From: Spirodela intermedia
Lineage: Eukaryota; Streptophyta; Magnoliopsida; Alismatales; Araceae
Assembly (NCBI GenBank): GCA_902729315.2
Contig: LR746267.1
Span: 2,209,501 to 2,273,500 of the forward strand
Direction: 5' to 3'
Length of the DNA stretch: 64,000 bases
Part shown: piece by piece, positions 1 to 64,000 of the stretch
How positions within the stretch are numbered: position 1 is the stretch's first letter
Layout: each line of letters opens with the position of its first letter
Translations under genes and position numbers: made by a program
The notes under the pieces: generated by a model
The model's database searches: none
Told to the model about the DNA's origin: nothing
Seen by the model: the letters and a program-made list of their open reading frames with translations, nothing else

Positions 1-758
1 AATCTCACTTAACTTTTATGAAGTTTAGTAGTAATTCTTTCACATTTTCTTGATAATTATTTGATTGTAAGGACCTTTTTATTATGAGTTAGAAGTAATA
101 GAAGAAGCCCAAGTCTTCAGCCCAAAGAAAAGTTTGTCTTATGAAGAGGGCCAACCTAATATATTTATGAGCCCAAGAGAGGGCGTCACCTTAGCCTAAC
201 TCATTTGAATAAAAAACTATCAAGAGATAAGATCTATACTGCTCATCTTAGGGCATCTTAAGATGAGATTAAGAAGAGGATTAGAATGCCACCCTCATGG
301 AATGATTTGGGCTCTCCATCAAGGGAGTTAGTTATAAATCATAACCGTCAATTGAAGGGGCCTAACTCTCAAGAGTATTAGGGTACTTTTTGACTCTCTC
401 TCTAATAGTGGCTAGCTGAAAGAAATAGGAGGGAAATAAGGCTTGATGAAAGACATTCTTGTGTCTGAAATTATCATGGAGAAGAGATTACCTAGAGCAT
501 ATCAAGATCGTCATGGATCAAGCATCACTTGGCCTAGGAATAACACACAACAAGGTTTGTGTAAGATCTAGATTTGGGGTGTCTTTGTAATCCTCTCCAT
601 GAATAGATTAACTTTTAATTCAAACTAGTTTTATCATTTATTCCATCATTCCATTGCATTAGATCTATTTTTCTCTCTTTGTCACACTTTCCATTTCTTT
701 CATCTTTACTTCTGTTAGATTAGTTCTGTCTTTCACAATCTCAAGTATATATATGTAT
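1..758 (+). repeat. LTR5 copy, incomplete (window edge and 3' truncation)
   Basis: This stretch matches the LTR5 copy at 22630..23762 from about its base 165 onward, including the phrases around CCCAAGAGAGGG, the warning-light motif GTGGCTAGC and a (TA) run near the end. The LTR5 start lies outside the window. The match stops in the TA run, where LTR1 sequence begins abruptly. Orientation follows the full copy, whose sense 3' part holds a GAGGATCGACCC motif like those near the 3' ends of LTR1 and LTR2. Confidence 0.75.
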
Positions 759-1882
759 GCAATCTCTAAATCTTATTGCGAAGTCTAGAGATCAATGAAA
801 TGGGTTATTGAATCATCTTCGATGATTGTTACTTGACAAAGTGGAAAAATGATGACTTTGCGGCTCTTTGGTGGCTGTTACTTGACAGGGAAGAACTAGA
901 TAGAGGTAGGGTGCATGTTAGTGAGCTTTATTTTTAGGTCCACCTAATAAGAGGAGGTTCTTCATCACATCCGGTATGCTCTCAAGAGGTGGCAACTCAT
1001 CTCTCGGCAAATCATCTTCTTCTTGATGATGACTTATTCGTTGATCAATTAGAGAAGATTTACTCAATAGATTCATGATCTTTTTATCGTGAATCATTTA
1101 ACAATTTTAGTAACAATGCTCTACAAATCGCATTGACAAGATTTTCATCAATGATCGAGTGATTCTGATGGCTTAATCTTTCACTAGCAATTTGTAAGAT
1201 AATCATGATTTAATCAAATAAAAATATATATTTTAGCTTTGGTAGTATTCAAACCTCCACCGGTCACCTACTTGCATGAGAGAGAGTGAATAAGTACTCT
1301 AATACCCCTATAAAGTGATGTCATCATATATCGTTGTTATAACTAAGGGGTATTTTAAGTATTGAATTAATCAACACTATTTCGGGAAAGGTAAGATGTA
1401 GGTTTAGTCTCATATCAGTTGTACATTAAAGTTTTGGAGGAATATATAGTAATATTAGATTTAGAAGTAATGAGTCCCTTTCTCACGTGTGTATGACTAC
1501 TCTTTGCTCTACAACCAATTGGCTACTAATGACGTGGAAAGCAAGTGATGCACATGTGCCCCCATCAGTCTATAGCCACTCGAGCCCTTACTTGCAACTC
1601 TACTTGGATTACACTTTTGTCTTACTTGTGGGCCCAGCTGACTAGTAGGACCCCCTTCTTTTTTTCTCTTTTTATTTTATTTTCTTTCTCTTCATTTATC
1701 TCCAAAATAAGATTATAAAAATTATATAAAATTATATAAAATCACATAATTAGCTAAAAACTCACATTAATCAACTAAAAATCACTTTTCATAATTTAAC
1801 ACAAAATTAAGTCTATTTATCATGAGATGACTAAAACTATATTATTTATTAATTATTAACTCATGATACTAAAGACTTATGA
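759..1882 (-). repeat. Old LTR1 fragment (long subfamily)
   Basis: The sequence aligns with the central and sense-5' part of LTR1 on the minus strand and ends in a decayed terminal motif, GACTTATGA for GACTTATCA. It carries an extra segment of roughly 130 bases around 1275..1395 (ACTCTAATACCCC region) that the young copies lack and that is shared with copies at 18952, 19896 and 38098. Many CG dinucleotides of young copies are TG or CA here, so it is old. The sense-3' AT-rich third is missing. Confidence 0.8.
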
Positions 1883-2409
1883 GTCACTATGAAAATGAGC
1901 TGACCTTATTTCTCTCTTTCTTCATTTTCATCTTATTTCTCTCTCTCCCTCTCTTGTGAGACCTCTCTTCTCTCTCTGTCTCTCGTGAGATCTCTCTCTT
2001 TCTCTCCCTCTTTCTTACTCGATCTCTCTCTCTCCTTCTTTCTCTCTCATGAGACTTTTCTCTCTCTTCATCTCATGTGAGATTTCTCTCCTCTCTTTCT
2101 CTCCCTTTCATGAGAGATCTCATCTCTTTTCTTTCTCATGAGAGCTCTTTCTTCTTGCTCTCTTTCCTCGCTTTTCTCTACTTCCCTTTCTTTATTTTTC
2201 TCACCTCACCCTTTCATTTTATTATTTCTATTAAATATTAATAAAATATTAAAATCACTTTATATATAAACTAAATTAGTTTTCACGACAAATTAATCAA
2301 TCTCCTTGTGTTCAACTTGAGACTAACTTCTATACTAGTATTTTATTAAGTCTTAGCTATAAATATTATTAGATAATATGCATTTAAACACAATGACAAG
2401 TGCACATCA
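1883..2409. repeat. LTR3 fragment with CT-rich palindromic minisatellite
   Basis: This matches the right halves of repeats at 16925..17836 and 53186..54200. It has a CT-rich tract (about 1905..2210) dotted with TCTCATGAGA-like palindromes, then an AT-rich part ending GTGCACATCA. Strand is left open. A CTCCTTGTGTTCAAC phrase resembles the sense 3' region of LTR1, arguing for plus. The purine-rich complement of 2410..2428, directly outside the CA end, looks like a polypurine tract and argues for minus. LTR1 (759..1882) seems to have landed inside it. Confidence 0.6.
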
Positions 2410-2517
2410 ACCCTCAACTCCCACTTAGTTTTTACTTCACAATCCAAAAAAGATTGAGTCAAAAGAGGAGAATTTATTTTTGAATCAGGATATTAATTTT
2501 GGGTATATCAAAGCATG

Positions 2518-4191
2518 TGACGTGACTCAGTCCTTGTATATTAAATCACGCAAATATAAAATTTATAAAACTAGAAAATATGAATTTTCGGATATTTAGA
2601 AGTATTTCTAAATAAATATATTAATTATAATTCAATAAAAATTCCAAAAAAAACAATAATTTTCCAGGTCGATCACAGGGATGTAATATAATATCTGGTA
2701 ATTATTCAGAATTTTTCTCAATGAATACGATTTTCTTACGAATTTTATACTAGGAAATAAAAAGGAAATATATTTAAAATTCACGAAAAAAAAGGAAATA
2801 AGGGTGCGGGTGTCAGGATGATGTCAGCGCCTCGCGAATGCGAATCAGGCAGAAACAGAGTTCCACCCGGCGATTCTTATGTAAGCAATTACAGACGACT
2901 TAATTAATCAAATTAAGATCTGTAAAAGTTGGAAGAATCTTAATTGAACAAAGTATAGTTTGGTAAATTAAAATCACACAAAGTATCACTAAATGAAGCG
3001 TAAATTAAATTGAAAGCAGGAAAACAGAGTTCCGGCATCACAACGGCGATGCGTCGGCAATGCACCGGAATCCTGAGCGTTCGGGAGGGTCGTCGTGTAG
3101 TGTCCACAGCCTCGAAGGCTCTCCTTGGACAAAGACGACGTGGGCAATCTCTAAATCTTATCGCGAAGTCTAGAGATCAATGAAGTGGGTCGTCGAATCG
3201 TCTCTGGCGGCTGTCACCCGGCAGAGCGGAAAAACGGCGACTTTGCGACTCTCCGGCGGCTGTCACACGACGGAGCGGAAAAACGGCGACTTTGCGGCTC
3301 TCCGGTGGCTGTCACCCGACAGAGAGGAGCTGGATGGAGGTGGGGCGCGTGTCAGGGAGCTTCATCCTCAGGTCCGTGCAGCAAGAGGAGGCTCTTCATC
3401 GCATCTGGTACGCTCTCAGGAGGTGGCGACTGGTCTCCCGACGGATCGTCCTCTTCCCGACGACGGCTTGTTCGTCGATCAATCAGAGATGATTTACTCG
3501 ATGGATTCACGATCCTTTTATTGCGAATCGTTCAGCAATTTTAGTAGCAATGCTCCGCGAATCGCGTTGACGAGATTTTCGCCGATGATCCAGCGATTCT
3601 CGTTGCTTAATCCTTCACCGGCGATCTGCAGGAAAGTCGCGATAATCAGATAAAAATATATGAATTTTGACTCTGGGAGGATTCGAACCCGTGCCGGTCG
3701 CCTGCCCTCTTCTGAGGAAGGTGTGACGGGGGTTTAGTCCCACATCAGTTGTACACCGATTTTTCGGGCGAATATATAATAATGTTAGCTTTATCAGCAA
3801 AGTCCCGTCTCTCGCGTGTACGACCACTCCTTGCCCCACAGCCGACTGGCCCACTGGTGACGTGAAAGGGGAGTGGTGTACGCGTGCTCTGTCGGTCCCT
3901 AAACCAAGCCACTCGAGCCCCTGCTCGGGGCTTACTCCCCGACTGCGCTTCCGACCCGCTTGCGGGTCCCCCCATTTTTGCAATATTTTTATTTTTACTC
4001 CTTGTTCTTCATTTATCTCAAAAGTAAGACTGTAAAAATTGTATAAAATCACATAATTACCCAAAAATTCACGTTAATCAATTGAAAACCAAAAATCATT
4101 ATTTAACACAAATATAAGTCTATTTATCATGAGTTAAGGCTAAAACTATATTATTTACTAATTATTAACTCATGATAATGAAGACTTATCA
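2518..4191 (-). repeat. Solo LTR1 with perfect 5-bp TSD GCATG
   Basis: A complete LTR1 of 1674 bases reads TGACGTGACTCAG at its left edge and GACTTATCA at its right edge, so it lies on the minus strand. GCATG is found immediately before it (2513..2517) and immediately after it (4192..4196). No internal retrotransposon sequence adjoins it, so it is a solo LTR formed by LTR-LTR recombination. It is young: CG-rich blocks are largely intact. It has three units of a 49-base tandem repeat (3211..3259, 3260..3308, then a partial unit), against two in other copies. Confidence 0.93.
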
Positions 4192-4599
4192 GCATGCATA
4201 TGATTTATGTGAAACCATAAAAGAAAAGTATGACAAGTAAGTTGTGTAATATGCAGTTTTGTCCTAGTCATCCCCCCTGCATCCAGCTCATGCATCATCC
4301 CTAATATTTTGAGGTAAGTGTGATAGAATTGCAAACTGAAGATATAAAGCTCCATATGCATACTTACCTACAATGGCACCTAATTCAATTCTCATGTACC
4401 TAAATAAAAGAAGAAGAGCAAAATCGCTAGGGTCTGATCTGTTAGATTGCTTCATTAATCAGTAAAAAAAAACAAAATATAAAAGAAGGAAATGAACAAA
4501 AAATTGAGTTTGAGGAGACTTAGGGTAGATTGACCTTGGGGGTCAATTCTTTCGCTATTCTGTCAGAGGTGTGAAGATGAATTGCTATTGACGATGTTA
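4192..4599. other. Unassigned AT-rich spacer
   Basis: I see no gene here. Position next to the integrase relic suggests 3' non-coding DNA of the same degenerate retroelement. Confidence 0.3.
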
Positions 4600-5418
4600 G
4601 AATTTCACCCTCCACATAAGGTTTAAGCCTCTAGCCATTCACCTTGAAATTTTTTCCTGATTTCAGATCTACAATTAATACAGCACCACAGTCATATAAT
4701 TTAATGATGATATAAGGACCATCCCATCTAGATTTAAGCTTACTTGAAAATAATTTCAATCTAGAATTGTAAAGCCAAAGTTTTTCATTGATGTGAAAGG
4801 TCTTACATGATTATACTTATCATGAAAACTTTCTCTTTGACTTTATAAATTTGTGCACTCTCATAGGATTCATTTTGTAACTTTTGAAGTTCATGGAGCT
4901 GAAGAATGTGGTTTTTGCCAGCCTAATTAAGAGACAAGTTGTGTTCCTTGATGGCCCAATTGGCCTTGTGTTCTAGCTCAACAGGCAGATGGCATGGTTT
5001 GCCAAAAATAAGTCTATATGGGAACATGCCTAAAGGAGTTTTGTAGGTAGTCTAATGATTTTTTTCAAAATATTTTTGACTTCTCTATTGGTGACTTCTA
5101 CTTGGCTGTTAGCTTGTGGGTGATATGGAGTGGTAATTCAATGATGTACCCCATATTTTTTCATTAGGGCTTTAAATTGATAATTATTAAAGTGTGACCC
5201 CCCATCACTGATTATAGCCCTTGGATACCCATATCGAGCAAAGATATGCTTAGATAAGAACTTGACCATAATCTTGTGATCATTTGTTCTAGTGGGGGTA
5301 GCCTCAATCCATTTTGAGACATAATCAACACCATGAGTATATATTTATAGCTTGAGGGGGGAGGGAAGGGTCCCATAAAATCAATAATTTAAGATTTGAG
5401 GACTTTAACTAATGACAG
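4600..5418 (-). pseudogene. Ty3/gypsy integrase relic
   Basis: On the minus strand, broken frames read as the integrase core and C-terminal region of an Athila-type element. From 5418 downward there are DFMGPFP (first catalytic Asp), a VDYVSKW-like stretch, AIISDGGSHF (second catalytic Asp), then TPLGM and LHELQKLQNE-like blocks, as in the better copy at 36016..37573. Stops and frameshifts are frequent. It is cut at 5418 by LTR1 copy P. Which element it came from is unknown; the LTR3 fragment to its left is a candidate. Confidence 0.8.
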
Positions 5419-5847
5419 TGATAAGTCTTCATTATCATGAGTTAATAATTAGTAAATAATATAGTTTTAGCCTTAACTCATTATAAATAGACTTATATTT
5501 GTGTTAAAGAATGATTTTTGGTTTTCAATTGATTAACGTGAATTTTTGGGTAATTATGTGATTTTATACGATTTTTACAGTTTTACTTTTGAGATAAATG
5601 AAGAACAAGAAATAAAAATAAAAATATTGCAAAAATGGGGGGACCCGTCGGCCAGCCGTGCCCGCAAGCGGGTCGGAAGCGCAGTCGGGGAGTAAGCCAC
5701 GAGCAGGAGCTCGAGCGGCTTGGCTTGGGGACCGACAGGGCATGCGTACGCCACTCCCCTTCCACATCACCGGTGGTCAGCCGGCTGTGGGGCAAGGAGT
5801 GGTCATGCACGCGCGAGAAGGAACTTTGCTCACAAAGCTAACATTAG

Positions 5848-5855
5848 TATATATT
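5848..5855 (+). promoter_or_regulatory. Putative LTR1 TATA box (TATATATT)
   Basis: The motif lies about 430 bases into the LTR and is preserved in most LTR1 copies, followed by a short GC-rich hairpin-like stretch and TGTGGGACT. By analogy with other plant LTRs this would place the U3/R boundary near 5880. Inferred from position and conservation only. Confidence 0.5.
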
Positions 5856-5935
5856 CGCCCGAAAAATCGGCATACAACCGATGTGGGACTAAACCCCCGT
5901 CACACCTTCCTTAGAAGAGGCGGGCAACCAGCGCG

Positions 5936-5946
5936 GGTTCGAATCC
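5936..5946 (+). other. Pol III B-box-like motif in LTR1 (GGTTCGAATCC)
   Basis: The string matches the tRNA T-arm/B-box consensus exactly. Equivalent motifs are seen in other LTR1 copies, for example near 3683, 28633, 29582, 42139 and 49770. No convincing A box or cloverleaf lies upstream, so this is not a tRNA gene. Confidence 0.45.
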
Positions 5947-7058
5947 TCCCAGAGTCAAAATTCATATATTTTTATCTGATTATCGCGACTTTCCTGCAGA
6001 TCGCCGGTGAAGGATTAAGCAACGAGAATCGTTGGATCATCGGCGAAAATCTCGTCAACACGATTCGCGGAGCATTGCTACTAAAATTGCTGAACGATTC
6101 GCGATAAAAGGATCGCAAATCCATCGAGTAAATCATCTCCGATTGATCGACGAACAAGCCGTCGTCGGGAAGAGGACGATCCGCCGGGAGACCAGTCGCC
6201 ACCTCCTGAGAGCGTACCAGATGCGATGAAGAGCCTCCTCTTGCTGCGCGGACCTGAGGATGAAGCTCCCTGACACGCGCCCCACCTCCATCCAGCTCCT
6301 CTCCGTCGGGTGACAGCCGTCGGAGAGCCGCAAAGTCACCGTTTTTCCGCTCCGCCGGGTGACAGCCGCCAGAGACGATTCGACGACCCACTTCATTGAT
6401 CTCTAGACTTTGCGAGAAGATTTAGAGATTGCCCACGTCGTCTTTGTCCAAGGAGAGCCTTCGAGGCCATGGACACTGCACGACGATCCTCCCGAATGCT
6501 CAGGATTCCGATGCATCGCTGACGCATCGCCGTCGCGACGCCGGAACTCTGTTTTCCTGCTTTCAATTTAATTTACGCTTCATTTAGTGATACTTTGTGT
6601 GATTTTAATTTACCAAACTATACTTCGTTAAATTACGATTCTTCTGGCTTTTACAGATTTTAATTTGATTAATTAAGTCGTCTGTAATCGCTTACGTAAG
6701 AATCGCCGGGTGGAACTCTGTTTCTGCCTGATTCGCGTTCGCCGGGCGCTGATGTCATCCTGACGCCCGCACCCTTATTTCCTTTTTTTTCGTGAATTTT
6801 AAATATATTTCCTTTTTATTTCCTAATATAAAATTCGTAAGAAAATCGTATTCATTGAAAAAAATTCTGAATAATTACCAGATATTATATTACATCCCTG
6901 TGATCGACCTGGAAAATTACTGCTATTTTTGGAATTTTTATTGAATTATAATTGATATATTTATTTAGAAATACTTCTAAATATTCAAAAATTTGTATTT
7001 TCTAGTTTTATAAATTTTATATTTGCGTGATTTAATATACAATGACTGAGTCACGTCA

Positions 7059-7530
7059 CAACCGTTGGAAATGACTCGACGACCCATTTCATTAATCTCT
7101 AGACTTCACGAGAAGATCTAGAGATTGCCTACGTCGTCCTTGTCCAAAGAGAGCCTTTGAAGCCATAGACACTATATGACGATCCTCCTGAACACTCAAG
7201 ATTCTGGTGTATCGTCGATGCATCGCCGTCATGACGTCGAAACTCTATTTTCCTACTTTCAACTTACTTTATGCTTCATTTAGTGATTAATTTTTGTATT
7301 TTTAATTTACCAAAATATATTTTGTTCAATTATGATTCTTTCAACTTTTATAGATCTTAATTTTATTAATTAAATCGTCTATAATCGCTTACGAAAGAAT
7401 CACCGAGTGGAACTCTATTTCCGCCCGATTTGTGTTCGTCAGGCATAGACATCATCCCAACGTCCACACCCTTATTTTATTTTTTTGTGAATTTTAAAGA
7501 TATTTCCTTTTCATTTCCTAGTATTTTAAA
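7059..7530 (+). repeat. LTR1 sense-3' half (5' LTR of element A1, cut by the inversion)
   Basis: The sequence begins abruptly inside LTR1 at CAACCGTTGG and runs to near the LTR end, where about 220 terminal bases are deleted (junction near 7524) before the primer-binding site. Its complement joins exactly, with a 5-base overlap GGTTG, onto the LTR1 half at 29160..30095, so the two were one LTR before copy Q inserted and the segment inverted. Confidence 0.88.
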
Positions 7531-7533
7531 TTT

Positions 7534-7553
7534 TGGCACTGTTGTCGGGGATG
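7534..7553 (+). other. Primer-binding site of element A1
   Basis: TGGCACTGTTGTCGGGGATG resembles the tRNA-Asp-type PBS (TGGCGCCGTTGCCGGGGA) common in plant Ty3/gypsy elements, with two likely C-to-T changes. It follows the LTR1 3' portion directly and precedes the gag leader. Confidence 0.75.
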
Positions 7554-7735
7554 TATTGCGTAATATTTAATATTTTTCTATTTTTCTCTTAGAGTACATA
7601 AAAAAAATAAATTTAACTCTTATTTTATTTTCTTTTTGCCGATTTGTTATTAGAAAAAGGAAACGAAAATAAGCAAGGCAAGGACTGAAGCATCTTGAAG
7701 GAGGGTAATAGTTACTAACTTTTTCCCTTGAATTA

Positions 7736-9130
7736 TTGATTTTTATGCATGGTAGAAGATCCTTGCATCAAAGGCTAGAAAATACTTTCATTATTTCATT
7801 CAAAAATAAAAACCTGAAAGAAAAATTAATTTTGATGGATCTTGAAGGAAGTACAGGTCAAATTGAGAACAATCCTGTGGCCATGAAAAATCATTATATC
7901 CCTGATTCATTTCAAAGAGCATCAAATATTAGAGTCCCATTAGCACCCATTGTTAAATTTGAAATAAATCTAGGAATTTTTTAAATGCCCCTTAATTTTC
8001 ATAGATTGACTTTAGAGGAATCTCATCAGCACTTAGAAAAATTTCATATGATCTGTGATTTAGTTAATCTCCCTCAAGTTACATCAGAAATTATTAAGAT
8101 GAAATTATTCTCTCATATACTTAGGGACAAACTAGCCATTGGCTATCCACATTAAATAGAGAATTAACTAGCTAGAAAGACATAGAACAAACAAACTTTT
8201 CTTCGAAAATTTTATCCCTTAGGGAAAACTCAAAATATGAGAAAACATATATGGAGTTTTTCTCAAAGACTAGGAGAAACTTTACATGAGACATGGGAAA
8301 CATTCAAAGATTTACTTAGAAAGTGCTCTCATCATGCTATACCCAAGTAGCAGCTCAATAGAATTTTTTATGATGGATTATTAGAACAACATAGAAATAT
8401 GGTTGATTCTATATGTGGAGGAGCTTTTATGGAGAAAATTCCTGATGAGATTTACAGTCTTTATGAGAATTTAAGTGAAAATTTGAGAGATCAAGCCTCT
8501 TTTGAATTATATGACAAAGATATGAAGAGAGAAATTTATGAATTGCATCATCATGATGATTCTAAACTTAGAAATGAGGTTAATCAGATTAATTAAAGAT
8601 TAGAAAAACTTAATTTACTTATTGACAATATTAGAAAGTCTCTTAACCCTCAATTTAATTCAAATAGTACACGTCCTATGTATGGTGAAAATGATCATTT
8701 CGAATTGCAATATCATCATAAGCAAGAACAAGTGTAGGTACCCCACAATTTTAGTAAAAATAGAGAATATTTTTCTAATTCTTATAATCTTAATTGGGGG
8801 AATAATTTTTCGTGGAGAAATCCAAATAATATTCAAAATCAGAAGTACTTAGATCCAATTCACATTTTGAATTTCGTCTAAAATAGGAACATAGATTTCA
8901 GAAAAATCAGTCCTCTCAAATCCAACCTGATGCTATGGAAATGATACAGCAAATGAGCCAAATGATGCAACAAATGAGCCAAATGATGCAACAAACTATG
9001 AATCAAATGAAGCTGCACCAGAAATAAATTATAGAGGCTCTTGGGAATAAGAGAGAAGAGGGACAACTACCTAGTTAGCCCATAGAAAATTCAGAAAATT
9101 GTCCAATAGTAGAATTTCAGCAAGAAGAGT
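7736..9130 (+). pseudogene. Degenerate gag of element A1
   Basis: Broken frames read as a Ty3/gypsy gag domain: QMLPNFHGLPLEEPHQHLEKF-like and EIIKMKLF-like blocks near 7980..8130, then LHETWETFKDLLRK (8281..8325), IFYDGLLEQ (8360..8400) and SICGGAFM (8408..8432), parallel to the Athila FYNGL...AAGGA region. A Met/Gln-rich stretch with repeated MMQQMSQ units follows (about 8935..9000). I see no CCHC zinc knuckle, unlike the Athila gag at 48718..49264. At least four stops or frameshifts interrupt it. A3 at 58301 is a sister copy. Confidence 0.75.
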
Positions 9131-9183
9131 TTAGCTAAATAAATTTAGAAAAAAACCCACGAAATAAAAATGTTAGGACAGTG

Positions 9184-10240
9184 AATACATTGAGTGAGAA
9201 TATTTTACCTGATCCTTATTTCTAATTATTAGAAGAAATTGATGATCTATTAGAAGTAAATGAGAATATTAAGGCCGAAAATATAGTAGTAGAAAATTTG
9301 AATAAAATCATTTATTACTTACAATTGATGAATGAATATAGTGAGGATGATGAAGAAAAAGAGCCCTTAGATGAAGAAACAACAACTGATCATGGAAAAA
9401 TCATCCAAATTTTAGTACAAGGGAGTAAAGACAAAAATGAAGAAAAACATATTTCAGGTGAGGAAAAATCAGTTGATTTGGGAGACGTAGGAGACGAAAT
9501 TAATAAATCTAATCATAATTTTGCAGCCATGGATGTTGATTGTGAGGATGATGATGTATATCATATACCGAAATTAAAAGATAGCTCTTAGGAAGATGAA
9601 GAATTTGATGAGTAAGAAACAAAAAGCTAGAAAAAGAGTTGATTCAACTAATGGGGAGAAACGGAAATAATGGATATGAATATAGAGATAATTTTGGAAG
9701 AGAAAATTTAAATTTTACTGAATTCATTAGATCTGAGATTAAAGAAGACAATCCTTCCATCCTTCAAAACCAACAGCCCATTATAATTATTTCTAAGCTT
9801 GAAATATTTCACTCTTCGCAAATTAAACAAATATGTATGAAAGATAAAATGGAGCAAGGGAAGATTATGTAGATAAAAGAAGACATTAAGAAATGGATGA
9901 ATAGAAGAATTAGAGATATCAATTTAGATGAAAAAATTTTAGATTGGGTAAGAGCTAATTTGAAAATTATATGGCTTGATCACATTTTATGGTCTATTAA
10001 TAGAAAGTATTTATTAATGAATGAAAGCCTTACAAAACAAAATAGAAATGAGGAAAGATTCTTTTCAAAATGGAAATATTATTTTTGGGAAAAAAATTTA
10101 ATTTCTATTTTTTTTTGGCTGAAAGTATGTCAAGGTATATATATGAAGTATACGAATTTACGCTAAATCTGAAAAAAAATATCATGAAACTTACCTTGGG
10201 ATACAAATATATTTTGATGGCCATAGATCATCTTATATAA
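9184..10240 (+). pseudogene. Conserved acidic ORF of element A1 (unknown function)
   Basis: I do not recognise this protein. It follows gag in the position where pol would be expected. It is acidic at first (EYSEDDEEKEPLDEE at 9328..9372 and a DVDCEDDDVYHIP block near 9535), then turns basic and aromatic (FFSKWKYYFWEK near 10060). The same protein is found in A2 (30265..31330) and A3 (59607..60650). Here it is broken near 9220 and 9590. An in-frame TAG at 9870..9872, shared by all three copies, is followed by about 97 open codons. It could be a gag extension, a captured gene or a highly diverged accessory ORF. Confidence 0.6.
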
Positions 10241-11094
10241 TCTAAGAGTTGTCTAACTGGAGACATTAAATTCAGCGCTACATGGGAGGCAACCCATGAT
10301 TTTTATTTCATTCTATTTGATTTTTTTTTAAGCTCTGTTTTTCTTAAAATTTCCTAGTACTTGTTTCTGTATTTGTTTTTTTCAAAAAAGTGCAGGAGAA
10401 AGAGTGTAAGATGAAGTGAAAAATTAAAAACGAGGTTGAGGTGATGTCTTTCTGAGCTTTATCATTTACGAAAATATTTTTAATGCTTAACTTTGCACAT
10501 ATGCATGCTTCACGTGAAAATTATATTTTCTGCATATTCTATTTCGATTTTTCTATGTCATTGAGGACAATGTCATTTTTAAGTTGGGGGGTGAAGTATT
10601 CATTATTAATTTATGTTGTAAGACGATTAAGAACATGTGTTTACATTTTATTCAACTTAGAACAGCAACTAAAAAAATAAAAAAATAAAAAAATTCAGAA
10701 AAACTACAACATCTATTTTCTGGTTTTCTGTCAGAAACAACAGACTATCAAAAATAGTAGACAAAAAACAACTTGAAATTTGAAATTATAGAAGACCCTT
10801 TTCTCACATTTCAATCCCCTAGATATATATTACTGAAATTCAAAATTACAACTATAAAGAGGATAATTTTGATTTATTTTTGACAAATTTACTACTACTA
10901 AAAATAGAACTGAAAATAGAAAATAGAACTACCAGAACTATCTAATTTACAAATTTCTTACATTATATTGCATGCATGAAAAATTAAATCAATTAGATTT
11001 GATTGATACCAAATAGATACTAGGAAGATTATTATTGAGTCAAAAGAATGATCTAGTAGCATGAAATGTTGGAATACTCTTTGGATACATGATA

Positions 11095-11553
11095 ATTTTT
11101 GTGATTTTAATTTACCAAAATATACTTTGTTCAACGACAATTCTTTCGACTTTTACAGATCTTTACTTGATTAATTAAATTATCTGTAATTGCTTATGTA
11201 AGAATCACCGGGTGAACTCTATTTCTGCCTGATTTGCATTCGTTGGGGGTGTTGATGTCATCTTGATGTCCACACCCTTATTTTCATTTTTCATGAATTT
11301 TAAATATATTTCCTTTTCATTTCTTAGTATAAAATTCATAGAAAATTGTATTCATTGGGAATAATTCTGAATAATTTCCAGATATTATATTACATCCTTG
11401 TGATCGACTTAGAAAATTATGGCTATTTTTGGAAGTTTTATTAAATTATAATTGATATATTATTCAAAAATACTTCTAAATATTCAAAAATTCATATTTT
11501 CTAGTTTTATAAATTTTAGATTTGCCTGATTTAATATACAACGGCTAAGTCGC
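11095..11553 (+). repeat. LTR1 sense-3' fragment (3' LTR remnant of element A1)
   Basis: It begins inside LTR1 (GTGATTTTAATTTACC region) and runs to within about four bases of the LTR end (GGCTAAGTCGC). The missing tip and the missing A2 gag beyond it suggest one deletion across the A1/A2 boundary. Confidence 0.7.
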
Positions 11554-11721
11554 ATTATTTACCCTCCTTCAATATGCTCCAGTCCTTGTCTTGCTTCTCT
11601 TCATTCCCTTTTGTTTAAAAAAAAACTCAACAAAAAAAAAAAAATATTTTTTGTATACTCTAGAGAAAAATAGGACAATACTAAATATTATGCAATACAT
11701 CCCCAAAAATGGTGCCAAATT
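11554..11721 (-). other. Leader and primer-binding site of element A2 (displaced by the inversion)
   Basis: Read on the minus strand, bases 11721 down to about 11697 give TTTGGCACCATTTTTGGGGA, a decayed tRNA-Asp-type PBS. The AT-rich gag leader follows, with the GAGTATA and AAGGAGGGTAA landmarks of A1 and A3. The gag that should follow is absent. The strand is opposite to the body of A2 (30096..32908), as the inversion predicts. Confidence 0.75.
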
Positions 11722-13353
11722 TAACATGACTTAGTCGTTGTATAGTAAATCATACAAATTTAAAATTTATAAAACTAGAAAGTATGATTTTTCACATATT
11801 TAGAAGTATTTCTGAACAAATATTCCAATTATAATTCAATAAAACTTCCAAAAAAATATCATTAATTTTTCCAATCGATCATAGGGATGTAATATAATAT
11901 CTAGTAATTATTCAGAATTTTCTTCAAATAATACTATTTTCTATGAATTTTATACTAAAAAATAAAAAGAAAATATATTTAAAATTAACAAAAAATGGAA
12001 ATCAGGGTGCAAACATCAGGATGACGTCAATGCCTTGGAAAATGCAAATCGGGCAGAAATAGAGTTCCACAAGGCAATTCTTACGTAAGCGATTACAGAC
12101 AATGTAACTGATCAAATTAAGATCTATAAAAGCCAAAAGAATCGTAAGTGGACGAAGTATATTTTGGTAAATTAAAATCACACAATTTTTCACTAAATGA
12201 AGCGTAAAGTAAGTTGAAAGCAAGAAAATAGAGTTCTGGCATCGCGACGGCAATGCGTCGGTGATGCACTAGAATCATGAGCGTTCAGGAGGATCATCAT
12301 ATAGTATCCACGTCCCCGAAGGCTCTCCTTGGGTAATCTCTAGATCTCCTTACAAAGTTTCGAGATTAATGAAATAGGTTGTCGAATTGTCTTCAACGGC
12401 TATCACCTAGTGGAGTGGAAAAATAGCGACTTTGCAGCTCTCTAACGACTGTCACCCAACGAAGAGGAACTGGATGGAGGTAGAGCACATGTCAAGGAGC
12501 TTCATCCTCAGGTCTGCACAATAAGAGGAGGTTCTTCATCGCATTTGGTACACTCTTAGGAGGTGGCGACTCATCTCATGGCAGATCGTCCTCTTCCCCA
12601 CGATAGCTTGTTCGTCGATCAATTAGAGATGCTTTACTCGATGGATTCGCGATCCTTTTATCGCGAATCATTCAGTAATTTTAGTAACAATATTTCGCGA
12701 ATTGCATTGACGAGATTTTCACCAATGGTCCAATGATTCTGGTTGCTTAATCCTTTACTGGTGATCTGTAGGAAAGTCGCGATAATCAAATAAAAAAATA
12801 TGAGTTTTTTGGCTCTAGGAGGATTCAACCTTGTACTAGTTGGCCACCCTTTTTGGGAAGGTGACATGGGTTTAGTCCCACATCGGTTGTGCACCAAATT
12901 TTCAGGTGAATATATAATAATGTTAGATCCTTAAGCAAGTCCCTTTCTCGCACATGTACAACCACTCTTTGCCCCACAATCGACTGGCAACTAGTGACGT
13001 GGAAAGGGAGTGATGCACACATGCTCCTATTGGTCCAAGTCGCTCGAGCCCCTACTCGCAGCTCCTCCCCGACTGTGCTTTCGACCCGCTCGCAGGCCCG
13101 ATTGGCCAGCGGGTCCCCTCATTTTGTAATATTTTTATTTTTATTTTTATTTCTTTTTTTTTATTGATCTCAAAAGTAAGACTATAAAAATTATATAAAT
13201 TTGTATAAAATCACAAAATTATCCAAAAAATCACATTAATCAATCGAAAACTACTTTTCACACTTTAACACAAATATAAGTCTATTTATCATGAGTTAAG
13301 GCTAAAACTATATTATTTACTAATTATTAACTCATGATAATGAAGACTTATTA
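11722..13353 (-). repeat. 5' LTR1 of element A2 (inside the inverted segment)
   Basis: A complete LTR1 of 1632 bases on the minus strand. Its sense end is CATGTTA rather than CACGTCA, the same variant found at the end of the A2 3' LTR (32909..34537). Its outer flank is GAGTT (13354..13358), the complement of AACTC, which directly follows the A2 3' LTR at 34538..34542. The two are therefore read as the LTR pair of one element, now on opposite strands because of the inversion. Confidence 0.85.
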
Positions 13354-13780
13354 GAGTTCCATCACCATTGGTTGCATTGATACATGCTTGATATTCTATG
13401 TTCATAAAAGAGGAGAAGAAGGTGTATGTCTAATTTTCAGGTAGGAGGAAACTCAAACCCTAAGTAGCCACAACTGAGAGTGACTTGCTTCTAGAGGAGT
13501 GAGACCCACTATTTACGTGTGATGTGAGTAAAATCCTAGCTTATAGTATGAAACCTAGAGAGAAGTAAGTTTTTCCCTTCATGACCACCAGCTCTTTCCA
13601 AAATTACAAAGGGATCAATCATGGATGTTTAGTATTTCATGGGGATATTCACGCTTAAAAGTACTATTGATAGTCTGAACACTTCATGCTTATATCTTTT
13701 TATTTTAAGGATGGATGGATAACTTGAGAAAACATAAGGACACTGCTAAGGGACTAGTAATGAATTAAGTTGGGGGGTGT
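13354..13780 (+). other. 3' non-coding end and polypurine tract of the Athila element
   Basis: The segment ends with CTAAGGGACTAGTAATG and the purine tract AAGTTGGGGGGTG (13768..13779), directly before LTR2. The same CTAAGGGACTAGCAATGA plus purine arrangement precedes the A2 3' LTR at 32909. Once the inversion is undone it continues 34538..36015, the other part of this region, across the A2 insertion (TSD AACTC). Confidence 0.75.
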
Positions 13781-15106
13781 TGATAACCTGATATTTATGT
13801 TGATTATTCCTTACATTTCATCTGGTTTTTGTTTATTTAAATCCTGAAAATATCATGTTATTAAGAAAATGATTTAAATATTTTTGGATTTGCATTAATT
13901 TCACTATTTGCACACTATGTATGAATTTTGCATAATTTTTGACTAACCCTACTTGACTTCATTAAAGTCAAGCAGTTTTATTACTAATAAATATTTTCAA
14001 GTTTTCATGCATGCAGAATTTAACAGAAATCAACAATAAATTAAGAGCATTTTAGTGGACGAAAGTTAGCTTAATGGGCTAGTAGTACTTTGGAGGAATT
14101 TCGGATTTGGATCTTCAAAGAGAAATTAGAGGAGGTTCGGGGGCCATGTCCAGGCCCATTTAGACCCGCCTAAGTCCGTAGAGGAAGCGATGTAGAAATT
14201 TATGGAGAGAGACTAGGGAATTATGAAGGGGCATTTTAGTCATACTTACCCTTGTATAAAGACTCTCTTCCTCCCTCTTTCCCATCCCATTCTGGACGTG
14301 CTCTAGCAACGGCTAGCTAGTAGGACAAGACATTCTCCAGGATTTGAGGTATCCACCTTGATAGATGTAAGTCGTTTTGACGCGTTCACTCTTGTTCTTC
14401 TCCTTCTTGCAGTGAAAAACGCCTGATCCTAGCGGAATATAAGGATCCAAGAAGAGGAAGGAGTCTTGAGGGCTCAAAGGACGAACATCAGCACCCATTT
14501 TCTGCTGTTTCCCATCGCTGTCTTCCGTTCTGCCCCCTCCAGCTGCTCCACGTTTTCCTCTGTTTTCACCCATCGTTCCTTCTCTCTGCGCCTTCTCCCG
14601 AAGCCTCCGTCTCTTCCCGCCGTCTCCTGTCGCACCGGCTGGCGAAATGCTCCCTGTCACTCGCTACGTGCCCGTCGCTCCTCGTCTCTCTCGTTCACCG
14701 AACACCACTGCCGCCTATCGCAAGTAGCCGCACGTCCGCTGAGCGCCGCCGCGTGCCCATCGCCAGCCGCCCCACGTCTGCCGACCACTGCCGTCGCCTT
14801 TCGCCAGCCGCCATGCACTCGCTGCCGGTCTCTGTGAGCCTGTCGCTCTCTCTCTCTCTCTCCCTACCCTTCCAGATGTAACCGAAAGTCCCAAATTTCA
14901 GATAGGTCCGGAACGGTCACAAGAGATTTGCAACCCGCGCAGCCCATCCTTGGACCCGACTGTCAACTGCCAAGGTAAGTTATTTTAGTGGATCGACCCC
15001 TTATTCGCCCTACATGTCTAATATAGAGTAACTAAGTAGAAAATTTATTATTGATTAAGTTTGAATTAAAATAGCAACATAAAAACCCTTAAATTTGGAC
15101 TTATCA
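13781..15106 (+). repeat. 3' LTR2 of the Athila element (displaced by inversion)
   Basis: It starts TGATAACCTG right after a polypurine tract and ends GGACTTATCA, followed by AACAA. It matches the minus-strand LTR2 at 51564..53185, flanked by GACAA in sense, closely apart from about 290 bases missing between TTATTTTAGT and GGATCGACCCC near 14988. It contains a hairpin-forming CTTGACTTCATTAAAGTCAAG-like motif (13950..13972), a transcribed-looking TATAAAG at 14256 and a CT microsatellite at 14847. ORFs in its GC-rich part are not counted as genes. Confidence 0.88.
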
Positions 15107-15480
15107 AACAATTGGAGACACTAGTGTGGCAGCTTGATTTCGTTTGGACATGTCACACCACACCAAAAGTCATTTAAGTATCTTCTGAAAGTATTGTGCT
15201 GCTCACTGGAGAGATCCATTGAAGGAGGGGTCGACCACGCTGTCACTATCATCTTGGAAGAGAAGGGAAGAGTTGACCACTCACGAGAGGCCTTGAGTAT
15301 AGTCAAGGGAGGAAGGAACAAGTTTTGCCAATCACTAGAGACATTGATTGTACAAAAAGAGGAAGGAAACGAATTGTCATTTTCACGTTAATCATTCAGA
15401 TTATAAAGATAATTGATAATATCTATTTTAGTAGATAATAATTAATTACTGCTTTTATATCTCTAATGATGATGTGTAAT
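15107..15480. other. Unassigned DNA outside the Athila 3' LTR
   Basis: I recognise no gene. Open frames of 66 and 85 codons on opposite strands overlap and show no known motif. With the inversion undone this joins 53186 onward across the Athila target site, so it may be part of the LTR3 element that was hit. Confidence 0.3.
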
Positions 15481-15780
15481 AACTTAACTTTCTAGTATCG
15501 TGGTGCTTCGGGAGCCACTAGATTAGATGTGCTTGGTTACATGACACATTAAGTAATGTAGGATCAACCTGCCACGAACTGCTGCCGACCAAGAACTTAA
15601 GTTCCTAGTATCATGGTGACTCCTTAGTCATTAGATCGTCCTTTAAAGTCACGTGCGTGTTGAGTGGTGTCAGATTCACAAATCATCAATGGATCCCTTT
15701 ACACATCTAGTATCATGTGATTTGCTAGCCGTAAGATCTGACTAATCTAATGAGGTGGCTCATTGAATACCATTAGATCA
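15481..15780 (-). repeat. Left arm of a fold-back tandem repeat
   Basis: Three diverged units start near 15481, 15594 and 15700, spaced about 102 to 113 bases. Each begins AACTTAAGTTCCTAGTATCR-like and carries TGGTG and AAGTCACRTG-like phrases. They are the reverse complement of the units at 16323..16765, so the block forms the left arm of an inverted repeat around 15781..16300. Confidence 0.65.
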
Positions 15781-16300
15781 CACCATGCTCTAGATGGCTG
15801 CACTAAAATTGATGAAAATAATTACTCCCACATTGGAAGTCCATCATTGTTTAAGCTGAATAAATCAAAGTTACTTTATCTTAGTAGAGATCTCTTCTCC
15901 TAAAATCAAATAATGTCTAGTACCATCTTGAGAGAAGGTGAAAAAGTGGTCCACCCTCTCGCACATGTGTGTATGGATGCTCCATGCCCCATGCCCAGTT
16001 GGCCACTGGGACATAGAAGGGAAGTGACACACATGTGCGTAGAGTGAGTCCTTTGCCACTTGAGCCCAGCTTGTGGCTGCCTTGGTCTAGGTCTACCCAC
16101 TTGACCACAACACCCTTGTGGGTTAGCGAGTGAAATATTTTTTATATTTTTAAATAATATAAAATTAAGTTAAGTATTTTAAATTCAAACTTCTAAAATT
16201 AAAAAAATAAAATAAAATAATAAAACTAATTAAAACACAAAAATCTAGCTTTAATAATATGCGGCATTTCTGTTGATATATCTGATGTGGGACTAATAGT
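15781..16300 (-). repeat. Diverged LTR1-like segment between the fold-back arms
   Basis: The part from about 15878 parallels the LTR1 core (minus strand): a CTCGCACATGTGTGTATG stretch, TTGGCCACTGGGACATAG, TTTGCCACTTGAGCCC and CTTGTGGGTTAG correspond in order to LTR1 landmarks. It is too diverged to be a recent copy. A related short piece lies at 19789..19895. Confidence 0.5.
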
Positions 16301-16322
16301 TTTCTCTGTTTTAGAGCACTAG

Positions 16323-16765
16323 TTTGTGATGGGCATATCCTATAGTAGTCAACATATCATGTGATCAGAAAAGACTAATCTCATAGTGGGAGAAGTGCCA
16401 TGATATCTAAAACATAAAGTATGAGGTTTGTGGTTCATGAATCCTATATTGCTTAGCATGCCACATGATGGGAAAGACTAATTGTATGGCAAGTGAAGCA
16501 CCACAATACTTCCAAACTTAAAGCATTCATATGGCAGTAGTTTGTAATGAATTGATCATATGTCACTTAACACGTCACATGACAAGATATAGTTAATTTA
16601 GCAGCAAATGAAGCACCACGATACTGGGGACTTAAGTTCCTTGTTGACAGTGATTTGTGGCGAGTTAATCCTACATGCTCAACATGCCACATGACCAGCA
16701 ACACTTGATCTAGTAGCAAGCAAAGTGCTACAATATTGATAACTTAAGTTCTCACATATATCAAC
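16323..16765 (+). repeat. Right arm of a fold-back tandem repeat (four units)
   Basis: Units begin with TTTGTGR at 16323, 16427, 16541 (TTTGTAA) and 16654, giving periods of 104, 114 and 113 bases. Each carries a CACATGACMAG-like phrase, an AGCACCACRATACT-like phrase and, in the last two, CTTAAGTTC. They are the reverse complement of the left-arm units. Confidence 0.7.
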
Positions 16766-16924
16766 ATTAAGAATATAAAGATAATTTTTGACTATTATTT
16801 GGTAAAATTGACATTATTAGTTCTCTTTAAAATCTTGTCAATAGCTACAAATACAACATTTGTTTCTTCCTCTCCTTTACATGATCAATGCCTCTAATAG
16901 TTTCTTCCACTATTATTTGGAAGG

Positions 16925-17836
16925 CAGACTAACATTGAGTAATGTTAATTTTCCTATTTTTTTCATTTACTTACATTTACAATAAGTTATTTTCATTTTA
17001 TGCATGTTTCAATTAAAATAAGTGGACTGATTCAAAATCTGATGAATAATCTTTGTTTCTTTTTAAAATCCTCCAAAACTTGTGAGAGATCAAATTGAAA
17101 TTATGTCTAACTTATTTTCTATTAGTTTAATGAGTAAAATCTTGAAGTATTTATGTTCCTAATATTCTATGAATAAAAATTATTTTTCTAATTTTGAATG
17201 TAAAATCAGTGAGATTAAAGATTGATTAATGAGTATTTAAGTGTTAAAATAAGGAAAAAACCTTCATGTCTAACCTTATCTCATATGTGTGAATTCTTGA
17301 ACACACATTCCTCTAAGAATCATGGTCACCGTAAAAATTAATTGACTATTTTCTCTCTCTCTTTATTATCATCTTAATTCTCTCTCTTGTGAAATCTCTC
17401 CCTCTCTTTTCTTTCTCTCATGAGACCTCTCCCTCTCTTTCTCTTTCTTGTGAGATCTCCTCTCCTCTCTCTTTCCCTCTCTTCATGAGAGATCTCTCCT
17501 GCTGTTTCTCTTCTACCTTAAAAATCCTTCACTTTGTAAATAATCCTTTCTTATCTTCCTTCTTTCTTCTATCCTTTCCTTTCTTGTCTCTCTCATTCTT
17601 TTTGTACATAATTTTATTTATATGGTTAATATTTATAATACTTGATATGTTCTTTATTTTTTTTTAAAGTCTTAAAAACTAAGAACAACTATTCATATAA
17701 ATCAGATCAAATTTTCAGGACGGATTAATAAATCTCCCTGTGTTTGACCTGAAACTTACATCTATACTAAAATATTTTCTTAGTTATAAATTTTATTAGA
17801 TCATGAGAATTTAAATACAGTAACATGTACACATCA
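16925..17836. repeat. LTR3 copy with CT-rich tract
   Basis: The segment parallels 53200..54200 along its length. It has an AT-rich first half with ATTTACAATAAGTTATT-like and GTGTGAATTCTTGAACACAC phrases, then GGTCACCGTAAAA, a CT-rich tract with TCTCATGAGA-like palindromes (17345..17520), then an AT-rich end in GTACACATCA. The left boundary is approximate. Open frames in the CT tract are low-complexity artefacts. Confidence 0.65.
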
Positions 17837-18951
17837 GTGATAAAGGTGAATCAGATCCGATTTAAAAAATCAAGCAATGCATGAAAAGGCCTCTACATGA
17901 AGTATAATGGACAAATTTTCTATGTGGATCTAGTCTATTCAATCAGGTCAAATCAGCTAAATTGTCAACTCAAAAGGCCTCTACTTGACTGAGATAATTT
18001 GTGGCCACTCCATCTAGCTCATTCCAATGTGATTTTGCCCCTATATTGACATACTTGATTGAATTTAAGGTTCATGTAAGATATACTACTGAAAATAGAA
18101 TTTGAACTAGATCAAAGTCTAGTTTCTCCTCCAACACTTGAAACAAGAAAATGAGAACAATTTTCATTTGGCACGACCTATTTGAATGAGAATGGCTATT
18201 ATAGTACAAAACAACAATTATGCTCTCTCCTTTTTTCATATATTATCCTCCCATGGTTTTCTATGCATCAAGAAGTGCATTAATGTCTTCCAAAAATCCT
18301 ATATACATTATAAGGGAAGAGGGTTGAGACAATCTAGCACAACTATTTTACATTATTCATTCTCTAGATATTTAGTTTGGGGCAAGCATCATTGTCCCAA
18401 ATTGATCACTTTATCAAAAAAATGTTTATAGGAAAAGGTTAAGGTGTGCTCAAGATTCATGGTTTCTACTAGATCAGAGAAGGCAAAGTAGAAAGAGGTT
18501 CTTTGATAATAGTTTCTTAAAAGATACATTCATTTCAAATCAAATCACCTAAAATTATCTCCTTAATGTGCATCTATGCTTTAGGAACAACTCTCTATGA
18601 AACTTTTTCCAAGCCTTAGCCAAGTAATGTTATATGTTGTAATCATTTACTAGGGTGAACTTTGGAAATACAATTATTCTATTGTGTTGGTTTGACATCA
18701 ACATGAATCATTTAAGAATTTTTTCCTATATACGATGATGTCTTTTTTTGTGAGTTTAGGTAAAGGCTATTCTTGTCTACCAAAATCCATTGAATGCACA
18801 GACCGAATCATGAACACATTCTATGTCTTAATGGCAAAGAAACTGACTGGGACTGTAAATGAAATGCCACAATACTTTGGTTGCTCAACCTCACAACTGA
18901 CCATGGTGTTAGTCTCTCTCACCATAGATCATGTGGTTTTATTTTATATAA
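17837..18951. other. Unassigned AT-rich DNA
   Basis: No gene is recognised. Open frames of 81 and 74 codons (18186..18431 and 18735..18959, plus) have no motif I can place. One phrase near 17995 (TTTGTGGCCACTCC) could be a decayed Copia-type GAG-pre-integrase LWH motif, but too little agrees around it to call it. Confidence 0.3.
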
Positions 18952-19788
18952 TCAATTAGAGATGATTTACTTGATAGATTCGTGATCTTTTAATTAAGAA
19001 TTATTCAATAATTTTAGTAACAATGCTCTATAAATCATATTGATAGGATTTTTGTTGATGATCAAATAATTATAGCAGCTTAATATTTCATCGACAATTT
19101 GTAGGAAAGTCACATTAATTAGATAAAAATATAAGTTTTGGCTCTAATAAGATTTGAACCTACATTAGTCACCCACTTGCATAAAAAAGATTGAAATAAG
19201 TAGTCTAATACTCTTATAAAGTGAAATCATCATAGTATATCAGTGTTATAACTAAGGGGTATTTGAGGTATTAAAATAATTCAAATCATTATGGGGAAAG
19301 TGTGATGTGGGTTTAGCCCCACATCAATTGTATGTAGAAGTTTTGGACAAATATATAGTAATACCACATTTAGAAGTAATGAGTCTCTTTCTTGCATGTA
19401 CGACCATTCCTTGCCCCACTGTTGGCTAGCCATTAGTGACATGGAAGAGGAGTGGTGCACATGTGCCACCATCAGTTCATAGCCACCTCAAGCCCCTACT
19501 CGTGGCTCCACCTCAACTGTACTTCCAACTTACTTGTGGGCTTGGTTGGCCGGTAGGTCCCCCCCATTTTCTATTTTTTATTTTATTTTATTATATTTTA
19601 TTTATCTCAAAAACAAGATTATAAAAATCATATAAATTTGTATAAAATCAGATAATTATTGAAACAAGTATATTAACTAACTTAAAATCACATTTCACAA
19701 ATTAACACAAACTAAGTCTATTTACCATGAGTTAAGACTAGACTATATTATTTCTTAGTTATTAACTCATGATAATGAAGACTTATCA
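18952..19788 (-). repeat. Old LTR1 fragment (long subfamily)
   Basis: It starts inside LTR1 at GATCAATTAGAGATGATTTAC-like sequence and ends GACTTATCA at 19788. It shares the extra AATACTCTTATAAAGTG region with 759..1882, 19896..21200 and 38098..39680, and its CG sites are heavily decayed. Confidence 0.8.
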
Positions 19789-19895
19789 AATCCATTCTCT
19801 TGAAATAAAATAATACCTAGGACTATCTTCAGAGAAGATAAAAAGGTGGTCTGCCCTTGCACATGTATGTGTGTATGATGCTCTTTGCTCCATAA
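19789..19895 (-). repeat. Fragment related to the 15878..15990 LTR1-like segment
   Basis: CTCTTGAAATAAAATAATACC followed by GACTATCTTCAGAG and GGTGGTCTGCCCTTGCACATG-like text matches 15895..15985 in order. It lies between two old LTR1 copies, consistent with an older repeat broken by insertions. Confidence 0.45.
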
Positions 19896-21200
19896 TGTGA
19901 CTTAGTCTTTGTATAGTAAATCACATAAATTTAAAATTTATAAAACTAGATAATATTAATTTTTGAATATTTAAAAGTATTTTTAAATAAATATATTAAT
20001 TATAATTCAATAAAAGTTTCAAAAATAATAAAAGTTTTCTAGGTTGATCGTAGAGATGTAATATAATATCAAGTAATTTTCAAAAATTTTCTCAAAAAAT
20101 ATGATTTTTAATGAATTTTAGATTAAGAAATAGAAATAAAAATAAAATATATTTAAAATTCACGAAAAAGATAAATAAGGGTGTGGACATCAAGATGACA
20201 TCAACACTTGACAAATGCAAATCGAGTAGAAATAAAATTTTGTCTGATGATTCTTACCTAAGTGATTACAAACGATTTAATTGATCAAATTAAGATCTAT
20301 AAAAGCTAGAAGAATCATCATTGAATCAATAATAGTTTGATATATTTAAATCAAACAAATTATCACTAAATGAAGTAAAAATTAAGTTGAAAGTAAGAAA
20401 ATAGAATTTTAGTGTTGTGGTAGTGAAGCGTCAGTGATGCACTAGAATCTTGAGTGTTTGGAAAGATTGTTGTGTAGTGTCTATAGCCTCAAAGGCTCTC
20501 CTTGGACAAGGATAATGTAGACAATCTCTAGATTTTTTTGTGAAGTTTAGAGATTGATAAAATGAGTCGTCAAATCGTCTCTAGTAGCTGCACCCAATAG
20601 AATAGAAAAATGACGACTTTGTAGCTCCCCAACGGTTGTCACCCCATAGAAAAGAGCTAGATGGAGGTGAGGCATATGACAGGGAGCTTCATCCTCAAGT
20701 CTACATAATAAGAGGAAGCTCTTCATCGCATCTGATACGTTCTTAGGAGGTGATGATTCTGGTGGATTGTCTTCTTCCCGATGATGACTTGTTTGTTGAT
20801 CAATTAGAGATAATTTACTCAATAGATTTGTGATCATTTTATCATAAATGATTTAATAATTTTAGTAACAATACTCTGTGAATCATATTAATGAGATGTT
20901 CATTGATGATCCAATGATTCTGATGACTTAATCCTTCACTGATGATCTATAAAAAAGTCGTGATAATTAGATAAAAAATTAATTTTGGCTCTAAGAGGAT
21001 TCAAACTCGCATTGGTCACCCGCTTGCATGAGAGAGATTGAAATAAGTACTTTAATGTCCTTATAAAGTGACATCATGATGGTATCTTTGTTATAATTAA
21101 GGGATATTTTACATATTAAAATCTTCAAAGCCTTTTCAAGGAAGGTGTGATGTGGGTTTGTCCCATGTAGGTTGTACACCGAAGTTTTAGGCAAATATAA
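19896..21200 (-). repeat. Old LTR1 copy, truncated at its sense start
   Basis: It begins TGTGACTTAGTC, a decayed form of the LTR1 terminus, and runs through the LTR1 landmarks to about 21200, past the ATGTGGGTTTGTCCC stretch. The last third (sense start) is missing. It belongs to the long, CG-depleted subfamily. Confidence 0.8.
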
Positions 21201-21650
21201 GTGCTACATGTAGGTTGTACACCTCTATTTTAGATGATTTTTCTGAAATTTTGATCAATCATAAGTGCTACATATCTATGGAATAATTGGCTAAAAGTAT
21301 GCTTGCTAGTTTTTGTGACTAAGATCTTTCTACTGAAAATTCTGTTTTAAAGATCTAGTAAGTTCCGAATTTTTTTTGAAGAATCAAAGAGGCCACCTTG
21401 AAAATAAGGACTGAAATTGTTATTACATGTTAACCAATTCTTGCACATGATCAATATATACGAAAGTTGTCTGTTATTTCTCAATTCAAATTTCTTGTAA
21501 AGATTACATCTCTCTTCTAAAAATAATTAATTTGGAATATTTTCATAAAATTTTATTTATTGTGATCATTGAGGATTTTATACACATGTATTGCTAGTCA
21601 AGGTATATAAGACTATCATAGTAATAAGTAGATAGAGTAGAACAAATTAG
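21200..21650. other. Unassigned AT-rich DNA
   Basis: No gene seen. Position directly upstream of a plus-strand gag relic suggests retroelement leader sequence. A phrase around TAAGTGCTACAT occurs twice (21198 and 21261). Confidence 0.3.
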
Positions 21651-22610
21651 CAAAACTACAAGTAAGCAAATGCAAGGACATAGATCCCAAAAGGATGTAG
21701 TCATTCCACCAGCAAAAGAGTTAGGAGAGTCATCACAAGTAGAAGTGACCTTAAAAGAAGAAACAAAAATGAAAAGAAACCAAAGGGAAAATAGAAGAAT
21801 GCATCTTAGAGATCACTCAGCTCCCTTATAGTATAGACCAGTGAATAGAATCAATGCTCCTATAGAGAATGATGTCAACTTTAGAGTTGATCATCATCTT
21901 GCCCAAATGTTACCACATTTTCATGGGATGGCTTATGAAGAGCCAAATAAACATTTGGAAGATTTCTCACATCTATGAGATTTCGCACTATCCCAACATT
22001 CCCATGGAGATAGAGAAGATGATATTGTTTCCCTTCACACTCATAAAGCTAAGGACTAGCTTTGTGCCTTGGTCGAGGAGCTAAATTCATGGATTGACAT
22101 GGAGGCAGCATTCCTTAAGAAATTTTCTTCAGTAGGAAAAATGAATTCTATTAGGAGGGCAATTAGGGATTTCGTGCAAGGGCCTCAAGAATCATTTTAT
22201 GAGACATGGGAGATAAAGATTACACCTGCTAGTATCCACATCATGAGATATAAAATTGGCAACTTGTGCATATTTTTTATGAAGATTTGAATGAGAGAGA
22301 TAGGTTCATGATTGATGCTGCCTTAGGTGTGACTTTAATGAACAAATATGAAGATGAAGCTATTGATCTTATTGAAATATTGTTGGAAAACAGTGCACAT
22401 CACTATGCTTTAAACTAGAATGGTAGAACTTTAGGATTTAGAAGAGGAAGTATTCCTAATGTGAAAATTATAGAGACTAGACTATTTATTGATAAATTAG
22501 ACAAACTAATTGAATGTGCAGATGTATTGATGAGAAAATTCACAACAAATGAATTTGACCAACAACTTCTCAAACAAGAGCAACTTGAATCAATCTACAC
22601 ATGAGAATAT
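21650..22610 (+). pseudogene. Athila-type gag relic
   Basis: Frames on the plus strand read in order: RRMHLRDHSAP and an RPVNRINAPIENDVNF stretch (21797..21885), HHLAQMLPHFHGMAYEEPNK (21891..21950), FLKKFSSVGKMNSIRRAIRDF (22110..22173), QESFYETWE (22186..22212), DAALGVTLMNKYEDEAIDLIE (22315..22377). This is the plan of Athila gag. Several stops (for example after LEDFSHL near 21978) and frameshifts break it. It ends about 20 bases before LTR5 with no zinc knuckle or pol, so the 3' part has been lost. Confidence 0.8.
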
Positions 22611-22629
22611 TAAGGGTATGTCAACCTAT

Positions 22630-23762
22630 TGATAATTATAAATTAGTAGTTGTATCTATGTATTAATATCTTATATATAGATGCTAATTAATGGGTAAGG
22701 AATACAATTATACATGTGTTACCAACTCATTATGACATTTATAATATTTTATCATTTAAGTCTTAATATATATTATTTTATTTATATTATGAGACTAACC
22801 CTACTTGACTTATAAAGTTTAGTGGTGATTCTCTCACATTTTCATGATACTTATTTGATTGCAAAAACTTAGGTGAGCTTTTATTATGAGTTGAAAGTAA
22901 TAGAAGAAGCCTAAGTTTTCAACGCAAGTCTTATGGAGAGGGTTGGCCTAATATGTTTATGGGCCCAAGAGAGGGTATCATTTTGGTCAGGCCCATTTGG
23001 ACCTTAAGTGGCACATGACCTTGGCTTAGCCCATTTGGGCTTAAAAGGTTATTAAGAGATGAGATCTAGGCCACCTATCTTAAGACACTTTAAGATGAGA
23101 TTAAGAGGAGGATTAGAGTGTCACCCTCATAAAAAATTTAGGTTGTCTACAAAGAGAGTTGATTATTAATCATAATCATCTATTAGAGGGGCTTAATTCT
23201 CTAAAGGTTTAAGGTATCTCATCTCTCTTTTAGAGGGTGTTTTTTGGCTCTCTCTAATAGTGGCTAGCCAAAGGAAAAATAAGAAAAATTAAAGCCTGGT
23301 CAATGACTTTCTCTTCCTTAAGATCGTCATGGAGAAGAGATTACCTGGAGCATATCAAGATCGTCGTGGATCAAGTATCACTTGACCTAAGACTAGCGCA
23401 TAACGAGATCTATGCAACATCTAGATTTGGGGCGTCCTTGTAATCTTCTCTATAGATAAATTAACTCTTAATTCGTAGGAATTGTATCATGTATTTTATC
23501 ATTCTATTGTATTAGATTCATTCTCTATTTTACCACACTTTTCATTTCTCTTGTCTTCACCTTTTTTAGATTTAATTCCGCCCTTCACAATCTCAAAGTA
23601 TATATATATATATAATGAATAAAATTCTTACTCTCATTATCTATACTTCTTGAGGATCGACCCTTAATTATCCTAAACTGAAGACTGAGGTTTTATAAAT
23701 ATTATTTGTATGAACTTAGTTATATCATTATGTCATATTTAACTTCTAAATCGAGTTCATCA
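22630..23762 (+). repeat. LTR5, complete copy (1133 bases)
   Basis: It starts TGATAATTATAAATTAG and ends CGAGTTCATCA. The start recurs at 62711 and the body at 1..758. It carries GACTAACCCTACTTGACTT (22793..22811), which is also found in LTR2 (13941..13959), a (TA) run near 23607, and GAGGATCGACCC near the sense 3' end. Flanks CCTAT and CTTGT do not match, so no TSD is seen. It may be a 3' LTR of the element whose gag relic lies upstream. Confidence 0.7.
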
Positions 23763-24943
23763 CTTGTCCCAAGATGTTGCTAGTTGAATGTTTCAGAAAG
23801 TAAGAGGGCTGACTCCACCCATGATCATTGAGTAAGAGGATGTGATCGTCTTTTATTGTCCTCTCCTATATGGCCACACATCATCTTCCCACACTGCTGA
23901 CGAATGACATCGCTCATATGCCATCTTTATCATCTCCAACTTTCTCCACAACTCTGAGGTCAATATGGGGTCACATCATTATAAAAATCAATCCTTCCCA
24001 ACTGGTTTATCATCGAAGTATGATAACGTTCTCGCCGCCTTCTTTTCCACGAACTCTCACGTCTGTATCAGGTGTCACACTACACTGATAAATAAATCAT
24101 TCCTGACTGTTTTATTTTCGATATATGACAGCTTCCGGCCCCCCGGGGTACTGTAGACCGATAAACCTTAACGTCAGAAACCCAATAAGAATACGGCATA
24201 CTGACAGCGAGAGAGAGAGAGAGGAGGGACATCGTCAGTATCCCTTCATTGATTTGCGTGAGCTGGGCAACACAGAGCCCAACTGACGGGGTTGGGGAAG
24301 GGGTTAATGATACCTGCAGAAAATTTACTCAGCTCAAGTCTGCAGAAAGTCCCAGCAAAGTAGCCCGAGAAGAGGGGGAGGGCTATCACTTTGTGTGAGG
24401 TGATGAGGAAGAAGATGGGTCCCGACGAGGAAGCTTGTCCCTGGCTTGAAGGAGGAAAGGAGAGGGCCTCCGGTTCCCGGGCGGAGTTGACAATATTTTG
24501 ATATGGAGTTTAACTATGAGGGGTCAAAACCCAAGGACATTAGGGTGCATCTGGCGGACTCACCGGGCCGCAAAGGCAAAAGCAAGAGTTCCCAAATTAG
24601 CAGCTGTCCTGTCATCTTCGATGAAATGTCACCAGAAATGTCACGTCGTTTTTCCAAAATGGGGAATAGAAAACGACATTTTCGCACAAGGCACTTTCAG
24701 CAAGGGAAGAGTTGACCACTAGACACCAACTCAAACTATGAGCAAGGAAAAGGAAAATTCGTCAGGCGGCAGAGAGAGCTCGGATTACAAACCACGGGTG
24801 GAGAGGGATGGAGCGAAATCTTGTGGGTCCCCAGATTCGGTTGACTTTCTGGTTGAACAGGTTCGACCAGAGTAGTTCTCATACCTAAAGGAACCTATCC
24901 TGCATCGCCATTATTTCTCCTCGGAGGGGCGCGATCCGATCTT
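23763..24943. other. Upstream region of the purine-permease gene
   Basis: GC content rises across this stretch. It holds two related CATTATAAAAATCAATCCTT / TAAATAAATCATTCCTG phrases (23972 and 24089), a CCCCCCGGGG palindrome (24140), a GA microsatellite (about 24209..24223) and an open frame of 70 codons (24503..24715) encoding a basic peptide I cannot place. The TATA box lies downstream of that frame, so it is not a uORF of the main transcript. I see no repeat of the LTR families here. Confidence 0.4.
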
Positions 24944-24950
24944 TATAAAA
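24944..24950 (+). promoter_or_regulatory. TATA box of the purine-permease gene
   Basis: TATAAAA lies 50 to 56 bases before the start codon, in a GC-rich setting. A start of transcription about 30 bases downstream (near 24977) would leave a 5' leader of only about 25 bases. Confidence 0.7.
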
Positions 24951-24999
24951 CCCAAAGCCTTCTGTCAGTGAGGGTGAACTATAGAGAGTGGATTCTTCC

Positions 25000-26209
25000 A
25001 TGGCCATCGAAGCCCAATCGTCGGCCCCCGAGGAGAGGGGGAGAGAGAGAAAGGAAACCTTCAGACGAGTAGCCCTCCTCCTCAGCATCATCATATTGGT
25101 CGTCGGCTTCGTCGGTGCGCCTCTCCTCATCCGCATCTATTTCTTGCATGGCGGCTCCAGGGTTTGGGTGACGACCATCGTCCAATTCATCGCCTTTCCC
25201 CTCGTTCTTCCCCTCCTCTACGCCTCTTACCTCCACCGCCGGCGGCGAGGAGACAGAAAGCTCATCCAGCTCTCCGCCAACATCACGGCGGCGAGCGTGG
25301 TGATCGGAATCATCTCCGCTGCTGATGGCTACCTGTACGCCTACGGGTCAATGTCCCTCCCCGTGTCCACCTCCACGCTGGTGTTCTCCACGCAGCTGGT
25401 CTTCACGGCGGTCTTCGCCTTCCTCCTGGTGAGGCAGAAGTTCACGGCTTTCTCGGTCAACGCCATCGTCCTGCTCGTGATCGGGGCGGTGCTGCTCGGC
25501 GTTCAGTCCAGCGGAGACCGCCCCCCGGGGGTGTCAGACAAGAAGTATTACCTGAGTTTCATCGCCATGATCGGCGCTGCCGTTCTTTACGGCTTGATGA
25601 TGCCTCTGATCCAGTGGACCTACTGGTGGTTAAAGCAGAAGGCGACCCTCACCACCGTGATGGAGATGCAGGTCGTCATGTCCGTCTCCGGCGTCGTCTT
25701 CTCCGTAGTCCCCATGATCATCAACAAGGACTTTCCGGTCAGCGCAGGCCCATCTTCTTCCTCCCCACCCCCCCCCCCCTTCTGTATGATCTACCCACCG
25801 CCATTGAGGAGCCTTTTTTGAGTTCTTTCAGGCCATTAAAAGGGAGGCAGAGCAGATTTACGAGCTAGGGGAAACCAAGTACTATCTGGTTCTGGTGGGC
25901 GCCGCCGTCTTATGCCAGGTAGCGAGCTTGGGCTACTTGGGGGTGACCTGCTGCTCCTCCGCCCTCTTCGCCGGCGTGGTCATCGCCATGCTTCTGCCGG
26001 TGGGGGAGATCCTGCCGGTGCTGCTGCTGGACGAGCAGTTCACCAGCGCCAAGGGGATCGCCACAGCCTTGTGCTTCTGGGGCTTCCTCTCCTATCTCTA
26101 CGGTGAGCGCCAACAGACCCAGGAGAAGCCGGCGCCAACTCCCATCAACGCCGGCGTGGAGCTGATGGTGCCTCGTGCCAGCGTCGTCCCCACAGAAGCC
26201 ACTCCCTGA
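25000..26209 (+). CDS. Purine permease (PUP) family transporter
   Basis: Plant PUP proteins are multi-pass membrane carriers (drug/metabolite transporter superfamily) that move purines, cytokinins and related compounds. Two exons, 25000..25737 and 25832..26209, encode 371 residues, normal for the family. The ATG at 25000 is the first in frame; a TAG at 24982 closes the frame upstream. The product has a hydrophilic N terminus, about ten hydrophobic segments, SLPVSTSTLVFSTQLVFTAV (about 116..135) and QKFTAFSVNAIVLL, both typical of PUPs, an AAVLYGLMMPL segment, then LGETKYYLVLVG and SGLLAGVV-like plus LLPVGEILPVL in exon 2. The gene is GC-rich with GC-ending codons, unlike its surroundings. It lies within the inverted segment, 1.3 kb from the right breakpoint. 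Family assignment is firm; substrate and subfamily are not determined. Confidence 0.93.
25738..25831 (+). other. Phase-0 GT-AG intron of the PUP gene
   Basis: The donor GTCAGC follows the codon for Pro after NKDF, and the acceptor TTCTTTCAG precedes GCCATTAAAAGG, which resumes the family reading AIKREAEQ. The intron is 94 bases and contains a C homopolymer (around 25770). Reading through it would stop at 25821 and lose the last third of the transporter, which supports splicing. Confidence 0.88.
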
Positions 26210-26990
26210 TAGGTGGCGGCGTCGCCCAGTTCTTTCTTCGTCCTCCAAATCTCTCCCATGGTTTATCAGTCAAACGCCCCTCGTGCCACACGGAATCCCC
26301 AGGAAATCTCGATCATCTCAACTTGCAAGGAAGCATGTCGGGCCCAGCGTTTAGTATTTTATCACGGTAATCATGTGTTTTAATCAGCATTAATTCCAGG
26401 TATTTTTACTACTTGAATTGGGACAATAACCGAGATCTTGCCCGTGATTAATGTAAGTCTTCGTGTTATTTAATAATCGACCATAAATTAGAAATCGCAA
26501 TGTCCAAGTGGGTGGGTACCGAATTTTTTTGGCATAGATTTATAAAATATAATATGATAGATAATTCACATGCTGCCCACACCTTCGCCTTAAACAGTTT
26601 AGTCGAAGGCTGGATTACTTGAAATGGTAAGAATGATTCAGGAAAAAACATATATGAATGATATATTATTGTAATATGTATGATAATAAGTATTGATTAT
26701 CATGTGACCCCTATAAGTGAGTGGTCATCATAGAGAGAGAAAAATTGAAATTTCTTTACCATTATATCCCTCTCATCAATATTATTCTCTGATGTATCTC
26801 CTCCGATCATTAATATCACCGATTCTCAAGAAAACTCTTCTTTTGCTTTTGACTCACCCAACACTCTCTCCCACCTTTGACCTGCTCCACTCGTCACATG
26901 TAAAAACAATGAAAAATTTTAGCGATGTACCCCTCCAATTATATACAAGTATATATAACCAATTATATCCCTAACCAATTATATACAAAA
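26210..26990. other. Downstream region of the PUP gene
   Basis: The 3' flank turns from GC-rich to AT-rich near 26340. I see no clear AATAAA signal or second gene; open frames of 61 and 85 codons show no known motif. Confidence 0.35.
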
Positions 26991-26995
26991 TAGTT

Positions 26996-27067
26996 CCCCT
27001 CCAACCATGTATGACCTACTCCCAAGAAAGCCCCCCTCCAACCATGTATGACCTACTCCCAAGAAAG
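26996..27067. repeat. Perfect tandem duplication, period 37
   Basis: A 35-base string starting CCCCTCCAACCATG and ending CCCAAGAAAG occurs at 26996..27030 and 27033..27067 without a mismatch, which implies a recent duplication. Confidence 0.9.
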
Positions 27068-27119
27068 TCATCATCTTGCCGTTGACCCACCCAACTCTCT
27101 CTCCAAGTATCATCTGACA

Positions 27120-27470
27120 CCCAGCTTCGAACAATGTGTTGTAAGGCACCTCTTCACTAATTGGCTGTGAAGTATCATATCACAAGGCAGTCAGCTCTCC
27201 AATCAATTGTTAAGAGTCACGCCCTATGCTAGAAAAATGTGTTGTGAGGCACCACACCAGCTCATATCACAAGGCACCCAGCTCCAACCAATGTGTCCCA
27301 AAGCCTATCCCAAATCAAGTGACACCAACTTATTGTGAGGCACCACACCAACTCGTACCACAAGGCACCCAGCCCAAACGAAAGTGTCGCGAGGCACCAG
27401 CTCTGAACCAAGTGTCACGAGGCACCTGCCTTGAAATAAGGTGTCACTAGACACCCCATGTGATGTTACA
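27120..27470. repeat. Degenerate minisatellite (AAGGCACC / GAGGCACC units)
   Basis: Phrases such as TGTGAGGCACCACACCARCTC, CACAAGGCACCCAGC and AAGTGTCRCGAGGCACC recur in irregular order about ten times. The clearest long unit (about 95 bases) repeats at 27239 and 27335. The array ends about 50 bases before the right inversion breakpoint. Confidence 0.65.
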
Positions 27471-27519
27471 TCAAGCTGATGTATTGGGTTGTGTAAAGTA
27501 CTAATGGACTCTAGCTGTC

Positions 27520-29159
27520 TGACGTGACTCAGTCGTTGTATATTAAATCACGCAAATATAAAATTTATAAAATTAGAAAATACAAATTTTCAGATATTTA
27601 GAAGTATTTCTAAATAAATATATTAATTATAATTCAATAAAAATTCCAAAAATAGCGGTAATTTTCCAGGTCGATCACAGGGATGTAATATAATATCTGG
27701 TAATTATTTAGAATTTTTTTCAATGAATACGATTTTCTTACGAATTTTATACTAGGAAATAAAAAGGAAATATATTTAAAATTCACGAAAAAAAAGGAAA
27801 TAAGGGTGCGGGCGTCAGGATGACGTCAGCGCCCGGCGAACGCGAATCAGGCGGAAACAGAGTTCCGCCCGGCGATTCTTACGTAAGCGATTACAGACGA
27901 CTTAATTAATCAAATTAAAATCTGTAAAAGCCGGAAGAATCGTAATTTAACGAAGTATAGTTTGGTAAATTAAAATCACACAAAGTATTACTAAATGAAG
28001 TGTAAATTAAATTGAAAGTAGGAAAACAGAGTTCCGGCGTTGCGACGGCGATGCGTCGGCGATGCACCGGAATCCTGAGCGTTCGAGAGGATCGTCGTGT
28101 AGTGTCCACGGCCTCGAAGGCTCTCCTTGGACAAAGACGACATGGGCAATCTCTAGATCTTCTCGCGAAGTCTAGAGATCAATGAAGTGGGTCGTCGAAT
28201 CGTCTCCGGCGGCTGTCACCCGGCGGAGCAGAAAAACGGTGACTTTGCGGCTCTCCGACGGCTGTCACCCGACGGAGAAGAGCTGGATGGAGGTGGGGCG
28301 CGTGTCAGGGAGCTTCATCCTCAGGTCCGCGCAGCAAGAGGAGGCTCTTCATCGCATCTGGTACGCTCTCAAGAGGTGGCGACTGGTCTCCCGGCGGATC
28401 GTCCTCTTCCGGACGACGGCTTGTTCGTCGATCAATCGGAGATGATTTACTCGATGGATTCGCGATCCTTTTATCGCGAATCGTTCAGCAATTTTAGTAG
28501 CAATGCTCCGCGAATCGCGTTGACGAGATTTTCGCCGATGATCCAGCGATTCTCGTTGCTTAATCCTTCACCGGCGATCTGCAGGAAAGTCGCGATAATC
28601 AGATAAAAATATATGAATTTTGACTCTGGGAGGATTCGAACCCGCGCCAGTCGCCCGCCTCTTCTGAGGAAGGTGTGACGGGGGTTTAGTCCCACATCGG
28701 TTGTACGCTGATTTTTCGAGCGAATATATACTAATGTTAGCTTTGTGAGCAAAGTTCTTTCTCGCGCGTGCATGACCACTCCTTGCCCCACAGCCGGCTG
28801 ACCACCGGTGATGTGGAAGGGGAGTGGCGTACGCGTGCCCTGTCGGTCCCCAAGCCAAGCCGCTCGAGCTCCTGCTCGTGGCTTACTCCCCGACTGCGCT
28901 TCCGACCCGCTTGCGGGCACGGCTGGCCGGCGGGTCCCCCCATTTTTGCAATATTTTTATTTTTATTTCTTGTTCTTCATTTATCTCAAAAGTAAGACTG
29001 TAAAAATCGTATAAAATCACATAATTACCCAAAAATTCACGTTAATCAATTGAAAACTAAAAATCATTCTTTAACACAAATATAAGTCTATTTATAATGA
29101 GTTAAGGCTAAAACTATATTATTTACTAATTATTAACTCATGATAATGAAGACTTATCA
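27520..29159 (-). mobile_element. LTR1 copy Q (right inversion breakpoint)
   Basis: A complete 1640-base LTR1 reads TGACGTGACTCAG on the left and GACTTATCA on the right, so it is on the minus strand. Left flank CTGTC (27515..27519) and right flank GGTTG (29160..29164) differ. CTGTC is the complement of GACAG left of copy P, and GGTTG that of CAACC right of copy P. It holds a perfect hairpin with 10-base arms (28457..28466 and 28473..28482). CG-rich parts are nearly undecayed, so it is young. Confidence 0.93.
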
Positions 29160-30095
29160 GGTTGTCACCTAGCGGAGTGGAAAAACGGCGACTTTGCAGC
29201 TCTCCGACGGTTGTCACTTGACGGAGAGGAGCTGGATGGAGGTGGGGCGCATGTCAGGGAGCATCATCCTTAGGTCTGTGCAACAAGAGGAGGCTCTTCA
29301 TTGCATCTGGTACGTTCTTAGGAGGTGGCAACTCGTCTCCTAGTGGATCGTCCTCTTCCTGACAATGGCTTGTTCATCAATCAATCGAAGATGATTTACT
29401 CGATGGATTTGTGATCCTTTTATCGCGAATCATTTAGCAATTTTAGTAGCAATACTCTGCAAATCGTGTTGATGAAATTTTCGCCAATGATCTAGTGATT
29501 CTCGTTGCTTAATCCTTCACCGGCGATCTGCAAGAAAGTCTCAATAATCAGATAAAAATATATGACTTTTGATTCTGGGAGGATTCGAACCCACGCCGAT
29601 TATCCGCCCCTTCTAAGGAAGGTGTGATGTGGGTTTAGTCCCACATCGGTTGTGTGCCGATGTTTCGGGTGAATATATAGTAATACTACATTTCTAAGCA
29701 AAGTTCTTTCTCTCGCATGTACGACTACTCCTTGCCCCATAGCCGGCTGGCCACCAGTGACGTGAAAGGGGAGTGGCGTACACGTGCCCATATCAGTCGA
29801 AGCCGTTCGAGTCCCTGCTCGTGGCTACTCCCCGACTGAGCTTTTGACCTGCTTGTGGGCCCGACTAGCCAGTGGGTCCCCCCCCATTTTGTAATATTTT
29901 TATTTTTATTTCTTGTTCTTCATTTATCTCAAAAGTAACACTGTAAAAATCGTATAAAATCACCCCAAAAATTCACATTAATCAGCTGAAAGTCACTTTT
30001 CACATTTTAACACAAATATAAGTCTATTTATCATGAGTTAAGGCTAAAACTATATTATTTACTAATTATTAACTCATGATAATGAAGACTTATCA
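29160..30095 (-). repeat. LTR1 sense-5' half (5' LTR of element A1, cut by Q and the inversion)
   Basis: It begins abruptly at GGTTGTCACCTAGCGG inside LTR1 and ends in TTATCA at 30095, directly followed by GTTGCACC of element A2. Together with 7059..7530 on the other side of the inverted segment it makes one LTR1, broken at a 5-base duplicated site. Its position inside the A2 ORF shows that A1 had inserted into A2 in the opposite orientation. Confidence 0.87.
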
Positions 30096-32908
30096 GTTGC
30101 ACCAAAAATAAATTATAGAGGCTCTTGAGAATAAGAGAGAAGAGGGACAGCTACTTAGTCAGCCTATAGAAAATTCAGGGAACTACCCAACAATAGGATT
30201 TCAGCAAGGGGAGTCTAGTAGTATGAATCTAAGAAAAAACCCATGAAATGATAATATTAGGACAATGAATACATTGAGTGAGAATATTTTACCTGATCCT
30301 TATTTCCAACTATTAGAAGAAATTGATGATTCATTAGAAGTAAATGAGAATATTAAGGTTGAAAATATAGTAACAGAAAATTTAAATAAAATCATTTATT
30401 ACTCACAATTGATGAATGAATATAGTGAGGATGATGAGGAGAAAGAGCCCTTAGATGAAGAAATAGTGGCTGATCATAAAAAAATCATCTAAATTTTAGT
30501 AGACGGGAGTAAGGACAAAAATGGAAAAAAATATATTTTAGGTGAGGAAAAATCAGTTGATTTGGGAGATGTAGGAGACAAGATTAATAAATCTAATCAT
30601 AATTTTGTAGTCATGGATGTTGATAATGAGGATGATGATGTATATCATATACCAAAATTAAAAGATAGCTCTTGAGAAGATAAAGAATTTGATGAGTTGA
30701 GAAACAAAAAGCTAGAAAAAGAGTTGATTCAACTAATGGAAAGAAACGAAAATAATGAATATGAATATAGAGATAATTTTGGAGGAGCAAATTTAAATTT
30801 TACTGAATTCATTAGATCTGAGATTAAAGAATACAATCCTTCCATCCTTCAAAACCCACAGCCTATTAGAATTATTTCTAAGCTTGAAATATTTCACTCC
30901 TCACAGATTGAACAAATATGTATGGAAGATAAAATAGAGTAGGGGAAGATTATGTAGATAAAAGAACACGTTAAGAAATGGGTGAGTGGAAGAATTAGAG
31001 ATATCAATTTAGATGAAAAAATTCTAGATTGAGTAAGAGCTAATTTGAAAATTATATGGCCTAATCACATTTTATGGTCTATTAATAGAAGGTATTTATT
31101 AATGAATGAGAGCCTTACAAAACAAGATAGAAATGAAAAAAGATTCTTTTCAAAATGGAAATATTATTTTTGGGAAAAACATTTTAATTTTCATTTTGTT
31201 TTGGCTGAAGTATGTCAAGGTATATATATGAAGTATATGAATTTATGCTAAATCTGAAAAAGAATATCATGAAACTTACCTTGGGATACAAATATATTTT
31301 GATGGCCATAGATCATCTTATATGATCTAAGAGTTGTCTAGCTGAAGCCATTAAATTCAGCGCTGCATGGGAGGCAACCCATGGTTTTTATTTCATTTTG
31401 TTTGATTTTTTTCTAAACTCTATTTTTCTTAGAATTTTGCAATACTTGTTTTTGTATTTGTTTTTCTAAAAAAGTGCAAGAGGAGGCGTCTAAGATGAAG
31501 TGAAAAATTAAAAATGAGGTTGAGGTGATGTCTTTCTGAGCTTTATTATTTATGAAAATATTTTTAGTACTTAACTTTGCACATATGCATGCTTCACTTG
31601 AAAATTATATTTTCTGTATATTCTGCTTCAATTTTTCTATGTCATTGAGGACAATGTCATTTTAAGTTGGGGGGTGAAGTATTCATTATTAATTTATGCT
31701 GTAGGACGATTAAGAACATGTGTTTGTATTATAACAGTAACTGAAAAAATAAAAAATAAAATAAAATTTGAAAAATTGCAACATCTATTTTCTTATTTTC
31801 TATCAAGAACAAGAGACTGTCAAAAATAGCAGATAAAAAACAGCCCAAATTTTGAAATTCTAGAGACTCTTTTCTCACATTTCAATCCCCTAGGCATATC
31901 TTATTGAAATTTAAAATTACAACTATAAAGATGATAGTTTTGATTTATTTTTGACAAATTTATTGTCGCTAAAAATAGAACTAAAAATAGAAAACAGAAC
32001 TGTCAGAACTATCTAATTTACAAATTTCTTACATAATATTACATGCATAAAAAGTTAAATCAATTAGATTGATTGATACCAAAAGATACTAGGAAGATTA
32101 TTAAGTCAAAAGAATGATCTAGTAGTATGAAATATTGGAATACTCCTTGGATATATGATAGATAATATAGATTTGATTTTATATATTTTTACTTCATGAT
32201 CTTGATGGATAGTATTTACTTAATGTGAAAATTTGTTTGATCATTTGAGTTTAATAAAAATTTTTGCACCCTGATCTATAAGACTTGTGAGGAGAAATTA
32301 ATTATTTAAAAAAAAAGAGAAAGTAATGTGAAAATCTAGAAACAAAGAGTACACATGGAGGGTGTGAGACATCATTCTCATCGTCGAAAATCGTGTATAA
32401 AAAATCAATTGCTGCAAAAATAAGTAGACAAAGTGAAAGCCCTAAAAATGAAGAGTACACATAGAGGGTGTGAGACATCATTCTTATTGTCGAAATTTGT
32501 CTATAGAAAAGGCTACTTATTCACTATATATATCAAAAAAATAAAGAGAAATAAGAAATATAGTGCAAACTTCAAAAATCAAGCCATAGAAAAAGGAAAA
32601 TGTAGGATCAATATTATTCTTGGATGAGTATTGATAATTAGAACATCTTGTAAATTTATCTCTGAGTGAAGAAGTGATAAAGATGTGAATAGAAGAAGTG
32701 AAGTCTAGATTGTTATTCTAAAGAGTGCTTAAGCGTTTAAGTACTTGACATCATTCTTAAATACTTGATATAAGAGTCAAAAGTGTCTAAAGGTACATCA
32801 TTAATTGTATTTGTTTTTATGTATTGAAATATGATGTTTGAGATTTCTAAATTTTTATTTTCGTAATTTCATTGCTAAGGGACTAGCAATGATTTAAATT
32901 GGGAGGTG
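30096..32908 (+). mobile_element. Interior of element A2 (5' part displaced)
   Basis: It starts in the region between gag and the acidic ORF (compare 59447 in A3) and continues through that ORF, the CATGGGAGGCAACCCATG hairpin (31366..31383), a first purine tract (AAGTTGGGGGGTGAAG near 31666), a 1.2-kb non-coding tail, and a second tract (TTTAAATTGGGAGGTG, 32893..32908) that directly precedes the 3' LTR. The tail has two copies of a phrase GAGGGTGTGAGACATCATTCT (32357 and 32466). Its 5' LTR and leader are at 11554..13353. Confidence 0.85.
30265..31330 (+). pseudogene. Conserved acidic ORF of element A2 (unknown function)
   Basis: This is the second copy of the unknown protein. NTLSENILPDPYFQLLEEID (from 30268) is intact here, followed by EYSEDDEEKEPLDEE. 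Stops interrupt it near 30490, 30674, 30940 and 31030, and one base is missing near 31208 relative to A1 and A3. The TAG at 30955..30957 is the stop shared by all three copies. Confidence 0.6.
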
Positions 32909-34537
32909 TGAGAAGTCTTCATTATCATGAGTTAATTAGTAAATAATAAAGTTTTATCTTTAACTCATGATAAATAGACTTATATTTGTGCTAAAGTGTG
33001 AAAACTAGTTTTCAATTGATTAATGTGAGTTTTTAGATAATTATGTGATTTTATATAAATTTATATGAGTTTTATAAGCTTACTTTTGAGATCAATGAAG
33101 AAATAGAAATACAAATAAAAATATTACAAAATGAGGGGACCCATCGGCCAGCTGGGCTCGCGAGTGGGTCGGAAGCACAATCAGAGAAGAGTTGTGAGTA
33201 GGGGCTCGAGCAATTTGGACCGATAGGGGCATGTGTGCACCACTCCCCTTCCACATCACTGGTGGCCAGCTGGCTGTGGGGAAAGGAGTGGCCGTACACA
33301 CGCGAGAAAGGGACTTGCTTAAGGATCTAACATTACTATATATTCGCCCGCCGCACAACCGATGTAGGACTAAACTCACGTCACCTTCCCTAGAAAGTGT
33401 GGCCAATCGGCGTAGGTTCAAATCTTCCAAGAGCCAAAACTCATATTTTTTTATTTGATTATCGCGACTTTCTTCCAGATCGCCGATGAAGGATTAAGCA
33501 ACTAAAATCGCTGGATCATTGGCGAAAATCTCGTCAACGCAATTCGTAGAGCGTTGTTACTAAAATTATTAAAGGATTTGCGATAAAAGGATCGCAAATC
33601 TATTGACTAAAGTATCTCTAATTGATCAACAAATAAGCCGTCGTCGAGAAGAGGATGATCCGCCGGGAGACGAGTCACCACCTCCTGAGAGCATACCAGA
33701 TGTGATGAAGAGCCTCCTCTTGCTATGCGGACTTGAGGATGAAGCTCTCTAACACACACTCCACCTTCATCTAGCTCCTCTTTGCTGGGTGACAGCCACT
33801 AGAGAGCTGCAAAGTTGTCGTTTTTCCACTCCGCTGGGTGACAGCCATCGAAGATGATTCAACGACCCATTTTATTAATCTCTAGACCTTGCAAGGAGAT
33901 CTAGAGATTGCCCACGTTGTCTTTGTTCAAGGAGAGCCTTAGAGGCCGTGGACACTACATGACAATCCCCCCAAACACTCAAGATTCCGGTGCATCTCCG
34001 ACATATCGCCGTCACAACATCGGAACTCTATTTTCCTACTTTCAACTTACTTTATGCTTCATTTAGTGATAATTTGTGTGATTTTAATTTACCAAAATAT
34101 ACTTCATCCAATTACGATTCTTTCGACTTTTACAAATCTTAATTTGATCAATTAAATCATTTGTAATCGCTTACAAAAGAATTGCCAGGCAGAACTGTGT
34201 TTTCGCCCGTTTCACGTTCACGGGGGCACTGACGTCATCTTGACATATGCACCCTTATTTCCCTTTTTTGTGAATTTTAAATATATTTCCTTTTTATTTT
34301 GTAGTATAAAATTCATACAAAATAGTATTCTTTAAGGAAAATTATGAATAATTACCAAATAATATATTACATCCCTACGATTGACCTGAAAAATTACCGC
34401 TATTTTTTTAGAAGTTTTATTAAATTATAATTGATATATTTATTCAGAAATACTTTTAAATATCCAAAAAATCATATTTTCTAGTTTTATAAATTTTAAA
34501 TTTACGTGATTTACTATACAATGACTAAGTCATGTTA
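32909..34537 (+). repeat. 3' LTR1 of element A2
   Basis: It starts TGAGAAGTCTTC right after a polypurine tract and ends AAGTCATGTTA (1629 bases). AACTC follows at 34538..34542 and matches the complement of GAGTT outside the partner LTR at 11722..13353. Both LTRs share the unusual CATGTTA terminus. Confidence 0.88.
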
Positions 34538-36015
34538 AACTCATTTCTAGCTAAATGTATAGAAAGAAGAGAATTGTGGGTTTGTGGGTGGCTCTAATAA
34601 AGAGGTAAGGACAGATATAGGGTAATTAATGTAGGAATGTTATTACTTTTGATCAATTTCTCCCAAGATTTAGAGTGAAATGAGGGGGTGGCATAGAAAA
34701 AAGAGGAAAGAAGAGAAAGCTCAACACAAATATTATGACAGCAAGAAATGAAGAAATGAGCAAGCATGTCCTGGGCAGTTTTAAGAAGAAAGAGAATGAA
34801 ACAATCCAAACTAAATATCCTTATATTAACTTTCTTTTTTTTCTTTTTTTTCTTTTTTTTTGATGCTAATGACTTCCAATTTTTCTCTCTTTTTTTTTGT
34901 TTTGTTTTTTTTTTGGGGTATAACCAAAATACCAAAAAGAAGATTGAAACTAATTTCATATACAAAGATAAGGACAAACTGCCTAAGAATTACTCACTAA
35001 CTCAAATGTGAAAACATTAAAGACTATCTCTTGCTGTAGATCCAAACTAGTAATTCAAACATATTGAGCAAACACCAAGATAGATAGATGAAAAGTGGTT
35101 AGAAGCTATAGAATGAAATTGAGACAGATAAAAGAAAGGGATAGAGATCAAGTTGATATCACAAATAGGGAGGTAGACGGACTAGGAGTTAACCATATCA
35201 TCAGTAATAAAGAAAACAAGATAGAGGGTTTCTATTATGGCTAATCAATGGGTGAGGGCTAAGGTGAAGTGGTGATAGTCTATTCCCATAGGGGGCTCAA
35301 AAAATAGTGATTCATTACTCAAGACTTGAAAGAATGCATACTCTATTCCCAGAATAAGATTCACCTAGTGAGTAATCAAAACAAATAAGTAAGTTCGGTT
35401 TCTAAATAGTGGTGTAGTGAGGACTCTCAAATCACTCATCACTCCATCCTAAGCCTATTGTATTTCAACCCTTCGATTTTCATGTACTATTCCATCGCCC
35501 TACTAGATATCCTTGCTACTTAGGGATTGACCTAGTACATCTAGATTCATGACTCATACTATTAAGAAATGCTATCAATCCACTACAAGAGCCTAACTTC
35601 ACTACTCACCCTTTTAGAAACAAGGAATGGACAAACTTCTCAAGTGGGGATGGAATTACTATTTTGTATGCATGCAACAAGATGTATATAGAAAAATGAG
35701 ATAAATATGCAATCATCATAACAAATTTTGACAGTTTCATGTTGCAAGCACCCCTGCATGGTCCTCAATGCATTGAGAAAGACATCAAACTAAGAATGAA
35801 AAGTATAGCGTAAGAATGGCAAACTAGGGGGAAAAATTATAATTGCAGTTGCAGCTGTGATTGTGGCTGTAGTAGCAGCTACAGCTGCAAGTCCTTGACT
35901 TCTCTTGCTAAATGATCTATACTAGAACAATATTCTTAAAGAAAATGGGCTAAATACAGCTGTTATTAGAAGGAAAGGACAATGCAAGAACCAAAATACC
36001 ATACAAACTTCAAAA
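34538..36015 (-). other. 3' non-coding region of the Athila element
   Basis: The region lies between the end of the integrase frame and the A2 insertion. It has T-rich tracts (34830..34920) and a CAG/GCTGTA-rich trinucleotide patch (35845..35893). I find no env-like protein. The open frames at 34594..35011 come from homopolymer runs. It continues in 13354..13780 once the inversion and the A2 insertion are removed. Confidence 0.6.
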
Positions 36016-38097
36016 CTAATAAAAAGAAAGCTTCTCAAAGTTTGTCACTAAGGTGGATGTGGAAGGGGCTGGATGCAAGGAGGGATCTAGCAGGTCCTCA
36101 AGCATGGTGACTTGAGGCTCAAGCATCTGATCAGCTCCTACATACTGCTTCAACCTTTGACTATTCACAGTAAAAGATTTCCCTGTCTTTGGATCCATGA
36201 TGAGAACTACGCCAAAATCAAAAAGTTCATTAATAATATAAGGTCCATCCCATCTTGACTTCAACTTCCCTAGAAATAATTTCAAATGTGAGTTATACAG
36301 CCACACTTTCTAATTTTCATACAGGTTTCTTCTTTTCAAGACTTTGTCATGAAAGTGCTGCATCCTTGACTTGTATATGAGTGAATTCTCATAGGCCTCA
36401 TTCCTCAGTTTTTGGAGTTCATGGAGCTGCAAAAGTTGACTCTTCCCTGCATCATCTAAAGAGAGATTAAGTTTCTTAATAAGACAATATGCTTTATGCT
36501 TAATTTCCACAAGAAGATGGCAAGCTTTCCCATACACAACTTTATATGGGGACATACCTAAAGGTGTTTTATATGCAGTCCTATAAGCCCACAAAGCATC
36601 ATAAAGTCTACTTGCCTAATCTTTTCCATTTGGGTTTACAATCTTTTTCAAAAAAAAATTCTCTCTATTACTAACTTCTACCTGTCCATTAGCTTGTGGA
36701 TGGTAAGATGTGGTCATTTTGTGATGGACTCCATATTTTTTTTAACAAATTCTAAAAATGAAAATTATTAAAATAACTGCCTCCATCACTAATGATTGCT
36801 CTTGGACATCCAAACCTACTAATAATATTTTGCATAATGAATTTAAGCACCACTTTATGATCACTTGATCTCGTAGGAATCACTTCTACCCATCTAGACA
36901 CATAATCCACTCCCATAAGAATATACTCATATCCTTCTAAGATTGGAAATGGTCCCATAAAATCTATCCCCCATAGATCAAATACTTCAACCTCAATTAT
37001 TGGCCTCAAGGGCACGTGGTCTTGCTTGCGCAAGTTCACTATAGCTTGGCACTTAAGACACTCTTTGGAAAATTCAAAACGATCAGCATGCAAGGTTGGC
37101 CAGTAGAAACCTGCTTGTAAAATCTTAGACTTTGTAATCTTAGGAGAATAATGCCCTCCATATGGGGAAGAATGGCATGATTCTACAATCTTCCGTTGTT
37201 CCTCATATGGGACACACCTCTTAAGCATATAATCTACTCCAAGATTAAATAATTCAGGTTCTTCCCAAAAATAATGTTTTACCTCTTTGAAGAATTTTTT
37301 CCTTGCAGTTATGTCACAATCTTCTAGTAGAAAACCTGAAACCAAATAGTTAAAAATATGTGCATACCATGGAATCTTTGGAGCTTGCACTTCTAAGATC
37401 TGTTCATCAGGAAAATGATCAAAAATAGGTGAAGGTGAGTCAAAATGTAATCTAGAAAGATGGTCTGCCACCACATTTTCACACCCTCTTCTATCTTTAA
37501 TATCAATATCAAATTCTTGCATCAATAAAATCCACCTCATAAGCCTAGGTTTAGCTTCTTTTTTACCAAGCAAAAATTTTAAAGCAACATGGTCAGAAAA
37601 AACAACTATTTTAATAAATAAAGATGAAATTTTTCTAAAGCAAAGATAATTGCTAGTAATTCCTTTTTGATTGTGGAGTAGTTGACTTGTGCTTCACCCA
37701 AGTTCTTGCTAGCATAATAAATTGCCACCAGCTTCTTGTCTACCCTTTGTCCCAAAACTGCCCCTACTGCAAAATCAGAAGCATCACACATTAATTCAAA
37801 AGGTAAGTCCCAATTAGGGGCTTGGAGTATAGGCGCCTAAGTAAAAGCTTCCTTCATCTGCACAAAAATAGTTTCAACATTAGAATAAAAAATGAAATCA
37901 ACATCCTTTGAGAGCAGATTAGTTAAGGGTTTGAAGATTTTAACAAAGTCCTTTATGAATCTCTTATAGAAGCTTACATGGCTAAGAAAACATCTAAGTT
38001 GTTTGAGATTTGTCGAAAGATGAAGGCTCTTGATCACCTCTATTTTGGCTTTGTCTACTTCCAACTCATGTTTGTTGACTTGATGCCCCAACACTAT
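36016..38097 (-). pseudogene. Athila-like pol: end of RT, RNase H and integrase
   Basis: Minus-strand frames follow the order of Ty3/gypsy pol. From 38092 down come the RT connection (EVDKAKIEVI, then FYKRFIKDF), RNase H at about 37790..37450 (CDASDFAVGAVLGQ, YYASKNL, then AKPRLMRWILLMQEFD and NVVADHLSRL), and the integrase zinc-binding motif at about 37170..37045 (two His, then CLKC). The integrase core shows GIDFMGPF, IISDGGSYF and a GQVEV Glu, and LHELQKLRNEAYE and SRWDGPY lie in the C-terminal part. Breaks occur near 37840, 37600, 36750, 36610 and 36308. There is no chromodomain. The frame resumes exactly where the RT at 46569 stops, across element B. Confidence 0.92.
38093..38097. repeat. 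Left TSD (ACTAT) of element B
   Basis: ACTAT directly precedes TGACATAATT, the decayed LTR1 terminus, and is repeated at 46564..46568 directly after the other end of element B. The duplicated bases lie within the Athila RT frame. Confidence 0.9.
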
Positions 38098-39680
38098 TGA
38101 CATAATTTAGTCATTGTATAGTAAATCACGTCAATTTAAAATTTATAAAGCTAGAAAATATTAATTTTTAGATATTTAGATATATTTATGAACAAATATA
38201 TCAATTATAATTCAATAAAAACTTTAAAAATAGTAGTAATTTTTTAGGTCGATCATAGAGATATAATATAATATCTAATGGAAATAAAATTTTGTTCGAT
38301 GATTCTTACATAAGTGATTATAGACAATTTAATTGATCAAATTAAGATCTGTAAAATTTAAAAAAATCATAATTGAATGAAGCATAACTTAATAAATTTA
38401 AATCACATAAATTATCACTAAATGAAGTAGAACTTAAGTTAAAAATAAGAAAATAGAGTTTTGACGTCACGACGGCGATACGTTGACAATGCACTGAAAT
38501 CTTAAATGTTTGAGAAGATCATCATGTAGTGTCTACAGCTTCAAAGGCTCTCCTTAGATAAGGACGACGTGAACAATCTCTAAATCTTTTTGCGAAGTCT
38601 AAAGATCAATAAAATAGGTCATCGAATTATCTTCAACAGGTGTCACCTAGCGGAGCAAAAAAATAACAACTTAACTCTCTAGTAGTTGTCACTCAAAGTA
38701 GATGGAGGTAAGGGATGTGTCACGAAACTTCATTCTCAAGTTTGCACAGCAAGAGGAGACTCTTCATCACATCTAATATGCTCTCAAGAGGTGGTGACTC
38801 GTTTATCGTTAGATCATCCTCTTCTTGACAATAGCTTATTCATTGATCAATCAGAGATGATTTACTCAATAGATTCACAATCTTTTTATCACAAATCATT
38901 CAACAATTTTAGTAACATCACTTTGCGAATCGTGTTGACGAGATTTTTGCCGATGATCCAACAATTCTAGTAGCTTAATCTTTTATCGACAATCTATAGG
39001 AAAGTCACGATAATCAGATAAAAATATAAATTTTAGCTCTAAAAAGATTCGAACTTACGTCGATTATCCACCTATATGAGAGAGATTGAAATAAATACTC
39101 TAATGCCCTTTTCAAGTGACGTTATTATGGTATATCTCTATTATAACTAAGAGTAGTTAAAGTATTAAAATCTTCGAAACCTTTCGTAGGAAGATGTGAT
39201 GTAGGTTTAATCCCACATCACTTATGTGCCAAAGTTTTGGATGAATATATATTAGTATCACATTTTCAAATAATTAGTCTCTTTCTCTCATATGTATGAC
39301 CACTCCTTGCCCACAATTGTTGACAATCGATGATGTGGAAGGAGAATACCGTACATATGTCCCCATCGATCTTAGCTGCTTGAGCCCTTACTCATAGCTC
39401 CCCCAACTACACTTCTGACCTACTTCTAAGCTCAATTGGGTGACGGGTCCCTCCCTTTTGTTATATTTTTATTTTAATTTCTTTTTCTTCATTTATCTCA
39501 AAAATAAGATTTTAAAAATCATAGAAATTTATAGAAAATCACATAATTAGCCAAAAATTCACATTAATCAATTGAAAACCAGTTTTCATAATTTAACATA
39601 AATATATGTCTATTTATCATGAGTTATGCTAAAAATATATTATTTATTAATGATTAACTCATGATAATGAAGACTTATTA
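38098..39680 (-). repeat. 3' LTR1 of element B (old, long subfamily)
   Basis: It reads TGACATAATTTAGTC at the left and GACTTATTA at the right, next to the complement of a purine tract (CACCCTCCAACTTAAA, 39681..39696). CG decay is heavy and it has the extra AAATACTCTAATGCCC region of the older subfamily. Confidence 0.85.
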
Positions 39681-40222
39681 CACCCTCCAACTTAAATCAT
39701 TGATAGTCTCTTAGCAATGAAATTACAAAAAAAAGGATTCACAAATCTCAAACATCATATTTCAGTACATAAAAAAAATTATAATTAGACATAATATATC
39801 TTAAGACATTTTGGATTCTTCTATCAAATATTTAAGAATGATGTCAAACACTTAATTATTTAAACACTCCTTAGAATAACAATCTAGACTTCACTTCTTC
39901 TATTCACATCTTCATCACTTTATCACTTATACATATATTTAGATGATATTCTAATTATCAATACTCATCCAAGAATAATATTGATCCTATAATTCCTTTT
40001 TTTAAAAGCTTAATTTTTAAATTTTATACTATATTTTTATTTATTTTTATATAGTGGTTAAATAGCTTTTCCTGTAAATAAATTTCAACAATAAGAATGA
40101 TGTCTCACACCCTTCATGTGTAAAAATCTCTATTAAAATCAAATGATCATTCAAATTTTCACATCAAGTAAAAATTATCTATCAAGATTATGAAGTGAAA
40201 ATCTGTAAAATCAAATCTATGT
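39681..40222 (-). other. 3' tail of element B, first part
   Basis: The complement matches the end of the A2 tail (32160..32908), including the TTTGAGATT and AAGTGTGAATAG-like phrases and the final purine tract. It is interrupted at 40223 by an LTR1 and resumes at 43807. Confidence 0.75.
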
Positions 40223-43200
40223 TGATAAGTCTTCATTATCATGAGTTAATAATTAGTAAATAATAAAGTTTTAGCCTTAACTCATGATAAGTATACTTAT
40301 TTTGTGTTAAAGTTTGAAAAGTGGTTTTCAGTTGATTAATGTGAATTTTTGGGTAATTATGTGATTTTACACGAATTTATATGATTTTTATAAACTTGCT
40401 TTTGAGATAAATGAAGAAAAAAAATAAAAAATAAAAATAAGATAAAATGAGGGGGACCCATCAGCCAGTCGGGCCCACAAGCAGGTCGGAAGCTCAATTG
40501 GGGAGTAGCCGTGAGCAAGGGCTCAAGCGACTTAGACCGATAGGGGCACATGTGTGCCACTCCCCTTCCGCATCACCAGTGGTCAGCCGACTATGGGACA
40601 ACAAGTGGTCGTACACACGAGAGAAGAGACTTAGAAATCTAACATTAGTATATATTCATCTAAAAAATCAGCACACAACCGATGTGGGACCAAACCTATG
40701 TCACACCTTCCTCAAAAAGGGCAGGCAACCGGTGTGAGTTTGAATCCTCTTAGAGCCAAAACTCATATTTTCTTATCTAATTATCACGACTTTTCTGCAG
40801 ATCACCGGTGTAGGATTAAGCAACTAGAATTGCTAGATCATCAGCGAAAATCTCGTCAACACGATTCGTGGAGCATTATTACTAAAATTGTTCTACAATT
40901 TGCGATAAAAGGATCATAAATCTATTGAGCAAAGCATCTCCAATTGATTGACAAACAAGCCATCATCGGGAAGAGGACGATCCACCGAGAGATGAGTTGT
41001 CACCTCCTAAGAGCATACCAGATGCGATGAAGAGCCTCCTTGACGTGACTCAGTCATTGTATATTAAATCACGCAAATATAAAATTTATAAAACTAGAAA
41101 ATACGACTTTTCAGATATTTAGAAGTATAAATATATCAATTATAATTCAATAAAAATTCCAAAAATAGCGGTAATTTTCTAGGTCGATCACAGGGATGTA
41201 ATATAATATCTAGTAATTATTCAGAATTTTTCTCAATGAATACGATTTTCTATGAATTTTATATTAGGAAATAAAAAGGAAATATATTTAAAATTCACGA
41301 AAAAGGGAAATAAGGGCGTAGACGTCAAGATGACGTCAGCGCCCAGCAAGCGCGAATCGGGTGGAAATAGAGTTCCACCCGATGATTCTTATGTAACCGA
41401 TTACGGATAATTTAATTGATCAAATTAAGATTTGTAAGAGTCGGAAGAATCGTAATAGAACAAAGTATATTTTGGTAACTTAAAAACACAAAAATTATCA
41501 CTAAATGAAGCGTAAAGTAAATTGAAAGTAGGAAAAAAAAGTTCCAGAGTCACGACGACGATGTGTTGGCGATGCATCGAAATCTTGACTATTCGGGAGG
41601 ATTGCCGTGTAGTGTCCACGGCCTCGAAGGCTCTCCTTGGACAAAGATGACGTGGGCAATCTCTAGATCTTCTCGCGAAGTCTAGAGATCAATGAAGTGG
41701 GTCGTCAAATCATCTCCGGCGGCTGTCACCCAGTGGAGCGGAAAAACAGCGACTTTGCGGCTCTCTAGCGGCTGTCACCCGACGGAGAGGAGCTGGATGG
41801 AGGTGGGGCGCATGTCAGGGAGCTTCATCCTCAGGTCCGCGCAACAAGAGGAGGCTCTTCATCGCATCTGGTATGCTCTCAGGAGGTGGCGACTGGTCTC
41901 CTGGCGGATCGTTCTCTTCCTGACGACGGCTTGTTTGTCAATCAATCAAAGATGATTTACTCGATGGATTTGCGATCCTTTTATCGCGAATCGTTCAACA
42001 ATTTTCATAGCAATGATCTGCGAATCGCATTGATGAGATTTTTGCCGATGATCCAACGATTCTCGTTGCTTAATCCTTCACCGGTGATCTGCAGGAAAGT
42101 CATGATAATCAGATAAAAATATATGAATTTTAACTCTGGGAGGATTCGAACTCGCGTCGGTCGCCCGCCTCTTCTGAGGAAGGTGTGACGGGGGTTTAGT
42201 CCCACATCGGTTGTGCGCCGATTTTTCGGGTGAATATATAGTAATGTTAGCTTTGTAAGCAAAGTCCCTTCTCTCGCGTGTACGACCACTCCTTGCCCCA
42301 CAGCCGGCTGGCCACCGGTGATGTGGAAGGGGAGTGGCGTACACGTGCCCTATTGGTCCCCAAGCCAAGCTGCTCAAGGCCCTACTTGCGGCTACTCCCC
42401 GACTGCGCTTCCGACCTGCTTGCGGGCCCGGCTGGCAGGCGGGTCCCCCCATTTTTACAATATTTTTATTTTTATTTCTTGTTCTTCATTTATCTCAAAA
42501 GTAAGATTGTAAAAATCATATAAAATGACATAATTACCCAAAAATTCACGTTAATCAACTAAAATCACAAATCATTTTTTAACACAAATATAAGTCTATT
42601 TATCATGAGTTAAGGCTAAAACTATATTATTTACTAATTATTAACTCATGATAATAAAGACTTATTACTCCTCTTGTTGCGCGGACCTGAGGATGAAACT
42701 CCCTAACACGCGCTCCACCTTTATCTAGCTCCTTTTCATCAGCTGACAACTATCAGAGAGTCGCAAAGTCATCGTTTTTCCACTCCGCCAAGTGACAGTC
42801 ATCAGAGACGATTCGATGACCCATTTCATTAATTTCTATATCTCGCAAGGAGATCTAGAGATTGCCCACATCGTTTTTATCCAAGGAGAACCTTCGAGGC
42901 CATGGACACTACACGAAGATCCTCTCGAACGCTCAGAATTTCAATGCATCCCTGACGCATTGTCGTCGCGACGCCAGAACTCTTTTTTCCTACTTTCAAC
43001 TTACTTTACACTTCATTTAGTGATAATTTGTGTGATTTTAATTTACCAAAATAGATTTCATCTACTTACGATTCTTTCGACTTTTACAAATCTTAATTTG
43101 ATCAATTAAATCATCTCTAATCGCTTATGAAAGAATCATCAAATAAAACTATATTTCTGCCTGATTCACGTTTGCTAAGACACTAATATCATCTTGATGT

Positions 43201-43806
43201 CTGCACCCTTATTTCCTTTTTTTGTGAATTTTAAATATATTTCTTTTTTATTTCTTTGTATAAAATTCATAAAAAATAATATTCTTTGAGAAAAATTTTA
43301 AATAATTACTAGATATTATATTGTATCCCTATGATCAACCTAAAAAATTACTAATATGTTTAGAAGTTTTATTATTGAATTATAATTGATATATTTGTTC
43401 AAAAATATTTTTAAATATTTTAAAAATCATATTTTCTAATTTTATAAGTTTTAAATTTACATGATTAATTAAATTCGCCTGATTTGCATTCGTCGAGCAT
43501 TGATATCATCCTGACATCTGCACCTTTATTTTCCTTTTTTGTGAATTTTAAATATATTTCCTTTTCATTTTCTAGTGTAAAATTTATACAAAATCGTATT
43601 CATTGAGAAAAATTCTAAATAATTACCAGATGTTATATTACGTCCCTGTGATCAACATGAAAAATTACCATATTTTTTGGAAGTTTTAATGAATTATAAT
43701 TGATATATTTGTTTAGAAATACTTTTAAATATCTAAAAAATCATATTTTCTAATTTTATAAATTTAAAATTTGCATGATTTAATATACAACGATTGAGTC
43801 ATGTCA
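40223..43806 (+). mobile_element. LTR1 inserted in the tail of element B (itself interrupted)
   Basis: The outer copy comprises 40223..41040 and 42673..43806, from TGATAAGTC to GAGTCATGTCA. Flanks TATGT (40218..40222) and CATGT (43807..43811) agree in four of five bases. Without the inner insertion it is about 1950 bases, roughly 310 more than usual, because the AT-rich sense-3' part appears twice in diverged form (about 43159..43460 and 43476..43800). Confidence 0.85.
41041..42667 (-). repeat. Solo LTR1 with perfect TSD CTCCT, deepest level of the nest
   Basis: It reads TGACGTGACTCAG to GACTTATTA and is flanked by CTCCT at 41036..41040 and 42668..42672. The host is the middle of another LTR1, whose AGAGCCTCCT and CTTGTTGCGCGGAC halves rejoin when it is removed. 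CG-rich blocks are well preserved. Confidence 0.93.
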
Positions 43807-44639
43807 CATGTTATCTATCATATATCCAAAGAGTATTCTAACATTTCATATTATTAAATCATTCATTGAACTCAATAATAATCTTACTAATATCTTTTGA
43901 TATCAATCAATCTAATTGATTTAATTTTTTATGCATGTAATATGATGTAAGAAATTTGTAAATTAAATAGTTCTCATAGTGCTGCTTTCTACTTTTAGTT
44001 TTTCTTTTAGCAACAATAAATTTGTCAAAAATAAATCAAACTATCCTCTTTATAGCTATAATTTCAAATTTTAGTAATATATGTTTAGGGGATTAAAATG
44101 TAATAAAAAGGTCTCTAAAATTTCAAATTTTAGACTATTTTTTCTCTATTTTTTTGGACAATTTGTTGTTCCTCACAGAAAACTAAAAAAAATTAGATTT
44201 ATCTAGTTGTTGTTCTAAGTGAGCATGAAAAAAATGCAAACACATGTTATTAATTGTCCTACAACATAAATTATGAATTAATACTTCACCCCTCAACTTA
44301 AAAATGACATTGTCCTCAATGACACAAAAAAATCAGAACACAACATATAGAAAATATAATTTTTAAGTGAAGCATGCACATATGTAAAGTTAAGCACTAA
44401 AAATGTTGTCATAAATGATAAAACTCAGAAAGACATTACCTCAACCTTATTTTTAATTTTCCATTTCATCTTACACTCCTCTTCATACACTTTTTTGAAA
44501 AAAAACAAATATAGAAATAAGTATTACTAAATTATAAAAAAAATAAAGCTTAAAAAAAACAAAATAAAATAAAAACCATGGTTTGCCTCCCATACAACAC
44601 TGAATGTAATGTCTCCAATTTGACACATTAATCTTACTC
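43807..44639 (-). other. 3' tail of element B, second part
   Basis: The complement parallels the A1 and A2 tails: the TTTGGATATATGATAG stretch, the first purine tract (complement of CACCCCTCAACTTAAAAATG at 44287..44306, beside the complement of CATTGAGGACAATGTC), and the decayed GGGAGGCAAACC hairpin (44580..44594). Confidence 0.75.
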
Positions 44640-45710
44640 TTGAATTTCTTTTAATAGTAATTTTTTTTTTTCTATAAGACTTTCATGTTCTATGTAATAT
44701 TTAAGTTTTCGTCTATTTACCTTAAAGTTATGATCACTTTTAAGATTTGTAATCATTATAGCCCCATGATCATGTCTCTTCCCCTACATAAGACCCTATC
44801 TATTTTGATTTTAATTTCTTAAAAATAATTTCAATTTAAAATCATATAATCACACTTTTTGTCTAACATCAAAAAAAATTCTACTAATATATTTATCATG
44901 AAAATTTTAAGTTTTTTCTTTATATATTCTATGATTTTCATAAGTTTCATTCCTCAACTATTCTAGTTCATGTAGCTGAAAAATTCTATGTCCACGAGCT
45001 AATTTATAACTCATAATACTTGTTCTATTTCCACAAAAAGATGACATGAGTTTTCAAAAATGAGACAAAATAAGAACATACCTATAAGATTTTTATAAGC
45101 TATTCTATAAGTCCATAATACATCTTGTAATTTCGTAGGTTAATCTTTCTTATCTAGTCTAATATTTTTTTTCAAAATTCTCTAAATTTTCTTATTTACT
45201 ACTTAAACTTGTCCATTTGTTTGGGCAACTCTATGATGTACTCCATTCTTTTTCAACTGTTCTTTGATCACTTATAATCACTCTATGACATCTAAATCTT
45301 GAAAAAATATTTTCATGTACAAATTTCATTGTGATTTTATGATCATTAGTTCTAGTAGGTATAGCTTCCACCCACTTAGACATATAATCAACAACAAGCA
45401 AAATATATTTATATTTTTCAATTGATAAGAAGGGACTCATGAAATCTATTTCTCATACATCAAAAATTTCAACTACTAATATGTTACTTATGGACATTTC
45501 ATCTTTTTTACTCATGTTACCTATAAATTAGTTTGAAGTACATGTTTTACTAAATTCTATAGAATCTCTAATGATTATAGGCCAATAAAAATCACATTGA
45601 ATTTTTTTTGCAATTATTTTTCATTTAGAGAAATGTCCTCCACAATTAGATGAATGACACATATTAAGAATGTTATGATAGCCAATGACTAACTTTGTGT
45701 TCAAGTTTAT
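44640..45710 (-). pseudogene. Integrase relic of element B
   Basis: A minus-strand open stretch at 45440..45231 reads LLVVDYMSKWVEAIPTR and VIISDQ, the integrase core around the second catalytic Asp. Upstream (45705..45540) is a decayed HHCC region with CHSSNCGGHFS. C-terminal blocks (LHELE-like near 44970) follow. Stops and frameshifts are abundant. Confidence 0.75.
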
Positions 45711-45714
45711 GAGA

Positions 45715-46010
45715 AAATAATTTAATCTTAATAATTTTCAACATAATTTGAGAGAGATTAACTAAATCACAGACCATAAGAAAAAAAATTAAATACTAAT
45801 GAGGTCCTCTAAAGGCAATCCATGAAAATTAGGGAGCATTTGAAAAAAGGTTGAATTTATTTCAAATTTAATAGTGGGTGCTAATGAGACTCTAATAAGT
45901 TTTGAATGCTCTTTGAAATGAATCAAGGGTATCATAATTTTCATGACCATAAAATTGTTCTCAATTTGACCTATACTTCTTTTAGGATCCATCAAAATTA
46001 AATTTTTCTT
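45715..46010 (-). pseudogene. Gag remnant of element B
   Basis: Minus frames show RSIGQIENN, VSLAPTIKFEIN, FQMLPNFHGLPLEDL and RDK-like text matching the start of A1 and A3 gag. It jumps directly from the LRDK region into the integrase zinc region near 45712, so the rest of gag and the front of pol are deleted. Confidence 0.75.
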
Positions 46011-46255
46011 TCAGATTTTTAGTTTTGAATGAATAATAAAAAGATTTTCTAGCCTTTACATAAAAATCAATAAATTCAAGAAAAAAGTTTAATAATTATT
46101 ACCCTCCTTTAGTATGCTCTAGTTTTTTCCTTTCTTCTCCTCGTTCCCTATTTTTTAAAAAAAAATTATAAGAAGAAAATAAAACAAGAGTTAATTTTTT
46201 TGTGTACTCTAAGAGAAAAATAAAAAAATATTAAATATTATGTAATACTAATAAG
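46011..46255 (-). other. Leader of element B
   Basis: The complement matches the A-family leader (GAGGGTAATAATTATT and the CTCTTAGAGTACACAAAAA phrase). At 46247 it breaks off before the PBS and joins the front of LTR1. The PBS and about 1.3 kb of the 5' LTR are gone. Confidence 0.7.
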
Positions 46256-46563
46256 AGTTACCTTGCTCACGGCTCCCCCTGACTGTCCTTCAGATCTGCT
46301 TGTAGGCCCAGCTGGCCAATGGGTCCCCCTCTTTTGTTATATATATATATATATATTTTTTTTTTTTTCTTTATTTATCTCAAAAATAAGACTATAAAAA
46401 TTATATAAATTCATAAAAAATCACATAGTTAGCCAAAAATTCATGTTAATCAACTAAAAGTTACTTTTCACAATTTAACATAAATACATGTCTATTTATT
46501 ATGAGTTAAGACTAAAACTATATTATTTACTAATTATTAACTCATGATAATGAAGACTTATCA
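46256..46563 (-). repeat. 5' LTR1 of element B, only its first 308 bases
   Basis: It ends at 46563 with GACTTATCA, followed by the TSD ACTAT. The sense-3' part has been deleted at 46247..46256. A (TA) run lies at about 46339..46357. Confidence 0.85.
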
Positions 46564-47344
46564 ACTATCACTTCTTGCACCATGGAATAAGACTTCTCCC
46601 AACTTAGGACCAACTTGTTCTCCACACATATTTTCAACACCTTGGACAAGTTAGATAAACAATCATTAAAAGATGATCCAAATATAGAAAAATCGTCCAT
46701 AAAAATCTCTAGACAATCATTTACTAAGTTAGAAAACATGGTAGTCATGTATCTTTGAAAAGTAGCTGGTGCATTACATAAACCAAAAGGCATCCTTCTA
46801 AAAGCAAAAGTTCTAATAAGACATGCGAAAGTAATTTTCTCTTGATCATCTTCATGTATAGCTATTTGATTATAACCAAAATATCCATCAAGAAAACAAA
46901 AATATTCTTGTCTTGCAAGCTTTTCTAGAATCTGATTAATGAAAGGTAGAGGGTAGTGATCTTTCTTAGTGGCTAAGTTTAACTTCTTATAATCAATGCA
47001 AACTCTCCATCCTATTGTTAATCTAGTTTGAAGTTCCTCACCTTGTTTATTTTTCTGCACAGTAATACCAGATGTTTTTGGGACAACATGAATAGGGCTC
47101 ACCCAAGGACTATTAGAGATTGCATATATAAAACCAACTTTCAACCATTTCATAATTTCATTCTTGACCACTTCAAACATGTGGGGCTTAGGCGCCTTAG
47201 AAATTCTCTAGATGACTTGACATTCTCATCAACAAAAAATTTATGTTCACATGTCCTTACTAATGCCATGAATATCATCAATAGACCAACCAATAGCAGA
47301 TTTATGCATTTTAAGAATTTCCAACAATGATAATTCTTGATCAC
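46564..47344 (-). pseudogene. Athila-like reverse transcriptase (5' part)
   Basis: The minus-strand frame 47180..46569 carries WVSPIHVVPK, GWRVCIDYKKLNLATKKDHY, PLPFINQILEKL, FLDGYFGYNQIAI, FRRMPFGLCNAPATFQRYM and the catalytic IFMDDFSIFG, all standard Ty3/gypsy RT motifs with the two adjacent Asp residues present. The frame ends at the element B insertion (site ACTAT) and resumes at 38092 in the same reading frame. A frameshift separates it from the upstream stretch 47344..47150. Confidence 0.93.
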
Positions 47345-47627
47345 AAGATAAACGGGATGAGATAATAACTAGATAAGTTCTACAAGGCCCATGACATACA
47401 TATTTAAGTGAGCTAGGCAATGGTTTTAATTATAATTTAGATGTAGGTAAATCAAGTGGAATATTTACAGTTTCATCCTCAACTTCAAGATCATCATCAC
47501 AAGGAACTTCTGAATATAAAAGAGAAGAAGGTTGTTCAAGAATCTCATCCTCAATTACATCACAAAAACACATGTCCTCCCCTAAATTTTCTGGAAAGTT
47601 AAGGAGTTTAGATACCTGAACGTTCAC
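47345..47627 (-). pseudogene. Athila-like pol: acidic linker between protease and RT
   Basis: The frame 47627..47430 reads an acidic spacer (EVEDETVNIPLDLPTSKL at its end) typical between protease and RT in Athila elements. The following bases hold CHGPCRTYLV and LSLLEILKMHKSAIGWSIDDI before a stop. No catalytic domain. Confidence 0.7.
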
Positions 47628-48142
47628 CTTTTCTTTCCTACTTTAATTTTGACAATTCCTTTTCCAAAATCTGTACTAACTTGAGATGTAGCTGAGAAAG
47701 GTCTACCTAGAATTATGGGCGCATGGCTCAAATTCTCAATAACCTTCATATCAGCAACAATAAAGTCAACAGGAAAACAATAATTTTCCACTCTCACAAT
47801 CACATCCTCTAGCTTCCTAATTGGTTGTCTAATTGATCCATCTGCTAGTTGTAGCTCAATAAAGATAGGCTCTACTTCACCAAATTTAAATTTATCAAAA
47901 ATAGCTTTAGGTATAATATTCACACTCTCCAGTGTGTCCAAAAGTGTTCTACCAAAAATCATTCCCCCAATTACACATTTAATAAGTGGGGCTCCTGGAT
48001 TCCTTCTCTTCCTAAGAAGCTGATTCAATAAAATGGAACTAATACTTTTAGATAATTGTATCATCTTCTGCTTTATCGACTGAGTACAAAGATTTTTAAG
48101 AAACTTAGAATAAGAAGGGATATTCTGAATAGCATCTACCAA
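47624..48142 (-). pseudogene. Athila-like aspartic protease
   Basis: The 172-residue frame has GAPLIKCVIGG, the active-site region LLDTLESVNIIP, LQLADGSI, PVDFIVAD and ILGRPF, in the order of Athila retroviral-type proteases. The active-site Asp is present but the expected glycine of the D-[TSL]-G motif is replaced (DTL), so the copy is probably inactive. It is separated by a stop from the gag-side frame at 48157..48414. Confidence 0.88.
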
Positions 48143-48156
48143 AGGGAAAGTGATAG

Positions 48157-49264
48157 TTACTTAAAAATTTTAAGCAATTGACTATCATTAGGAGGGACTT
48201 TGGAAGACTTTAAAGCTTGGGGAAATGGAATAGGAGGCACATAAACTTTTGGATCAGGTTCAGGTATGGCTGATTTTTCTATATGTTCATCAAGAATTTT
48301 CATCAAAACATCATCAACTTCCTCATTTTTCACATCATTAAGCTCTTCAAAAGATCTAGGTTCAAATGGATCAGGTAATTCCTTCCCATTCCTAAATCTC
48401 GAAATTCCACTCACAAATTCATGCTCATGATGTTCTTCTTCACAAAAAATATTTTCATTTAAATCAACATGATGTGAATAATCATTAGCATGATCAATAT
48501 AGGAAACATTTCTAGGATTAACACAAGGCTGGGTTGGGAGTTGACCTGAATTTTGGGTATTTTAACCCACATGATCCATTTTACCTTTGTTCTTTTCTCC
48601 TTTGAAGTTCCCTTGGAAACTTTGCCCTTCATGCCCATGGTTTTGCCTCTCTAGTTGCTCAATTCTGATCTATATCATCTTGTTCTACTCTAGCACTTCA
48701 TCCTACTTCATCATTACCTATTTCAAAAGATCTATCATAGAGTTAGAAGATGCATCCTGAAAACTAGAAGTAAAATTTGAGCAAGGGTTAGGAGCAAAGT
48801 TCTGAAAATTCTGATAATTTTGTTGATGATATGGACGTGGCTGGTAGTTGTTGTTTCCCTCTTTATTCCATCCTTGATTGCCATAACCTCCTCTTTGATT
48901 CCAAACTCCTTGCATTTGAGTGTTTCTCTCAAATGCATTAACTTGTTCAAGAGTAGGGCAAATGTCATTAGTATGATCATAACTCTCACAAATGGAACAA
49001 AGAAAAGATGGCTTAGAGATTGGAGAGAATGAGGTAAAGTTAGAAGAAGGATTCATCATATTCTTCATCTGCTTGGTAAGCTCCTCCATAGCTTGGCCCA
49101 CCTTGCCAATGTCCCCCTCCACTTTATCTCTCCATATATCTGGTTCTATAGTACTAACTTTAAGGAGACCTCCACATTTTGGTGCTGAAATCCATCCATT
49201 TTGACTCAATTCTTGATGATAAGCACAACTATCTACCAATTTCTCAATAATGTTAGTGGCTTCA
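48157..49264 (-). pseudogene. Athila-like gag, C-terminal part with zinc knuckle
   Basis: The frame 49264..48718 starts in ATNIIEKLVD, reads ELSQNGWISAPKCGGLLKVS, then a CCHC zinc knuckle CSICESYDHTNDIC (C-x2-C-x4-H-x4-C) and a Gln/Asn/Tyr-rich tail, as in Athila gag. Frames 48715..48157 continue to a basic/acidic spacer (FEPRSFEELNDVKNEEVDD). The N-terminal gag lies at 50786..51315, separated by an LTR1. Confidence 0.88.
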
Positions 49265-50785
49265 TAATAAGTCTTCATTATCATGAGTTAATAATTAGTA
49301 AATAATATAGTTTTAGCCTTAACTCATGATAAATAGACTGATATTTGTGTTAAAGTATGATTTGTGATTTTCAGTTGATTAACATGAATTTTTAGGTAAT
49401 TATGCAATTTTATACGATTTTTATAGTCTTACTTTTGAGATAAATGAAGAATAAAAAATAAAAATATTGCAAAATGAGGGGACCAGCCGGCCAGCCAGGC
49501 CCGCAAGCGGGTCGGAAGCGCAATCAGGGAGTAGCTGCAAGCAGGGGCTCGAGCGGCTTGGCTTGGACCAATAGGGGCACGTGTGCGCCACTCCCCTTCC
49601 ACGTCACCGGTGGCCAACCAGTTGTGGGGCAAGGAGTGGTTGTACATGCGAGAGTAGTGACTTTGCTTATAAAGCTAACATTACTATATATTCATCCGAA
49701 AAATCAGCACACAACCGATGTGGGACTAAACCCGCGTCACACCTTCCTCAGAGGTGGGTGACTGACGAGGGTTCGAATCTTCCCAGAGTCAAAATTCATA
49801 TATTTTTATCTGATTATCGTGACTTTCTTGTAGATTGTTGGTGAAGGATTAAGTAACGAGAATCGCTGGATCATTGGCGAAAATCTCGTCAATGCGATTC
49901 GCGGAGTATTGCTACTAAAATTGTTGAACAATTCGCGATAAAGGGATTGCAATCCATCAAGTAAGTTATCTCCAATTGATCGACGAACAAGCCATCGTCA
50001 GGAAGAGGATGATCTGCCAGGAGACGAGTCGCCACCTCTTGAGAGCGTACCAGATGCGATGAAGAGCCTCCTCTTGCTGCGCGGACCTGAGGATGAAGCT
50101 CCCTAACACGCGCCCCACCTCCATCCAACTCCTCTCCGTCGAGTGATAGCTGCCGGAGAGCCGTAAAGTCACCATTTTTCTGCTCCGTCGGGTGACAGCC
50201 ACTGGAGATGACGACCCACTTCATTGATCTCTAGACTTCGCGAGAAGATCTAGAGATTACCCACGTCGTCTTTGTCCAAGGAGAGCCTTCGAGGCTGTAG
50301 ACACTACACAACGATCCTCTCGAATGTTCAGGATTCCGATACATTGCCGACGTATTGCTGTCGCGATGTCAGAACTCTGTTTTCCTGTTTTCAATTTACT
50401 TTACACTTCATTTAGTGATAATTTTTGTGTTTTTAAGTTATCAAAATATACTTTGTTCAATTACGATTCTTTCGGCTTTTACAGATCTTAATTTGATTAA
50501 TTAAATCGTCTGTAATTGCTTACGCAATAATCACCAGGTGGAACTCTATTTCCACCCGCTTCACGTCCGCCGGGTGCTGATGTCATCCCGATGTCCGCAC
50601 TCTTATTTCCTTTTTTTGTGAATTTTAAATATATTTCTTTTTTATTTTTTAATATAAAATGTATAGAAAATCGTATTCTTTGAGAAAAATTCTGAATAAT
50701 TACCAGATATTATATTACATCTTTGTGATTGACTTGGAAAATTACTGCTATTTTTGGAAGTTTTATTAAATTATAATTGATATAT
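49265..50785 (+). repeat. LTR1 inserted in the Athila gag, sense-3' end deleted
   Basis: It starts TAATAAGTCTTC (decayed TGATAAGTC) and runs to about 50785, lacking the last 120 or so bases of LTR1. About 25 gag codons are also missing at that side, so one deletion removed the right border. No TSD remains. Confidence 0.83.
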
Positions 50786-51315
50786 AAGATCTTGGGTACT
50801 TTCTAATAAGATCTTTCATTCTATCTCATGCATCACTAAAAGAGTCAACTCCTTGGGTAAAATCCCTAATGGCTTTTCAATAAGCATTAGTTCTTCCAAC
50901 TGAATAAAACTTTTGTAAAAATTAATTTTCCATTTCATTCCAATATTGAAAATTTTTACCCATGGTTCTGAACCAATCTTTCACTTTATCCGACAATGTA
51001 TGAGAAAATATTCTCATTTTCAGCACATCTGCATTAACTCCTGCAATATTATGCGAATCACATTTTTCCACAAAATCATATAAATAAGCATGGGTATCCT
51101 CATTCAATTTCCCATAAAAAAGAAGGCAACATATTATAAACAGTAGAATCAAGTTTGAAATTCATATTTGCCTCAATGTTCCCATAAATCTGAGGCTGAA
51201 TTTTACTATCAGCTGGTTCGTAAAATTCCCTTAGCCTCATTATTCTATTTTGATTGTTAAGCATTTCACCCATCTCCTCAAAATGTTGAGATTTTTCCAC
51301 TGTTTCTAGGCTCAT
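50786..51315 (-). pseudogene. Athila-like gag, N-terminal part
   Basis: Minus frames read MRLREFYEPAD, NFKLDSTVYNMLPSF, then after a frameshift near 51120 KLNEDTHAYLYDFVEKC, LKMRIFSHTLSDKVKDWF, FYSVGRTNAY and DRMKDLIRKYP, in Athila gag order. The normal LPTFHG-type start motif and the frame are damaged by the shift. Confidence 0.85.
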
Positions 51316-51563
51316 TAGAGGGGGTCATTGCGACCTTCTACCCTGCATACAAAGTCAAGACCAGAAAATAATGCAAAAGATGTCTTAAAAGAAAAGGTTA
51401 GAGGTCACCAAAGGTTGCCCTCTCACTCTTCTCCTTTGAGAAAATTCCCTGCACTTAACTAGTTAACTCTAAAATAGAAAAATCTGAAAGACAATAAAAA
51501 TTTTCAAACTCAAAAAAAATTCAGAAACTAAATTTACCTTGCGTCCCCAGCAATGGTGCCAAT
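51316..51563 (-). other. Leader and primer-binding site of the Athila element
   Basis: On the minus strand, TTGGCACCATTGCTGGGGAC (about 51562 down to 51543) directly follows the LTR2 end and resembles the tRNA-Asp-type PBS. The AT-rich leader leads into gag. Confidence 0.82.
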
Positions 51564-53185
51564 TGATAAGTCCAAATTTAAGGGTTTTTGCGTAGCTCTT
51601 TTAATTCAAGCTTAACCAATAATAAATTTTCCACTTAGTTACTCTATATCATACATAATGCGAGTAAGGGGTCAATCCACAGGGAGACAAGAGTTCAATT
51701 TCAGATTTTTTTTAAGTCTTAGAAATGGTAGAAATAAATTTAGAAGTTAGGAATTCACTCTTTGGAAGTATTTCACGATTTTAGAGAGCTTAATAGAATT
51801 TTCTGGAATTAACCTGTGCATAAAATATAGCTAATGATTAGAATTTTATTTTTTTGTATTTGTTTCTAATTTTAATTTGTTAATTGATTTTAATTGATTT
51901 TTTATTTTTTATTTTTTATTTTATTTTAGTTTTTTTAATGCAAAAGAACAACAATAAATAATACTAAAATAACTTACCTTGGCGGTTGACGGTCGGCTCA
52001 GAGGATGGGCTGCACGGGTCGCAGATCTCTCGTGACAGTTTCCCGACCTAACCGAAATTTAGGACTTTCGATTACGTCCGGAAGGGTAGAGAGAGAGAGA
52101 GAGAGAGAGAGAGCGAACGGCAGCGACTGCACGGCGGCTGGCAAAAGGCGGCAGCAGTGGTCGGCGGACGTGCGGCGGCTGGCGATGGGCACGCGGCGAT
52201 GCTCAGCTGACACGCGGCTTCTGGCGATAGGGAGCGGCGGTGGTCGGCGAACGAGAGAGACGAGAAGCGACGGGCACGCAGCGACCGGCAGCGAGCGCAC
52301 GTCGGCTGGCGAAAAGCGGCGGCAGACCGAGCGACGGAAGACGGCGGGAAGTGACGGAGGCTGCGGGAGAAGGCGGAGAGAGCAGGAACGATGGGCGAAA
52401 ACAGAGGGAAACGTGGAGCAGCTGAAGGGGGCGGAACGGAAGACAGAGCGATGGGAAACAGCAGAAAATGGGTGCTGATGTTCGTCCTTTGAGCCCTCAA
52501 GACTCCTTCCTCTTCTTGGATCCTTATATTCCGCTAGGATCAGGCGTTTTTCACTGCAAGAAGGAGAAGAACAAGAGTGAACGCGTCAAAACGACTTACA
52601 TCTATCAAGGTGGATACCTCAAATCCTGGAGAATGTCTTGTCCTACTAGCTAGCCGTTGCTAGAGCACGTCCAGAATGGGATGGGAAAGAGGGAGGAAGA
52701 GAGTCTTTATACAAGGGTAAGTATGACTAAAATGCCCCTTCATAATTCCCTAGTCTCTCTCCATAAATTTCTACATCGCTTCCTCTACGGACTTAGGCGG
52801 GTCTAAATGGGCCTGGACATGGCCCCCGAACCTCCTCTAATTTCTCTTTGAAGATCCAAATCCGAAATTCCTCCAAAGTACTACTAGCCCATTAAGCTAA
52901 CTTTCGTCCACTAAAATGCTCTTAATTTATTGTTGATTTCTGTTAAATTCTGCATGCATGAAAACTTGAAAATATTTATCAGTAATAAAACTGCTTGACT
53001 TCATAGAAGTCAAGTAGGGTTAGTCAAAAATCATGCAAAATTCATGCATAGTGTGCAAATAGTGAAATTAATGCAAATCCAAAAATATTTAAATCATTCT
53101 ATTAATAACATGATATTTTCAGGATTTAAATGAACAAAAACCAGATGAAATGTAAGGAATAATCAACACAAATATCAAGTTATCA
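51564..53185 (-). repeat. 5' LTR2 of the Athila element
   Basis: It reads TGATAAGTCC at the left and CAAGTTATCA at the right (1622 bases, minus). The outer flank TTGTC (53186..53190) is GACAA in sense, one base different from AACAA after the partner LTR at 13781..15106. It contains a (GA) microsatellite (52087..52113) and a GC-rich block whose open frames on both strands are by-products of composition. Confidence 0.9.
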
Positions 53186-54200
53186 TTGTCCAAGAGACAG
53201 ACTAAATTTGGACAACAATTTATTTTTTACTTTCAATATTTACCTACTTGCTTTTGTCATTTATTTATATTTTACCATAAGTTATTCTGTTTCATACATA
53301 TTTCGATTGAAATGAATATAACTAATTCAGAACTTGATAAATGATCTTTGTTCTTCTTTTGAATCATCCGAAACTTATTTGAGATTAAATTAAGATCATT
53401 TTCAACTTATTTTCTATTAATTTTTGCAGTTGAATCTTGACGTATTTATACTCCCTACATTCCACGAATAATAATTATTCTTCTATTTTTGAATGTGTAA
53501 TTAGTAAAATTAAAAATTACTTAATAATCATTGAACTATTAAAATAATATAGAGATATTCATGACTGACCTCATGTCATGTGTGTGACTTCTCGAATAGA
53601 CACTCATCCAAAAATAATGGTCACCATGAAAACAGGTTGATCATACTTTTCTCTTTCCTTATTATTGTCTTATTTCTCTCTATCCTTCTCTCGTGAGACT
53701 ACTTCTTCTTTCTTCATTTCTTGTGAGATCTCACCCTCTCGTTTGATCGCTCTTCTTCTCTTTTTTTTCAATGATTGATTTCCCTCTCTCTCCTTCTCTC
53801 TCCCTCTCTCTCTTATGAGACCATTCTCTCGCTTTGTCTCACATGAGATTTCCTTCTCTCTTCTCTCTCTCCTCTCTCTCTTGTGAGATCTTTCTCTCTC
53901 TTCATCTCACATGAGATTTTCTCATCTCTCTTTTCTCTTTCTCATCTCTCTTTTCTTCCTTCCTTTTCTCCACTTTTCTTCCTTTATTCTTCTCACCTCA
54001 CTATTCTATTTTATTATTTCTATTAAATATTAATAAAATATTAAAATCACTTTATATATTACTAAATTAGTTTTCACAACATATTAATCAATCTTCTTAT
54101 GTTCAACCTGAGACTTACTTCTATATTAATATTTTATTAAGTCTTAGTTATAAATATTATTAGATAATGTGGATTTAAATACAACAACAAGTGCACATCA
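53186..54200. repeat. LTR3 copy, target of the Athila insertion
   Basis: It parallels 16925..17836 throughout, with CATAAGTTATTCTG-like text, GGTCACCATGAAAA, a CT-rich tract with TCTCGTGAGA and TCTTATGAGA palindromes (53640..53990), and the end GTGCACATCA. Its left edge is set by the Athila insertion; the missing part should lie beyond 15107 in the inverted segment. Confidence 0.65.
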
Positions 54201-56375
54201 CATATATATTATAACACTTCATAAAATTTCTACAAGTCTCCAATCTAGGCACAAGCCATGGGCCATAGGGATGGTTGCCTACATCATGTTATCATGAAAT
54301 GAAATAAAATAAAAATAAATAAATAAAATATATTAAATATTTTTTCTTTTCTTTTCTTAAAAAATATATTAACTCTTTTAACTTCTAACCTTATAAATTA
54401 AATATATAAAACTATATTTTCTTCTATGAATTAAAATAATATATTATTTAAATAAAATAAGTTAAGAACCAAAAATCAAACATTAACAATCACATCAGAT
54501 AACACTTAAAGTAATTTCAGATAACATGAGGAAGAAGCTAAATTACAAAGGAAAAGAAACTGTGGAAACATAATACATGGGAAGGAAGATCTATCATCAC
54601 TTGCTACCACCTCCCCTTCTTGTTCATTCCACAACATCCAACTCCACCACCTATCACACTTTATCCACTTTTGAGAGTTGCCTCCTTCATCCTTTTCCCT
54701 TACATAGAAAATGCAACATAGAAAAGTGCTAGATAGTATTCACTTCCAACATATTAAGTCCTGTTCCTCTTGGTTAGACAAAATAGTAGCCTATCCCAAT
54801 TTTGATTTTCTTGATGAAACCTGCACATACTACTTATCTTCCTCAATCAGTACTGGAAAAGAAATATCAAATTATTCAGCAAGCTCCTTGAGCAGATTCT
54901 TGAAAAACTAAATCAAACCTTTTGAAACAATCTAACCATTTAACAAAATTGGAAAATCCATCTATTTGCACAATGTTTTAGAAATTGTCCACTTTCCCTA
55001 ATATGTAAATAGATGAGGATAGGGAAATGACAAGAGTGAGATACTAGGTATTTGACATAGTTATGATAGTGTTTTTTATTTTTCAAGGGCTTTTTTTACA
55101 TTCGGTGATATCTTAAACCAAACATGCTAAATCATAGTTATTGGGCCAAAAATCTGTAGTAGTTTGGAAGTAAAATGATCAAGAAGGATCCTTTAATGCA
55201 AGTGAGAGATTGTTTTATGCAAGGAGGCATTGTATAATGTATGAAGATGCCAAAAAACTTTCTTCAACATTACAAAAGTAATAGCTGAAGTACAAGAAGC
55301 AATGTGATCCACATGTTTATGTCATAGTAATGGAGAAATGAAGATAATATGAAATTAATTAGGGAAGATTTTTTACCGAGGTAGAACTCTTGGAATGGTC
55401 GATATTAGAAGTCCTCAATCATGTGTTATGCAGTTATGCATTAGAAAATTAGGGATTGATAATGTTCTCAATTTAGAAGTTACAAACATAGTATAGGAAG
55501 AAAAAGTTTCGGGTATCAAAGAAATATTTCTTCTCTTTGTATGGCAGCAAAGGAGACCAATGTAATAATGATTTTTTACTCAAGTGAAAGAAGGTTTATA
55601 ATCTGAAGGGAAATTGAGAGAAGAGAAAATTTTGCAACTTGATTCCTTTTAAAGGAGGGTTCAGTTTCTCTTGTAAAAGGTGAAGCCTTGATGCAGGACT
55701 TCATACAGATGATCACCCACAGATGCCCACATTCATTCCTTTTTAAATAATCCCTAGTTTACATAGCATCGACTCTCTAGACAGCATCCATCTCATAGGT
55801 CACCCATGGAATGCACATTGAATGCACAACTGAATACACCTGAAACATTATTGATAATATGTAGAAGGAACATCTTAATGAATCAATTTTATGTGATAAT
55901 TAAGGCTAAATGTTAAGAGATATCAATTTTACAATGGTTAATCAAATTAAATAAAAAACATCAAATGGGTTTTAGAATATATTTCATGAATTTTTTGTCA
56001 AAAATCCAACTTATTATTTTTTTAGAAATTTGCATTTCACGATTTAACTCATATAAAAATGTATTATCTAAAGAATAGCCTTGAGAAATATTTCCCATTT
56101 TTGTATCCCCTTTTCTGCAGTCATAAACTTGTAGAACTTGACAGAAGGTCTTTTGGACATTCAACCCGTCGTCACATGACAAATGAAAATGGTGGCAGTA
56201 GTGCATTGACAAGGGAGTGGCTATGATGGAGTTGGGCTCACCTCCTACATGACAGGTAGAGGTAGAGCTGAGGATGGCAGTAGCATGGTAGTTGCATTTA
56301 TAGTAGTAGTGAGTTCCCCTCCTAGGCAATAGGTGAAGGTGGAGCCAAGAATGGCAGTAGCATTTACTATGGTAG
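54201..56375. other. Unassigned DNA
   Basis: I recognise no gene or LTR family here. Open frames are short, with no known motif. Bases 56225..56370 contain an imperfect duplication of a block with ATGGCAGTAGCAT and GAGGTGGAGC-like phrases. The segment ends at the TSD (GGTAG) of element A3. Confidence 0.4.
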
Positions 56376-58014
56376 TGATAAGTCTTCATTATCATGAGTT
56401 AATAATTAGTAAATAATATAGTTTTAGCTTTAACTCATGATAAATAGACTTATATTTGTGTTTAAGTGTGAAAAGTGGTTTTCAGTTAATTATGTGAATT
56501 TTGGGATAATTATGTGATTTTACATGAATTTATATGATTTTTACAATCTTACTTTTGTAATAAATGAAGAAAAAAAATAAAAAATAAAAATAAGACAAAA
56601 CAAGGGGGACCCGTCGCCCAACTAGGCCCGCAAGTAGGTCGGAAGCTCAATTGGAGAGTAGCCACGAGCAGAGGCTCGAGCGACTTGGACCAATAGGGGA
56701 CACTTGTGTGCCACTCCCCTTCCATGTCACCAATGACCAGCTGGCTGTGGGGCAAGGAGTGGTCGTACACGTGAGAGAAGGGACTTTGCTTAGAAATGTA
56801 ACATTAGTATATATTCACCCAAAAAATCGGCACACAGCCAATGTGGGACTAAACCCACGTCACACCTTCTTTAGAAGAGGCGGGCAACTGACGTGGGTTC
56901 AAGTCCCTCTAGAGTCAAAAGTCATATATTTTTATTTAATAATCTCGACTTTCTTGCAGATTGCTAGTGAAGGATGAAGTAACAAAAATCGCTAGATCAT
57001 CGGCAAAAATCTCGTCAATGCAATTCGCAGAGCATTGCTACTAAAATTGCTAAATGATTCACGATAAAAGGATTGCAAATCCATTGAGTAAATCATCTTC
57101 GATTGATCGATGAACAAACCATCATCAAGAAGAGGACGATCCGCTGGGAGATGAGTCGCCACCTCCTGAGAGCATATTGGATGTGATGAAGAGCCTCCTC
57201 TTGCTCCGCAGACTTGAAGATGAAGCTCCCTAACACGTGCCCCACCTCCATCTAGCTCCTCTTCGTCAGGTGATAGCCACCGAAGAGCCGCAAAGTCATT
57301 GTTTTTCCACTCCACCAGGTGACAATTGTTGGAGATGATTCGATGACCCATTTCATTAATCTCTAGACTTCACAAGGAGATCTAGAGATTGTCCATGTCG
57401 TCTTTGTCCAAGGAGAGCCTTTGAGGCTGCAGACACTACACGACGATCCTCTCAAATGCTCAGGATTTCGGTGCATCACCGATGCATCGCCGTTGCGATG
57501 CTAGAACTCTATTTTCCTACTTTCAACTTACTTCACGCTTCAATTAGTGATAATTTTTGTGATTTTAATTTACTAAAATATACTTTATTCTATTACGACT
57601 CTTTTAACTTTTATAGATCTTAATTTGATTAATTAAATCATCTGTAATCACTTACATAAGAATCACTAGACAGAACTCTATTTTTGCTTGATTTGCATTC
57701 ACCGAGTGCTAACGTCATCTTGACGTTTGCACTCTTATTTCCCTTTTTCGTGAATTTTAAATATATTTTCTTTCATTTCCTAATATAATATTTATAAAAA
57801 ATCTTATTCATTGAGAACACTTCTAAATAATTACCAAATATTATATTACATCTCTATGATTGTCTTAGAAAATTACCAATATTTTTAGATGTTTTATTAA
57901 ATTATAATTGATATATTTATTCATAAATACTTCTAAATATCTAAAAAATTATATTTTCTAGTTTTATAAATTTTAAATTTGTGTGATTTAATATACAATG
58001 ACAAAGTCACATCA
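56376..58014 (+). repeat. 5' LTR1 of element A3
   Basis: It runs from TGATAAGTCTTC to AAGTCACATCA (1639 bases), directly followed by AATTTTAGTGCCATTGCTAG, a decayed PBS. CG decay is intermediate between the young copies P and Q and the old copies. Confidence 0.9.
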
Positions 58015-58300
58015 AATTTTAGTGCCATTGCTAGAGATGTATTGCATAATATTTAGTATTTTTCTATTTTTCTCTTAGAGTACACAAAAAAGTTTAACTC
58101 TTGCTTTATTTTTTTTAAAAAAAAAGGAGAATGAAGAGAAGCAAGGTAAGGACTAGAGCATATTGAAGGAGGGTAACAATTACTAAACTTTTCTCTTGAA
58201 TTTATTGATTTTTATGTATGGTAAAAGATCCTTGCATCCAAGGCTAGAAAATCCTTTCATTATTTCATTCAAAATTTAAAATCCGAAAGAAAAATCAATT

Positions 58301-59600
58301 TTGATGAATCTTGAAAGAAGTATAGGTCAAACTGAGAGCAATCCTATGGCCATGAAAAATCATTATATCTTGTATTCATTTCAAAGAGCATCTAATATTA
58401 GAGTCCTATTAACACTCACTATTAAATTCAAAATAAATCTAAGAATTTTTCAAATGCTCCCTAATTTTCATGGATTGCCTTTAGAGGAACCTCATCAACA
58501 CTTAGAAAAATTTCATATGATTTGTGATTTAGTTAATCTCTCTCAAATTATACCAGAAATTATTAAGATGAAATTATTTCCTCATGCACTTAGGGACAAA
58601 GCTAGTCATTAGCTATCCACATTAGATAGAGAATTAACTAGCTGAAAAGACATAGAATAGGCCTTTCTTCAAAAATTTTATCCCTTAGGAAAAACCCAAA
58701 ATATGAGAAAATATATATGAAATTTTTCTCAAAGATTAGAAGAAACTTTGCATGAGACATAGAAAAAATTCAAAGATTTACTTAGAAAGTGTCCTCATCA
58801 TGCTATACCCAAGTGGCAGCTCAATAGAATTTTTTATGATGGATTATTAGAATAAAATAGAAACATGGTTGATTCTATATGTGGAAGAGCTTTTATAGAG
58901 AAAACCCCTGATGAGATTTATAGTTTTTATGAGAATTTAAATAAAAATTCTAGAGATCAAGCTTCTTTTGAATTATATGATAGGGATAAGAAGAGAAGAA
59001 TTTATAAATTACATTATGATGATGATTTTAAATTTAGAAATGAGGTTAATCAGATTAATCAAAGATTAGAAAAACTTGATTTACTTATTGACAATATTAG
59101 AAAGCCTCTTAACCCTCAATTTAATTCAAATAGTACACGTCTTATGTATGGTGAAAATGATCATTTCGAATTTCAATATCATCTTAGGCAAGAACAAGTG
59201 TAGGTACCCCACAATTTTAGTAAAAATAGGGAATATTTTTCTAATTCTTATAATCCTGTGGAGAAACCCAAATAATATTCAAAATCCAGAAGCACTTAGA
59301 TCCAATTCAAATTTTGAATTTCGTCAAAATAAGAAAATAGTTTTCAGAAAAATCAGCCCTTTCAAACCCAACTTGATACTATGGAAATGATGCAACAAAT
59401 GAGCCAAATGATGTAACAAACTATGAATTAAATGATGTTGCACCAAAAACAAATTATGGAGGCTCTTGGGAATAAGAGAGAAGAGGGACAGCTACCTAGT
59501 TAGCCTGTAGAAAATTCAAGGAATTGTCTAATAATAGGATTTTAGCAAAGGGAGTCTAGTAGTATGAATCTAAGAAAAAAACCCACAAAATGAAAATGTT
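58301..59600 (+). pseudogene. Degenerate gag of element A3
   Basis: Frames read QMLPNFHGLPLEEPHQHLEK, EIIKMKLFPHALRDK, IFYDGLLE, then CGRAFIEKTPDEIYSFYENL and VNQINQRLEKLDLLI (58865..59203). A WRNPNNIQNPEA and Met/Gln-rich linker leads toward the acidic ORF. Stops and shifts lie near 58610, 58640, 58855, 59204 and 59400. No zinc knuckle is visible. Confidence 0.78.
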
Positions 59601-59606
59601 AAGACA

Positions 59607-60650
59607 GTGAATACACTGAGTGAGAATATTTTACTTGATCCTTATTTCCAACTATTAAAAGAAATCGATGATCCATTAGAAGTAAATGAGAATATTAAGG
59701 CCAAAAATATAGTAGTAGAAATTTTGAATAAAATTATTTATTACTCACAATTGATGAATGAATATAGTGAGGATGCTGAGGAGAAAGAGTCCTTAAATAA
59801 AGAAATAGTAGCTAATCATAGAAGAATCATCCAAATTTTAGTAGAAGGGAATAAGGACAGAAATGAAAAAAAATATATTTCAAGTGAGAAAAAAATAGTT
59901 GATTTGGGAGATGTAGGAGACAAAATTAATAAATCTAATCATAATTTTGTAGCCATGGATGTTGATAGTGAGGATGACGATGTATATCATATACCGAAAT
60001 TAAAAGATAGCTCTTGGGAAGATAAAGAATTTGATGAGTTGAGAAACGAAAAACTAGAAAAAGAGTTGATTCAACTAATGGAGAGAAACGAAAATAATGA
60101 ATATGAGTATAGAGATAATTTTGGAGGAGAAAATTTGAATTTTACTGAATTCATTAGATCTGAGATTAAAGAAGACAATCCTTCCATCCTTCAAAACCCA
60201 CAGCCAATTAGAATTATTTTTAAGCTTGAAATATTTCATTCCTTGCAAATTGAACAAATATATATGAAAGATAAAATAGAGCAGGCGAAGATTATGTAGA
60301 TAAAAGAACACATTAATAAATGGGTGAGTGGAAGAATTAGAGATCAATTTAGATGAAAAATTTTAGATTGGGCAAGAGCTAATTTGAAAATTATATGGCC
60401 TGATCACATTTTATGATCTATTAATAGAAAGTATTTATTAATGATTGAGAGGCTTAAAAAATAAGATAGAAATAAGGAAAGATTCTTTTCAAAATGAAAA
60501 TATTATTTTTGAGAAAATTTTGTTAATTTCTATTTTGTTTTGGTTGAAAGTATGTCAAGGTATATATATGAAGTATATGAATTTATGTTAAATCTGAAAA
60601 AGCATATCATGAAACTTACCTTGGGATAAAAATATATTTTGATGGCCATA
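59607..60650 (+). pseudogene. Conserved acidic ORF of element A3 (best copy, unknown function)
   Basis: The longest uninterrupted copy of the unknown protein spans 59607..60299 (230 residues). It begins NTLSENILLDPYFQLLKEID, has EYSEDAEEKESL, NHNFVAMDVDSEDDDVYHIP and RNEKLEKELIQLMERNENN, and is acidic overall. The TAG at 60297..60299 is shared with A1 and A2. The same frame then reads IKEHINKWVSGRIRD before decaying; downstream blocks match A1 and A2 up to about 60650. No RT, protease or integrase motif is visible. The start is uncertain because the frame may have been continuous with gag. Confidence 0.65.
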
Positions 60651-61084
60651 GATCATCTTATATGATCTAAGAGATGTCCAGCTGAAGATATTAAATTCAG
60701 TGCTACATGGGAGGCAACCCATGGTTTTTATTTCATTTTGTTTGATTTTTTTAAGTTCTATTTTTCTTAGAATTTCGCAATACTTGTTTCTGTATTTGTT
60801 TTTTTTTCAAAAAAGTGCAGGAAAAGGAGTGTAAGATGAAGTAGAAAATTAAAAACGAGGTTGAGGTGATGTCTTTTTGAGCTTTATCATTTATGAAATT
60901 ATTTTTAATACTTAACTTTGCACATATGCATGCTTCACGTGAAAATTATATTTTCTACATATTATGTTCGATTTTTCTATGTCATTGAGGACAATGTCAT
61001 TTTTAAGTTGGGGGATGAAGTATTCATTATTAATTTATGCTGTAGGACGATTAAGAACATGTGTTTGTAATTTATTCATTTTTA

Positions 61085-61721
61085 AGGATAATATTAGATG
61101 TTCTTTGAAATAAATATGGAATATAATGATTTTTCATGGTCATAAGATTGCTCTCAGTTTGACTTGTACTTCTTTCAAGATCTATCAAATTTTTTTTTTT
61201 TTTAAGATTTTAAATTTTGAATGAAATAATGAAAGTATTTTCTAGCCTTGGATGCAAGGATCTTCTACCATGCATAAAAATCAGTAAATTTGAGGGAAAA
61301 GTTTAGTAATTGTTACCCTCCTTCAATATGCTCCAATCCTTCGTTCCCATTTAAAAAAAAAAAAATCAGCAAAAAGAAAATAAAACAAGAGTTAATTTTT
61401 TTTGTATACTCTAAGAGAAAAATAGAAAAATAATAAATATTATGCAATACATCCCCGGAACAGCACCAAAATTTGACGCAACTTAGTTATTGTATATTAA
61501 ATCACACAAATCTAAAATTTATAAAACTAGAAAATATGAATTTTTGGATATTTAGAAGTATTTCTGAATAAATATATCAATTATAATTCAATTAAAATTT
61601 CAAAAATAACGGTAATTTTTCAGGTCAATCATAGGGATGTAATATAATATGTGGTAATTATTCAGAATTTTTCTCAATGAATAAGATTTTCTATGAATTT
61701 TATACTAGGAAATGAAAAGGA
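61085..61721 (-). repeat. Inverted gag start, leader, PBS and LTR1 end inside element A3
   Basis: Read on the minus strand this gives the LTR1 sense-3' end (61721 down to 61474), then a PBS (complement of CATCCCCGGAACAGCACCAA, about 61450..61469), the A leader and the first part of gag. It is thus a reversed copy of the element's own 5' region, attached to the tail near 61085. At 61719..61724 it meets the true 3' LTR end at a shared GAAAT. Confidence 0.8.
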
Positions 61722-61936
61722 AATCATATTCATTGAGAAAAATTCTGAATAATTACTAGATATTATATTACATCCTTGTAATCGACGTAGAAAATTATTG
61801 CTATTTTTGAAAGTTTTATTGAATTATAATTGATATATTTATTTAGAAATACTTTTAAATATCTAAAAATTCATATTTTTTAGTTTTATAAATTTTAAAT
61901 TTATGTGATTTAATATACAACGACTAAGTCGCGTCA
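61722..61936 (+). repeat. 3' LTR1 of element A3, only its last 215 bases
   Basis: It runs from CATATTCATTGAG to CTAAGTCGCGTCA, followed by TSD GGTAG. It is nearly the mirror of 61474..61721, so the two form a large inverted repeat with no spacer. Confidence 0.85.
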
Positions 61937-61941
61937 GGTAG

Positions 61942-62710
61942 CATGGTGGTGGCATTCATGGCAGCAACACGTTGACAACATGGATCTTTTTTTTCTCCCT
62001 TTCTCAACCATCTCTAGAGTGATATATGAAGAAGGAATGAGATTTCCACATATTAGTTTTTTCTTTACTGCATCTATTCACTATTTTTTGTTCTTTAATC
62101 TCAATATAGGTTCTCCTTCTATGGATCTTTGAGTGACACAACAATTTAAACAGGGTTATATTTTGGTGATTTATCATTTTTTTTATAACTTTCATGTATC
62201 TTTCTATTTCGTCCTATGTTGAGTAACAACATCAAAGGAATGTTCTTTACTGATTTTTATATGATTTCGTATTTTACTATTTTGATTGATTTCATCGAGC
62301 ACACACTTCTTTGATTAATCCCTAATGACATAAGGATCAGGAGAGGACTATTTTCTCACCCCTTTTTCAATTTTCATTCCACTTTCTGCTCATTTCTGTA
62401 TCCTTTGATGGCAAATTTGGTGACTTACTCGTCATAAAGGAACTATGTTTCTTTCTCCTTCTTTTAGTTTTGCTCACTCTATACTTTTGCTTCTTTTTGA
62501 TTTAATAAGAATTTGGAACATAATTTGATATTAGAATTTCATAGTCGTCCTTGAGAGTTAATCCAAAGTCACTAAGATTTTAAAGTAATTTCCACAATAT
62601 AAATATTAACTTTTGATTTGTTTTGGTTTAATGACTAAGATGTTCAGAACACAATGTTATGTTCTAAACTAATGAAAAGTTTTATGAGACTTATAAGCTC
62701 TACTAGTGTC
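61942..62710. other. Unassigned AT-rich DNA
   Basis: This is the right flank of the A3 target site. No gene or LTR family is recognised; the longest open frame (62004..62195, minus) has no known motif. Confidence 0.35.
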
Positions 62711-62875
62711 TGATAATTATAAATTAGTAGTTGCATCTATGTATTAATATCTTATATATAGATGCTAATTAATGGGTAGAGAATATAATTATATGTGTTA
62801 TTGACTCATTATGACATTCATAATATTTTATTATTCACAATTATACATATTATTTTATTTATTTTATTTCTATTA
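62711..62875 (+). repeat. Start of an LTR5 copy, cut by the gap
   Basis: It begins TGATAATTATAAATTAG and matches the first 165 bases or so of LTR5 (22630 onward) with few changes, then runs into the N gap. Confidence 0.8.
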
Positions 62876-62885
62876 NNNNNNNNNN
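62876..62885. other. Assembly gap (10 N)
   Basis: Ten N bases, a conventional gap of unknown size. LTR5 on its left and Athila-like 3' sequence on its right do not continue each other, so the real gap may be long. Confidence 0.95.
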
Positions 62886-63563
62886 TTGATGTACTTAGGA
62901 CATAGAGAGAGATGATTGGCTGGTCTCTAGTAGATATTTGAGGACTTGATCTATTTGTGTGTATGCACATATTTTATCTTGAGGAGAACTATCATTTCTT
63001 TTTATGCATTTCCTTACTAGCTTTTGTTTCAGACATATTTTATTGGTCGAGTGCTTTAGTTAGAGAACCATTCAAGGGCAACAGTGTAGTAGATGGGGCA
63101 TAAAAATCAGAATTTTCTTCACTTTTCCCTTCTCTCACATGCATTAAGGACAATGCAAGACTTAAGTAGGGGGGAGGTTATCTCTTCCTTCATTTGCATG
63201 CATTAGAGATAATGCATCATTCAAGTAGGGGGGAGAAAAAAAAAATTCAAAAATGTTATGAATATTTTAAAACTTTTGCTGCATTGATTATTTGCACAAA
63301 CACATATGCTTAAAGAAACAAAGCCTAATGCTCCTTTAAAAGGGTAAGTCAATTAGAAAAGTTTACCTTCTCTAGATTAGGGGTGTGGATCTCATGAAAA
63401 AAAGATAGGTGAATTCTTTACCATGATCCTTATTCTTTGAAATATGAAGGAGTTTTTGGTTGTATTCATAGGTATGTGGTGCGACAATAAACAACTAATG
63501 ATAGTATATTGTGGATGAAAACGATTGAACTAGATCATCTTAGTCTAGTTATTATGTTGTGAT
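62886..63563 (+). other. Probable 3' non-coding region of a Ty3/gypsy element
   Basis: It holds two similar purine-rich motifs, CTTAAGTAGGGGGGAG (63158..63173) and TTCAAGTAGGGGGGAG (63220..63235), each preceded by a CATTARRGAYAATGCA-like phrase. This phrase also precedes the first purine tract of the A elements. No protein is seen. Confidence 0.5.
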
Positions 63564-64000
63564 TGATAAGTCTTCATTATCTGTATTTACCTTATATTTA
63601 TCAATATTTAGTGCATAAAATTAACAGAAATAATACATGTTACATTTAATTCGTACATATTTAGATCATTCATACGTAAACATGCATTTTAATATTTTTA
63701 ATATTATTTTAAGATAATTAATTTTAAATAATTATGCATGAAATATTTTTTATGTGAGCTTTAGGATTTTCTATAATTTATTCTGGATTTCTGAAATTTT
63801 CTAGAATTTCTCATAATTTCTAAGAGTTTTTGATATAAACGTCTAAAATAAAAGAAAATCAGAATGAGTTGGGCTGGGCCGAGCCAAGTGACCCAATGGG
63901 CCGGAATATTCAGAGGCTAAAAGTTAAACCATCAACAGGTCGACAGTGGAAGCAGAACCGACGAGTTAGCATGACACTTAAGCAGATGTGGGACACGTGG
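63564..64000 (+). repeat. Start of a further LTR-like repeat (LTR6)
   Basis: It begins TGATAAGTCTTCATTATC like LTR1 but diverges after about 18 bases, then has GGGCTGGGCCGAGCC-type sequence and ACACGTGG at the window edge. A sense-strand LTR 5' region is likely; the 3' end is outside the window. Confidence 0.5.

Follow-up and report, generated by a model that had tools for sequence, protein, structure and literature searches.

Ectopic recombination between inverted copies of a transposable element (TE) leaves chimeric copies that carry exchanged target-site duplications (TSDs). This has been documented for the transposon BuT5, where recombination of this kind gave rise to inversion 2s of Drosophila mojavensis, and in the relevant passages of that paper the authors call the exchanged TSDs unequivocal evidence of ectopic recombination (PMC3355041). 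The same passages describe 9-bp flanking sequences and one BuT5 copy reduced to a 27-bp fragment, and they set the inversion against a non-inverted species. A plant counterpart is maize centromere 10, where recombinant retrotransposon LTRs are told by mismatched TSDs and inversions lie nearby; the passages on this centromere describe no exchanged-TSD inversion pair, and they also warn that mismatched TSDs can be assembly errors (PMC4806543). In Spirodela polyrhiza solo LTRs outnumber complete elements 8 to 1 (Michael et al. 2017, quoted in PMC7645714), which means that the genus may hold many inverted solo-LTR pairs suited to such an exchange.

We analyzed a 64,000-nucleotide stretch of Spirodela intermedia DNA (the window; C4:2209501-2273500, the whole genome comprising 136.5 Mb in 32 contigs), in which two inverted solo LTRs of the family LTR1, named P and Q, enclose a gene-carrying segment. 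Like BuT5 inversion 2s, this locus consists of an inverted segment between two copies of the same TE with exchanged TSDs. It differs from 2s in that P and Q are full-length solo LTRs with 5-bp TSDs some 20 kb apart, known from the order of one genome alone. Among open-licence papers we found no earlier report of the P/Q inversion, and searches for solo LTRs in connection with Spirodela or with inversions brought up none. The only paper to come up for S. intermedia with both inversion and retrotransposon is PMC7645714, where the one use of the word 'inversion' refers to karyotype rearrangements between its two species. We regard the P/Q inversion as a fresh and well-recorded instance of a known process, and as probably real.

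Solo LTRs P and Q and their flanks

The features at the two edges of the segment are as follows.

5414..5418, plus strand: GACAG, left flank of P; presumed ancestral TSD partner 27515-27519 (CTGTC)
5419..7058, plus strand: P, solo LTR1 at the left inversion edge, presumed P0/Q0 hybrid (sequence comparison, TSD pairing, tree)
7059..7063, plus strand: CAACC, right flank of P; presumed ancestral TSD partner 29160-29164 (GGTTG)
7059..27519, no strand: inverted segment of 20,461 bp, whose reversal lifts the matched TSD pairs from 4 to 7
27515..27519, plus strand: CTGTC, left flank of Q, read directly
27520..29159, minus strand: Q, solo LTR1 at the right inversion edge (sequence comparison, TSD pairing, tree)
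29160..29164, plus strand: GGTTG, right flank of Q, read directly

With their flanks, P reads GACAG/TGATAAGTC...ACGTCA/CAACC and Q reads CTGTC/TGACGT...CTTATCA/GGTTG. Coordinates, lengths and flanks are exactly those given for P and Q in an earlier, sequence-only reading of the window. That reading had also claimed a reciprocal exchange of flanks, and this holds at 5/5 bases both ways: in element orientation P is GACAG...CAACC and Q is CAACC...GACAG, and reversing 7059-27519 restores both TSDs. The two LTRs, each of 1640 bp and in opposite orientation, are 97.2% identical, with 46 mismatches, no indel and two exact runs of 101 bp in common. Each is the other's nearest relative among 51 aligned LTRs (97.2% versus at most 95.4% for the others), and FastTree places P and Q as sisters with a support of 0.998 in a tree of 53 LTRs, of which two had been joined over a nested insertion. 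Of the 46 mismatches 45 are transitions and 22 lie in CpG context, which would bias a clock; nor do P and Q form the LTR pair of a single insertion. The possibility that they are both LTRs of a single element was rejected on account of their opposite orientation and of inner flanks that are neither PBS-like nor PPT-like.

The LTR1 family shows the marks of an LTR retrotransposon, with TG...CA ends, a 5-bp TSD, and PBS-side and PPT-side sequence, the PBS-like and PPT-like flanks being identified by eye. We compared 41 near-full-length LTR1 copies with readable flanks, namely P, Q and the 39 other copies nearest to P (drawn from the best 40 of 3378 candidates, leaving aside the duplicate of Q, hence a part of the family). 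Boundaries were adjusted by hand in five of the 39, and two of the sequences (L044 and L045) come from a single duplicated place and are nearly identical. A perfect 5/5 TSD was found in 17 of the 39 and a 4/5 match in nine, while another nine have a one-sided PBS-like AATTT or PPT-like GGGTG flank and look like LTRs of longer elements. Out of 820 pairs, P/Q was the sole exact reciprocal flank swap. The chance that two random 5-mers match reciprocally is 4^-10, or about 8e-4 over 820 pairs, before the conditions of same chromosome, 20-kb distance and inverted orientation are applied. As to classification, we suspect, as a guess, that LTR1 belongs to the Athila lineage of Ty3/gypsy, from its PBS-like sequence and from the abundance of Athila, which tops the lineages in a table of the S. 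intermedia genome paper (PMC7645714).

Nested elements across the edges of the probable inversion

Two further LTR1 elements, E1 and E2, each have one part inside and one part outside the inverted segment.

7059..7524, plus strand: part of the host LTR1 (E2 5' LTR), LTR positions ~944-1411, inside the inversion (alignment)
7550..11094, plus strand: E2 internal region, of which 7550-10654 matches 58036-61078 at 88% identity
11090..11557, plus strand: E2 3' LTR remnant; its flank TTTAC does not match GCAAC, the other flank of E2
11722..13353, minus strand: E1 5' LTR, inside the inversion; PBS-like AATTT on its inner side, flank AACTC on its outer side (tree)
29165..30095, minus strand: remainder of the host LTR1 (E2 5' LTR), LTR positions 1 to ~944, outside the inversion; joins 7059-7524 gaplessly
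32909..34537, plus strand: E1 3' LTR, outside the inversion; AGGTG on the left (inner) side and AACTC on the right (outer) side (tree)

When 29165-30095 is reversed and joined to 7059-7524, the two pieces align as a single ungapped block on P 320-1172 across the join. This points to Q0, the presumed ancestor of Q, having sat inside an LTR1 copy whose two pieces were then parted by the inversion. E2 as a whole regains no TSD after un-inversion (GCAAC versus TTTAC).

The LTRs of E1 stand opposed as assembled, on either side of an inversion edge, and the reversal turns them into one element with the TSD AACTC/AACTC. In the tree of 53 LTRs they are sisters (support 0.977), and they have 17 rare states in common, which ranks first among 28 pairs of old LTRs (12 in the next pair). 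In raw identity each has closer matches among other copies (84.8% and 85.8%) than in its partner (82.1%); old, decaying LTRs may show this, but it lends the pairing no support of its own. The two parts of E1 together fall short of the family's internal sequence by about 1.26 kb.

These relations can be put to a common count. As assembled, four TSD pairs are matched and correctly oriented, and after un-inversion between P and Q there are seven. Among 472 reversals between LTR ends, P/Q included (LTR1 ends being listed with at most 5 mismatches to the end motifs), only the two equivalent choices of P/Q edges reach seven; 26 reversals reach six and 444 give one to five. Some of those scoring six use an E1 edge of the P/Q solution, so that six is not an independent background. 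The inversion proposed in the sequence-only reading is supported, and the same reversal rejoins the split host LTR1 and aligns E1 with one TSD. The locus shows what is expected of a TE-mediated inversion through non-allelic homologous recombination, with opposed TE copies at the edges, exchanged TSDs and features spanning the breakpoints that are restored by reversal, the E2 TSD excepted.

Chance could in principle mimic such a pattern if P and Q were unrelated solo LTRs that had lost their TSDs by inter-element recombination or deletion and whose flanks matched by accident. Four of the 39 other copies likewise have neither a TSD nor a PBS- or PPT-like flank, and one copy on C13 (L053) also has GACAG at its left, in a wider flank unlike that of P. 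Yet 10 of 10 bases match reciprocally at P and Q, and a single reversal repairs the host LTR and E1 as well; with TSDs, host LTR and E1 all in agreement, coincidence is very unlikely, and we give this explanation next to no weight.

We consider it probable, to a good degree of confidence, that ectopic recombination between the inverted solo LTRs P0 and Q0 flipped the segment in the plant. P0 (TSD GACAG) and Q0 (TSD GGTTG) would have been solo LTRs of the same LTR1 subfamily, inverted and ~20 kb apart, with Q0 nested within the 5' LTR of E2. Through non-allelic homologous recombination, either intrachromosomal or involving sister chromatids, a crossover between them would have turned the intervening DNA around, carrying along a PUP gene, one portion of the host LTR and the 5' portion of E1, and P and Q would now be hybrids carrying exchanged TSDs. 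Since the crossover may have occurred anywhere within the LTR, the flipped DNA would amount to 20,461 to 23,741 bp. The nested elements make the sequence of events readable (E1, E2, Q, inversion): E1 would have inserted first, E2 into E1, Q0 into the E2 LTR with P0 inserting independently, and the inversion would have come last.

Duplicated assembly around P and possible origins of the flip

The window also contains the end of an assembled contig.

62876..62885, no strand: N10 gap; the preceding 6151-62875 recurs 86 kb downstream

The sequence from 5419 to this gap recurs 86,182 bp downstream (C4:2301101-2358546). Between the two copies 73 columns differ: the opening 732 bases of P hold 71 of these, and 6151-62875 holds two. 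The first copy ends at the gap in a high-copy repeat of ~165 bp. In the second copy the counterpart of P, designated P2, has a different left flank (GCTCT), and over 730 bases from its start it shows 97-100% identity with 39 other copies (best 40 of 3063 candidates, P2 included). P2 changes from this young subfamily to P beside or within an exact run of 109 bp (P 745-853), which is the longest exact run of P with the one young copy compared. Between P and Q there is no identity step like that of P2, and contig A, which holds P, is therefore the better guide. On the simplest reading, the end of contig A and the interior of contig B would be one locus assembled twice, with contig B jumping from a young LTR into P, and the assembly was probably mis-joined once at the LTR of P. 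P could instead be a real recombination hub, which took part in the inversion with Q and in a second ectopic crossover, with a young LTR1 copy; P2 would then belong to a real and very recent segmental duplication, no less than 56.7 kb long, and not to an assembly overlap. We find this decidedly doubtful.

A search for the left junction of P2 (at most 3 mismatches) returned its own place, one on C3 and one on C8. A pattern search for an LTR end with GCTCT behind it, and then the remainder of the host LTR as expected, gave one match, at C9:4516255. We rejected this place as the partner of the P2 left flank, since its LTR is only 94.4% identical to the first 719 bases of P2, against 97-100% in the 39 other copies; it probably arose by a separate insertion into the same LTR site.

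The main competitor of an inversion in the plant is a flip made during assembly, in which the plant keeps the ancestral order and the hybrid assembler hopped between P and Q at common exact stretches. The source assembly is a MaSuRCA super-read/nanopore hybrid that first measured 191.9 Mb, and 136.6 Mb after filtering and curation, according to the assembly section of PMC7645714. The scaffold is unreliable at this place: the duplicated contig end beside the N10 gap and the chimeric P2 involve the same LTR, and the 101-bp exact runs of P and Q are possible hop sites, as in the P2 switch. At maize CEN10, five elements whose TSDs did not match were put right by resequencing, as reported in the passages on that centromere (PMC4806543). 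Against this, an assembly flip requires two reciprocal hops within LTRs that differ at 46 positions, and an exact swap was seen in none of the 819 other pairs of the 41 copies. The assembly section of PMC7645714 also states that 62-fold nanopore reads of at least 10 kb were used, to be set against an LTR of 1.64 kb. Moreover, the Q junction and its orientation are identical in both assembled copies, though these two junctions are probably not independent. By our count a real inversion would need one mis-join (P2, contig B) and an artefactual flip three or more. Fewer required errors and the use of long reads favour a real inversion, and we infer that the crossover likely took place in the plant rather than in the assembler; an assembly flip seems to us unlikely, if still worth serious attention.

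If the inversion did arise in the plant, it might be heterozygous, with both orders present in the clone and one kept by a haplotype filter. The authors did remove duplicated sequences from heterozygous regions, as their account of the assembly says (PMC7645714). However, the two assembled copies have the same orientation and only two differing columns in 6151-62875, and the only two full matches to the Q left flank in the assembly likewise agree in orientation. This special case of the plant inversion we hold to be rather improbable. Searches of this assembly with the left flank of P, 4500-5418 (best 40 of 242 candidates), and the reversed left flank of Q, 26500-27519 (11 of 11), turned up neither an unrearranged allele nor an empty site; among the matches listed, relatives of the two flanks are nowhere adjacent. 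The P left flank has many relatives that end at ~5385, 33 bp before P, so that an empty paralogous site at P is hardly to be expected.

Purine permease gene and implications of the probable inversion

If real in the plant, this inversion carries a gene and can be cleanly reconstructed, in a duckweed genus that is mainly asexual and has many solo LTRs, and solo LTRs would be substrates for further rearrangement, beyond being footprints of deletion. If the flip was made in assembly, swapped TSDs offer a cheap audit of hybrid assemblies. In both cases, pairing TSDs across nested LTRs reveals such flips without a second genome.

The gene inside the segment is the following.

24988..26209, plus strand: PUP-type purine permease gene (PF16913), with open stretches at ~24988-25752 and ~25820-26209; exon edges approximate

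The sequence-only reading had called this the only host gene, which agrees with a Pfam search of 13 of the 18 ORFs of at least 120 aa and of PUP exon 2: a non-transposon family above the gathering score was found in the two PUP stretches only. The remaining five ORFs sit within LTR1 copies, and short exons may escape a search of this kind. An ORF at 34597-34977 gave two sub-threshold Pfam matches. The two PUP stretches match PF16913 at profile positions 3-223 and 223-319 of 321, so the inversion left the PUP gene unbroken.

A direct repeat ending at an assembly gap

Window positions 5419-62875 recur nearly identically at C4:2301101-2358546 (L007-L013) as a direct repeat of 57 kb, the window copy of which stops at the N10 gap. 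This repeat is probably a contig overlap that was left unmerged and that bears a chimeric LTR on its left side. The contig end itself (62711-62875) consists of a high-copy repeat of ~165 bp, which is also present in the window at 22630-22790.

LTR1 insertions into LTR1 and, apparently, other retrotransposon sequence

Nesting of LTR1, a family with LTRs of ~1640 bp, within LTR1 was observed recurrently:

29165-30095 with 7059-7524, host of the solo LTR Q
40223-43806, host around the inserted 41041-42667
L027, a further genomic stretch with a nested copy

Moreover, LTR1 copies at C9:4516255 (L064) and C4:2301100 (L007:7600) were found inserted at the identical point of a host LTR1 (GCTCT, host LTR position ~1036), apparently in two independent events. 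LTR1 also contains a 144-bp unit, the tandem number of which differs between copies (C9:4514349-4516265, L065 and L064; L060). One LTR1 element appears to have inserted into a retrotransposon pol region:

38098-46563, LTR1 element, TSD ATAGT
36752-37573, integrase
46542-47180, RT

Mirrored LTR1 copies on contig C2

Two LTR1 copies in opposite orientation, C2:8429107-8430846 (L045) and C2:8561639-8563378 (L044), are spaced 132 kb apart, have identical flanks and differ by 7 mismatches in 1740 bp. They constitute a near-identical inverted duplication, which could be either of biological origin or an assembly product. Similar mirrored rows were seen among further repeats at C2:8.5-9.0 Mb.
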